A stretch of 64,000 bases of DNA, taken from positions 372,001 to 436,000 of the forward strand of contig VSJF01000009.1 of the NCBI GenBank assembly GCA_009739215.1, given 5' to 3'. The notes under the pieces are model-generated. The model was not told the origin of the DNA. It saw only the letters and a list, made by a program, of their open reading frames with translations, and did not search any database. Position 1 is the first letter of the stretch; every line of letters begins with the position of its first letter. Position numbers and translations under genes: made by a program. Positions 1-64,000 of this stretch are shown here, piece after piece. This DNA comes from Floccularia luteovirens. Lineage: Eukaryota > Basidiomycota > Agaricomycetes > Agaricales > Squamanitaceae.

Positions 1-1951
1 ATACCTATAGAAATTCAAATTTGAGGATATCGAGAGAGCCAATAAAGAACGCGAGCCATTTCCAGCGAGAAAATCAACCAATTCTCAGAGCTCAAGGTTG
101 TATGTATTGAATATACTCACTTTTAAGACTGCTAAGGTTCCCGGTCAGCTAATATATCATTTTGATAGTTTAACGGACCAGAACTTACAGCGCGCGCATT
201 GCTGGCTCTTGATGTCTGAGATGAAGATGTGTGATTAATCATCGAACAGCGCCGAGTGGCGTCGTTCTATGATGTATAAACCAAAGGATGGAATACTCGT
301 CGCATCATACCACACCCAGCAAAACACGTGGGTTCTTATCTGCAAGAAGGGAATGGAAGCAGTGAGTTGCCGTATCAGTACTTTGGAAGGTGCTCACATT
401 TGCGGAAGCCCAGGGGACGCAACGGGCTTCACATATTAAATAAGTCTGTAAGGCAGTCCTTTCTGCACGGCATAGCCCGCTACTTCTCTTTCACTTATAT
501 TGTTGGCTTGTTTGTGCTTTCCATTTGTCGAAAGAGAACGGGAGAATGGACTTGTAAAGTTATGGTGAATGGTACATAGTGTATGTAGACAGAGCAGACA
601 AGAATAAAAGATGCATAATGCATAAGAGTAGTGAAAAAATACTGCATTAATGAGAGAAAAGTAGGTTAGAAGGAATTTTTTACAACTAGTTTATATTTAG
701 AACTTCCTTATTTGTCAGTGGAAGGATTTCAGAAAAACGATCAACTTGAAGTGAAAGAAAATTAAGCTATGTAGATGAAAGACATAGTTATTCACACCAT
801 CTTCTATACTGACGTTGTTCTTACACAAGATCAAAAAAATCTGCTTCAGCCGAAAGTCTCGGGTTCATCCGTAAATTTCCTAATAGAGCGAGAAATTAAG
901 GTTTAACACCGAAAAGTGAAAATTTTACCTTATCAACACTTTATAATACCATACCCACTATTAAAGTAGCGGGAATGACTGTTGAATACGAAACAAAAGC
1001 CTGATCACCATGTTGAATAATCTGTTGTTACTTTAATGCGAAGAACCAGCCTCCGGCGAAGAACCTGCTGTATTTTTGTTATGTTACGGATGATTCAAAT
1101 TGAAAAGACCTAATTACGCAGAGGTACCCCTGACTATAGGAGGCCAGTTCGGTAAATGCCCAATTCCGCCCTAATCTTGCCGAACTTCCGAACCGGCCTA
1201 GTCCTAAGGCCCATTTGTCCGAACTTACAGACCGGCCTACCTAAAATAGCGAAAAAACCTCTATTTTTCATTAGTCAAAAAACTCTGAAATACAGCTATT
1301 CCACTCATTTTCTTCACTGAGTACTCGTTTGCAAATAATCTAAAGGCTTGCTTGAACTGAGTATGGCCCTTTGAGTTCAGAAAAAAAAGGTCTGACATCA
1401 TCATTGTTAATTCCGATGCCATTCATCTCTTTCATAGGCTGCATCAATGCGCAGAGGAATGATTCGTTGTAGGCAAAGGCTTGAGTATTGAATGGGTTGG
1501 CTGGAGATGGTTGGACCTGTCATATGCTCGAAACTTCGTTTGTGGTGCTTCGGCAATATTCAGCAGCTTTGCAACAGACTCACGTTTTCCTGGTCTTACC
1601 ATGCCCCTTTTTGAGCACAGGTCTAATACCACCCTCCATGTAAGTGAAACCGTAGATACCTACTTTGAACTCTCTGGAGTGGCCGATATTTTCATCAGAG
1701 ATACTGTCATTCAAGCATGGGGTTTTTGCTTTGAGGAACACATTTTTGCGTTTGATTGAGGAAGACGGCTGCAGGCTTCTTCACAAGCCGTGACAACAAT
1801 GAGGTGGTATCTTACAGAGTAATATTACAATACTTGGGGGTATGGGCCATTGCTCTGCATGGCATATCCGAGTCCATTATTGGAATATTACAATTATCTA
1901 CTAAACTCATAGCATGGTATTTAGGTCATAGAATTTTAGTTACACACTAGA

Positions 1952-2131
1952 ATGTGTATGCCAATTATCACATGCACATTTTCCCACGTCAAACTTGAAA
2001 CGAACGAAAACTGCATTTGCCAATTATCACGTGCAGAGTTCCCACGTCAAGCTTGGAACTAACACAAAATGTCTGTGCCAATTATCACGTGCACATTTTC
2101 CCACGTCAAGCTTGAAACGAACAAAAAATCC
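1952..2131. repeat. Three-copy tandem repeat, period about 58-59 bp
   Basis: Three successive copies share the core CCAATTATCAC, which starts at 1961, 2020 and 2078, followed each time by a TTCCCACGTCAA(A/G)CTTG block. Every copy therefore holds a CCAAT box plus CACATG/CACGTG and CACGTC motifs. No credible reading frame runs through it. It could be a promoter-type minisatellite or part of a mobile-element end. The function is unknown. Confidence 0.85.
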
Positions 2132-2687
2132 CGGTTATAAGACCGACTCCTTACGGACTCAAAACTGTCAAACACTGAACTCAACACTGGGTTTGACCAA
2201 TGCTCTATGGTAGGACAGATTAGAGATGGTGTACGAAGCGATTCTCAACTTGTATTAAGCTCTGAAGTATGTGAGTTGCGCCTAGTGACCAGACCAACCC
2301 CCAGCAGCTTGGTGGTACTTGTCCGAACTGCGAACCAGCCTCTCCTTATTTGAGGCTTGCTATGAATGCCTGGTTAGGGGGTCGGAAGCCATGCCATCAC
2401 CTTTTTGATGAAAATTTGGAAATTGTTCTGTGGTTGCAATACAGCCGATGTAAATTTAGAGGCAGTCGGCATCTTTGCTGTATAATAAGTAATTTACAAC
2501 AGAAAATATAGGGACCTTAGCGAGGTTAATACTGAATTATGGTTGCAAATCTGCAGCACAGCAATATCATTTGGTATCGGCTATCTATTGGGTAGCAACG
2601 TGAAGAATATTAGCAATTAGCTAAGAAGAATGGCAGGAAAACATGCAAGCGTATCATGGAATCTATTTGTTTGAGAACCAATCTCTT

Positions 2688-4006
2688 CTAATTGAAAAAA
2701 AAAGTTATAGTGCCCAGCCAACCTAGAAATAAGTCTTTGAACTTTACTGTAAGAAGATAAATATGCGGACTTGCCTGGACATAGGAATCTTTCGATTCAG
2801 ATGTGCGGCCAGCGGGCGTCTGGGCGGGAATATCGTTCAACTCATCCTGAAATGAGTCCTCAGCTGTGAATGTGTTACTGTGAAAAAATGGATCCTCATT
2901 GGTCGTCCTCAGGAACGGAGTCGACTCGCGAGACTGAGGATTGGCAACATTAAAAACGGTCTCCACGTTATGGGTTGCACACATTTCTGTGGAACCTAGG
3001 CGAGTGTTACTATTGTGTAATTCAACATCCGGGGTGTTACAACTAAGTGAAATGGAATTTCCCCTCTGCATCCCACAGGCTGCGAGACGGCTAGTTGCAC
3101 AAGCTGCTTGAAACATCTGGTGATGGACCTCCTTTTGAAACCTTAGCTTGCGCCTCTTGCGTTTGCATAGCCATACAACTAACACGGCCAAAATAATGAG
3201 AGTACCAAGGGCACTAATGATGCTAATGGCCAAAATAGCGACATTTTTATGGTTAGAACTCCTAAAAATGTTTAACCTATAAATATGAAGGTGTGGATAT
3301 TATCATTACCACTTACCTAAGAATGGGTGAGACATTGGTGGAGGAGGGCGCCATTGTACTCATTGTTTGTGTTGCATCCATATTTGATGGACTCGATGGG
3401 GTCGGGACGCTGCCAGTGGTGAGTGATGTGAAATGTGGGGATGGGAATTGTTGCATGGCTGACGTGTTTGGCATTAATGGAGGAGGCACATTGGAGGTCG
3501 AACTGATGGTGTGTGGTGAGAACAACTGGGATGGAAATGGAGATGATTGCATAGTTGACATGATTAGCATTGTTGCAGGCAACACACTTGAGGTAGAACT
3601 AACGAGGAACGATGTGGGACTTGGGAGCGGGGGGGGTATAAGGGCTGGGGAAGTCGACATAGTCATTGACTGGATTGTTGGTGTTGTGCTGGATGATGTT
3701 GTAATTGTTGCGGTGTTGGACGGGGTACTCTTCGTTTTGCTTTTAAGAATATTATGAAAAAATCTTTCATATAGAGATTTTTGAGGGGCACCAGGAGACA
3801 CCTCCATGGTATCATACAGAGTCGTAACGCAAAAAGGCATTAAGTTGCGGGTGGTTGACAGAACAGTCACTGACAATAACTGGCTTAATGTTAGGTTGGT
3901 GTGATGTAGCTAAAGACGTACTGTCCAAATTTTGAGTGGGTTTTACAACTACAGGTTCATGTGTGCAGAGAGATAACTGGGTGAATACCTTGGATCGTCG
4001 GTCCAT
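2688..4006 (-). CDS. Single-pass membrane protein with Ser/Thr/Pro-rich ectodomain
   Basis: I do not recognise a named family. On the minus strand a Ser/Thr/Pro-rich stretch (about 3780-3313) is spliced at a GTAAGT donor near 3310 to an exon starting near 3258. That exon encodes one hydrophobic segment (ISALGTLIILAVLVVWL) followed by a KRKRRK stop-transfer cluster and a cytoplasmic tail of about 150 residues. This layout fits the mucin-like single-TM proteins common in Agaricomycetes. An ATG at 4006 opens a frame that would need one more intron (about 3850-3800) to join the Ser/Thr exon; the start is uncertain and could lie further up, near 4432. The tail is rich in Ser/Thr, so phosphorylation is possible. 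Function unknown. Confidence 0.55.
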
Positions 4007-4201
4007 TCCTACACTGTATAAATATTTAAAACGGTGTTTGATTTTTCTGCAGCGTTGAAGGTCCCAACAGCGAGAAAACGGAGCTTAGCGTCAAACGTGG
4101 AGGAATTTCGCCTTAGCAATTGCTAACACCCAAGAGAGTGTCGTGAGGGGAGGAAAGAAAAATTAATCACGAAAACAAGTAGACCACTGAAAATCAATCA
4201 G

Positions 4202-4432
4202 TCACATTCCGATATTTACTTGATGGGCAGGCTGATGTTGATGGTCGCTATTCAGCTGTTCAAAAGGGATGTATAGCCTTTGGGATGACATCGTCTTATA
4301 AGATGTTCCACTGCGGGGATTGGACAAGACGATGTAAACGCGAATGATAATTAATAAGTCTTTGAACGTTTGTTTGTTACTGCGACCCTCCCTAACTGTC
4401 GCGAGTAGGATGTCAAAGTTGGCGTTGTACAT
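4202..4432 (-). CDS. Possible N-terminal exon(s) of an unrecognised gene
   Basis: An open frame starts at ATG 4432 (MYNANFDILLATVREG...), 140 bp from the divergent bL31m start, so the two could share a promoter. A GTAAAT donor follows HQPAHQ near 4215. It may be the true 5' end of the membrane-protein gene below it on the same strand, or a small independent gene. I recognise no family. Confidence 0.3.
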   Translation of the reverse strand: MYNANFDILLATVREGRSNKQTFKDLLIIIRVYIVLSNPRSGTSYKTMSSQRLYIPFEQLNSDHQHQPAHQVNIGM

Positions 4433-4571
4433 GTTTATGTTTGACCGTATTTGGCTATATTCACGTGATGACTATAGATGAACCTCCATCGAGCGAACGA
4501 GAGGCTGGTTTTAGGAGCCTGTATTTAATATTCATATTCAGATCGCGACCATTTTAACCAGCGACTTGATC

Positions 4572-4985
4572 ATGCTGTTTGCCATTGCGCGACGTCAATC
4601 CTCCATCTATTGTGCAAATGGATCGTTCACTCACCAAGTTCGAAATGTCTCCAGCTCTCCATACGGACGCTCTCATGTTTGGAAGCGTCGTGCTCCAGTA
4701 CTACCCAACCCAGTAATTCCCAAGTTTCCTCAACGTATTATTCGCTCAGATGGGACATCATTCATTCACTGGACAACCTCCCCACGGTCTGTCGTACGAC
4801 TGACACGCGACCTAACAAACAACCCTATATATAATACTGGGACTTGGTCCAATGACCGCTCCATAGAGGAAGAGAGTGCGTCAAGCGGAAGGCTCGGGAG
4901 GTTCAACAGGAAATTCCACGAGTTAAGATCAGGTGCTGATGATATGGAATGGATGGAGGGCATGGCAAAGATATTTAGCAGGTAA
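4572..4985 (+). CDS. MRPL36: Mitochondrial large-subunit ribosomal protein bL31m
   Basis: The protein is about 137 residues and belongs to the fungal mitochondrial bL31 family (yeast Mrpl36 type), a component of the mitochondrial 54S subunit. The recognisable part is the central FPQRIIRSDGTSFIHWTTSP segment followed by TRDLTNNPIYNTG, typical of this family. The N-terminus is rich in Arg/Ser and poor in acids (MLFAIARRQSSIY...), as expected for a mitochondrial import signal. The ATG at 4572 is the first in-frame ATG. The reading frame ends at TAA 4983-4985; a GTAAAA immediately at the stop could instead be a splice donor, so a short extra C-terminal exon cannot be excluded. Confidence 0.8.
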   Translation: MLFAIARRQSSIYCANGSFTHQVRNVSSSPYGRSHVWKRRAPVLPNPVIPKFPQRIIRSDGTSFIHWTTSPRSVVRLTRDLTNNPIYNTGTWSNDRSIEEESASSGRLGRFNRKFHELRSGADDMEWMEGMAKIFSR

Positions 4986-5099
4986 AACTCTTTGGCAGAA
5001 CAGCAAAAGGAAAAACCTACACAAAAATGATATAGAAGGTATTGCATTCCCGTTCCTTCAATCTCACCGCCTAGGAAAACCTGTTGATTTATATCTCCC

Positions 5100-6050
5100 A
5101 GTTGCACTGCTATTATTTTTTTATCGTACTGCTTATTTTATGGAGGAATGAACCATACCCGAGTACATGAGCGTTACTACCTACCTGCAAAATTACAAAA
5201 TCTGTCATAGTATTCTAAATGGACACTGCCAGTGATAAATTTTAAGATTTACACCAACATCCTATATCGACGCCAAGTGAAAACCACAATGAAATTAATC
5301 TCCAAAGAGGTGGAAAAAAGTTACGCTGTTCATGTGTCCCCAATTCATCTTCGTACATCTGTTTCAAACAATAGATTTGACTACTTCCACCACATATTCC
5401 CGCTACCTTTAGGTAGTGGGTCTTGCAGGATTGAAACAAACTTTCGCGTAATTTCACGTTTCCCCGTCTAGTTTGCGTGATAAGGGTCCCGATTACAAAA
5501 ATTTTGTAATGGTTGTTCATATCATTACTACAGTTTTGTACAGGTCCCCACAAAAGTCGGTGAAACCTGGTGTGTATTGTCTACTTCTGACCTTATGTTT
5601 TCGTCCATCGGTCGAACGTATACCACGTAGGGTTCTATAATGTCGGATGCATCTTCCAGTGAATGTGAGTTGTTGTTCGTATCTATGTTCAAGGGCAAGT
5701 TTTAGTTTGTGTTTTCCCAAGTCGTCCGTGAGCCGTCATTGTCTGTTTTAACAGATGATCTGTCCACGCATTCATTATGTCACATTTTTACTTAACTAGT
5801 ACTTCAATATACATGGCACTTTAAAACAAATTCCTTGCGCACTTCAAGCCTCCAAGTTCAAATTGATTTCATTTAAATGGTAGCGGGCTCTACCGTGCAC
5901 GAAGCACGGCCGTATGAACTTATTTAAAATTCAAGAACATTAGTAACCTATATGTGTAAAATACCAACGGAAAATTTTCTTGGCTGATTAAATTTTTTTT
6001 TTCTGCGTGGAAGTGTCTATTTGGCAACAGCAGAGAAAATAAATAAAGGA
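5100..6050. other. Intergenic, no supported gene
   Basis: Only short unconvincing frames are present. Two small dyads sit next to each other at about 5879-5910 (GGTAG...CTACC and CCGTGC...GCACGG). I see nothing else. Confidence 0.5.
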
Positions 6051-6092
6051 CCTGGCCCCTTTCTCGTGAATAGCCATGAATAATACATTTAA

Positions 6093-7005
6093 ATGTCGGA
6101 ATCCCCTACAACTACAAACGAATCACCAAGTAGAGGTCGAGCACGGGGTAGGAGCAAATCGAGAGGTGGTCTCGGAAAATACCTGAGAGCACGAGGAAGA
6201 CGTGGGTACGGTCGACCTGCCGAGTTCCAACGACGACTATTACTGGAAGGTGAGGCTCCCACCGCTGAAGAAGGGGAGGAGCAGGAAGAAGCTGCAGAAC
6301 GTGCTCTAAGGTTCTCTAAGCGTCAGCTTGGAACCAATGTTGATAGATATGCCGAACCGGAACCGGAACTTGGCTCAGATGGTATGCCTAACCACCCCAT
6401 CTCTGGCGTAAACTTTTGATGTTACTAATGATACATGTAGGCGAGCCGATAATCGAGCCTGAGATTGATATTTCACATTTCTTGGAGAAGGAAAAGCAGT
6501 CGGATACTCATGGATCTTCATTGTACCAAACTGACGGTATAAATGAAGACGATGTAGACAGATCAATATCCCACATAACTTCCAGTGTTCAGCAGTTAGG
6601 AGTCGCTCCTTCGATGAAGGGCAGAACCCAAACCATCGAGTGGGATAGTGAGCTCGATGCCATGAGCCGTGAGAAGGCTACTGCGGAGGCGAATTGGGGT
6701 CAGTTTTTATACTAATAGCCTGTTAGTGATGTGCGGTGTGTTAAATCACGTTGCGCAGACCTGAAAGCTCGATTCAAAGCTAAATCAGATAGACTTCGTA
6801 CAAAGCCGATTCCAACATCGCTACGAGAAAGAAAAGCAGGTAAGAGATCGATCTACGTAGACAAGAACTTCCTTATGACATTACCCATCCAGATATAAGC
6901 CGTTCAGAAGCGCCTTCGCTTCCTATTTCAAACGATGCAAGCACCAATATCAGAACCTCCAAAGTAGAAATGGAAGATTTTTTGGACGACCTTTTATCGA
7001 GATAG
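6093..7005 (+). CDS. Conserved-looking basic protein, four exons
   Basis: I do not recognise the family. Four exons splice cleanly with introns at about 6382-6440, 6711-6760 and 6840-6895, all with GT...AG ends, giving a protein of about 235 residues. The N-terminus is Arg/Gly/Ser-rich (GRARGRSKSRGG, RARGRRGYGRPAEF). The middle is acidic, with a Glu-rich patch after LLLEGEAPTAEE. The C-terminal half is helical and charged (SELDAMSREKATAEANW, LKARFKAKSDRLRTKP) and the end is EDFLDDLLSR. The composition suggests a nuclear or nucleic-acid-associated protein, which is inference only. The start is ATG 6093, and the neighbour is the co-oriented bL31m gene. Confidence 0.65.
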
Positions 7006-8790
7006 GTTTCTTACATGTTGTCGATTACTGCGTCCCCAGGTCTTCTCTGTATAATATACATATGGGGAATTACTCCTCTAGCACGATGGAACGCTAATCC
7101 TGCATAAGTTTCTCAGTCACTCACCCCAGTTCTTAAACCTTGTAGATCGATCTTGTAGACTCCACTTGTTGCGGAAATGATCTAGGAAGCTGTTCAGAAA
7201 AGTCAGAATGCGAACATCCTTAGATCTTATTATGCGACAACAATCAACTGGTCAATCACCCTCTTGATACTGGTACCCAGCCAACAATGACATCAAACTC
7301 ATCTCATCTCTACCAGTCGACCGGAAAGCAAAACGTGAATTCCGATGCCCCACTACCCCTATCGCCATCAACGGGGCACATCCCGACATCTCCGCGCCAC
7401 TAGCGCATCCTTGATTTTAAGATTGGGCCCTTTACTGACCTCCAATAAGGTGTTACATAAAGGAGTTTTATCAGATATATTATGTACTCCGCAAATCTAG
7501 GAATGCTAGCTGCATATGATTGGTAACGCTAAAGGGTTAATTTGTGCTAAGCCTCCATTCGAAGGTCCCACTCCAATCATCTTCATCCTAGCACCAAGAA
7601 TCAACAGGTCAGAGATAGCAGATCATGCGTAATATTAGCGGCATTGTGTCCTGATTATAACTAGTTATGATAAACAAGCCCCATAATCGGTCTTCAAAAT
7701 GAACTAGGTGTAGTCAATTCTATTTCTCATTCAGCATGGACTCTATCCTCAATCTACCGGTATTGTACATCTTCGGTACCAGAATAATAACAAGGTTCAG
7801 CCTATCATCTCATCCTGGCACCTGCGGAGTTGAATCATTGACGGCTCATCCGGTGTAGCCAACTTGGGGTGTTTGATTTTTGTTCCTCCTTTCATCTTCC
7901 ACGAGACTATATCCCTGACTACAACAATCTCACAGTTGGGCATGGGGAGTGTAGCGTATAGCAGATTCTTCGAAAATGTTCGAAAATGTGTGTGTATCTC
8001 CCCAATTTTTGGACTTGAAGCTAATTTTGACTTGTATGGGTGTATGTCATTTGCATACCAGCAACATGAATATTATCCTCACCAGTCATGTAGACCTACT
8101 CATGTATATAATTTAAATTGAATTTTAAGAACTCATTCCGACCAAACATGCAATTTATAGGATCTATCCGTTTCCGGCATGCATCAAACCTCAAATAAGG
8201 TGCCAATAACAACGCTTACACGTAAGTGATAGAAATTCCCGCATATATGGTGGAATTCATGACATTCGACGGCTAGTTCATGGGGTTGTAACGGGGCGAT
8301 GTATCATAGTTCCAAACAAATGATGGACCCTAACCCATGAGGATCTTAAGTAAATATTCGCGATATCAGAACTGTTGGAAATTTGGCTTCTAAGTTCTGC
8401 TGAAATGTTAGAGCTGGTTGGTTTTGTGACGGTCAGTCTAGTCACACGCACCCCAGGTCTTAGTTTCTCGTCGTCATTTGTCTCACTCTTGTATTTATTT
8501 TGTACTAATACTCATGTATCTACTGTTTGTACTTTCCTTGTCGAATCAACGCGCACATTTTAGTTCGTTCTTGCTAACCTTGCGTCCACTGAAATTGAAG
8601 ATGGGCATTCCATTGGATTTAATTGTTCTACGCTGTAGTTTACAAAATGAGTAGGTGCGAGTAATACACATGAATCCCACACTTTGAACAAAATGTTTTG
8701 GTAGTGTCCGGCGACAAGGAACGTGATAATTTGACAGCAATGTTGGAACGAATGAAGTGAAAGAGAATTGGAAAGAAAAGTAGAGTAATA
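7006..8790. other. Intergenic, no supported gene
   Basis: About 1.8 kb with only short frames, mostly opening at non-ATG codons. A segment at about 7085-7110 (GCTAATCCTGCATA) recurs near 32137, hinting at a shared old repeat. I scanned both strands for CaaX pheromone ends and found none. Confidence 0.5.
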
Positions 8791-8794
8791 TAAA

Positions 8795-10320
8795 TTATAC
8801 GATGTGGTCTACCGAAGCCTGTCGGTGGATAGTGACGATAATGCCTTGGGTAATATCAAGGTGTCCGCGAGCAACGGGATAGATACTTGGTGGGCTGAAA
8901 GGACGATGATATGCTGGACTGGAGAGAACATAATCTAGATAGCTATTTTCGCTTGGTCGTACATCTTCGGGAACTGTCGGGATCGTGTAATCGTGATTTC
9001 CATGCGTATTATCCGTAGATTGTGTGCGGAATGAACTGGTAGATACTGTATACGAGTCTGAGTCGCAGTTAGTCTCCATGGATTTTGTTGGCGTAGCAGG
9101 GGTCAGTGTCAAGGCACATGAATTTTGAGATGGTAACGAAGTGGTTGACAACTCCTGAGGTTCAGCGTGGTGCTTAGTTTGTTTGCTGAACGATCAGAAG
9201 TAGAGGTGAGTCAGGGGATCAAAGAAGTCTGCTTTGAAACCACACCTATTGAATCCAGAGGGATGTCTGTTCCAGATATTCTTGAGAGTTTTCAAGATTT
9301 CACGGTATTCCTTCGTGATGTCCTGTCCAAATGAAAAGAAGATAAAGGAAACGAAAGCAGATATAGGCATCATCCACCAAAATAGCATTTGAACACTAAG
9401 GAATGAAGTAGGGCTCAAGGGTGTTGGGTAGAGGTTGACTCGTGAAAAATTGAAATTAACATCAGCCCAGGTAGTCCAGGGACGCAAGCCCTCGGTCACG
9501 TTTATATATAGATAGGAAGACGTTAAAACACTACCCCAGATGATTTGGGTAACGGCCATCGCAATAAGTCTAAGGTACCGGTTGGTAGAGAGGACAGAAT
9601 TCGACACTTGCAAATGAGCAGTGAAAGTGAGCCTTCGACGAATGAAGTGATGAATTGCTAGACCTATCCAAGGTGTCAGCATAATAAAATACGAATAATA
9701 TACTAAACATACCAATATATATAAGAGCGATGGTGCAAAAAAGGAGCGGAGGGAACCACATGATCATGATACCAGGGGTAGAAATGTATACAGCTGCTTG
9801 GCATCCTGTGTTTTCAAATATGTCGTAACGGTGGCTTTGTACCACATAATCTAACAAGATCAACTTAGAATTACGAACATCTGAGTAATAAGAAGCTTAC
9901 GAAGTGCCATGAAAAGAAAGGGAATAACAAAACACATAATTATCTCGAAAACCATACGGAGACGCCTGTCAACCACCTTTCTTGATGAAGACACCATATC
10001 AAGATGCCTACAGATACACATGATGGATAACGGAACAGCAAACGATGCGCCGACAACTACTTTTGATGCTAATGGAATTGAACCTTGAATAAAAGAGATA
10101 AAAACTTCATGAAGAAGCAAGAGACATACTAATGTCACACCACACTGGAGCAGAGTCGTTGACATTATCAGCCCAAATGACAGCGTTCGACGTTAACAAC
10201 AAATAACCACGCGATAATTGACAGAGGTGCAATGTCACGAGCGCGCCAATGCAATGGTAAAGGTATCAAGACAAGAAATGCTGCGATAAATGCAAAGACA
10301 GAGAGTTCAGGATGCTGCAT
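8795..10320 (-). pseudogene. STE3-type pheromone receptor R1, apparent frameshift in the TM2 region
   Basis: Fungal STE3 receptors are seven-TM GPCRs that bind farnesylated mating pheromones. This copy starts MQHPELSVFAFIAAFLV and has the hallmark blocks PLPLHWRARD, VWCDI, SHRYDIFENTGC, HFIRRRLTF, LRPWTTWADV and FFSFGQDITKEY, then a Ser/Thr-rich cytoplasmic tail (about 9135-8795) after an intron. Introns sit at the same places as in receptor R2. At about 10185-10190 the frame breaks: R2 has 15 nt (IYAVD) where R1 has only 4 nt, a net loss of 11 nt after LFVVNV, and a stop follows within eight codons. The frame before and after the break is otherwise well preserved. This suggests a recently damaged gene, a sequencing or assembly error, or a rescuing alternative splice. 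The CaaX pheromone gene lies 1 kb upstream on the same strand. Confidence 0.85.
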
Positions 10321-10493
10321 GATAAATATCAAACCAAGGACAGGGCAAGGGGAGACGATGGTCCTTTGGAGTTGTGCTGCCATTATAAACATCGCTTCAA
10401 ATAAATTTCGGAGCGATACAAAGGATATTGCAGAGTACAAGTTGGAAGTCCGACATCGTACAATGGTACAATGAGGCTTGCCCTATTTAGTAA

Positions 10494-10556
10494 TTATCGA
10501 TAAGTACTTAGTATTAGTAATACTAAATGAAATCTGTATTGTCATCACGTGATGAC
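10494..10556. promoter_or_regulatory. Cluster of four palindromes upstream of receptor R1
   Basis: Within 63 bp there are TTATCGATAA (10494-10503), TAAGTACTTA (10501-10510), TAGTATTAGTAATACTA (10509-10525, one central base unpaired) and GTCATCACGTGATGAC (10541-10556, perfect, with a CACGTG core). They lie about 170-240 bp upstream of the R1 start. They could be dyad sites for bHLH/bZIP or homeodomain regulators; no site is assigned. Confidence 0.6.
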
Positions 10557-10754
10557 AAATTTCTTCCATCACGAGTGACAGCATTTGATGCTCACTTGCG
10601 ACTTTTCAAGCATGTCGGGTCATGGATGCATGGATGCCTAACAAGACAAGCGATATTATGTTGAATACATTCCTGCAACAAGTTACTGTCTTGGTCAAAG
10701 GCACTTGCATGCATATGAGAATTTGATCATTGTCGTAAAAATCCATTTACCATA

Positions 10755-10886
10755 TCAAGCATTGCCCTCCCTAATAATGGCCCGAACGGCTTCAGTATAC
10801 ATGTCACGGGAGACATACCAGGTACTCATGACATGAACCAGCACTTCTGGATCTTCAAACTGAACGTTGAACGACAAAGGGAACAT
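10755..10886 (-). CDS. Short orphan reading frame or terminal exon, unrecognised
   Basis: The minus strand stays open from about 10927 to a stop at 10755. The composition looks coding: FNVQFEDPEVLVHVMSTWYV is followed by SRDMYTEAVRAIIREGNA. An internal ATG at 10886 would give 43 residues. A CAG acceptor sits before FEDPEV, so it may also be the last exon of a longer gene or a gene relic. I recognise no family. It sits between receptor R1 and the pheromone precursor gene. Confidence 0.4.
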   Translation of the reverse strand: MFPLSFNVQFEDPEVLVHVMSTWYVSRDMYTEAVRAIIREGNA

Positions 10887-11341
10887 CACAGCAGATTTGA
10901 ACGAGAATGTAACGTATTTATGGATGTGTCACATATAGATCTAGCGTGGATTGCATAACCTACACGACAATGTGCATATAGATAGGAGGAATACATTCTA
11001 GTGTGCTAAGCTTAAGGACAGTGGAAGGGTAAACATACATGAACCCAAGAACAGAACTACAACTATCCATACAATATACAAGTGAGAGGTAGTAAATAAA
11101 TAGCCTCAGTGAACGACCAGCTACCAGAGTGGTCGACTTTAGGGTATATCAAGAAAGGTATACGGAAATACACTGGGAACTGAATAAGACGCAAGAATTA
11201 GGGGGGAAAATGTAGAAAACTGACGAGAGGGTCGAAGGATGTGGCTGAATGGAAAAAGAACACATGTGGTACAGAACGAAAGACTGCATAGAACATCAGA
11301 TGTAGAAAGACAAGATAGAAAAGCAAATACTCACCAGTACA

Positions 11342-11518
11342 TCAAGCAATAACGCAAAAAGTAGTTGTCGTTGATCCCATGTCGTATTCTTGATTGACAG
11401 GTACATCTGTCGAAAAGGGTAGATGTTCAAGCGGTGGATTGTGACCAGTGCACAAGTTCATGGAATCATCTGGTGATAGCATGAAATCCAGAGATGAAAA
11501 GTTGTTGAATTGGTCCAT
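11342..11518 (-). CDS. Mating pheromone precursor (CaaX, CVIA)
   Basis: The 58-residue single-exon ORF begins MDQFNNFSSL, resembling the MD-x-F start usual in basidiomycete pheromone precursors, and ends STTTTFCVIA. The last four residues are a farnesylation CaaX box: Cys, two aliphatics, Ala. In this family the precursor is prenylated, trimmed of the last three residues, carboxymethylated and cut near a charged pair upstream. Here NQEY offers a plausible cut, giving a peptide of about 11 residues ending at the Cys; this cut is inferred. The ATG at 11518 is the first in frame. The upstream leader (about 11546-11746) contains a 15-bp direct duplication (CCAGTTGGCCACATT twice) and a GTAAGG donor-like site, so a 5' UTR intron is possible. 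The gene is on the same strand as, and upstream of, receptor R1. Confidence 0.85.
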   Translation of the reverse strand: MDQFNNFSSLDFMLSPDDSMNLCTGHNPPLEHLPFSTDVPVNQEYDMGSTTTTFCVIA

Positions 11519-11989
11519 CGAGTGAGTTTTCACGAGTTATGAATTTCTCAATGAAGGAAAAGAGGGACGTTTGAATGTAGGTCTTCCTGATTCCGACTTG
11601 ACTTTATACTCCAGGTTTTGAGCAGGACCTCGTGGTACCATTGTCTTGACTACAATGGCTGGAAGAATGTGGCCAACTGGAATGTGGCCAACTGGAGGGA
11701 TTTCCTTACAGGAAATATAGCGTCGGAACTCTAAATAGAACTGCATTGATCTGTCATCAAAACGTTACGGTGACCTGTCACATGTGACCATTGTTACAAT
11801 ATTCAGTGTTCACCAATCCCTTTGTTCACCTTTTTCAGCAATCAAAGGCGTGCAAGATGCGATTCGTGTCTTTGCATATGTCCAATGAACTGAGTCATCC
11901 CTCCCTTTTCATCTTCAACACAACTTATGGTGTTACTTCTGTTATTTAGAGTGGTAATATAAAGGTTGTCGTCCCTGATTACTGTGGTA

Positions 11990-12700
11990 TCGGTTTATCA
12001 CCCCATTTGATTCCATCAACTCCAATACGTCTCTTTGCACATTCCCGCAACGTAAGTAGTGGGCCTTACAGGAGAAGTTTTTCTCGTCTTTCCGTGATAT
12101 GGTTTCCTTCTATTTAGGGATTTTGTGGGGCATTTTGGCTCCTTCCGTTCGGGTTTCTCCTACACGTATGGGTGTCGCGTCCGCGTCATCTTTCAGTACT
12201 GTTTTGTACGCATTTTCTTTTTTTTCCGACCGGTTTCCATCCCTCTTTTTTGTGTCCGTCATATTTGACGAGGGTGAATAAGTGTTTTCATATGAGGTCA
12301 GTGTGTCTTTTCGGGACAGGTACAAGTATTTACTTATTTTGTTCGTGTTTTGACATCCGACAACGTCGGATGTCGATGATGCAATGATGACTTTCAACAG
12401 CCCGTCTCATTCACTGTTGCATAACAATCATGATATTTTAACGATATTGAAAAAATGAATAGTAAGTATAGGTTCTTTATACGGTCTTAATTTCTTCATT
12501 ATATAACGACATCACTACTTGTCTCGTCACAACTTCCACCTCACTTGTTTTACTTATCAAAAAATATAAGCATTTGTGCTAAACGACGATTCGGACGTTG
12601 GAAGGTCTTGCCACGCTCAAAGCGTGGCCTTGCCGTTTTTTAAGCTTTATATCTGTAAGCGTATTGCGCCTGTTACTTAACAGGGTCAATACGCCCCTTC
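11990..12700 (+). ncRNA. Transcript-like region with 5' intron and strong hairpins, no long ORF
   Basis: A TATA-like GGTAATATAAAGG near 11955 and a pyrimidine-rich leader precede a good splice donor (GTAAGTAG, about 12052) and a TATTTAG acceptor near 12117. The would-be second exon has no convincing protein; the longest ATG frame is 37 codons from 12168. It contains strong inverted repeats: GACATCCGAC/GTCGGATGTC with a 3-nt loop (12352-12374), GCCACGCT/AGCGTGGC with a 3-nt loop (12610-12628) followed by a T run, and a two-step stem at 12659-12694 (GCGTATTG..CCTGTT/AACAGG..CAATACGC, 4-nt loop). This is a candidate structured RNA between the pheromone gene and receptor R2. Transcription is not shown by sequence alone. 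Confidence 0.3.
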
Positions 12701-13575
12701 TCAAAAGACACGACGAAATATATTCACAATTTAATATGTTGTAGAACACCTATGTAGATGCCGGCCTACCATACATACGTCCTCGCATCATTTGAATCCC
12801 GTCTCTCCTTGTACTCTTTCCGACTCTGGTTCAAGCCCCAAAGTCTTTTTATTCTTTGAGGTGTGTTTAAGCAAGCTTTGGCACTACACCATTTCTTTCG
12901 CCGGCGATTCACGTTTTCGCATCACTTGCAAGTGTCCAAGTTTGCTTTAGCCAATTTACAATACTCCCTCATACTATCGATAACCAGCATCTCGGTCACC
13001 CCCCTCATATATCAACATCCACTGCACTGATGCCTAAGATACTTCGTAGGTCACCTTAGGGATAGTATACACTTCATTTAGAATAGTTATTTGGCTGAGA
13101 TAATGCGATTATCGATGTTGAAACGTTGAAGACCTGATCGACCCTAATATATTCCAACTGCCGAAGCGGCTTGCGTCCATGGATTGAATAGGCGGACGTA
13201 TATTTAGGCTTATTATGCATTCGACATTGCTCTTCGTTTTTAGTCCCAGAAGACACTTCATGTTGCGCAATTTTTAGGTGGTGGATTATGTGAACAAAAA
13301 TAGTCTATTTGAAGCAAAATCGGGATTGCCCCGCTCATTCACTGTACGTCTGATCTTCAAAGTTGAAAGTGCATATGTGAAGAAAAACGTGTTAGCCCAT
13401 GTATGCATTATGCGTGATGTGTGACGTGATGTGACCTAGAGTAACAATGGGAAACACTGTTTGCCCATTGTCCTCCAGCCATTCACTTTTTTCCTTTGTT
13501 GTAAGCCAAAATTACAGTAGAGAATGCTTCAAATACCGACCTGTGCGACGAAGGTTCTCCTTACTATCCCAAATC

Positions 13576-15229
13576 ATGCATCCAGAACTTGGACCCATTG
13601 CTACCCTTGTTGCCGTTTCCCTTATCCTTCCCCTTCCGTGGCATTGGCGCGCCCGAAACATTGCTACCCTTGCTATCATCGCTTGGTTGTTCGTCTCCAA
13701 TGTCATATATGCTGTTGATGCTTTTGTTTGGAGTGACAATGTAGAGATCGTGTTACCCGTTTGGTGTGATATATGTACGTTGTTGGCTTTAATACATATG
13801 CAAGATCTAATGCTTGTTTCTAGCTACCAAAATCATGGTTGGAGCTAATTTTGCTCTTCCTGCTGCCTGCTTTTGCATCTGTATCCATCTCGAACAAGTT
13901 TCATCGGCTCGTTACGCTCAGAGGACCTTGGCCGACCGAAAGAAGAGGATGATCTTTGAGTCTTTCATGTGCTTCGGAGTGCCCATAATTTTCATGGCTT
14001 TGCGTAGGTCTTCTGAGCTTATCCATTCCATATTGACTGATTGCATTATTAGATTATATCGTGCAAGGCCATCGTTACGACATATACGAAGGATATGGAT
14101 GTCGGCCATCTATCTATGTCTCTATTCTGGCTATATTCATTATCTGGATCCCTCCAATTCTCATGGCCGCCGGTGCGCTTGTCTTTGCAGGTGAGTCTTG
14201 TTAATATATACACACGCATTTTCTTAACATGTTTATTGTTTAGGTCTAGCTCTTCGTCATTTTGTTCGTCGTCGTGTAACATTTGCCACTCATTTGAACT
14301 CTTCAAACACTGCTTTGACGACATCTCGATACCTACGGCTCATGCTTATGTCGGCGTTTCAGATGGTCTGGTCGATAACAATTACTTGTTTCAATCTTGG
14401 GTATACCATATTGGCGATCCCAATTAGACCATGGACCACCTGGGCAGACGTTCATTCTAATTTCTCAAGGGTTGATCAATACCCCGCGATACTTTTTCCC
14501 TCAAAAATTGATGCAATGTACTATGCTATTTGGTGGATGATCCCAACCTCTTCCATAGCTTTCGTAGCTTTCTTCTCTTTTGGGAAAGACGCAATGGAAG
14601 AATACAAGAAGTGTTTCATGTGGATCCGCCGTAACATCTTCCATCAAAATACTGAAACAGAGGGGAAGTTCAAAAACTTGTCTTTTCCCAAGTATGTTGT
14701 TCAATATCAATCATTATACGTCAACACTAATACAAATTCTAGCATACTTATTAGTAACCCATTCTGTCCCAAGTCACCTGTGAAAACAGAACGTTCTACA
14801 GTGTCACCACCACCGATATATGAAGCACCCCAACTGTCAGTCCTAAGCTCTCCAAGTCATATTTTCGTCAACAACGAACACAAAATACAACATGAATCGT
14901 CCATTTATGAGAAACATTCAATCTACTCTTTCTCAAATGCTTCTGATGCAAGCCACTCACCAACTGATTCTTTTCAAGAACTCCATTCCTCCTATTCCGC
15001 ACAATCCATAAATCCCCCCACTCCTTCTGGTACTCGCTTATTACTTGCGGGTCAAAGTTTCTTGCCAGTATCAGACAGGGTCAAAGACATTGAAACACAC
15101 CTGCCAAGCAGCCATGTTGTTATATCAGCTCCCAGTTGCCGACCTTCAGCCCCACGGCCTTTTACCTTTCCCTCCTTCGAAGCTTCGCATGCTGATATAC
15201 CAGTTTTTAATCCTTATGACGCCCAATGA
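13576..15229 (+). CDS. STE3-type pheromone receptor R2, intact
   Basis: Seven-TM fungal pheromone GPCR acting at the plasma membrane upstream of a heterotrimeric G protein and MAPK cascade. It starts MHPELGPIATLVAVSL at ATG 13576. Family blocks in order are PLPWHWRARNIATLAIIAWL (TM2), VWCDI, FMALHYIVQGHRYDIYEGYG (after splicing), RHFVRRRVTF, RPWTTWADVHSNFSRVDQYP, IWWMIPTSS and FFSFGKDAMEEYKK. A Ser/Thr/Pro-rich cytoplasmic tail of about 170 residues follows. Introns fall at about 13770-13822, 14006-14050, 14190-14243 and probably 14693-14743; the last is 51 nt and in frame, so it may be retained. Length is about 480 residues. It is closest to R1 in this window and shares its intron positions. 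Confidence 0.92.
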
Positions 15230-15553
15230 TCCAATAACTTATATAGCTACCTACATAAATTCCGGGCTCCTTCGGCCCTGCATAACCCCATTCGTTTTTT
15301 CCTGTTTATCATGAGACTAGATTTTGTATCACATTTGTACATTTTCTAAACGATGTAGTCTAAAATTTTAACATGTTGCACAAAATATCTCGAAATTTAT
15401 CATGTTCAATTATTTCCAACATTCATAAAAATGTTTCTGACTGAAAGACGAGCTGTTCTTTCCATTAATAGAACAACTCCCCATTAATTGTCTAAGTGTG
15501 CTGTTAAAGATCGTAAAATTCAAACTGCATAATAACCACAGCAACTGTATTTA

Positions 15554-16771
15554 TCACAGTGAGATCAGATTTCCAGAACCCTCGATACCAAGGCCATCGA
15601 TACTGCATCTCCGGTTCTGGTTGAGATAACTAGTGCGTCGGCGTTGAGAAGCTGACGAAACGACTTGGAGAGGTTTAGGAGGTGGATGTGGTGTACAGAA
15701 AGAAGGACCAATCATTACTGTTGATGATATTGAAGCCATAGCCATTCGAGGGACAAAGGGTTGCGCAGTCGGTCTGAGAACATGTTTAGGGATGTATGTA
15801 GGCTGTTCCATGTATATTAAAGTTAGTGTATTTATAACCAGTTTTCCACGGAGATTTTACCTTTGTGAAGATTTTCTCATTAGGGCGTGTGTAAGAAGGT
15901 GTTCTAGGTGTATGTACATAACCAAACCTATTTGTGTAATTCAGAGTCTTGGGCGCTGTAGTAGGGTAGATAGTTTCGGGGAGTTGTTGCTGTAGAATAT
16001 GGTCAAATGACATTATGCTTGGTGAATGAAAATTTGTCACCCTAATGTACGGTGTGCTCGGCTTTTTCTCTATTTTCTGCGTCGACTTAGGTATTTTGGA
16101 GGTCATAGCTACACATCGTGGCTTGCGGACGTGTGTTACCGGCTTATCCTTCACGATTAATGAATCTCAGCAAAATATTTTGACAAGAAAACAAGGTAAA
16201 TTGGTACACTCACTTTGACAACATTTCTCGTAGAGTTGATAACACCGACACCTGGTCGCCTATGTTCCTCGGGTGTCCCACCATGATCAAAGGTTGAAAC
16301 CAATATTTGAATATAGGGCTTGAAAAGTTCAAATATTCCAGCGAGAACAGGAAATGCGACGCAGTAAACAAAGAGGATCAGTGCTTCGCTCAAGACGGGA
16401 AATACATCAGACTCGAAGTAATCTTTGATATGGATCACTGCGCGACGGGATATAGACGGATGTTTGGTGGATAATGTCGGGTGGAAAGGTGAGACTTCCT
16501 GAGGTCTGGTATCGAAAGTAAGGATAACGGCAGCGATGGCCCGTGCCATATCGTATAAACCACCATACTTTCGGCTATGTTCAGTGTTGGGGGAAGGAGT
16601 GGACCCAGCAGGTATGATGAAGATTTCATCAAGAGCTGGAAGTATAAAATAACTGAGTGCTGGTTTCAACGTGAAGAAGCCTGCATTTGTGAGGACATCG
16701 GCGGCCCTCTTGGATACATTTGTTATGAAAGGAGTGTGGAGTAGGTTTCGAACAGTGTTGAAACCAAACAT
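15554..16771 (-). CDS. Paralog A: protein with hydrophobic N-terminal half, unrecognised family
   Basis: There are three exons: 16771 to about 16214, about 16152-15860, and about 15803-15554. The first exon has amphipathic/hydrophobic stretches (LKPALSYFILPALDEIF, EALILFVYCVAFPVLAGIF), suggesting membrane association. Exons 2 and 3 are basic and Pro/Thr/Ser-rich with short aromatic motifs. The first exon resembles the start of the gene at 49837: AVILTFDTRPQEV matches TILAFDDRVPSV, and FELFKPYI matches FELAKPYI. The two genes thus lie next to receptors R2 and R4 respectively. I know no function for the family. The gene is convergent with R2, its 3' end about 325 bp from the R2 stop. Confidence 0.65.
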
Positions 16772-16799
16772 TGGGAACTGGGGAATACTTCAAAGATAA

Positions 16800-17640
16800 G
16801 GAGTTGGTGGTTGGAGAGAGCGTTCACAATGCCCTTATGACTGATGGACTGGTAAGGAGTTGAGATACATGTGACCGTCCCGCGAGGATAACTTGCTGAG
16901 ATAGGATTCAGATTGTACCACCTGTTAGATGGACCACATCAAAGCTCTGCAGGTCCGGCAACAGGGCATAAGGAGTCCCGCATTACATGACCAAATTGGA
17001 GAAGACTATTCCAAACCATAAACTGCAAGCCCAGCCAGATCCCCGGATATATCTTGCAAGACATATCACCGTATTAGGGTTGAATTTCTTAAAACATTCG
17101 CCAAGTGTGTGTTCGATTTGAAACTTGTGTATATTGACATGCCAGTTGCCGGGTGTGGAATGGTCGACGGAGAGTAGAAGGTGTTTTTTGCATGCATATC
17201 GACGGCAACGGATCTAGCATGTGTGTGGTTCTTCAAGTCAGTTTGCTCAAACCGCATAGAAGGGATGGACTTATAAATGTCAGAGTTACAGGTCCATGAT
17301 TAAATGGGACAAATTGATCATTCAAGCCGGATGCTTTGTTTGTCTGCGTCGTTAGGTCCAAACTCACATTCATCTTTATCTCCGTTCCTAGTAATTACAA
17401 CAGACAAAGCCGTGGTCAGGCTTTTTGAAGACACTCGGTCCCAAGAAGTACATATATAAACATCAAATGGAACGCCCAAACCAATCAACTTATTTACGTT
17501 CCTATGACACCTCTTCTGATATACCATGTCAAAGCTCACATTTTGGCGGTTGCTCTGGTCAAAGCTGGCCACCTGCAAGAACATGTCTTACCGTTGACCT
17601 GATTTCAAAGCACCTACAGGATTAAAGCTAAAAACGATGG
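16800..17640. other. Intergenic, no supported gene
   Basis: This is probably the shared upstream region of paralog A (minus) and the gene starting near 17726 (plus). No convincing frame and no CaaX end was seen on either strand. Confidence 0.5.
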
Positions 17641-17725
17641 CTTTTCTCAATATTCGTCACATTTATCCTCCATCCCACATTGAGTGGTCACCAACAATAA
17701 TCAGACATCCAACCACCTCAAGTCA

Positions 17726-19476
17726 ATGCCACGAAGTACTATGACATTAGGTAAATTGAATCTTTCACCCTTTCTTCCCGCGAAGTCAAGGTCTAACATT
17801 ATCTTTTTCCGTCTAGGAGCCATCCCTGACAGCCGGAAGCGCCGTAAAGCAACTTCCAAGCGTACAGGAACCTCAAAATGGTTTCGGATGGCTGGCAAGG
17901 TATAACTCGGGCGAAGACACCCAGTTTCTTAACATAAGATTCTCAAAATTGAGAATGATGGTGGCAAACGCGGTGGCCGGTGGTATACGCTTAAATCAAG
18001 GAAACGAAGGCAAACCGGTCCCAACAGAACGAGATTGGAATCCAAGGGAGAATTTGATAAAGGTTTCACCAATGTGCTCAAAGATATAACCCCCCGAGAC
18101 GACATAGCGATACCATTTGGCAACGGGGATAAATATTTCCCACAACTTCTTGATTCCATAATTAAAGACTACGGCGCTTCTATGGGTAAGTAAAGCTCAT
18201 ATCTCCTCACCCCTACAAGGTGGTATAGAAGCTAACGCTGTTTTCCCCTCCAGAAGTTTTCCCTGCCGACTATCAGGACCATGAAGTAATTTATAGCCCT
18301 CGAGATAATTCTCGCATCCTTAACTTGCCAGCAGATAAAACACAATCTCCCAAGGATAGAATCCTTAAGATGGAGAATGAAAGTGACAGTCGACAGTCGC
18401 GTAACTCCAAGAACCGAGTTCGATGTCCTCGAATCAGCAGTGGATCAGCACCGAAATTGAAATCGGAAGAAGGAGACAAACATGGTCCAATTGGCTCACC
18501 AAGATGTCGAACATCACAGGAAGACACAAAATTTATTCCCGGCTCTGATAGTGCACGTCCCATCGCGTGGATTAATGATGGGGGGAATGATTATAACAAT
18601 TCTGCTGGTAAGTCCATGTATGCTTTTGTATCTTCTGTCTCTGATTTACGTGGTACCTCTCTTTAGATATCCTCAACGTACATGATACCCAATATCTCAA
18701 TGAACAGGGCTCCCTGGACAAAGAGCGAGAGTGGAAGACGACGCGTCCACTGGCATTTGCCCTCTCCTGCAACCCAAACCCAAAGCCCCAGTCACACCAA
18801 CCGATCAGTACTAGATTGGCTGGAAACCGGCTGTGATATTAGTGGCTCATCACGAAATGGAACTTTCCACAAAGAAATAGAGATGACATTTGACTTTGAA
18901 GATGACCGTATTATGGATAACATGAATAATGCAAGAGAAACATACGATGAATATGATGGCCGCAGTGATTCCGATGATATACCGTTTGATGTTGCCAAGT
19001 ACGTGTTGTCCTTCTGCCTTATTTTCCCGTGCATCTGACTAAAATGCACCTTCTGGTTCTATAGAGACTACTCCTCTCCCGTAATACAAGAAATTGAACT
19101 GGAAGGTAACGCTTGTTAGAATGACATTAGAGATCATACCGGATACCTCTCAAATGACATGGCAGGAAACGATGCCGACATCTCTGAGGATGAGGATGAG
19201 GACCTTCGTTTCTCAGGCAATGCCGATGACTACGTATCTCAATGTCACCAGCGTCCACTCAATAGTAGGCGTAACTTCTGCGACGATAATTCCCAATTGG
19301 GAGAAGTAACCACTAGTACGCGGTCTTCTAGACGCGAAAATCCCAGAAGCAGGAGAAGGAGAAGACGCCACCGGAACGAAGGCGCAGATAATGAAACGGA
19401 AGCCGAAGGATCAAACACCCGCATGGAGAACCCAATATATGATGACAGTTATGATGACGATGATGAAAGTGCATAA
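17726..19476 (+). CDS. Unrecognised multi-exon protein, basic N-terminus and acidic C-terminus
   Basis: The reading is MPRSTMTL, then GAIPDSRKRRKATSKRTG, KWFRMAGK, GGKRGGRWYTLKSRKRR, a central Ser/Lys/Glu-rich part, and an end rich in Asp/Glu with an RRRRRRR run (about 19340-19370) before DDSYDDDDESA. Introns are at about 17749-17817, 17899-17938, 18185-18253, 18608-18666, probably 18680-18731 (needed to keep frame), 19000-19064 and a short one near 19107. The start at 17726 is the first ATG in frame with the next exon. Composition suggests a nuclear protein, which is inference. An upstream exon cannot be excluded. Confidence 0.45.
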
Positions 19477-19599
19477 CATGACACTAACGGAAAGGGTATG
19501 GTATGAAAGTCGTGATGCTGATAATGATAACGACAGTAATAATGAAAATGGGAGAATTGGAATGAAAGCCTACCCTGGGGTGCTGGTATAAGCACATTC

Positions 19600-20030
19600 T
19601 AGATGGGCTAGAAAGCGATTCCTTGGTTCTAAAACTTAGACGATATTTAAGAAAAGGACCTTACCTTGATACCCTTGAATTTCCTTATCCATAGCTTACA
19701 CTCGTTATATGAACAATACTTATATAGGAACTATTCCTTTGTTATGTTTAAATTTTCTATGCACTTAATTATGCTTATGCTCACAAAAAAAGTTTGGCTG
19801 CCATGATAATCAATGATTTAATCCAGGATGAGTAATAGAAGTCGTGATAATAAAAGCGTTATCGTAAGAAACAATGTGTGGACGAGTGGGTGATCATAAA
19901 ATATTTACAGAAAGCAAAGTAGACTTTGAATGAAAAAAAAATAGTCGTAAGAATAGGGACGGATGGGAAGGGAATAAAACGAAAGGGTGTTGACAACATA
20001 GTAATAGAGGTAATAAGAAAGCACTCCTCT
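19600..20030. other. Convergent intergenic region
   Basis: AT-rich sequence between the 3' ends of two convergent genes, with A runs at 19786 and 19932. No gene seen. Confidence 0.5.
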
Positions 20031-20036
20031 ATCCAA

Positions 20037-22988
20037 TTAACCATGTCCTCCATCCCAACTCGCCCGTTTCCTTTTGTTATCACCGCTTCTCAGCATCAAG
20101 TCCTGTGGACACACTGCACTTTGACCACGGTGATGTCCTCCACCCAACATCATCCTCCTCTCTGTACCAGCATTCATCTTATTCCCAAATACGTTCACAC
20201 CTTGACCCACGTCAATGCCAATACCAAGCTCAATGCCCAGTCCACCATCAATCTGAGTCTGTGGTATGTGTTGCCGCAGAGACGCTGGTATACCAAGGGA
20301 CCTTAGGGAAGACGATGATGCGGCTGACTGCGCAAGGTCAAGTGCTAGCGCTTGCCCCATGGTACTTTCCAGAGACATCTGATGGGTATGCCCTGACCCA
20401 TTTGGCGCATGGCTGCTGGTCGTCGAATGCGGGTAGTAATGCAAGTCGAGGAATGGCAAATCATATAAATCCCCTGGTGATCCGCCGCCCAGCGTACGGT
20501 TCCAGAGATCGACGGAGGATGGTGGCATTAAGACATTGGAAGGGTACATTGCTGCTGTTGGAACAGGACTGGCTACTTTGGCAGCAGTATCACCATTTAT
20601 ATGCTGCTGCTTATTAGGATTTTGGGAAGGTTGCTGCACCGAAGGATGAAATTGGGAGGAACGTGTGAGTGGGAACGAGTTGGAGTGGTTGGTTTGTACT
20701 GGACGAGGTGCTGCGCGTGCCTCAGTGGGTGGGACAGAAATCGAGCGACTATGCACTGAGCCATGGATGGAGCTGTAATGCTGGAAGGCGGAACCAGATG
20801 AATGCCTTACCGGGCGAGGCTGGAATAATGGTGTGCCAGGTGGTGTCGAATGTAAACTGTCTGGAGACAAGTCCACAATGTCGTCTAAACCACACATCAG
20901 GGCTGAATCTTCCGGCTCGTCCTTGTGCTGTTCCTGCGTTGGCTGACGAGAGCGGTCCAGAACAACAGGAATCTCTTCCATCGAGTCATGATCATGAGCA
21001 GAGTCTACCCGGTCGTTCAGTGTAATCCCCGTCAATTCGATCTCGTCGATTCCTGGTAGCGCTGGGGTATGCAATTGCATTGGGTGTATGCTATTTTGTA
21101 CTGCAGGTGTAAGACCTAAACCTAAGCCACCGAATCCTGTTGCAAAATCGGCAGTTCCATAGAAAGACTGTTGTGGCTGATGCGTCCGAGCACCAAAAAT
21201 TAGGTCACCAGCGTAGTTAGAGTGGTGGGTGAAGCCGCGGAAGCCATTCGGTGGGAACATGTCGTCTGAGAATGTAGAATGAGAGTCGCCTACGCCGACT
21301 TCTGACGAAAAGTCATGTGGCATTGTTGCAGGGAATAAATCATACCGATCCAATACGCCATGGTTAAGGTGGTGATGGAAAGAAAATGGAGAGGCAGGAC
21401 TGTTGCTACTTCCAGGATCCAGTCTAGGATTGGCAGAGAACCAATCTTGGGCACCCCAAGCAGATTTACCGATCATGCTACTTCCGACTCCTAGACTTAT
21501 TGTGTCGGAACGTGGCTGGAATGGGGATGATTGTGATGAGTGATTCATTAGAAGGTCTGCTGATAAGTGACTGGATGTAGGTGACCCAGCTGCGGTCGAC
21601 CAGGTGTGGTGGGAATGTGTCGGCGTATCGAGGCCAGATGACCATGTCTGGGACTCTTCCAACTCTGACTGCGTTTGAGAATTCATAATATCGGGAATAG
21701 ACAACGGGTCGGAAAGGTCATCTAGAGTGACCATCTCCATTTCGTCGTCATCTGGCATGATGAAAGCCTTTGAAGACGAGAGGAATGCAGGAATCTTTTT
21801 ATCTGCCCGTGTGGTGCTGGTAGAAACATTTTCCACAAATATTGGAGTATGAATGGGACCAGCAGGCGCTGAAAGGTCAACTTCCTCTTCTCCTCCACTG
21901 GAGTCTTCATCTTCAGAGACGGCAGCACTTTGTGGAACACTTTTGGTACCACCTCGTAATAAACCTTGGCTTGTTTGTGCCCGGCGTCTACTCCTGACTG
22001 GACCTGTCGTAGACATGGATAGCTGGTCATCAGTGGCGGCGCGGACGGGGGTTTTAGGACCGTCGATTAATGATTTTTTCTTCGTAGTGCCGCGGGGCTT
22101 GTATCCTGCTGCTTGATAAAGATCTGGGAATGCGTTTCTAAAGCGGTCCCGAAGGTCAGTCGAGCGCCTATGTTGCTCCTGGAATACAGGATCTTTGACA
22201 ATAGTAGCCCAGACTGTGCCGTACTTTTCGTACCCAGCTTTAAGAGCACGGTCTTCTTCCTCAGTAAATGGGCGACGCCTCTTGCTACGTGTTTTCTCAA
22301 AAAGTGAAGACCCATCAGGTAGCGTGGAGCGGACTTTGCTAGATAAATGTGTGCGTGCGTTTGGATAGTGCTGTTTGTACGCATCCGGAAAATATGTCCT
22401 GAACCTGATAATAAAACATAACGGATTGCGTGAATATGTATAATCAGGCGTTTCAAGTATATCCGAATTACCTGTCTTTGAGATCGACAGGGGTTCTGTT
22501 ATCAAACTTAAGGGCAGTGTCACTCAGTATGGTTTTCCAGTTGCCGACCCCATGCTATAAACACAAAAACCATAAATATCAGTCGGACATGAATGGTGCG
22601 TATCACAGACTTTGTTACAACCAGCTACCAACATATTTGTTTCTTCTTCGCTCCATTTTTTCCTTGGTTTCTTCTCTTGCATGTTCATTGCTCCAGAGCC
22701 TGAAGCGCCATCCTCGTCTTCAACAGCAGTTTCTATTTTGCGTATCTTTCCCTTTTTCTCGCCTCTTGCAACAAGTGACGCTTGAGCGACGTGGGAGTCA
22801 AGAATAGTGTCGTCACGGAAGCTCCAAGCTTGCACAAGCCGTGGTGAGGAGGGCAAGGCAAGAGAAACGCGTCTTTGTTTCAGATGAGAGATGGCACTCG
22901 TAGAAGAAGCCGGAAATGGGGCCTTGAAAGAGAAAGTTGACGACGGTGGGCCTTGTGTCTTAGTGGGCATGCCTTCGGTTGTTGACAT
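20037..22988 (-). CDS. Two-Myb telobox-type DNA-binding protein (Tay1/Teb1-like)
   Basis: Two Myb/SANT repeats lie in the N-terminal part. The first begins KKPRKKWSEEETNMLVAGCN and continues over a 53-nt intron into HGVGNWKTIL and VDLKDRFRTYFPDAYK. The second is RRRPFTEEEDRALKAGYEKY with TVWATIVKDPVF and STDLRDRFRNAFPDLY. The DLKDRFRN helix-3 motif is typical of telomere-repeat-binding (telobox) Myb domains, as in fission yeast Teb1 and Yarrowia/Ustilago Tay1. The role, TTAGGG-type repeat binding at telomeres or promoters, is inferred from that family. The remaining roughly 700 residues are low-complexity, Ser/Gln/His/Pro-rich and probably disordered. ATG 22988 is the first in frame; introns are at about 22559-22610 and 22405-22470. 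Long plus-strand frames over 19.9-22.1 kb are antisense shadows. Confidence 0.85.
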
Positions 22989-23717
22989 GACAGTAACACT
23001 CTTTCACCGTAACAATCTTAGTCTGGGGCTAGGGCAAGGATTCGGCTGGAGATAGTGACAACACGTCTATACAGCGAGGCTTCAGATAATCGGATATGAA
23101 AAGGGTAGAAGACAGAAGTGTGTGATATCGCAAGTAGGTTAGCACCGTGATGAATACGGGGATCAAACCGACTTGTGGGGATGGTGAATGGGGGCGACGA
23201 TGAGCTGTATTAACGATACAAGCCAAGAGGAGATTTGGAAGGGAGGAAAGCAGTGGTGGAAAGGAGAGAAGGAAGAGAGACTTGGAAGAAGGCACGTTGT
23301 GTATGGCCTGCTTAGCTAGTGGCCAATACTTCCTTTTTCGGATAACACGCCCAACCCGAATCTGTCGTTGTCCATCATTTCTTACAGCATATTTCATGTT
23401 TTCTGGCCACAAATTTCTTAGGTTTCCATGAACAATACATGCCACGCAGCACAAGCTTATGTTTTTTTTTTGATTCTAGTACGAAACCATCAACGTTTCA
23501 CAGGATCAACCCTCGTGTTGCTTTATTTAGAAAACGGGCTGTTTCGCCGCATGTACGTACCATACCCCAACAGAATATATAAATGTCGGATACTAATCAA
23601 ACTCGGAGTCAAGTGATAAATGAACAAGACCCGATCAAGGATTTCAAGGTGTCTGGTACTGGTAGTGTGGCGGATTAAACTCATCAGATTATACAACATC
23701 TACACAAACTTTTATTT

Positions 23718-25369
23718 TCAAGCTCCAATCAACACTTCAGGTGCAATACGCTGCTCTACAGAATTCAATTTTTGTACCCACTCTTCCAACCGGTTTGCCA
23801 GGCCACCAATTTGTTCTCGAGAAAGTACACGAGGTTGCACCCATGTGATATGTGCCTTCTGTTCTACCTGATCCAAGGACCCACGTATCAGCTTCAAGCT
23901 AGATATCATAGATAAAAGTCAGCTTGTGTTATGGCCAGGGTGAAAGATGATGAAGGGGGTGATAGGAAGTTGAGTGTCTAGACCACGACTCGCTCCCGAT
24001 ATAACATGATTAGGAGGCAGCTGATCTTCGATCCCCAAGTAACGAGGCAAACAGAATGGAGCAAAGAACATGTGGGTAAATTATGACACGCACCTCAAAG
24101 CCTTCATGACAAGGTGCTCTACCTCATCTATAGGCAGCCGCGTTTCTTCCGCTATGGTCTGGAAGCTCATCGTCCGGTTATCTGCGTTTCGCTTGAATAC
24201 AGATTCGATAAGTGCCATGAGGCATATCTTTTGACGCAGGAACGCGTAGTTTTCTTGGAGGATCGGCTATTATAAGCGTAACCAAAAGGGAATCACTAAT
24301 AATGTAATGACTTCATACAAAGACCCACCTCTTTAGGAAACAGAGGTGCCAACGCCTCAAATTTACCAATATTTCCCTCATTGAATGTGAAGAGCAATTT
24401 CTTAATCCATTCATGTTGGGTTCCATTCAATGAGTCCAAAATGGGGTGCATAAGCTATTTTATGCTGAGCAAACACAAACACTCTCAAGTCCAATAAAGC
24501 ACACACCAGTTCGCCAAAGTTGTAAATTGTATCACCCAAGAACGCTGAGATACTCAAGTCATGCGCTCTCACAAGCCGTTCTTCCGGGGACATATCTTTT
24601 TCCAGATCCACACATGCCAGATACAGCAACGAGTTTCGATAATATGGAGCATACTCTGCTTTGCCCTTTAGATAATCTATGAGCCACAACCACTATATCC
24701 ATGGATAAATATACCTTGTAGTAATCCGCAGCTACACCATAATATGCGGCATTAACGATGCTCTCGACTCCTTCCAGGGTATCAAGGATCTTCCAAGCAG
24801 AGTCCATATCCGTCTTTGTCCCCTCTAAATCTCCATACAGCAGTTTAGCATGTGCAATACTCGCTAGTAGCAAAACATGAGCCTCGGGTGATTGGACGGT
24901 GTCTACTCGGGAGAGAAGAGATGTTAGGAACGTTAGATGCCTTTGCGGGTCTACATGTCCAATTGTTCCAATTAATTATTCAGGAAAAGAGGCCTGCAGA
25001 TATTCAAATTTGACGTACTGTCAATATCCTTCGACACCTTAACACACATCTCCACCAGTCTCAATTGATTGATTTTCCCTTCAAAATCCCTAACAAATAC
25101 ATCAAATACATCCACTCGGTACGGCCGTGCAAGTGGATGATCTAAAAACTGGAACAGTTTTGTTGTTAGTTGATGCCATAACCTATGAAGTAATCATAAT
25201 GAAAAATCGCTGGTCTGGCAGTTTTAATAACAAAGATAACGCACTTGCGCGTATACAGCGTTCGGAATGATTCGAAAAATGGATGTAGTTCTGGGGGTGT
25301 AGCGGATAGAGCCTTGTTGATAAAGTTATCTAGAACAAATTTTGGGGGTTTGGGGGCTTCGGCAGACAT
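23718..25369 (-). CDS. RPN9: 26S proteasome regulatory subunit Rpn9 (PSMD13)
   Basis: Non-ATPase PCI-domain subunit of the proteasome lid, needed for assembly or stability of the 26S particle. The start is MSAEAPKPPKFVLDNFINKA at ATG 25369. Later bl blocks include RPYRVDVFDVFVRDFEGKIN, LRLVEMCVKVSKDID, a helical repeat region (SILAHAKLL-type, AAYYGVAADYYKVY), GDTIYNFGELVCALLD and SLNGTQHEWIKKLLF. The end is the winged-helix-like ITWVQPRVLSREQIGGLANR with VEQRIAPEVL, stop at 23718. Many short introns interrupt it. Size and block order fit Rpn9 family members of about 380 residues. It is head-to-tail with MRD1 upstream, with about 200 bp between them. Confidence 0.9.
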
Positions 25370-25563
25370 GATGTGCGTTAATGAAAGTGTTCGACAAAAC
25401 AGTCGATATTATAATTAATTGCGAATGGCGAGCAGGAGGACGCGTCGGCCTAAAATGTGGTCGTGTTTGGGTCAAATGAATAAAGCCAACAACACCAAAC
25501 AACATATCTGCAACGGGCGATTTGTGAACAAAGTACAATACTATGGAAAAATATGCAATACAA

Positions 25564-28427
25564 CTATGTCTCTAAATCCTCCGCGTCCTCCATTCCAGTC
25601 TTCCCAAGATCCAATTTTCGCTTCCGTCCAGGCATTTCTTTACCATCACCGAACCCAACACCTGCTTTCTTTCTCAGTGCATCCAGATCCTGCTCTCCCT
25701 CTTCAGCCCATTCAAGTACCAGATGTCTTCCAAGCAAATGTGTATGACGTAGTGCTGCGAACGCGTTTTCTGCTTCATGTCGCGAGACGAACTCGAGAAA
25801 GGCAAATCCACGCGTATGTGAATTGAACTTCTTCGGAAGGCGAACTGACTTGAGGTGTCCATGAGACCTAACAACCCAAATGTGAGCGGTGGATCGTAGT
25901 GTTACAAAAGAAACATACCCAAACAGTTCCCTGATATCTTTCTTTGTAGCCTCAAACGGTACGTTCTTGACAATCATTTTGCTAGTTCGACTCTTCGAAC
26001 TAACATCCTTGTCTTTTGTACTGACTTCATCTACACCTCTACCAGCGAACTTGACGTGCAATGCATGCCCATCAAGCGCAAAATCTTGCATACTGATCAT
26101 CGCCTTCTTCGCACTCTCCACATCTTTAAAGCCAACAAACCCATATCCCATACTCAACCGTGGTCCATCAGGACGTTTAGGGTCAGGTTTCGTTTGGAGT
26201 CTCGCAAAGGCAAATGACGGTAGATGCTTAAATACCTGCGTTAGGCGGTCTTGTGTTGTAGAGAAGGACAGATTTTTGATGAATAATGTCGTTCCGCCGG
26301 TCACAGTTGGCTCATCAGCTCCTTCATTTGTTACTTCTTGTTCTGGAATCTTCACAGGCTGAGAGTTTGCAGCCGCGCTAGCAGGAATCGGCTCCTCTCC
26401 CGTATGAGTGCCATCAAATATTCCTAGAGGTCCTTTTTCCAGATATACAACGGAATTGCCAAGCCGTCGATAAGAAACGGCGCGAAACGCTTTCGCAGCT
26501 TCGTCCGGACGTTCAAAGTCAACTACGGCCATTGTACCCGCGGGTGGCACGAGCACCCGACTCAAGGATCCATGAGGTTCAAACATCTCCCTGATCTGTT
26601 CTACTGTTGTGCCATATGGGATGTTCTTTACTAGAATCGTCGTATCCGATCTAGCCTTGGAAGAAAATGAAGACAGTAGGACACCTTGAGACTCTAGGTA
26701 TGACTTAGTCTCTTGGATGATGTGTGTTTCGGCTAGAGCTAGTTTCACTGCTGCATTATCCCCTGTCTCGGGATTCAGGATTGCAGTTTTGTCAATGTTC
26801 AGCCTATCCGCAATAGATGACGCAACCGCATCACTCTAAGAAACAGGAGAAAAAGAGAGTTAAAGTCAATACACCCTTGCAATCTCGCCACACTAACGTT
26901 CATATATAGCATGCTCCAATTGAATTCTTTTCCTGCCAAAGCCTTTCGTTTTGCTTGTCTTTCATCTTTAACAGTTTTCTTCTGACCTTCACCTTCCTCA
27001 ACTTGATATTTTGGCTTCCGATCAACAGCTGGTAACAGGTGTAGAATGCGACCTTGGAAAGATGTTTTGTCGAGTGCTTCATAGGCCGACAGAGCATTGG
27101 AGGGGTTTGAGTACGTGACATAGGCAAGACCTTTAGACTGTCGGGTTGCAAGATCAAGAGGTATGTGCACCTAGATAAAACAGAGTTAGATGGCATGTCC
27201 AGAGGCAAAGTGATACAATAATGATCAGAATATATTTCTACTATCGGTTCCCTGAGGATCAACATTCCAGAAGGTCTGATGTCCCTATTTATGGTGTCAT
27301 CTTGAAAATGGATGGAAATTAATAATCACCTAAAAGATATGTCACGTTAGATTCATATCGTCAATAAGGTTTACGATAAAACGAGTTCGAAAATCAGAAT
27401 GTTTATTCTACTATCGGTATCCCTGAGGATCATCATGGGAGTCTGTTGTCCCTATTTAAATATTCATCTCAAATATCTCTTCCTGAATGGCAGAAAAGAA
27501 ACTAAAATAATAATACAACACCACACTTACCTGAGATAATTCTCCAAACGGTTTGAATATTTCTTCAAGCTCAGCTTGCGAACATGAGAATGCCAAATTC
27601 CGCACAAAAATGCGAGACGTCTGTAAAATAGTCTCTTTTGTTGTGTCCACTGGTTTCGATTCTTCAGCAGGTGGTTTGATCTGTACTGAACGGTCAATCT
27701 CAAAGACTTCAAGGACACAGGTCGATGAAAAGAACCTGAACTTCGCGCTCTTGGTCGCCCTCTTCATCAGACTGTTCGAATGCCTTTTCTACCTTGTCAA
27801 CATTATGTGACATGCGCATCTTCATCCATTCCAGATCTGACAATTCCTCTTTTCTTGCAGCATCAGCATTATCATCAGGAACGACAATAGGCTCCGCTGT
27901 CCGACCCTCGTTTGCCCATGATGGGCCCTTCTTTGTACGAGGCTGCATAACATCCATAAATTCGTCGATTTGCCCTTTTTTCGCAGGTATTGATATGCTG
28001 TCAGTCTTGCCAGGCAAGTCTACTGAACTCGAAGGCACATTTGTTTTCACCTCATTCGGGGAAGGTCCTAATCTTGGACGTTTATTTGGACGTGGCGCGG
28101 GCGCATCTTTTACACCCTATAGGGGTTAAAGCGAACTTCCGTTAATAGAGCTATCTGAACGTGAAAATAAAAAGCTGTTACTTCAATGATATTTACACTG
28201 ATTCTGGTAGAACCAATAAATGTCCGATCAAAATACTCTTTCGCCGCAAGAGCTTCCTTCTCTGTCTTGAATCCGACAAATCCAAAACGTCGCGAAGTCC
28301 CATCTTGTTTATGAGCGACCTTAAAATCTGTGATCGAGCCGCCTGGTCCACCTTTTTGCTCGAAGTGTTCTTTAAGCTTTAGAGGAGTTACATACGTTGG
28401 CAAATTCTTGACTATAAGGCGCGACAT
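25564..28427 (-). CDS. MRD1: Multiple RNA-binding domain protein Mrd1 (five RRMs)
   Basis: Mrd1 (RBM19 in animals) is a nucleolar U3/pre-rRNA binding factor needed for 18S rRNA processing. Five RRMs are readable in order: RRM1 at the N-terminus (MSRLIVKNLPTYVTPLKLKE, RRFGFVGFK); RRM2 (RIFVRNLAFSCSQAELEEIF, KGLAYVTY); RRM3 (TILVKNIPYGTTVEQIREMF, TMAVVDFE); RRM4 (TLFIKNLSFSTTQDRLTQVF, GYGFVGFK); RRM5 (KMIVKNVPFEATKKDIRELF, RGFAFLEF). An acidic/basic linker follows RRM1. The ATG is at 28427 and the stop at 25564, with introns near 28190-28115, 27745-27700, 27530-27175, 26890-26830 and 25920-25865. The intron between the RRM2 halves (about 27180-27530) is unusually long and holds a duplicated block. 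The gene appears intact. Confidence 0.93.
27225..27460. repeat. Direct duplication inside an MRD1 intron
   Basis: The block TTCTACTATCGGT(T/A)TCCCTGAGGATCA followed by TGTCCCTATTTA occurs at about 27236-27290 and again at about 27407-27460. It lies in an intron of about 350 bp, while the other introns in the window are mostly 50-60 bp. Confidence 0.75.
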
Positions 28428-28635
28428 GGAGCTATTCCCTCTTCAACCATACAAGTCAGTCTTGTGAGCATGAAAATAAGAGCTATAGTTACAACGAGAA
28501 ACGAAGGCGAAGAAAACTTACAAAAATGTAACTGGGACTCCAATAATTTATACTCCGCCTGGATATAGCCGACTGCTTAATTGATTGAAGGGTTTCTCCA
28601 AAATATATCATCAGAACAAGCTGAATGTCCTCAAA

Positions 28636-29532
28636 ATGTCCTCTCAGATAAAATCCGTATTCTCTGACGAAAAGAACCCCCGTGGCATCCCAAAAGCTCC
28701 TTTTATCGTACGCAATCCGACCAAACCTCTACCATATTGTTTACTTATCATCCGAGGCGGAATGCACCATTGATATTGACAGGCAGATGTCGCAGAATAT
28801 CTAGGTGGACCCGACGCGGAGGTTGAAGGACCACTTAAAAGCTTCCAGGATGCGCTAGCGTACGCGTCCATATATCTCCCACCCGTGATTTCGCGTCACG
28901 ATATCTGATGAGAGTACAGTAAATACCGTTATATGGATTCAAATCTTGCACAACGGCGCTCTAGTCTGGAAGAGAAGATCCCCGATATTAAAAAAACCCT
29001 GGACATGGTGGAATACCTTCATGAATATAGAGTTTGTCGTCTTGATATGCCATAACGTTTCCACGTTTGATACCTCCGAAATTTTAGGAAGGCAAGACTC
29101 GCACAGACGGCGAAAATGATGATCTAGAAGATGACTTGGATGATAACACAAGCGCCAAGAAACCGATGCGTACGACTTTTGAGTTGAATGACACTCTCTA
29201 TGCCGAAGCGGAACTGGAGGATACCGACACAGTATTTCTATGGTTGGGGGTGTGTTCTCACTTCAACTGTCAAAAATACCCTGCCGACTATTTTTACAAA
29301 GGCAAACGTAATGCTGTCCTATAAAATTCCAGCCGCAATCACATTGCTGAAGTCAAAATTGGAGGCTGCTCAGAAAAGCTTGGAAAACACAATTGAAGAC
29401 CTGGAATTTCTTCGCGAGCAACTCACAATCATGGAAGTGAATACTGCACGAGTATATAACTGGGATGTAAAACGAAGAAGAGAACGAAGATTACAGGAAT
29501 CTGGTTCTACAGACAGAAGTCCGAAGGGATAG
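28636..29532 (+). CDS. PAC10: Prefoldin subunit 3 (PAC10/VBP1)
   Basis: Alpha-type subunit of the hexameric prefoldin chaperone that passes unfolded actin and tubulin to the CCT chaperonin. The protein reads MSSQIKSVFSDEKNPRGIPK, then ADVAEYLGG, KYRYMDSNLAQRRSSLEEKI, PDIKKTLDMVEYL, FELNDTLYAEAEL, TVFLWLGANVMLSYKI and AAITLLKSKLEAAQKSLENT, ending with IMEVNTARVYNWDVKRRRER. Two coiled-coil helices flank a beta-hairpin region, as in the family. Introns are at about 28709-28771, 28859-28920, 29035-29090 and 29250-29310. Start ATG 28636. It is divergent from MRD1 (about 210 bp between starts), suggesting a shared promoter. Confidence 0.92.
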
Positions 29533-30213
29533 AACTGTGCTGCGAAAATATATTGTGGTATATGGCTTTTTGCATATCCGATCTTGTTGATTTTGCAATC
29601 TATCGAGACTTTCTATAAGAAACCAAGGAAGCAAGCTTTATCCAGCTACGAATTGAGAAAAGATGAAACCATTGAATACTTCTATTTGCAGGAATTTTTG
29701 ATTGGCCCTACCAATTTGGCTACATCTGGGTTATGCACATTAAAACTAAACTACACAAATTCCCAATTCAAAATCTACTAAGTCTGTAAAAGTAATAAGG
29801 TCCGATGCTACGAAATGGAGAATCTGCCCCGGCGAAAAACAATATGGTATAGGTAACTCATGGCAATCGTAGACATTATATCCGAATAGTAGGAAAGCTC
29901 AGATAGGCACAAATTTGAAAGACTGTAAATGCATGGTGAGTGACAGCTGGTTTCTGGCTGCAAAATATAAATACTTACGACAACGGATATTGCTGCAGGA
30001 TATTTTGCGTGGAACGCAGAAGGATCACCGCCGATATATAAAGCGTTGCTTTGCACGAGTATATAGGTATTAGGTTTTGCTAAATTCGTATTTTAAGTTA
30101 GTATCTGAACTTCACAAGTAAGATAAAACACAAACAGCCATCTGAGTTGACCCATTGCGGTGCAATCACTTTTGATGAGTCATCATAGGACCACTACATG
30201 TTAAAGAATCATA

Positions 30214-31215
30214 TTAATTTACGTGGCCACTATACGAATTCGATAAACGTACGACGTCAGACATTGCTGTGCGGGATATGCCAGTCGCACTGCTATAAGC
30301 GTTAGCAATTGTTGCAGGAACTGCATTCGGTGAAGCTGGCAAATTTTACTCGTTAAAAGCTTTCGAAAACCTCTAAGTGTGGTGACTTACACCCAGGTGT
30401 AGCGATTCCTGTAATGTAGCCATAACTAGCAGCATGTTAGGAAATATTCAACACCTGAATAGGTAACTAATACTTACTGGAAACTGCCAGGTTGCAAGTT
30501 AGAGTTTGTGTTATCGCGACCTTGCACCAGACCAAGGAGGGGGAAATTTGATATATCCGAGTTCTATCTATTATCAAGACTAGTTCTGTATGTTGCGGAA
30601 TTTCGCTTACCTCCATTGTCAGGCGTAGAGTCGATGCACTTCCAGCATTGCTGCTGATTTTGAAGTTAACTATAAGGGCATTGTGGATATTGGCATTCAG
30701 CGTGAAGTATGTATTTGACATAGTGGAGGCTGTTATGTATCCCATGAATGCCCCGTTGCTCTTCAGAACTTTTATCTTGCCACGTTTGGTCAACATTGGT
30801 GTACCAGAAGGCACATTGTAGGTACGCTTGGCAGCTGTGATTTTAGTCAACACTAATGTACTAGAGATAATATAATGAGATCTTACCGTTTTGTCTACGG
30901 GTTGGGGCATATGGACCACCGGATAATTCGCTTACTGCAAAATATGTTTAACGTCCGGAATTTTGGTGTAGGAAAAAAAAGCGTACTTGAACCTAAGTTT
31001 GCTGGGCGTTTGAGAGGGAGTCCTCGAGCAAGTCTCTCTCCGTTGGTCAATTCACTATCCCGCTTCTCTGTGGGTGTGGGGGCACGCTTCACAGACTCAA
31101 AGGGGAAGCTCTCTACGCAGATCTCTGCAAGACATGTGGGGCCACCAGGTGCAGCGTGGGCACTATAGCCAATAGTGGCCAGAAGAGCTACGAATGTGAG
31201 GGCAAAGTTACGCAT
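30214..31215 (-). CDS. Secreted protein with RGLP-type motif
   Basis: An N-terminal signal peptide (MRNFALTFVALLATIGYSAH, cut probably after SAHA) is followed by a propeptide-like stretch with KR sites and LTNGERLARGLPLKRP, a motif typical of a large family of secreted Agaricomycete proteins of unknown function. After two introns the mature part continues GKIKVLKSNGAFMGYITAS and VNFKISSNAGSASTLRLTME, then after further introns YGYITGIATPG and NAVPATIANAYSSATGISRT, stop at 30214. That order (G-x-I-x-V then GYI-type repeats and a TGI tail) fits the family. Five exons can be joined in frame; introns are near 30950-31005, 30840-30890, 30565-30610, 30440-30475 and 30330-30395. Role unknown, likely cell-wall or extracellular. 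Confidence 0.75.
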
Positions 31216-31784
31216 TTCAATTTACTAGTAAGCGTAGGAAAGATGGGAGCTGGGTAGTGAACAGCGACACCAGACGAGTCCATAAATCGCGACTCTTGTA
31301 ACAGCGCGCGAGTGCGGAGCGGAACAGATAGTATGAAAATTACTCACCAGATAAAACTTGGCGAGTGTAGACTTTGAATGCTAGATCCCAAATTTGTGGT
31401 CGTAGAACATTCATACCACAACGGATAGTACCTGTTCTCTAGAGCCAATATGTAAATGTCGAGCTCTCGAACCTGAATTTGTGGTGAAGTATGATTCAAT
31501 TTGAGACTGCATAGCATGATTGAAGTCAGAACATATGCTCTAGACTTGTGCCTTGAGACGTTCCTGGTTTGAATTGTAAATAATTTCCAATTGCGATAAT
31601 CATCTAGTCCAGACGCCCGACGTTCAACGTTCTGAACGTTCACGTTCAGGCCTCAGGCCCAGGTCCAGTGTCGATCATGGTTCACAGCTTTAATTATCCT
31701 CATCTCAAAAATAGGAATTGAGCGGATCAACCACACGGCACGCGATCGTTTACTAACATAATTAATTCAGCGTAGAAACAGTAT

Positions 31785-32035
31785 CTTGGACATTCATAGA
31801 CAGATTCAGGTTCATATAACAGGTAATTTCATAACGTATGGTATACGCACATCAGAATTGCGATCCGGAGATAGTAGTTCTTTTCCTGTTTATCCTGCAA
31901 GTATGCCTTGTATGGCTCTTCAAGTTTCAAGTTTGAGTGAGACATATTCCAGTGCTGGTTACAGAGTGATCTTAAAGAAAAGAATAATGTTCTGTAGTAG
32001 CACAAGACCAGCCACCAACTAATTGATGTTGTCTC
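31785..32035. repeat. Degenerate direct repeat, copy 1
   Basis: This copy pairs with 32383-32685. Shared blocks in order are TTCAGGTTCAT, ATTTCATAAC, AAGTATGCCTTGTATG, CAAGTTTGAGTGAGACATA and AATTGATGTTG. It has no reading frame of note. Confidence 0.75.
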
Positions 32036-32382
32036 CAGTTAAGTCAACCTTGGTTCCCGGACAAGTCCGAACCTCATAGTAAACAATAGAACGCAGTGAG
32101 GGGCTGGTTTAGGAGTCTGATAGTGTGTGTGGTAGAATGCTAATCCTGCATATGTTTTGCCCCATTAGTAAGTTCCACGGTACCGCTAGATACTACGTAT
32201 GATCCATCTGATCTGTGGCGTCTAACCTGTCGATTGTTGAGTGTACGGAGTCGATCATCTACGGCAACGTTGATGCCAGGAATAAAGATGATTCAATCCG
32301 GGGGCACAGCCCTCTGATGGAGACTTGACAATTACCTCTTTATTATAACGTTGCCAGTATGCGGCTAGCGCTCCTACATATA

Positions 32383-32685
32383 CATTCATATACATGTCGC
32401 TTCAGGTTCATTTAACATGCATACCAGGTCTGTCCCTTACCAAACCTCGATTAATAGTAATTTCATAACTTATGGTAGGCACTTTGGAATTGGGATTCCA
32501 AGTTCCTGGCCTGCTGCCACCTGTTTATCAATCTAAGTATGCCTTGTATGATGCTTTCAAGCTTCAAGTTTGAGTGAGACATAAATGAATTCTAGTCCTG
32601 GTTTCAATGTGATCTTAGAAACAAGAATGTTGCTCTGTAGTATGTCGTATAAGACCACCACCAACCAATTGATGTTGCCTAATCA
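32383..32685. repeat. Degenerate direct repeat, copy 2
   Basis: This copy matches 31785-32035 block for block with small indels. The pair sits about 600 bp apart, upstream of the gene at 32973. It is probably an old element or duplicated intergenic DNA. Confidence 0.75.
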
Positions 32686-32972
32686 ACCTCTCTGCCAGTA
32701 ATTCGTGTCGCAGCTGACCCCGACTTGGACGACTTCGTTTCGGTTTTTTTGATCTCGCAGATAATCTTCGTGGTGCTACGAAAGCATAGGTTAACTGGAC
32801 AAACTACATGATTACGGCAATGTTCAGACGGTAAACTTTGCGCGCCTCTAGATCTATCTTTACATCATCTCACGTGATCATAAATCCTGACGGTCGGCAC
32901 GCGTGCACCATCAATGAGACTCTTGTGCTTTCGTTTCTTTTTATCTTCTTCTATTCTTTTCATTGCAGGTTC

Positions 32973-34559
32973 TATGGTTTCCATCACTGGGCAGTCCAGC
33001 GCCTTCAATCCCACCCCAATCGCTTTACGGAAGCGTCTGAATATGTTGGATAGGGCTCATTCTCTTTCGAACATTACCACTTTTTCCCAACAGAACGGAA
33101 ATATCCTGTCAAGCGTGTCCCAAAACCACAACCACAAGCAGTCAGATACAGTTTCTGATGATAACCGCACACATGACCATGATGAGACCTGTCCATCGTC
33201 ATATGAGTCTCATTCAGATTCAGAAACGGATGAATTTGCAGAAAGGTCAGTTGGGAGCCCGACCATAAGCTCGCCCAGAACACCATCCGATGAGCATGGT
33301 CATGCAAATACTCGCTATTCTCCATCCGTGCACAATGCAAACAAACCCACATCTACCCCTAAATCCACTGCTTGGTATGAGTTTGACCTCGCTGTTGTCG
33401 CTGCACTTGTATCTCCGATTGGTAACTGGCTTACTGGCGGGGATCACATAAAGAATCTGATTTTGATAATTCTCCTCATATTTTATCTTCACCAAATTAT
33501 CGAAGGTATGTTTGATTTAGGAATATATCCTTGAGTGGCTATTGACAAGATGGTCTAGTCCCGTGGCACCTTTACCATGCTGCACGTCCACACGTTTCTG
33601 CACCGCGCACTGAAGTTACTACGCATCCTGGCAAGGATGATCAACTGGCGATATCTGAGCTACGCCGTCTTGAGCTCTTCTTTCTTTCCCTGACTGTACT
33701 TTCTCCGTTTTTTGGCGCACTTCTCCTCAGATATGTCACCGCTGCTGTTCTTGGACCGGATGCTGTATCATGGTTCAGCACGGGGCTCTTTGTTCTTGCA
33801 ACAGGCATGCGTCCATGGACACACCTTGTGGACAGGCTTGCTTCTCGCACACGTAACCTGCAGGACATCGTACATACTCCTCAATCCCCAACAATTGAAA
33901 TTAATTCCATGCAACGTGATATCGAAGAAATGCGCCAACAAATTGAAGTGCTGACTGGACGCATTGGAGATGTACGTCGTGAAGCTCAAAACCGCACAGA
34001 GGAAATATACGCATATATCGACGATTCTGTTGATGTGTTAGAAAATTCTGTACACAAAATGGAGCGACGTGGTGAGCGCGAAGATGCTCGCATCAAAGGG
34101 GTCGAAGCTACACTTTTGGGGATCACTTCAGGCGAACAGTCCTTGGGAAAGGGAAAGGGGAAGGGAAGAAGCCTGTCAGTTGATGTTGGTAGTGGTCTAC
34201 TTCAAGGAACCAAAGCGATTACCCAATCTACAATGGAGCGCATTCTACCACTGTGGCTCCTTACTCCCACCAACTATCAGAGACCTGTTGAACCACCATC
34301 ACCAAGCCGACGATCCTTACATTCCTTTCCATCCTCCCCAAACTTGGAAACTATTACAGAAGAAGACCCACTGAGTATAAACGCACCAGCAGGCCCTGCT
34401 ACCCTTACCGGCAAGAATAATTCCATCAACTCTCTCACACATACCTATCGACTTCTTGCCCAACCGTCACACCTGGCCTCCAGCTTCGTGTATAATACCG
34501 GCTATATCTTGACACTTCCATTGCGCGCGACAGTACGCATGATATTACGGCGGTATTAA
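32973..34559 (+). CDS. Membrane protein with C-terminal coiled coil, unrecognised
   Basis: There are two exons joined by an intron at about 33507-33557. The N-terminus reads MVSITGQSSAFNPTPIALRK and LNMLDRAHSLSN, then a Ser/Asp-rich stretch. Hydrophobic segments follow: VAALVSPIGNWLTGG with NLILIILLIFYLHQII, then LELFFLSLTVLSPFFGALLL and VSWFSTGLFVLATGMRPW. Next comes a coiled coil (INSMQRDIEEMRQQIEVLTG, AYIDDSVDVLENSVHKME), a Lys/Gly patch and a hydrophobic end (YILTLPLRATVRMILRRY). The layout suggests an ER or nuclear-envelope multi-pass protein, which is inference. An in-frame ATG at 32914 would add 20 residues, but the TTGCAG just before 32973 looks like a splice acceptor, so I prefer 32973. 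Confidence 0.7.
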
Positions 34560-35360
34560 AACTCTCTTCTGAAGTCTCTCAAGGTCATTATTATCCCCCC
34601 TATCCGCATTTCTCCCATAATTTATTATGCACCAACTCTTCGTTTGCATGATCGTTTGTTGAGCAAGTCCCCACGCCGCTTCACATACTCATATCCAGGA
34701 ATCCAAATTGTCTCGGCTGTCTAATATTTGTCTTGTCCGTTCCTTTTTGGTCACTGTAACTTTGTATTTATCCGTCGCAATTTTTTTTCTTGTACTTTAA
34801 CCGCCCCGCACCCGATTCGGCTACATTGTATCGTAAAAAATCCTCTTCTGAGAACTTGCTTAGCAATAAAATAAGATTATAAGGCTATTTTCACATTTCG
34901 GACACTCTATTGCACTCTGAACGGGTCTGGACCGTGAGGACTATTTTCGGCGGGTATTACGTAATACAAAACTTGGCCCTCCCGACATAAAACTCTTACC
35001 TGCAAGCAGGGCTAGCCTGGACCCAATATTTTAAATGGCAGTACGTACGGCTAAGAAGCTAGCAATCGAAAAGGATCCATGCCCTCCAAGTACATCAAAT
35101 GGTAGTACCTTAGGAACAATCGCACAACGTCCCGGGAACCTTGGCTAACTGCTGTGACATCTGATTCTTGTTAGGCTGAGGGGTTTGCAATGGTATATAC
35201 AACGCGCATATACTTATACGAGTTAATGAATCTGGATTAGTGACAAAGCATTCCATCTTTCCATCATTGTATAGGTGGCCTGGCCTCCATGCACATGTTT
35301 TATCCTCCACCCGACCAACTACATTACGCTACTACGCGACGGTTGCCTTTTGTTTCTTGA
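34560..35360. other. Intergenic, no supported gene
   Basis: 3' region of the membrane-protein gene followed by sequence with no convincing frame. No CaaX end with a usable frame was found; one ends CDCS, see rejected items. Confidence 0.5.
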
Positions 35361-35367
35361 CAAGAAA

Positions 35368-35938
35368 TGCATATAGTTAACGTTATGTTACATTCAATGC
35401 TTGTAAACTGGAGCATTTGCACGTTGTGTGTTGCGGGAATGAGTGCTCAAACGTTCAAGGTTCGATATGTAATTGTTCATTGTTTTGCAATTTTGACAAT
35501 TTTCTTTCAGAAGCTAACTGCATCAATGTTGTACACGCTCATTGATAGATATGTACCTGTGAGTATCCTAGCTCACATCGCACCGTCAACGCACTGATTC
35601 TCAGAACAAACCTCTCTGGCAGGTACGCAATAATAAATTTGAAACGACAAAGTTTCCCTATATACAACGCAAGCATTTCTAGCAATTACGAATCAATGCC
35701 TTATTTTAAACATCTACAAGAGGCATTTGACAGCCTTGGAAGCATCATTTATGTCAACATAGCCCTTATTCCGCGTCGGGATACGTCCTACGACCCCATA
35801 CGTCACTATCAGAAGGTAAGCCCTCTGCTGACATACACATGAGTCATTTAATCCTTTGTCTTGCTGATAAATCTTGCTAAGGAATGATATAGAATTTTAT
35901 TCTTATCCAATTTATCAACATTGGTCCCGATATTTGTT
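35368..35938 (+). CDS. Unrecognised small multi-exon gene or relic upstream of R3
   Basis: Several short coding-looking pieces are bounded by splice signals: ATG 35368 to a donor near 35458; KLTASMLYTLIDRY between a CTTTCAG acceptor and a GTACCT donor (about 35511-35552); NKPLWQ (about 35606-35623); then YESMPYFKHLQEAFDSLGSI with IYVNIALIPRRDTSYDPIRH up to GTAAGC at 35816; and NFILIQFINIGPDIC with a stop near 35938. I could not join the third and fourth pieces in frame with certainty, so either a splice point is wrong or the gene is damaged. I recognise no family. Confidence 0.4.
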
Positions 35939-36507
35939 AAACATAGTCGCGCCTTTTGAATATCCGCGGAGCGTTCGAACTAGGTAGAAAGAACTGAGGT
36001 GAGCACATACCAGATTAGCCAACGTCACGTAGTTAACGTGTTTCTGTAGAGAAAACGGGCTACTCATATTGATGGTCGATAAGTCTGAGCGACTTCTCAA
36101 ACAACACAGCCACCATCCCAAATGTGGTAGGTACTTACAGTTGACCATTTTTGGACGAGCAATGTTCCCTCTTTACGAGATTTCTGCATTTGATAGTCCC
36201 TTTGTCACTTTGTAAATGGGTCCAAAGCTGAGTCTTAGCGCCACTCGGTCCTGGAGAAATGTAACTTTCCTTTGTTTTCAAAGTGGAATACCACTTGTCA
36301 TAGAGCAATATCCTTGCTTGTCTGCGGCAAGTCCGGGGAATCACCAGGTTCTTGTATTTCGCTCCTCTAATATGACCGTATTATTCATATTACTTCTGTT
36401 CACCCCCGCTATTTCTAAACTAACTAATACACATCTCTTCCATCCTGTCTACCTTAGCCCTTCGATAAATCTGGACCAAGGAGATATAGCTCGGTCAATC
36501 TGTCATT

Positions 36508-38394
36508 ATGCATGCTGAGCTACCCGTTCTCTCCTTCGTCTGTGTGGTGCTCCTTTCTGCGTTCATCCCTACCAAGAGAGGGCGCACAAATGTCGCTGGG
36601 CTTTCTATTTCTGTCTGGCTTATTATCTGCAACCTTATTCATGGAGCGAATACTATCGTATGGGCTGGCAATACAGGCGATCATGCTCCTGTTTGGTGTG
36701 ATATTGGTATTTTTTTTGATCCAATATATAATATCTCCCTTTTTAACTTATCTGCCTAGCCACAAAACTCCTCTTAGGAGCTCTGATTGCAGTTCCTGGT
36801 GCATGTCTCTGTATTTCGCTTAATCTGGAATCGGTCGCCTCGAAAAGGCCGATATCTTTCGATGCAAATGCTTTACGAAGGCGTAAGATGATTGAATATG
36901 GACTTTGTTACATTCTTCCTTTAATATATATGCTGTGGCGTACGTATAATACCACGGAACTTCAAACTTATCATTGAACTATCATGCCAGACCTCATTGT
37001 TCAGGATCACCGGTTTGACCTTGTTCAGGACTACGGCTGTTCTGCATCGATACATCCTTCGTTTCCCGGAATTATTTTGGTCCAGTTGCCACCCCTACTT
37101 ATATGTTGCATATCTTTCGTTTTCTCAGGTATGATTCACTTGTCGAAATGAGGGAAGCATATCAGTGACATTTTTAAAGGGATCGCTTTAATAAACTCAT
37201 CCCGTACCAATTCGGAAACGTTTTCCTTGTACATATCTTCAAGATCTTCTTTGACGTTATCAAATTTCTATTGCCGTGTCGCTATGACCCTATTGATGAA
37301 TACAGGACTCTTATCCATTCTTATTGCATCTATTGCAGTTATCCACCCTCTCCAGTTATGGGGTTCTTGGACGGAAGTTCATGCGCATTTTGGCGATATT
37401 GCTGTTATACGGGCAAGGGATTCTTTCTACGCCATTCCTACCTGGTGGGGTTTATTCTCACTTTCCGTTCTCTACGTCTTGCTTTCCTTTACTCTTGGGG
37501 AGAAGGGGAAAACCTTGTATAAGCGACTCAAGAAACATCTCGGACGCAAGGACAAATCGAGCAATACAATTCTGTTGCCATTGCAGTAAGTGTCTTTAGC
37601 CTTGAGATGATGGGACGCTCATATCAATATATCTAATCAGGAAGGGACAATCAGAGGGGGTCACTCATTCTATGAGAACACACCAGCGCCCTCTTACCGT
37701 GGAGCTTAAATCTGGATGGGATGACATGATGGACTTCAAGAGTCCCAAACGCACTCGTTCGGGTAATAGCAAGAAGTCTCAAGAGTTAAGCTTGTTACAT
37801 CGTGGCAGTCCAAGCCCCAACCTCACTTCGGCAGCCGAAGATGACATCTTCATGGAATCCACTTTATCATACCTGAAATCACCCACAGCGCAAACACTTG
37901 GTCTGGCAAACCCGCCGATTTCCCCTCCTAATATCTATAAGCCACCTGCAAAAGCGGGAGTTGAACAATCAGCTTATCCTGATCATACTAATCGAAGTAC
38001 CTCACCTCGATTGGTACGGCCAGAAGCTAATGGTACTTTATCTGCCGTACTTAAGGCACCATGGCCAGTTCCACCCTCATCTCCCGCGCCCAGTGTGGAT
38101 CCGCTACTCTCTCCTTCTCGTTGTCATTCGCCTTCTTCTTCTGTAGATTCTACTTTTGCATACCCACTGCGACCTGTTGTCACTCCTCCACATCTTCGAA
38201 ACCGACCATTTGAAGGGTCTAACGTTACCATTCCCCTTGACTCTTCCACGTTTACTGAGTCTGGTTCCCAGAGAGCTGTGCCAAAGCGCCCCAGTTTACG
38301 GAGTTTACAGAGGAGCTGGAGTCGAGAGAGTAACGTACTCGATTTTGTCCCCGGTGAAGTAGTCCGGATGACCGTCGTCACGGAAGTCGTTTAG
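36508..38394 (+). CDS. STE3-type pheromone receptor R3, intact
   Basis: Start MHAELPVLSFVCVVLLSAFI at ATG 36508. STE3 blocks include VWLIICNLIHGANTIVWAGN, APVWCDIATKLLLGALIAVP (after splicing), MLWHLIVQDHRFDLVQDYGC, ILVQLPPLLICCISFVF, SNFYCRVAMTLLMNTG, WGSWTEVHAHFG and TWWGLFSLSVLYVLLSFTLG. The cytoplasmic tail is long (about 240 residues), Ser/Pro-rich with basic patches, and ends VVRMTVVTEVV. Introns at about 36707-36761, 36940-36991, 37129-37180 and 37586-37640 all splice in frame. Relative to R1/R2 it is more divergent: it has WGSWTEV where R1 and R2 have RPWTTWADV. I found no dedicated pheromone gene beside it. Confidence 0.9.
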
Positions 38395-38639
38395 AAGTAG
38401 GTTTTCTCCTCCCAAGTTCAAGAGTCCACTTCGTCATTCATTTGATTGTTCCGGTAACATGCCTATTCACCTACTGTATCTACTTTCCGCCTTCTAGTAC
38501 CGTTTTTTTTGTAGCATAACCCAATCACTGTAGCATTTATATTGATATGATTTAACTATGCCATCTGCCTTCTTACATCACCTTCATTATACATATGATA
38601 TAACAATTATATTAAGATTCTAATTAACACCCTTTCTAA

Positions 38640-39060
38640 CTCCACCGTCTATTCCGAGAACAAAGTAGCAGACTGTTTTGGTAACCATAAATCACTGGCC
38701 AAAATCAAGAAAGCTGCCGCGGTGGGATCATAAAAACTAATGGGTAGTAAGTTCGTTGTCATTGTAACGCATCTATGCACTTCTGGTCATCAACCACCAA
38801 AGATGTTCTACACATTTCATGCTTCCGTTCTCCTCGTAAGACAACGCCATTTGATTCCAAATGGTTCCAGCCCTCTTTGGGAACACCACTGCTGAGCTGG
38901 GCTCAATGATGTCGCTCGAGACCTGTATTGCCATCACGATGTTGGTTGATGGCATACTCTCTGCCCAAAATACGGACGGCGGTGGCGGAAACACAAATTT
39001 TTTCATCACATCTGATTTTGTTCATCACCAATGGAATACCTTTTCCTTGTGAACTATATG
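38640..39060. repeat. Degenerate duplicated segment, copy 1
   Basis: This copy matches 41802-42345. Both open with a CACCGTCTATTCC(G/A)AGAACAA block, then GCCTGTTTTGGTAA-like and TCACTGGCCAA-like blocks. Both contain on the minus strand a frame piece ending in HLWWL, and CGCCACCGCCGTCCG. It looks like two decayed copies of one gene fragment or element. The source protein is not recognised. Confidence 0.75.
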
Positions 39061-39099
39061 GTGGTGCGGCTGGCCTGTAAGAGCTCAAATTTACACTCT

Positions 39100-41800
39100 G
39101 CGGCCTTCTGGGGGCCAGGTACAGTGGCAATGACATCATTAAATACAACGTAGTTTGTCTACCGAAAAGCGAGTGGCCAAAAGAAAAATAGATCTTAGGT
39201 CATTACATACGTTGGAACGTATTTCAGAGCTAGATATATATATAAATTCATCTCATTTCAGTTTCGGGCTAGAATGTCGTGTAATTTAATCCATGCATGA
39301 ATAATCTATCCCTTGATGTGCACGTGTAAAATATTTAATCAGCTTGAATCTTGAAGCTTTCAATGCAAGCACGGAAGACAGGTCCCACATACAAGGAAAG
39401 AATGTTTCCATTTTGGGATAGAGAGATTACCATTGATGACTGTCTTGGCCTCCCGAGTGATTTAGAAGTTGGACTTTGGGAGTGCACTCGCCTGATTCCA
39501 AATCCCATACGTAATCTGCCTTGTCCAACCCACGGAAGGTAGCCTGTGTGTCATTGTGCAAAAACATGTTGGAATACTGTCGAGCTGCGACTGCCATATG
39601 AGAATACATATCTCGTTGTTTGTGGGTCAGTTGGTATGCAATTGTCGTTAGAACATAAGTCACTGTATTTAACTTCTCGTTGCAACTAGGGAAGAAGAAT
39701 GAAGCTCCAAGCGCACCGGTGGAATAGGGGAGCTAACTAACAGGGAACGGGCGTGTGGGACACGGCTAGTCAGTAGATACAACTGTTTGTAACGTGTCAC
39801 AACAACTCATAAGAAGTCTTCACGGTGTAACCAGGTGTACGGAGACACTCGGGGACACTCCACCAGCCTTTGTCCGATCTTTGGGCCATCTCGAAAGCGA
39901 TGGTTGACTTCTAGTTCCAGCATCTTCGGTGATGACATATATAAAAGAATCGCCTTGAGCAGTGAGTCCGATCGGAGTTACCACTTTGTAAGTTCTTCCA
40001 ACAAAGCAGTTCTACTGGCAATGTTCCCTGATCAAGGTTAATACTGAATAGGTAGTAGTGATATTTAAAGGAAGAGAGATTTACGCTCTTGTTGTGTGCA
40101 TCTAATTTGCTGTAGGCAAGGCCAATGAGGTTGGTTAGACAAGAGGAGAAAAAGGCAATTACCTTAACATCATCCACGATCCAATTGATCAACATCTCAA
40201 TGGTAATCCCACCTCGAACCTGTCATATGCTATCGTCACTCAATCAGTTAGAACTAACGAACAAGAGTCTTAGGCATACTTGAAACTCTCTAGTCGCATC
40301 ATCCCAGTCTTAATTTTCAATAATATATCTGCATTTTTTTGTGCTTAAGAGCAACATGAACAATCCTTTCTCGAGATTGTTCGTATCGTCCGCCAAATCC
40401 TTCAGATCTCTACAATGATCAGATGATGAGTGCAGCAACTCTCTCCTTAAACTCGCGCGAGCTTACCAAGCGGGTGCGTGCCAAGTTGCCATGGTTGGTA
40501 CCCAAAATAGACCCAACATTGATCCTCGTCTCCTGGATGACCAAAGTAAAGAGTTGCTATAGTATTTACCAGGTCTACAAGTATTTCGCCATTCCCCTAG
40601 CCACCCGTCCAACCCGATCATTCAATCGAGCGTGAGGCGAAAGATAGCATCATTATATGCTCACCAAAATCATGCCAGTGAGGGCGGACAATGCTGAGGC
40701 AGCGCCTGGTGGCCCTGGTGTAGGGGCGAGGCCGGGTGGGTCCTTTGCGGCAACGAGAACTTGCTTCGTTGCAGTCAGAATGTCATTGGTGCGCTGGTCT
40801 CTGTTTTTAGATGTTAACGGTGCCTGGGGAGTCTATTTGTTCGATTTTTGTCCTCCTAGTGGACGAGGTAGACAAGATGTATCGAAGGGTAGTTGTCTAC
40901 ACTGGTATGAGAATGACGGGGTTAATATGATGAGCACAACCAGCCGTTTGCACGAGAGGTAGGTCCAGTTCGACAGGTTACAGGCGCCTGCGAAGTTGGG
41001 TATTCAAAACTTGTGAGCAGAAGAACCTCGAACACTGCCGAGAAATATATCGATAATGGTTATCTACTCTCTGGCATGAGTCACGGCTTGACAAAGTCCA
41101 GCAGGATCCCGGGATCCCAGTTGTACGTAACTTGCATAATCGAAATAGAAAGATGTTGTTCACAGGAAATGATGGGAATGGCATCCAGAACCAATCTCAG
41201 CATTTTCGATGTTTTACACAAATTTCAATTGATACTTTGAAAGATTGAAATTATATACTGTTTCCAAACTGTTTCTCGCCATTCAGTCTGACATAGAGTG
41301 GTTCAGCCCATTTCAAACTCTCGAATTCTAACAACGGAAGGAGGAAAATTTGTGGCGAGCGGTCAGGGGGACCAACGATGCAGACGGAGATTCATGGGAT
41401 GGTGAACGCAATATCGCCACAAGGCAAACGCACAAGTAACTAAGGGTAAAGATGAAGGAGATGAAAGAATACATGAATCAGACGAATGACAGGGGCTCGA
41501 CACTTCTGCTCACAACTCCAGGACTCCTACAGAACCAATTTGCGACTTTCCTCCAATGTCTCCCTTGCTGTATCTGGTATAATCCCAAGCTCCAGGCGAG
41601 CTGGTTTTTTACAATTATCGATAAGCTCACCGTAGTAGCCGATATCTTAACTGCATTTTCATGAATGAATTTGCGAGCCATGATGGTCTAATATTCCACA
41701 TTACTTTTAATACCATGTCATCCATCTCCTAACACCGGGGACCATGTAGCATTTTATTACCCATTCCAGTTACAAGTTACCTTATTCCAGAGATATAACA
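39100..41800. other. Gene-poor spacer with possible gene relics between R3 and R4
   Basis: Short frames only. A minus-strand piece at 39663-39427 reads TYVLTTIAYQLTHKQRDMYS after a SFFFP-like start. This resembles the sensor region of fungal NACHT NTPases (FFFSR...TIAYQL), but it is too short and lacks a P-loop here. No CaaX end in a usable frame was found on either strand. Confidence 0.35.
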
Positions 41801-41801
41801 T

Positions 41802-42345
41802 CACCGTCTATTCCAAGAACAAAGTAATAGCCTGTTTTGGTAATCATAAGTCACTGTCCAAATCAAGAAAACTACCGCGATGTCACCAAATGGGAATGAC
41901 AAAATCATAAAAAGCGGCAAATTGTTGTCTTTGTAACACATCTGTGTACCACTGTTCATCAGCCACCAAGTATTGATATCATCTAGTGCGCGTTAGAATC
42001 TCTGGACGAACCACGATAGGAAACAAGTCGGGTGAGCTCGTCGCAACCACCAAAGATGTTTAACACCCGTTATGCTTCCGTTCCCTTCCTCGTGGGACGC
42101 CATCATCTGACTCCCAATCATCACAACCTTCTTCGAGGACACCATCTGGAACGTATTAATCATTTTCAGCCGATCCGTGGCCGTGTTGATCCCCAAATGG
42201 GCTGGATGGTGTCAGTTTAGGCGTTTATTACCACTACAATGTCCTACCTCTTTGCCCGAATTGCGGACGGCGGTGGCGGAACACAAACTTTTTCACATCT
42301 GATTCTGTATATCAGCAATGGAATACTTTTTGCCTGTGACCACAT
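41802..42345. repeat. Degenerate duplicated segment, copy 2
   Basis: Second copy of the segment at 38640-39060, in the same orientation. It is interrupted by an extra stretch of about 60-70 bp near 41970-42040. It lies about 330 bp upstream of the R4 start. Confidence 0.75.
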
Positions 42346-42672
42346 GATTAGTGCGGACCATGCCTTACCTCAAGACGACAAAGAACCGCCCAAATGAGGA
42401 CTCTCCTCAGTTCCTTTCTGAGTCGTTGAGTTGCAATGAGCACATGGCCAAATCAAGGAGTTCTGTAAATCTTCGGCCCACCTTTGGCACGCATACAAGG
42501 GGACAACCTAATATGTACACAGCGTAAGAACATCAGAGTAAATGCTCAAAAGGCTCAGGAGATCGTTGGAAATTGACCACCCTTGTCGTGTTCTTGGGAC
42601 GGACTATATCTTCTTGCAACTGTTGAAGGTCACTGGCTCAGCTGCGCCAACCATTCCCCTCAGCGCTTCGAG

Positions 42673-44246
42673 ATGTCATATCCCAACTACATCTTCTCCA
42701 TCTTTTCTTTTGTTGGTTTCCTATTGTGCAGCATCCCTTTCCCATGGCACTTGGAATGTAAGGTTTCTCAGAACTTTGCACTATAATGGATGCTTACTAT
42801 TCCTCATGTAGCTTGGAACACCGGAACTTGCCTGTACATGGCTTGGACAGGACTTGCCTGTCTTAACCAATTCATCAATTCTGTTGTTTGGAATAACAAC
42901 ATAAATAATCCTGCCCCGGTTTGGTGTGATATCTGTATGTCTTCCTGTCTACTTGTCTCATTCCAACACACTCTTATATCCATTTGATTCAGCAACCCGC
43001 TTCATGGTCGCTGTACCCGTCGCCATTCCTGCTGCATCTCTTTGCATCAACCGTCGTTTATATCATATATCGTCAGTTCAGTCTGTCACTATCACAAGAG
43101 CAGAGAAGCGTCGTGCAATCATAATCGACCTTGCTATTGGCTTGGGTCTCCCCATGATCGAGATGGTTTTTCGTAAGTGACCCACAATCATCTTTTCCCC
43201 TCCTGGACTAACACACAAACAGAGTACATTGCCCAAGGACACAGATTCAACATTTTCGAAGATGTTGGATGCTATCCATATACCTACGATACTCCTGTCG
43301 CATATGCTTTGGTGTCTTTACCCCCTGTGCTTATTGGCCTCGTGTCTGCTGTTTATAGCTGTGAGTAAAACTTACCAGCGGCCTGTCACGAATACTGACC
43401 CGTTTATAGTTTTGAGCATTAAGGCATTTAACAGGACCCGCACCCAGTTCAAGGAGTTCGTTTCTAATAACAGCAACTTGAGCTCTTCACGATATATTCG
43501 TCTCATGTGCCTTGCAGGCGTCGATATACTGGGTACAGTTCCTATTGGAATTTATGCCCTCGTATTGAATGCATCAAGCGATAACATGCGGCCTTGGAAG
43601 GGGTGGGCAGACACCCACAGTGGATTCTCTCGCGTCGATTTCTTCCCATCCGTTATCTGGAGGAATATTCCCATTTTACAGTCATCTGTTGAACTCAGTC
43701 GCTGGGTGACAGTTACCTGCGCATTTGTGTTTTTCGCGTTCTTCGGGTTTGCTGATGAGGCGAGGAAGCACTACCGCTTGGCTGTGCAGTCGGTGGCTAA
43801 GCATGTTGGAATCTCGACAGCGTCTGGAAGTAGCTTTGGAATGTTCAGCTCTAATGGGTAAGCATCTTTTGTTGATTTATTGACTTACGAGTTTGTTCTT
43901 ATGGTATCCGTTTATTAGCGAAAAATCGGGCAGTTTCGCAATTGGTTCAAATGGTCGTCTCCAGCCGATTTTGCCCATCTTTACGAACCGCCATGTGATG
44001 CGAAGGCATGATTCCACGGATTCTTTTACCGACATCTCTGCATCCACCGGTGATTTATCAAGTATTTCTAGTGAAAAAGAAAAAGCATTATATGAGAACA
44101 CGCCATTCCAAGACGTTGGTAATACACTCGCGGATCACGTACCAGCAACTCCTTCTCCTGTGCTCAGTATATCTTCTTTCCCCACCCCTCCGGAACCTGC
44201 ATTCATTAGACCAGGATCCGAACTCGACACTCCCCCATCAAAGTAA
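42673..44246 (+). CDS. STE3-type pheromone receptor R4, intact
   Basis: Start MSYPNYIFSIFSFVGFLLCS at ATG 42673. Then come PFPWHLE, an intron, WNTGTCLYMAWTGLACLNQF, VWCDI, RAEKRRAIIIDLAIGLGLPM, YIAQGHRFNIFEDVGCYPYT, SSRYIRLMCLAGVDILG and MRPWKGWADTHSGFSRVDFF, ending with FFAFFGFADEARKHYRLAVQ. Introns near 42757-42811, 42935-42990, 43173-43222, 43362-43410 and 43857-43918 all keep frame. The tail is Ser/Thr/Pro-rich and shorter than in R3. It belongs to a different STE3 subgroup from R1/R2 by its N-terminus (PWHLE-WNTGT in place of HWRARNIA). No pheromone gene was recognised beside it. Confidence 0.92.
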
Positions 44247-44871
44247 TACCACTGCTCTGTGATCCTTAAAATCCTTACCTCCAACCCTTTATCTTGCCAA
44301 GCTAGAGTTTCCCGCTCTATTCAATCGCCTGCCGCGTGCAATGTTTTTACTCGTTATACCAACCCTGTATCTATAGCTTGAAATTGTTGTAGCCTTAGCT
44401 CCGCTTTGAGAATATTTAAACATATTATTTGTTCTATATATACTATCACGAATTTAGTGATGCAACAATCTGAACAATCAGGTTGTATAAGCGCAACAGT
44501 CCACTTCCGCATCTGTAGGCATATATATTAGCTCGATCTATGTATGGACTCTATTCCTACTTAGTGTTGTGGATTTGAAATGTTTTGCGGGCGTGGGAAA
44601 CTGTCAAATTTAAACACTTTCGACGAAAGTGTTAATATTGAAATAACCGCAAAATCTCAAATTTGGTCGGACCTACATATGCATAGGATGATTTCGAGTC
44701 AATGATGTCATTACGGCAGTAATTGCACTTTAGATGTGACATTGAGGTCTCTAACTATATATTCAAGCTGAAATGTAGTTTGCAAAATCAAGGATAGGGT
44801 ATAAGGAAGAGAACAGCATGAAGTACTTGGCACAAGTCCGCATTACACGACTGACTTAGCTACGGAGGTAA

Positions 44872-45177
44872 ATGCCCACTCTACCCACAACTGCTGTACT
44901 ACCTTTTTTTGCTCTGATATCGTGCCAGTTCCCGCAAGAGGGCTTCACACCGTCGCATTTGAATTTTCTGTCTAGTCAATGTATTATCAACCCTTCAGGG
45001 TCGAAACAAAGAGTGGATGTACCTCTACAGAACTGGCAAGCAGCAGGAGTTCTTCGGGGTGTCTTGAACCCAATCTTTTGGTGGTTATTATTGAATTTGG
45101 TATCCTGTGGATGGTTTTTGTCAGCGATTCACCCTATGAATCATAATAAGGTTCCTAACTCGTTGAGTGCATTTTAA
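44872..45177 (+). CDS. Isolated 101-codon ORF, doubtful
   Basis: A single ATG frame with two hydrophobic stretches (LPFFALISCQF, FWWLLLNLVSCGWFLSAI). No family is recognised and no splice signals clearly support it. It may be chance or a decayed membrane-protein gene. Confidence 0.15.
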   Translation: MPTLPTTAVLPFFALISCQFPQEGFTPSHLNFLSSQCIINPSGSKQRVDVPLQNWQAAGVLRGVLNPIFWWLLLNLVSCGWFLSAIHPMNHNKVPNSLSAF

Positions 45178-45181
45178 AGTA

Positions 45182-45254
45182 GGAGACATCATGACAATGG
45201 AAACTGAAGGGCTTGTTGCTAGTAGTTGAATGGGATGAGGAGGTGATGTCTCCT
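45182..45254. repeat. Inverted repeat with short flanking direct repeat
   Basis: GGAGACATCA (about 45183-45192) is inverted as TGATGTCTCC (about 45244-45253). The motif AAAGTAG lies outside each arm. The arms are 10 bp with a loop of about 50 bp. This is possibly a remnant of a small mobile element. Confidence 0.6.
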
Positions 45255-45259
45255 AAAGT

Positions 45260-46520
45260 AGCTTTGCAGAGTCTTATATGAATCTAGACGTGAGTCCCAT
45301 CCGCCTATAGGTGCATGATGCAGTCATTTAGCTAGAGGAAATACAACCAAGACAATTCTATTGAGAATGATTTAAAGGCAAGGCCTACCAAAGCAATGAA
45401 AGCTGTCTATGCGCAGCAGTAAATTAGACAATTAAAAAACTATCGATATAAGATACACATTACCACTCGAAATCAAACTTCTCTTTTGACTTGGCCGATT
45501 CTCGGACTTGTCTTTGGTCAAATATTTCGTTTTTAGAGAACAAAATTCTGATCTAGATTTTCATGATCTTGGGAAGCTTATTGTGGCCAGCGTTCCGAAT
45601 CTTTCCAGCGCGGATTGTTTTTCTGTACCAACATTTTCTAGTTCCCTTCAACGTTAGCATCCCTGGTTTCATAGAATTAATATCTCCTGGACCTTCATCG
45701 GGGGAGAAATTGGCGATTGCTTCAAGGGTACTTTGAAGCGCCTTATCGCATTACGTACGGGGGATGATCAACCTGCAGTAGGAAAGTGCCGTACACGATC
45801 CATCCACGCTGGAGTGCTTGAATATCACCTGATACAAAGCAGGTAGTAAATGATACAAAGTAGAGCATAGCAGCGGGGTTGTGAGAGGAAGAAAAGCCCT
45901 GCAACAAAATGCTAATAGTGACGCAACAACTAAGGTGTCATTAAAGAGTGTATATTTTGAAATTTGAACGGGTTACAATTCTCCAATTTAATCTTTTAAC
46001 TTATGCTATAATACATACTGAAAATATCGAGTCAGTTTATGAGTGCTACAGGGTCAGACTAGAGATCAATCAATGGTACTAGTCCCAAACGATACAACTC
46101 GAAGGCCACTTGGACAATAAGCGAAGGGATACTGGTAGCTTTGCGATGAAATTGAATGGCTGGAACTAAAGGAGTCTAATTATGACCAGTTATGGGTTGA
46201 CTGGTGTGTGTTATCATGATGCACTCACACGAATGTTATAGAGTTACCGCTTCATCACATCTGCAATGCAGATATTGTGGACCTGGTTCAATGTATCAAG
46301 CTCAAACGACTTCATTCCTTGCTTTCTCAGGTATTCTCTTGAATTCAGACTGTCGATTTTCATCAGTTGCGTGCCAAGTGCGACGGTAAAGGGACCTTAC
46401 ACAGCTAAAATGGAGTTTGTGTATACTAGAAGGTTGTTTCAACTTACACCCTACAGACCCTGGAGCATTGAGGATATCACTCACGTTTGGGATGAATTAT
46501 TACAGCAGCCACGTAAATGA
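45260..46520. other. Gene-poor spacer
   Basis: No supported gene. Two CaaX-like strings occur (46001-46015 minus, 46205-46219 plus), but neither has an ATG in frame. Confidence 0.4.
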
Positions 46521-46525
46521 GACTT

Positions 46526-48180
46526 TTAGATGTGGTTGCAGCCTGTAAATTTCAAGTGAAGATACGGTCCTGAGAAACAGGGAAAACTTCGCACTAATAC
46601 CACACAAATAACACCGGAGGTGCTGGAAAGAAAGAATAAGATCCAAATGTATAAGTGACTATGCATGTAAACTGACCTTGTCAATGCTCCTGTTTGCACA
46701 GTATACCACACCAATAGATTCAGCACAGAGTCAGTCCTACCATAGACAATTTGTTTGTGAGACAAATCCATATATGCGTGCATGTAAAACAGACCTTTCA
46801 ACACCTGTTCTACTCTTGCGCAAACACCACACCAGCGATCCAGTAACCACGATATCAAAAACAGCGGTCATTGCAAATGCCAAAATTAAAAACCACTATT
46901 TCGGTATGAATCATTAGAGATGAATCTCGGAGAATGCATTTAACTTACCGTAATTTCGTGCAAATTGCTCAATTTAGCTACGGTAATCCTTTGAGGACAA
47001 AAAATATGATAAGCTGGTTCAATATACAGTAAATGTAAGGACATACGCCTTAAGGGTGACCGCTGTACAGTCATTTTAGTGGAGGAAAACAGTAGCATGT
47101 AACTTGGTGACTTACAGAACATTAGTCCTATTCATAGATGTGCTCAGTATGAATTAACAAAGTACTTAATGGCTGAAGTACCAAATTGGATCACTGATAG
47201 TACAACCTAGATGTCGGTATAAGAATATTTTTTCAAGTATCAAGGAAACAATATCACCAGAAAGAATATAAGCGGCATATTCTCCTTCCTTACTAATGTA
47301 CCTTGTTCAATGCAAACTATGAGCTCCGGGGAATAGACACATACACGTATAGAGCCTCCATATATAAAATCTGCAATAGTCATGTCAACAGAGTCGCAAT
47401 TGCAATGAACAAAGTACAATCCATCCGTACCCGTTTGTCGCTACCTCCACCACTGACTATGACATCAAAAGTCATAAAAGAGAAGAAAAGCTATGGAAAA
47501 AGTGCGAGATACCGTTATCATGTTTGTAAGCTTCAGTACATGAGTGAAAAAGAATCTCAGTGACGGCGGGAAGACTTACGCCTGGTGACCTTTGGGATAC
47601 AATCTTGTCGTCAATCAATGATATTAGCAATAGAAATATCGGAGAAAATCACCATCCCATAATGTCAAGACCTAGAATATTCGTGTGGTAGATAATTGCG
47701 TAGGAATAGCTGCATAAGTCATAAAACTTCTGAATAGGTAAATAAGTGGGTGTAACTTACCTTCCATGTATACATCCAATGACATGGATAATATCGAGCA
47801 CCCTGGACGAGATCAACAATCACAGGAAACATAGCATAATATCCTTAGGTCACCAAAGAAGAGTTACCTGCAAAAGAGTTATAGTTTGTCGAAGCTTGTT
47901 TGATAAAATACCACATACAAAACATTTCAGCCACGTTCTATCACGGTGGTGATAAAAGCGGAAGTAGCGGTAGGTTTGGTGGGCCGTCAATCCGAATAAC
48001 CTAAGCGTTTAAAATCAATAAATTGGCCCCTCATTTTTGAATAGGAAGGAAATGTGGGGTAGACTAGGGGAAAAAAAGAACTGACATTGACGAAATAAAT
48101 GTCGCAATCAAAACGGAACCTAGGGCATGTTCGAATTTTGCTTGAAACGATGCTTGAACTGGTTGAAGGGCTTTGTCCAT
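46526..48180 (-). CDS. DUF6534-like multi-pass membrane protein, many small exons
   Basis: Joined small minus-strand exons give the signature of the Agaricomycete DUF6534 membrane family. The start is MDKALQPVQASFQAKFEHAL at ATG 48180, followed by SVLIATFISSM, LFGLTAHQTYRYFRFYHHRD, VLDIIHVIGCIH, YSYAIIYHTNI and FYIWRLY. Then WFLILAFAMTAVFDIVVTGS and RKSRTGVER splice to TDSVLNLLVWYTVQTGALT. The RTG-x-x-RTDS...YT-x-x-TG-x-LT block is the most diagnostic part. Function of the family is unknown. Some middle exons (about 47000-47650) do not join cleanly by eye, so partial decay is possible. The 3' end is uncertain. There is no track of conserved charged residues to suggest a receptor role. Confidence 0.55.
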
Positions 48181-48199
48181 AATTTTGTGTATGGGATCT

Positions 48200-49836
48200 T
48201 GTGTCACGATAAACGGACATTTAAATAAGTTCTTGAAGTGTGGATATCGGGAGAAGAGTAAAAATTATGAGCTGTCAAGGTGACGTGCAGGGGCTGCGCG
48301 CTGAGTGCTGATGAGCAAACACAATGATTAGATTTCTCTTGAGATTGGGTTGTTGTTCGGACACTCACTAACAAAGTGGTTGTTCCATAGCATTGTTTGA
48401 TCATTATAAACAGCTGCCCACCGGTTTGTTCTGTTAAGACAGGAAGTTCTGCCTAGATCTAGGCTATGTTTCAGTAGATGTATACTGCAACTCACTTTCA
48501 CTTATATCTGGAGGATCAACTGTCTTCATAATTTGTCGGTGATTCTCCTTTGATTGGAATCGATATATTTGATGGATATGGTGGGGATATAGATCAAAGT
48601 TTGACAAGCCGAGGGAAAAAAACGTTGTCCGGCGCATTTTGCTGAATATCAGCAGGTATATGACGTATGATGCTTATCAGCGATCCACAGACCTGGTTAT
48701 TTGAAGGAATTAATCTTTATATTGAGAGTATCAGGAAGTGTCTGCTCTTGAATCAACTGAACTGTTGGCATGTCTTCTATGGATTATAAGGCTATTGTAT
48801 ACTTGGTGGACCAAAAGTAGTTCGGACGCAAGAACATATCTATATTTGATGAATAGTAAGAGCTGTGTTTATGATTTATTGCAAAGTTCTTCTTTGATTA
48901 TAGTGCATGGTGATATAGCTGCAACTGGGTATTGCCATACACTGAAATCGTTACAAGGGTGAAGCGTGGGAATATGGGATGAGGTGCGGCACGACTTTGA
49001 AGTGGTCGTTGCGTCCACTATTTTGAACTAGATTCGCGCTGTATGATTGCCTGCGGAACGGGGTGAGTTTCTTTGCCACTCTTATTACACCATCCTACAA
49101 AGTAATGAAGGTCTATCGGCCTTTAAAGGATATTCAAAATCGATTACCTTGCTAAGTAAACCATGGGACAACCTTCGAACAACTTGAAGACTCTCCATAG
49201 ATGTGATGAAGAAGAATCCCCAAGATTGACTTTGAAAAGAATGCGATTCCAATAGAAACAGTTTCGGTCGCCTCTGTTGTTTTTTCTGGGACTCCGTCAT
49301 AAATCTTTTGGTTGTCACAGTCTACCACGACGAAGGAGTTTTCTTCACCTCATCCGGATCCCTTTTGAGCTCAGGTTCTTCAATATCCCTCTCGCTCAAA
49401 TAGTCCTGATCGCATAAAACTTGCAAAGTGCATTCATGTCCAAATGAAACCCGTGTTCTTCTCATACTTCATCGACATTGGACAATAAGTATCTGGTGTA
49501 TCGCATTACTTCTGACGTTTTTCCTTCGTCCTGCCCAACTGCACAATGGCAGATGTCTTGCCTCCTAGAAACGTGCCTTGGAAGAAATGCAACGTGCTCT
49601 TATTTATCACTGTACACCGTGATGTTCATTGCAAATTCAACAGATCGCCCAGCTTACAAATGCAGAGGCTGGCAATCGACATGTCACTATACCCAAACTG
49701 GAACCAACAAAACCCCGCCCGGAGGCCTACATATAAAAGCCAAGATTAAAGCGATATCCTTTACTTTTCACCTTTACTTTACACGTACCATATCATCAAC
49801 GCCAATCACATCGCCCATCACCACAATCATATCACA
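48200..49836. other. Intergenic, no supported gene
   Basis: Only short frames are seen. The last 100 bp before 49837 are rich in CATCACC/ATCATC-type pyrimidine-rich leader sequence, as expected for a 5' UTR of the next gene. Confidence 0.45.
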
Positions 49837-51511
49837 ATGGTAGCCATTGCTCCCAAAGTAGTCACAAGACTCATTCATCCTTTGCAACGTATATATCGCG
49901 GAGGAACCAACCTTGCCATTCAGAGATGCCCCGACATCATCAAGCCTGCTATAGACCGCTATGTCAACCCCGCCGTTGAGCAACTCTCCGATGTTCTTCT
50001 CAGAGCTCACAACGTCATGTCAAGAAGTGATTACAAGCTCGCTGGATCATACAAGCAAGCCTGCATGGCAACATCTACGATTCTCGCTTTCGATGATCGC
50101 GTCCCAAGTGTCCCAAGTACAAATACACTAGGCGATTTCATCGCGTGCTCAACAATGGGGATCTATGACCTCCCATCTCATCTCCGTCACTCTAGGACTC
50201 TCGCAACACAATATGTTACCTCTAAAGTACAATCCATCGTGGGCGCGGTTCTTCTCTTCACCCTTGAGAACATCATGTCTCCTGTATTCTCGTGCGTCCT
50301 TCGAGCTTGCCAAGCCCTACATCGATAGGAATCTGCCCACGAGACTCGAGGACCTTATAGAAATACATTCCCTGAAATATCCCCCAATCATAGATATCGC
50401 CTTAAGCGGGAACAAGAATACTGAGGTAAGCCATTTTCAATTTTCTAATGTTTACTTTCTCTGATATGTGTCTAGTCTACCGCCGTAGCTGACATGTCAA
50501 ATGATACCACGCTGAACGGCTTGGAAGATATCAAAACCCACGAATCTGTTCGCAAACCAAATAAACAACCCGGATCACAGGATATCTTTTCCTTAGAACT
50601 CTCGCCAAAGGACCGATCGTTGAGATCGTCTATGCATGCTGTAGACCTCAAAAATCCCAAACTTGGCGGGGATGACAGCTTCTTTACCAATGATCGCACA
50701 TTGGGATCTTTTGTACACACCGTGGATAACGGTAAACATGAAAGCTCCAGCTCTGAACTAGATGATAGCATTTTCATGAAGAAGTCTTTAATCGATCGCT
50801 CGTTGTCAGCCTCGATCCACGCTGTGAATACCAAGAACGATGAGATTTTCCAATCTGAATTAGGCGACATACTCTCAATGGGATCTTCCGCCGGTGATCG
50901 CTCTCTGTCGCGTTCTATGCACGCCGTTAAGGAGTCCGAGAGTCCCAAACTGGACTTGGACGACACACTTTTACGAAGGATCATCTGTGGTCGACCGTTC
51001 ATTGTCATCCTCGATTCACGCTGTGGACAACAAGAAGGTTGAAGCGGACAGTGATGGCTCCATTGTTGGATTCTGCGTAGCTGCTAGTTCGCCATCGTCT
51101 CTTATACATGCTGTGGATGTCAAGAAGGATGAAGTTCTGAAATCTGAACCGTACGATGACTTTCTCAAAGAACCACCTGTAGGCGACCGCTCTCTGTCAT
51201 CTTCGATCCATGCTGTGGATACTGAGGAGGTTAAATCTGGCGACGAACCCTTAACAAGATCTTCTGTAGGTGACCGTTCTCTAACATCATCTATACATGC
51301 CATAGATACCAAGAAAGGCGTTCTCAAACGCCCTAATCGTTTCTTCAATTCTCCAAACAAATTTCGTTCTCGGTTCTCCGCCGTATCGTCATCATCAGCC
51401 TCGAGATTACCCTCATCATTGACATTACCATTATCATGGCCCCGACCACCGAAGCTCCAACGATCAGGCGGAAGCTTTCGCAGTGTCAAGAACTCGCTTC
51501 TTGGAAACTGA
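49837..51511 (+). pseudogene. Paralog B: relative of the 15.5-16.8 kb gene with eight DRSL..IHAVD repeats and two apparent frameshifts
   Basis: The start is MVAIAPKVVTRLIHPLQRIY, followed by a helical N-terminal region sharing the TILAFDDRVPSV and FELAKPYI motifs with the gene at 16771-15554. After an intron (about 50428-50475) the tail carries about eight copies of a 12-residue unit near DRSLSSSIHAVD, spaced 20-50 residues apart (50611, 50695, 50795, 50896, 50986, 51090, 51186 and 51278, approximate). Two +1 shifts are needed to read it through: near 50284-50292 (between MSPV and SRASFELAKP) and near 50974-50979 (between repeats four and five). The first could be avoided by a 79-nt intron (50227-50305), but that removes a hydrophobic stretch kept in paralog A. 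The frame is otherwise open, so damage is recent or a sequencing error. Function unknown. Confidence 0.6.
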
Positions 51512-52440
51512 TCAATGGACTTCGTCAACTCGCTAGATGTACTTCCTACCAAATGTTGCATTTTGTTGGTTATCGATATGACACTCCGTATACAACGACG
51601 GGTCAACATGAAGCAACCCATTTCTCTGGCCCCTTCAAGAAAAAAACTTGGTACAAAAAAACCCCGGTTTGGCAAACTCGCTCGGATTTGGAAATTCAAG
51701 AGATGAACGGGTACAAAGAAACCTAGGAAGTCACCACCACTTTTTTTTTGCAACTGATAAATCTCAACTTGAGTGCTTTTCGACTGCACCAGTTTGATTA
51801 TTTGTCATATTGTGATCTGTGGGATCCGTATCTTGACCCCTTGGTTTTCGTCTCTTGCTTTTCCTCTTTCCTTGTAGCGCCGCCCAACCCTAGAACACTT
51901 TATGAAGGTCTCCAGGATTATATTCTTCGCTTCCCCTCCCTCGTTGCATACTCGCGTTGTCATCAAACAATGATAATCAACAAAAATGACTACGGTATTT
52001 TTGCTTTACAAAAGCCAGACTTGGACTGTGTCAACTTGTCAATCCCTCACTCTTCTTCCCTGCAGCATTTACCGAATTTACCTTTCTCATCGACGGTTCA
52101 CATATTTTTATTACAATTTTTCCCCCCGGAACAACGCATTCTCTACCTCTATTCTACAGATTACATCCTATTCCTATAGTGGCCCATATTCGATATTTTT
52201 GACTTAACATTATTTTAGATTATTACTTGTAACATCTCGTATGTAAGATAGCGAAGGCAATACGAACCATCAGTATCATAGTTTTTTTTTGAGCTGACTC
52301 GTTTTCCGATGTGATAATTTACGGCCCGCACCGTCATGCGTTTGCAATAAGGATAATCACTTAAACACTGAAATAAATACATCGTTTACTCTTCATTCGA
52401 TGTAAATGATACAATAAAAAAATGGGTGTCGAGAGAGGGG
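51512..52440. other. Intergenic, 3' flank of paralog B
   Basis: Pyrimidine-rich and AT-rich stretches (T runs at about 51742 and 52282). The plus frames here lack splice context or homology. Confidence 0.5.
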
Positions 52441-52454
52441 TACACTAGACACTA

Positions 52455-53996
52455 TCAGTTGCGGGAGGCAGGTGTAGTTGCCTCAACCGTGTTTTCACTA
52501 AATTGGTTGTGGGGCTCTTTGCGAACAGATTGAGTTTGCGCTCCAGTGACGACCTGTCGCGAATTATTGGAACGGATGAAGCAAAACGAGATATAAAACA
52601 CACCTTATGATGATTTCCGGAACCTAGACGCAAATCTTTTTCCAAAGATTCTGCAATACCGTCCACTTCACGGACATGTCCGTCACCATGCAGTAATTCT
52701 CTTCCTATAGTGTCATGAGTTGCTCCACCTGATAAAACCCCTCCACGTTCCAAAAAGTGTTCGATAGAGATAGGTGAGTGTGTTTGCGACTGATGAACCA
52801 CAGGAGCCTTATGAATTACTTCATGTATCGGTATGGTGGTATGGATGCGTTCCTTTTGTATGACTGAAAACAATATTTTGCTTAGTTGACGAGACCCGTA
52901 TGTATACAATATCACCTACCCTCTTTATCGATAACTGGTTGTATGACATGATGGATATGATGATGCGTGTGTTCATTTATTGTTGTGCCCTTGTCAACGA
53001 TATGTCTTTCTTTATCCCCGTGATGCTGCAATTTCTGTCAGTAAACTGAATTTATAAGGTGAACACAGGGAGCGTACGACGATATCGCGATGCTGACGGA
53101 CTTGCCCCTCAAGGAAAGCGCTATCATCGGGAAGATTTGCGTGTTTCTCTCGGATATGGGTCACCGGATGAGTCTAAAAATCTGTGAGGGTTGAAACAAA
53201 TATATACAGGTGATGAGTAGCGTACGACATGGCGATGTTGCTCGGCTGCTTCCTCGGTTACTGTTACTGGCTGCATGTGGTGCTGAACGTGGTGGACTAA
53301 ACGGTATTTATTATCATGTAATATCACGTTCGATCAAAATTTGTTTTTCTTACCATGGCTTTCGTGTTCCTTAACACGCTCTACTTCTTCAATCTCGACA
53401 TGGCGTACGTGCTTATGTGTAACAGCTATGTAAGATACAGTTAGTGGTTCTTACGGTTTAGGGGCATAGCATCTCACGAGCTAGCTGTTTCGAATCTTCC
53501 AAAACATTGCCAGTTGGCATTATATCAGCACGATCGGTTCTGCTATACTGATTTCCTTCTGGAGTAGATGAGAAAAGATCAACTCATTAGAAATGAAATA
53601 TTGCAGAACATACGGGTTCCTGCGATTCCTGGAGAGATGTAACCTCTGTTGCGATTGGAACTGCTGATCCCAACGTTTGCGCTTGTGTCATGAACGGAAG
53701 CACCTCGCCCAACATTGGAACGGTCGAGGTCGTGGGCAGTAGCTCCAGATTGTAATTTGCCCGAAGTGCCAGGGCCCGAGCCTGGTGGGAGTTTGTAAGA
53801 TTTGCTGTCGGGGTTGGAGGGAGACCCGGAGTTATCGTCCAAGTACTCATCGCCTTGGATAGCTCTGTTCTGCTCCGGCGCATGTGCGTCATCATGAGGA
53901 CTAGGCTGATTGTCGCTGAAAATGTTTTTTACAGTTGCTCCGATGCCTGCGAAATAGTAAGATTTTGAACTAAGAGTAAAGAACAAAAGTACCCAT
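52455..53996 (-). CDS. Histidine-rich protein of the fungal HHxxQP 'allergen'-annotated family
   Basis: The first exon is only ATGG (M plus one base), spliced to GIGATVKNIFSDNQP at about 53948. A Gly/Ser/Asp-rich region follows. Further exons carry histidine-rich repeats: VTHKHVRHVEIEEVERVKEH, VHHVQHHMQPVTVTEEAAEQ, HTHHHIHHVIQPVIDKE and HTTIPIHEVIHKAPVVHQSQ. The end is SIEHFLERGGVLSGGATHD and a last exon ending in TPASRN (stop 52455). The HH-x-x-QP-V plus IHEVIH pattern is shared with fungal proteins often annotated as 'allergen', some linked to stress; no biochemical activity is established that I can name. Introns of about 50 bp separate at least six exons. Confidence 0.7.
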
Positions 53997-54475
53997 TGTG
54001 TAGATGATGGGAGTTTAAAGTAGGATAGGGTAAGAATGAAGACAAGGTTGGGTTGACTAAATAGCTGTCTTGAGATGAACGCATTCTGACATCAGAGTGG
54101 TTATCATTTGTTCATGGGCGGAAACTCTGTGGTGCATCCGACACACCTCAACCCATATAAGGATAACAGCTTTCCGTATATGGATATTTCACCGTTGTTC
54201 TCACGATTCGGATACTAGGTTTCATTCAAAGTGTCTTACCCTTTAGAAAGGAGTAATACCTTATGACGTTGCTCGAATAATGTCATCGCCTCTATGGATT
54301 GTGAGCCTAAGTCAGTCAGTCAGTACTATAAATGAATATGCAATTGCGTTCCGACAAGGAAATAGTCCAGTCACGTCAACGATCAGTTTATAAGAACGAT
54401 CATCACGGATGGTGACTCATATTGAAGCCAAATAAAGTTTCTATTTGTAATAAAACACCGAGCTGCACTTCCTTC

Positions 54476-55006
54476 ATGATTGGATTCTCAGTTGTCCTAC
54501 TTGCAACCCTTTGCACACTCTCTCACGCATCATCTCGTATATCCATTTTCTCAGATACTAACAGATGCATGGGTATCCCAATCATGGAGATAGAGGGCGA
54601 TGAGAAGTGCAACACTTGTATAAACATAGATCGTATGAACCTTTTATCAAAACCAAATAATGCCATTATAGAGTCACTTTTTAGCTGTCAGTGCACGGGC
54701 CATCAGACGCCTAAATGGCATGGGCAAATCTTCCGTACGCACATACTACGCGGCTGACTGCCAAGAGTCACATTCAATAATTGGTGGAGATGGCTGCGTA
54801 ATATATGGGAAACCTATCATGTCTATCTTCCATGACTGCACACCACCCCCTGTACCGTAAGCCCATACATCTGAATTTCCCCTTTATGGTTCTCATATTG
54901 TATCTCTGTGATATCTAGGGAGATGAAAGAAGATTGGGATGCAAGACAATTAGAGTCATGTGGGCGCATCTACACCTCCACCCTTGGGAGACTGGAAGTG
55001 TCCTAA
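54476..55006 (+). CDS. Cysteine-rich small secreted protein
   Basis: The signal peptide MIGFSVVLLATLCTLSHASS is followed by a mature chain with about eight Cys (NRCMGIP, KCNTCINID, YYAADCQES, GDGCVIYG, IFHDCTPPP, ESCGRIYTS). Introns at about 54633-54685 (GTATGA donor, TTTTTAG acceptor) and 54857-54918 give one continuous frame of about 145 residues ending GRLEVS. Size, signal and Cys content match the effector-like small secreted proteins of fungi; the fold is not recognised. A further open stretch just downstream (about 55022-55181, Cys-containing, ending KICTKPAL) may be an alternative last exon: a CTAAC branch-like and TTTTAG acceptor precede it. Confidence 0.6.
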
Positions 55007-55539
55007 CTGACCGAGTTTTAGCATTGTCCCAACAAATTATGTACGCGGAGGGTTTGTGATCCAAGAGAGCGTGATTGTGGTTCTACTCTTGAAAGGCAAG
55101 AAGTGCACAAGTATTCTGGATATGTCAGAAAAAGATTGTGCTTGGTTCGTGAACAAAATCTGCACCAAACCTGCTTTGTAGTTCTATACCACTATGATCT
55201 AAATATCTGTATATCACGTATGTGATTATCTGTTGTAAAGGAAGCCTTATCGAGGAGCGTGTTCTTCTACTATTCCTTGAGAGGTCCAATTGAGTCTCGA
55301 TTGTGCGAGTCAGTCAATCCACTTTGTTCGGTAAAAAGCATGTGGATTTTCGAAGGTATAAATGGAAAACGGGTATGGGAATTCTGGATCATAGAAACGA
55401 ATAATTCACAGCAATAGATCTAATTTTTGTATCATTCAAGATCTAGTTTTCTAGCCCGCACAAAATCATCTAGATATATGGAGGACCAAGAGCTATTCAC
55501 ATTTCATCAACATCCTACATTACTAGCAGACATAAAGAA

Positions 55540-57108
55540 TCACTCACTTTTCCTGAAAATGTCCAGTGTAAATTCTACTACAAGTAACAGAACTCCTCCT
55601 CCTGGGGCAAGTCGAAGGACTTTTGGAACAAATCCTTTATACAGTGCAGCAGCACCCTCTTCTCGGAAAATAGTCACGATCGCAGGGTATGTCCAGTTGT
55701 ACTTTGGCACAACACCTGGTAACTTTGTTGCTCCTTGTATGCGAGATTTTACGACCTGAGTGGACACAATGTCAGAATTGTGACCTGATTATACCTTATA
55801 CCAGCAAATCGAGCGTACATCAAACCTTCCATACGAGCTTCGAGTCAAATTTTAACAAACAATGAAGTCTTTAAAACTTACGGAGTATTGAGTGCAGTTC
55901 CAGCGAAACCTCCAATAGCTCCAGACACAAAATTGTTGAAGAGCTCAGCTTGTTGGGTCTTTTCCACAAGTCATTTTTCACCATTAAGGGGTTTGAGCTA
56001 ATTAACGAACCTTAGCTTTGGGAAGAAGCCCTCGAACTTGGTAGATGCAGCCAAAGTACCCTCCATTCCAATATACGTGTCTTTGGAGATGTTAAGAACA
56101 CATAGTAGGATTTATAACAACATAAACTCACCTCCAGAAAGTTGATTCCATACCAACATATAAACCCAGAAGACCTTCCTTCTTGATCACTTGCTTGACA
56201 ACATCCATCGGGCCCTTGAACGTGCTAGCTTTGTCTTGAAGTCTAGTTCGTCACATATCAGCTTCTTATTATGATGATTAGACGACTTGATCACTTAATC
56301 TTGACCAACTCAAACGGAACCACGACAAAACTTTCCTGGGAGCAACTTAGCAAATAGATCAGAAGAGAACGAGGAAACCCACTGTTGCTCCAGCACTGCA
56401 CCCCGTTAACACAGATAATGACTGTGTCATTTTTGCCTCCCCACTGTAACTTACGAATGTCTTTCCCCAGAAGTCATTTGCGGCACTAAATTCAGAGTGA
56501 GTTTAAGGGAATGTGAGGTTCAACAAAAACATACAATTTCACTGCACGTTTCGGGGCTTCTAAAAGTAACGGAGGAACCAGTCCTGGATGGAAGGGATCA
56601 ATAAATTACAATCACAATAGTAAGATAGCTGAACTGACCTCTGTACAGTCGACCAACCCTATTCAATAGCAAGGGGAAGAGGGATGACATTGGTATTCAC
56701 GCTCACGCGAGCGTATTTCAAAGTGACATACCCCTCTTCTTTGACAATAGAGCTAAATGTTCCAACTAATCCATGACGTGACTTTCCTGTCTCTAGTTGT
56801 ATGCGTGTTTTGACCTAGGCCACGGTCATCAATGCTCCAACGAAGATAAGATCCGACGGGAAACGTACGACGTCTAAAATAATCAATTGGATGAGCACAG
56901 TCTGAACTCGCAAATCGTTCATGGAACGAAGAACACAGACTCACCAAGAGGGTAGAAAGTCAAGATTTCGGATATTCCAGCAATAGCACCTGCTGCAAAG
57001 TTTGCAATGAACGGAAGTGCTATGAAATTTGTTCTGATTATTTTGACAGTTCTCAAAGTGAGAATTAACATGTGAAAACTAACGCTTTGGCTTGTGTTCA
57101 GTCGACAT
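55540..57108 (-). CDS. ODC1: Mitochondrial 2-oxodicarboxylate carrier (Odc1/Odc2 type)
   Basis: Member of the mitochondrial carrier family. It has three repeats with PX[DE]XX[KR]X[RK] signatures: FYPLDVVKTRIQLETG, PFELVKI..LQDK and NTPFDVVKSRIQ. Blocks typical of oxodicarboxylate carriers are GLVPPLLLEAPKRAVKF, GLYVGMESTFWRHVYWNGGY with FGCIYQVR, and YKGFVPKVLRLAPGGGVLLL. It exchanges 2-oxoadipate/2-oxoglutarate across the inner membrane and so links to lysine metabolism; this is family knowledge. Start MSTEHKPK at ATG 57108, stop 55540, about eight short introns. It appears intact. Confidence 0.88.
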
Positions 57109-57619
57109 AAGTGGAAATAGAGAAAGTCGTGCGAGTGGATAAAGATTGAATGGGATCCGTGAACTTTTGGCGAGGCGCGACGCGGATCATACTTGTTTGA
57201 ATGCGGGTTTATCGGGTTTCCGGTTCTATATCACGGGATATGTGACATTGTGTGACACCAAAGCACCAAGCACCGGTTGTGCATGTTGCCCTCGATGCGC
57301 TATGGTCTACATACATTCCTGGCAAGATTACCAGGATGCAGCTGAGGCGCTCTATGCAAAATCTCCTAACAATGTCAGTTTTCAAACAAAACTTCACCGA
57401 TCATCTGATCAAACAAAAAAAAACAGACTAGATACTGTGTAAAATGGAGATCGTCTGAGGGGAAATTGGTCCTGAAAATTACAGATAATACGACAGTATG
57501 TCATTCTTATCAGTTCCGCCGATCTCGAGGAGGTATCTCACATGATTTTGTAGTGCATCAAGTTCAAAACATATTCCTCCATCTTCCTTAATCGATTTGA
57601 AGCTCTGAATTATTCATTG

Positions 57620-57784
57620 ATGCGAAAAATGCAAAATAAGCAGGAACCTACCCACGCACCTGAAAACCTTATCCCAGATGATGCCGGGCGAAACAGTCCC
57701 GCACCATCTGCACCAATAACGCCTGCTGGTACGCCTGCATCGGCGGGTGTCGCAAAGAAGAAAAAACCTAAGAAAAAAAAGTAA
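57620..57784 (+). CDS. C-terminal coding piece ending in a poly-lysine tail
   Basis: The frame MRKMQNKQEPTHAPENLIPD...KKKKPKKKK ends at 57784. It is open upstream without ATG to a TTTTGTAG acceptor near 57559 (FKTYSSIFLNRFEALNYSLM), so it is probably the last exon of a gene whose earlier exons I could not define. The Lys-rich end may be a localisation or retention signal. Family not recognised. Confidence 0.35.
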   Translation: MRKMQNKQEPTHAPENLIPDDAGRNSPAPSAPITPAGTPASAGVAKKKKPKKKK

Positions 57785-60700
57785 TCTCCATGATCGTCGG
57801 TAGCGCATCCAGCCAAAAAAAGACCTACATTGCGGTCGACCTTGATGGTCACATCAACATTGCGTCTAATGCATCCGGTTCTGTCTTTCGGTGTAGGGCG
57901 CATTTACGTTAAAGTTGTAGCCCGTTTGTGGACGCAGTGTATCTGTATATCAATCGAGATGTCGAGTGTAAACTGCTTCACATCAATTCTATGCCATGCA
58001 ATTGGTCTATGCTCAAACTTTGAATGGACGACGTCAATGGGTAACACATTCTTTTCTCGGGTGGTCCCTTCAGGGAAATTCCCACCCAATTATTGTGGCA
58101 ACTGACAGGTTTCATTGTCAACGTTTCAATTCTAACTTTCATTGCAAACAAAATTATGTCGTTGCCCCAAGGCTATATACACGTGCGTCATCTGTTGTAC
58201 GTCAAGGAAAATGTCAAAGCTCAGCTGGAATCGTCTGCCAGAATAGTTGAGACCGTTTTATTTATGCTTATTGATACGAGCCATTCCCCAGTAAACAACT
58301 ATCAATGATTCGGAACGAACTACGATTCATTCATTCAAGCCCCTTCCAATTGTCGTACAACCATTTTCGAATCTAGGAGAATCTAACCCCACCAATCACA
58401 AAAACAACGATAACGTACGAAAGCAAGATGTTTATATTTGATGCCCCACAAGCGACACATGTCGTGCTAATTGTCCCCTCTCTAATGAATGGCAGTTGTA
58501 CTGCATATTCAAAATCAACTATTGATTACAACAAGATCCGGGCGCTGAGGATTTGTACACTAGACGGTAGCAAGAATCTGTTGGATAACTAGGGTATTCC
58601 CCACGGAGGCCATGGTGACCCTCTCGCGTTCTGAAGTTTGTATGGACGATATTCTCGCCAAGCCTATTCTCCACAATGCAAAGTCCCGAAGAGAATCATG
58701 GTGCACCTGTCCTTGCTCCATTGATTATTCTTAACACTGATATCTCCTACTTAAAGGGGCTGATGTTCTAAAATTTACGCACACAACTATACACCGACGA
58801 GGCTTAAGCGTACCAATAATACCACCAAAATTTGACGTCTCCACCATCAATTACTTGGCCTTGAACGATGAAACCTAAATGTGAAGTCGCCAAGCCTAAA
58901 ACCCCTCAAAAGTTACATTCTCATACACGCTTATTTTCCCTGAAACCATAACAAGTGAGATTTCGGCTTTATCACAAAAGAAAGTAATTCCGACCTTATA
59001 TCTTTATCTATATCTCATAAATTCTTTCTTAAGGATTAAAGGGTTCTCCGCGTTGATCGATCTATTTTGTTTTCGAGGCATTTTCATTTCGCTAGCTTTT
59101 CCACCATCGAGACAATTCAAGGTTTCATACTATTGCCGTGGGCAAATTCACAAACTACCGCAGTAGAACGTTACTGAATATTTTATGAATTAGAAAGAAG
59201 TGTTTTGCATTCACACATAAAGTCAAAATGATACATTTCCTTTAAAGTCGCGCCCCATCTGCCTTTGATAAACAGATCGATGATCGGCAAACCCCCCACT
59301 TAAGTGCTGCGTAGCGTGAAATTTACCAAAACAAAATAACTCACACTCATAAAGGAACCTCGAACTTTCGAATAACCGAGTTGATTTTTGTCCTAAATCT
59401 CTTGGCCAGTTCTGTATCTCTGATACTATGAGAAAAAAAATTGACAACGAGCCTTCCTCTTCTGATTATCAACGAAGATCCTCTTTTTTTCTCACATTAG
59501 ATAACGAAATCATCCTCGGCGTTCTATTAAGCATCAAAAAGTGAGTGTATAGAGCTGCGCAAAGCAGTGTGGTTGTGTGGGTTGTTCGGCGTTTCAAACT
59601 GCGTTGCTTTATTTTCTCCCATGTGTTTTTGTTATTGTTTTGTATGAACCGCCCTATATTGACAAATTGTCTACAGGATATTTGCTAACATGACATTCAA
59701 GTTCCGGATTATCGTGATTCTAACAGCATCTATACTGTCTAACTACACTCGAGAACCCATCAAAAAATAATTCAAATCTTGTGCTTTTTTTGAATTCTCC
59801 GCTAGATTCGGCGAAATAGCACATCTGATGTTGATCTCTCCGTTCCTCCGCAGTCCCGCTAGACCAAAAAATAAAATAAAAAAGGAATTAAACAAGGTCT
59901 CAGCGCAGTGTGTGATGTCTAATAGAGACCGGGGAACGTGGAACTCTCCCTATCTCATCTTACTAGCGCGCAAAAGCTCTCAACGGGTGTTTTTGTCATG
60001 AACACTTTGTTGTTGTGCTCCCATCGTTTACATCAGAGTGTGCCTATGTATGAGAAATTGTTTTCACCCGGAATTAGCATCATGGACTACGGATTAATGT
60101 GAGTATACAGGGTGGGTAGGTTCATTTTATCGGTGTGATAGATGAAAAGCATACCCAGACCTTTCTCATTGGTACCCACACTTGTGAAGTTAATACAGAA
60201 GAAAGGTTATTCCAGATTTCACCGTCCTCTGTGACCCTTTTTTTCAGGACCGAAGAAATTTCTTCCATGGAAAAATCCAATTCTACCAGTAAACAGCAGC
60301 TGTGTAATTTTTGTAGGAACCTTCCCGGGTATTGTGTACCTTGATTCATTGCTTTGATAAACTTAATTTTCAGTTGTAGGCTCCACATATGTCAAGAGGG
60401 CCGGTGATGTCGATGATCGATGGTCCTTTTACCTTTACTATTTACAGCACTTGGTACGTAGTATCACCACGATGGCGCGTGGCGCGTGGCAATGTTACTT
60501 GCTGTTCGCCTTTTGATACATCCGAGTTTTTGCACACCAATTCCTCGATCAAGAAGGATCAAGTGTTACAAACCCGCAGCCGGTTTATTGATAGAGGAAG
60601 TAGACACTGCCAGATCAAACCAACAACCTGAAATCCCCGATCAAAAGAGTGTAAGTTGAGTTGAAATAATTCCAATTATTTCACGATTACACCCGATTTC

Positions 60701-61460
60701 TCTTTCTTTACTCAACCCCTCAACCCCACAAAAAAAAACCGGAAACACCGGGGAATTTTATTTTAAAGCGTTCGACGGCGGTTGTATTCCAAAAATAAAA
60801 AATCACAAACACGTGGCATTTGGTGGGTGTGTGGGTTATTCTTGTAGTTTAGGGTAGAGTAAAGTATGGGTAATGTGTACTTAGATAAAGGTTTAGATCA
60901 TATGCGGTGTTTAGGCTGGGTTTTTCTATCCGGCTGTGCCCTTTCGAAAGTGCTGCGCACATCGGGTTTCATTTCCCCTGACCTTGAATTTTTGATTTTG
61001 ACTTTGATATTAATATTAGTACTTGGAAAGTTCTATTAGGGGGTTTTTCAATCCTTCTATTCTTTGATAGAATACATGTCTACATATATACAATCGTTTA
61101 CAAGTCATCTGTTAAAGAGGGGGGTATAATACAAACTGGTTTTGATTAGATATTTCCACCAAAAAATAAAACAATTACAAGTGTACATCATTGGACAAAA
61201 GCAACAAAATAGACGATATAAATTCTATAACACTCCCCCCTTCAAAAAGGGTAGATGAGAGCGAAAAGGAAAACAGCGGTTTTACGGATGCAACATAGTT
61301 TTTTTATAGAGTACCTACGCTTGAAACAGCAAAAGACGAATGGAAGAAGATTAAAAAGCACCAATAAAATCTTTTTACATTGACAGTCGACAATCATGTA
61401 CGCAAAAGTGACTTTGTTTCTTTTTCTACTTTCCCTTTTGCAAACTGTCCAAGGTTTGAG
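57785..61460. other. About 3.6-kb gene-poor stretch
   Basis: A short coding-like start at 57791 (MIVGSASSQKKTYIAVDLDG) runs to a donor-like GTGTAG. Later pieces are YAQTLNGRRQWVTHSFLG, a signal-like 26-codon ORF at 59690, and a two-exon 38-residue ORF (60082 and 60248-60344). None can be supported as a gene. The area has many A/T runs. No structured RNA was recognised. Confidence 0.4.
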
Positions 61461-61462
61461 TT

Positions 61463-63511
61463 TCAACGACGCAAAGAATGAGAAGAAGAAACCCGTGACA
61501 CTATCCGGTCTTGACTTTGACCATCGTTGTTCTCAACGGCCCCAGTGTCAACGCTAGGATGAACAAGCTCCGAGTTCAACAAGGGAATAGCAGGATCCGA
61601 ATCTTCAACATCTGATTCCAGATCTACTAAAATAACGACAATAAGTAACACCGCAAATAACTCAATTTCCAGCGGGGAAGAGCATTTTGACTTACTAGGT
61701 CCACTAGTGATAGCTCCAAGATCTCGACCCACGGTTTCATTGGTGTGAGAATCTCCTTCTTCGCTTTCTCCGCCTTCTTCTTCAACCGGCACATCTCCCG
61801 AACTACTCCTCCCGCTATTGCCGAAACCAGCGCCAATGTCATCAACAACAGGGCGCTGCGGAGGTGGTAATGCGCCCGTTGATATTGATCGTGACATTGA
61901 TGGGGGGGATGATGTTCCTTCCTCTAACCGGTCATCTTGTCCCCGTTCCCCTTCCCTATCGCCATTTGTGGAAGTTGGCGTGGTGGAAGAACCGGGGGTT
62001 GGGGATGGCTCTGAGTCTGGGTTTTGGATTGGGGTTATAGCGGGAATGGAAACAGCAACCGGGAAAGGCGGAGGTGGTGTTACGTAAATGCCATCATCCA
62101 ATAATGGAGGGGGTGGCATGCTTGGTGGAATATCTGCATAGGTGATACCCGGTGGAGGGGAAAGAGGAGATGTCGCAAGTGAAACTGATGGTAAAGGCGG
62201 TGGTGGGAAGTCAGGAGAAGAGAAAGATGTAGAAGCTGCTAGTGAAGAAAGCAGCGGTGAAGCAGGAGACAGATGATGTCCGGAGAGCGAGGACGACGCC
62301 AAAGAGTCTATGTAAGTCGGTGGATCTCTTGGAATAATAGTCCCCGGGAAGAACCTCGGTACGAATGGTGCTGGACCAGACATTGGTGGTGAATTATCGG
62401 AACTGGTTAAGCTCTCCCGGTCTTTACGATCTCTGCGAGCAGCTGCTCTTCGTCTTCGTATAATGCTGATCGCAAGACCTAATGCAAATATAGCAAGGAC
62501 ACCTACACTTCCTCCGATTGCCCCAGCAAAAGTTCCAACGTTGTGTTTTCGTACATTGCTAGGGGGAGAATAGTTGGTTTGGATATTTCCGACAAAACAT
62601 CGCGAGGTTAAACTTACGGGTCAATAGAGGCACTTGGTGAGGCAGGTGCAGCCGAAGTCGGAGATGTAGAGATAACAGAAGTAGCTTGTACCGCATCTTC
62701 CTCGGTATCCGTATATTTCATATAATCAAAAAAGAATATAGAATTTTGTCCGACTTCGACAAGGAGTGTATGCGGCCCATCTGGGAGGCCGTCAACTGAG
62801 AATACCTGCACGCCAGCAACAAAGTTGGTTAGATTTGGAGAGCCAGCATGCATATATCGACCGTGCGGCTTGTTGTCGAGAGTGAAGGAGAGATTCATGG
62901 CGGTTGGCATTGTCGCTGTGGGTATGCTGCTTTGCGGTTGGACGCAAAATATATATACGGCCGAACCTAGACGAAAATATTGAGTGACACTGGTAGTTGA
63001 GAGGTGGTCAAACTATACCAGTAAAATTAAACTGAACGGTCACATTCATATCGGTGAAACCATCGTCGTCGAAATCTAGTCTTGGAGAGAAAACAAAACG
63101 CTTTGAATCTCCAGAACCACCTTTCCCTTTACCATTTTCATCACCATTACTCTCTTCGTGATTATCGGGGTCATTTGGACCAGCATCAGGGTCATTATCA
63201 TCATTATCAGTAGTAGCAGCAGCAGCAGCAGCAGCTGTGGGCTGTGTGGATGCAGAAGTGGCGATTGTACTGGGAATGTCATCATTGTCAGAAGCCATGA
63301 GATGAGTCCCGACATGAAAAGATTGCTGGTAAGCAATAGCAATGTTTGGGTCTACGCATGAAGGACATTTGTCTGCACTGGAACGCCAAGCCTCTGAAGG
63401 GAGATATATGATTGAAGGGTCAGTGTCATCGACGGTAACATTGGTTAGCTTTGCAGAAACGGAGAAGTAGATGGCAAAATAGAGGAAGAGGAGAGCGTAG
63501 AGGGAGGACAT
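61463..63511 (-). CDS. Single-pass membrane protein with Pro/Ser-rich cytoplasmic tail
   Basis: The signal peptide is MSSLYALLFLYFAIYFSVSA. An ectodomain contains LTNVTVDDTDPSIIYLPSEA, two CPSC-region cysteines, an Ala/Asp-rich insert, then FCVQPQS, NLSFTLDNKPHGRYMHAG and FSVDGLPDGPHTLLVEVGQN, ending SIFFFDYMKYTDTEE. A TM helix follows (FAGAIGGSVGVLAIFALGLA), then RRRRAAARRDRK and a long Pro/Ser-rich tail ending SSSHSLRR. The beta-sandwich-like ectodomain, TM and RRRR layout is a widespread Agaricomycete membrane family of unknown function, perhaps a cell-wall sensor (inference). Introns are near 62965-63015, 62560-62615 and 61627-61697. Confidence 0.75.
63212..63235. repeat. (AGC)n microsatellite inside a coding exon
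   Basis: About seven AGC/GCT triplets encode the alanine run in the ectodomain of the membrane protein on the minus strand. It is likely length-variable between strains. Confidence 0.85.
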
Positions 63512-63672
63512 TGTGGGGAAAGGGAGAGAGAGAGGAAGGAGAAAGCTGGGGGAAATAAAGGGCGTGAGAGGTTGACATTGTGATGAAGAGAGGGAAGAGA
63601 TAATATGTGTTTGGGTGGATGACGTTCCGGCTATTGCTTGTTACCGCAGATCTCCGTTATTCTTTGACGATA

Positions 63673-64000
63673 ATGACACTCAACCGTTTCTCAGCAAAGG
63701 TCGATGGTTCCATTCCCGTACACGCTCTGCTCTATAATGACGAGGATCTCTTAGCATCTCAACATGGCGTTGGTATCTACGATGGGTCTTTCTGCTTTAT
63801 CTATCTCATTACCTAATTATTCACTCTATTCTATCAGCCAACTTAAATCTAATCTTCACCAGAACGGTACAATCCACGTAACTACTCATCGTCTCTTCTA
63901 CATCGACGTCCCCAATCCATCCACTCACTCTTTCCTCCTGGATCTCTCATACGTGTCACAGACTGACTACTACGCCGGTCTATTCAAGTCCTCTCCAAAG
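63673..64000 (+). CDS. VPS36: ESCRT-II subunit Vps36, N-terminal GLUE domain, cut by the window end
   Basis: Vps36 binds ubiquitin and PI3P and acts in multivesicular-body sorting. The visible part reads MTLNRFSAKVDGSIPVHALL, then YNDEDLLASQHGVGIYDG, an intron of about 70 nt (63787-63862; the donor is not a clear GT by eye), and NGTIHVTTHRLFYIDVPN with LLDLSYVSQTDYYAGLFKSS. LLASQ-x-GVGIYDG and GT-x-H-x-TTHRLFYID are GLUE-domain hallmarks. It is divergent from the membrane-protein gene, with about 160 bp between starts. The rest lies beyond 64000. Confidence 0.88.

What the first reader, a model, noticed from the sequence alone, without database searches (positions are those of the whole stretch)
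8795..44246. Four STE3 pheromone receptor genes in 35 kb: a candidate mating-type B (P/R) region split by a housekeeping block
R1 (minus), R2, R3 and R4 (plus) are recognisable from conserved STE3 blocks and shared intron positions. R1/R2 form one subgroup (HWRAR, RPWTTWADV), while R3 and R4 each differ. Between R2 and R3 lie TAY1-like, RPN9, MRD1, PFD3 and others. This arrangement suggests either a B locus plus non-mating-type receptors or a locus broken by rearrangement.
Basis: partly seen in the sequence, partly recalled or inferred. Interest (0 to 1): 0.75.

Follow-up and report, generated by a model that had tools for sequence, protein, structure and literature searches.

The report
Mushroom pheromone mating locus, one receptor broken
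This stretch of a mushroom genome carries an ordinary pheromone-and-receptor mating-type locus, in which one of two mating-class receptors is frame-broken in this assembly, followed by two receptor-like genes of kinds often found beside such loci in other mushrooms.

Summary
The four STE3 genes are real and where stated (R1 stop at 8795, R4 stop at 44246). So R1-P-R2 is best read as the P/R (B) locus. In trees R2 falls with known mating-type receptors (S. commune Bbr1/Balpha8, P. eryngii B3/B4) and R1 in another old line; R1+R2 as sisters is rejected (p-AU 1.5e-46). R3 falls in the clade of Hypsizygus STE3.s1, R4 in a conserved line presumed to be that of STE3.s2; relatives of R3 and R4 share a contig in 23 of 51 listed cases. 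A PAK kinase 19 kb beyond R1 and an HD locus with MIP on another contig fit a tetrapolar layout. R1 is 11 nt short in a TM2 segment whose length is the same in 294 of 307 homologs, so its frame is broken, while its introns and tail look intact. The layout with housekeeping genes between is ordinary. The unusual point is a locus with one pheromone gene found and one intact mating-class receptor. Allelic tests could not be run.

The parts
8795..10320 (-). R1, mating-class STE3 receptor, frame-broken: exons 10130-10320, 9901-10068, 9713-9850, 9246-9663, 8795-9185
   Evidence: Pfam STE3; models; TM2 segment 11 nt shorter than the length found in 294 of 307 database homologs; clade 96/96
11342..11518 (-). 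Pheromone precursor, 58 aa, CVIA box, Glu 11 residues before the Cys; 1.0 kb upstream of R1, 2.1 kb from R2
   Evidence: Only ORF in the window meeting the pattern, where 27 of 200 dinucleotide shuffles also have one or more; PF08015 23.5 bits, cut-off 22
13576..15229 (+). R2, intact mating-class STE3 receptor, 500 aa: exons 13576-13774, 13824-14003, 14053-14190, 14244-15229
   Evidence: clade with S. commune Bbr1/Balpha8 and P. eryngii B3/B4
20037..23003 (-). TAY1-like protein with Myb domain, between R2 and R3
   Evidence: PF13921 in ORF 20040-22523; second Myb-like stretch in ORF 22524-23003 by eye only (no Pfam match)
23718..25408 (-). RPN9 (26S proteasome subunit, PSMD13)
   Evidence: PSD13_N 51.4 bits; PDB PSMD13 chains, both for ORF 24562-24975; outer exons by eye
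25564..28442 (-). MRD1/RBM19-like multi-RRM protein
   Evidence: RRM_1 matches; PDB RBM19 domains
28939..29532 (+). Prefoldin subunit 3 (PFD3); 5' part by eye
   Evidence: PDB prefoldin subunit 3, E 1.5e-16 for 29188-29529
36508..38394 (+). R3, conserved receptor-like gene, 558 aa: exons 36508-36706, 36760-36939, 36991-37128, 37180-37585, 37641-38394
   Evidence: 67 homologs, many aligned over 100% of the query, tail included, among them Hypsizygus marmoreus STE3.s1; clade 99
42673..44246 (+). R4, conserved receptor-like gene, 433 aa: exons 42673-42757, 42812-42934, 42993-43172, 43223-43360, 43410-43857, 43919-44246
   Evidence: 65% identity over 91% of the length in Crassisporium; clade 100

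Best explanation
This is the P/R (B) mating-type locus of an agaric mushroom with a tetrapolar-type layout. The B locus proper is R1-pheromone-R2 (8.8-15.2 kb). The pheromone precursor would be farnesylated at the CVIA box and cut near the Glu to give a peptide of about 11 residues; secreted, it tells a partner its B type, while the intact receptor R2 senses the partner's different pheromone and starts G-protein signalling for nuclear migration and clamp fusion (all inferred from the family, not shown here). R1 belongs to a second old line of mating-class receptors but is frame-broken in this assembly, so the locus as assembled has one pheromone gene found and one open mating-class receptor. 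R3 and R4 are conserved receptor-like genes of kinds linked to B loci in other Agaricales, most likely not determinants of B type. The housekeeping block between R2 and R3 is flanking DNA, not a break in the locus.
For: The one ORF of pheromone type found lies between R1 and R2. A looser scan listed 24 short ORFs with a CaaX-like end, this one included, in 104 kb of C22 (11), 30 kb each of C21 (5) and C14 (8) and 10 kb of C16 (0); 7 of the other 23, and one ORF without Met, were scanned with Pfam and none of these 8 matched PF08015 at E up to 10. R2 lies in the clade of S. commune Bbr1 and Balpha8; R1 in a separate clade with C. cinerea O74284; the pair is rejected as sisters. R3 lies in the STE3.s1 clade, R4 in a conserved clade. 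By equal contig length, 23 of 51 R3-class proteins with an entered contig share it with an R4-class protein and 13 of 51 with a mating-class protein; 17 of 81 R4-class share one with a mating-class protein. A PAK kinase with PBD and kinase domains lies at C22:358916-361778, 19 kb beyond R1; in Serpula a PAK kinase lies about 18-19 kb from MAT B (passage). HD1, HD2 and MIP are on C1. R1 frame break.
Against: No second strain, cross or expression data: allelic divergence, the real test of B function, is untested. R3 has a longer end branch (1.07) than R2 (0.70). The pheromone is a modest match (23.5 bits against a cut-off of 22), and 27 of 200 shuffles hold a like ORF. R4's line is not purely non-mating: in H. 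marmoreus the mating receptors STE3.1 and STE3.2 fall in one clade with STE3.s2 (passage), and neither STE3.s2 nor these receptors were in my trees. UbiA, which flanks matB in Pleurotus, has none of its 17 matches on C22. R1's break rests on one unnamed assembly without reads.
Confidence: 0.82

Rival explanations
1. The P/R locus has lost its mating-type role (HD-controlled bipolar species, as in Agaricus bisporus, Coprinellus disseminatus or Volvariella), and R1's decay is a symptom; R2 and the pheromone may persist for fruiting or fusion.
For: R1 frame-broken and one pheromone gene found; such loss is published with the genes kept (passages of PMC8305134 and PMC4938666); HD locus present on C1.
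Against: R2 and the pheromone gene are open and typical; in Flammulina a single receptor and pheromone segregated with B3 (PMC3140503 passage), so a reduced locus can still work.
Confidence: 0.25
2. R1 is intact in the organism and the frame break is an assembly or sequencing error.
For: The other R1 exons, the ends of its four introns and a 130-codon last exon are open or canonical, odd for an old pseudogene; no reads are at hand.
Against: The deficit is 11 nt in a stretch without long runs of one base, not the usual one-base long-read error (recalled).
Confidence: 0.2
3. R3 and/or R4 are also B determinants, so the B locus spans 35 kb.
For: Linked on the same contig; mating and non-mating receptors alternate in Trichaptum (PMC8970355 passage); mating receptors STE3.1 and STE3.2 of H. 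marmoreus fall in the clade of STE3.s2 (PMC8686365 passage), so R4's line holds mating receptors too.
Against: No convincing pheromone gene near either (the nearest loose CaaX ORF, 32417-32536, is 39 aa and has no PF08015 match); similarity runs through the tails across genera; receptors without a neighbouring pheromone were not considered to discriminate mating type (PMC8686365 passage).
Confidence: 0.1

Closest known systems
Hypsizygus marmoreus P/R locus (PMC8686365: abstract, outline and passages)
   Same: Mating receptors with CVIA pheromones next to two receptor-like genes STE3.s1 and STE3.s2; R3 is 42% identical over its full length to STE3.s1
   Different: Three receptors and three pheromones in 22 kb there; here two mating-class receptors (one broken), one pheromone gene found, and 21 kb of other genes before R3
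Serpula lacrymans MAT B (PMC3564976, passages)
   Same: Receptors with pheromones plus two receptors without (Slrcb4, Slrcb5, identical in both strains); PAK kinase about 18-19 kb away
   Different: Three receptor genes with pheromones there
Flammulina velutipes matB3 (PMC3140503, passages)
   Same: Spread-out locus, a single receptor and pheromone segregating with B3, non-mating receptors in the region, one receptor pseudogene (FvSTE3.s2)
   Different: Its pseudogene is a non-mating copy; the broken gene here is in the mating class; CLA4 is not linked there
Schizophyllum commune B locus with brl1-brl4 (PMC8161036, passages)
   Same: brl1-3 surround the mating receptors and brl4 lies elsewhere, like R3/R4 here and R5/R6 on other contigs; six receptors per strain there, six receptor genes found here
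   Different: Bar and Bbr mating receptors are functionally characterised there

Membership tests
STE3-type pheromone receptor (Pfam PF02076) | Match to the STE3 profile above cut-off over most of its length | tested here: met
   exon-by-exon matches over cut-off, R1 1-292, R2 3-292, R3 1-286, R4 9-292; R3's ORFs taken singly are weak (27.1 bits, and one without a match)
STE3-type pheromone receptor (Pfam PF02076) | Open reading frame through seven helices | tested here: inconclusive
   R2, R3, R4 open; R1 broken in the second helix region. Helices were not predicted.
Agaricomycete P/R (B) mating-type locus | Pheromone precursor gene next to mating-class receptor(s) | tested here: met
   the score is only 1.5 bits over cut-off and the pattern occurs in 27 of 200 shuffles
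Agaricomycete P/R (B) mating-type locus | Receptor in a clade of functionally characterised mating receptors | tested here: met
   R2 with S. commune Bbr1/Balpha8 and P. eryngii B3/B4; R1's clade is known here only by database names (C. cinerea O74284)
Agaricomycete P/R (B) mating-type locus | Link to a PAK kinase (CLA4), seen in several species | tested here: met
   PBD and kinase domains, best PDB match PAK1; no PH domain was reported by Pfam, so CLA4 identity is presumed; the link is not universal (absent in Flammulina)
Agaricomycete P/R (B) mating-type locus | High allelic divergence and segregation with B type | not testable with these tools
   one assembly only
Non-mating receptor-like genes (STE3.s / brl) | No pheromone gene beside them | tested here: met
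   R3, R4: by ORF scan and Pfam; a spliced or unusual precursor would be missed
Non-mating receptor-like genes (STE3.s / brl) | Orthology across species in a non-mating clade | tested here: inconclusive
   R3 in the STE3.s1 clade; R4 in a conserved clade without STE3.s2 or the H. marmoreus mating receptors of that line in the tree
Non-mating receptor-like genes (STE3.s / brl) | Little variation between strains | not testable with these tools
   no second strain
Tetrapolar layout | HD locus unlinked to P/R locus | tested here: inconclusive
   HD1, HD2, MIP on contig C1 (3.29 Mb), P/R on C22 (1.48 Mb); contigs not proven to be separate chromosomes

The most novel reading that the evidence does not exclude
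A B locus caught while shrinking: one of two ancient mating-receptor lines has recently been inactivated in this haplotype, leaving one pheromone and one working receptor, either as a reduced but working B specificity or as the first step to loss of B control.
Probability: 0.3. Interest if true: 0.45.

Novelty: new member of a known kind. Interest (0 to 1): 0.3.

Why it matters
It points to the B mating-type genes of this mushroom and to which of its six receptor genes found are worth using as markers. If the R1 break is real, it is a natural test of whether B subloci are redundant, as held for S. commune and C. cinerea. The R3-R4 pair adds another lineage to the open question of what receptor-like genes kept beside B loci do.

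Tried and rejected
R1+R2 as a recent duplicate pair: rejected. The in-frame stop at 9194 as a second lesion in R1: rejected, it lies in a 60-nt GT..AG intron and the tail reads on in frame. An alternative donor site that would bring R1 back in frame: considered on the printed reading; the one seen would drop the WCDI block, so judged unlikely, not tested. UbiA as a flank: none of 17 matches on C22. A second pheromone gene on C16 (19.9 bits, under cut-off): no CaaX ORF in the 10 kb around it nor in the printed frames. Forty ORFs scanned against Pfam: 8 had any match at E 0.01, 5 over a curated cut-off (one Myb, one PSD13_N, three RRM ORFs). Literature searches for a frame-broken mating receptor in mushrooms: one search found no paper, one search listed 17, of which I saw passages of three (PMC8305134, PMC8970355, PMC3140503) and listings of the rest; none of what I saw reports one in the mating class, but the library is open-access only. 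Of the papers cited I saw passages only, plus abstract and outline of PMC8686365. Searches listed one paper, none and none.

The trees used 105, 313 and 45 rows. The 313-row tree took all 307 proteins listed; the others took chosen ones. Those lists are cut: best 120 of 477, best 120 of 1198, all 67. One search takes 'same contig' from equal contig lengths typed from these lists; rows without a contig and metagenomic rows on short contigs were left out, so its counts are lower bounds.
Full report
What is there. The window is part of contig C22 of a 27-Mb genome in 22 contigs. A Pfam STE3 search of the genome finds four receptor genes in the window and one each on C21 and C14. I made splice models by hand from three-frame readings and computed the products. 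R2, R3, R4, R5 and R6 are open; R1 is not. R1's first exon is 191 nt, against 199 in R2 and R3, although R1 has one more codon at its start, so it is 11 nt short. The deficit lies between a Trp and the WCD motif of the TM2 region: 294 of 307 database homologs, and R2-R6, have exactly 25 residues there (13 of 307 have other counts in this alignment), while R1 has 21 plus one base. Downstream, R1 reads open with GT..AG introns, one of which holds the stop at 9194. So R1 is a young null allele or an assembly error.

The pheromone gene. A scan for short ORFs ending in a CaaX box found one good candidate, 11342-11518 on the minus strand. It scores 23.5 bits against PF08015 (cut-off 22), 22.6 with its neighbours in the genome search, and has a Glu 11 residues before the Cys, near the spacing described for Agaricales precursors (PMC4938666 and PMC8686365 passages). 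By pattern alone it is not overwhelming: 27 of 200 dinucleotide shuffles of the window hold at least one such ORF. Its place between two mating-class receptors adds weight. A looser scan of C22:352001-456000, of 30 kb around R5 and around R6 and of 10 kb on C16 listed 24 ORFs, this one included. Seven of the other 23, picked by eye, and an ORF without Met were scanned with Pfam: none of the 8 matched PF08015. Among them are a 39-aa ORF ending CLSI at 32417-32536 and a 55-aa ORF ending CVLL on C14, 13 kb from R6. I could not scan the whole genome for short ORFs, and spliced precursors would be missed.

Which receptors are mating type. In a 105-row tree R2 sits in a 29-row group (96) with S. commune Bbr1 and Balpha8, P. 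eryngii B3 and B4 and C. cinerea Q875K7; R1 sits in a 6-row group (99) with C. cinerea O74284 and receptors of Pluteus, Psilocybe, Gymnopilus and Agrocybe. A 313-row FastTree keeps R1 and R2 in separate groups. Two old receptor lines thus stand side by side; members of both share a contig in Pluteus cervinus and Serpula. R3 falls in the clade of Hypsizygus STE3.s1 (99), though its nearest rows are weakly resolved (58 with three others). R4 falls in a conserved clade with a C. cinerea okayama protein named B alpha 1 receptor; such database names do not show mating function. R5 and R6 are each other's closest relatives, next to the R4 line. That R4 is of the STE3.s2 type is presumed from its five introns, its clade and its place beside R3 (passage), not shown by a tree.

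Synteny. Equal contig lengths put R3-class and R4-class genes on one contig in 23 of 51 cases, and R3-class with mating-class genes in 13 of 51. Locus tags are consecutive in Tricholomella, Termitomyces and Pleurotus djamor; in Hebeloma the R3-, R4- and R2-class names are 445226, 445228 and 445229, though such numbers need not follow gene order. A PAK kinase, with PBD and kinase domains and best PDB matches to PAK1, lies at C22:358916-361778, 19 kb beyond R1; its CLA4 type is presumed. The HD locus is on C1 with MIP. UbiA, the Pleurotus flank, is not on C22.

Reading. The layout is that of a tetrapolar agaric: a compact B locus R1-P-R2 and receptor-like R3 and R4 farther along. Papers say that such receptors are broadly found close to P/R genes with unknown function (PMC8305134 passage; PMC8161036 passages). 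Shown here: gene content, frames, clades, linkage on one contig. Inferred: pheromone processing, which receptor responds to what, loss of R1 function, and B control of mating.

Verdict. Ordinary in kind. The frame-broken R1 and the single pheromone gene found are the points a specialist would want to follow.

Noticed in passing
window 38637-39052 and 41796-42339: Two blocks of about 0.4-0.5 kb, 75-87% alike in pieces, 3.2 kb apart between R3 and R4; six-frame reading gave no clear gene.
   Followed up: partly
L033/L034 (C1:2170062-2174241): HD1 and HD2 of the A locus both appear to read on the plus strand beside MIP, where divergent transcription is usual (usual order from passages).
   Followed up: no
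L017:2993-4743 and L020:3647-4961 (plus tail): Two further STE3 genes, R5 and R6, each other's closest relatives, on contigs C21 and C14; no ORF of pheromone type was recognised in the 30 kb scanned around each.
   Followed up: partly
L021:7604-7771 plus (C14:1303604-1303771): 55-aa ORF ending in CVLL, 13 kb from R6; no Pfam match at E up to 10.
   Followed up: partly
window 30895-31221 minus: ORF with MRNFALTFVALLATIGYSAHAAPGG near its start, looks like a small secreted protein; no Pfam match.
   Followed up: no
L012:3-437 minus: Fragment of a fungal peroxidase gene (PF00141, 43.5 bits) about 28 kb left of R1.
   Followed up: no
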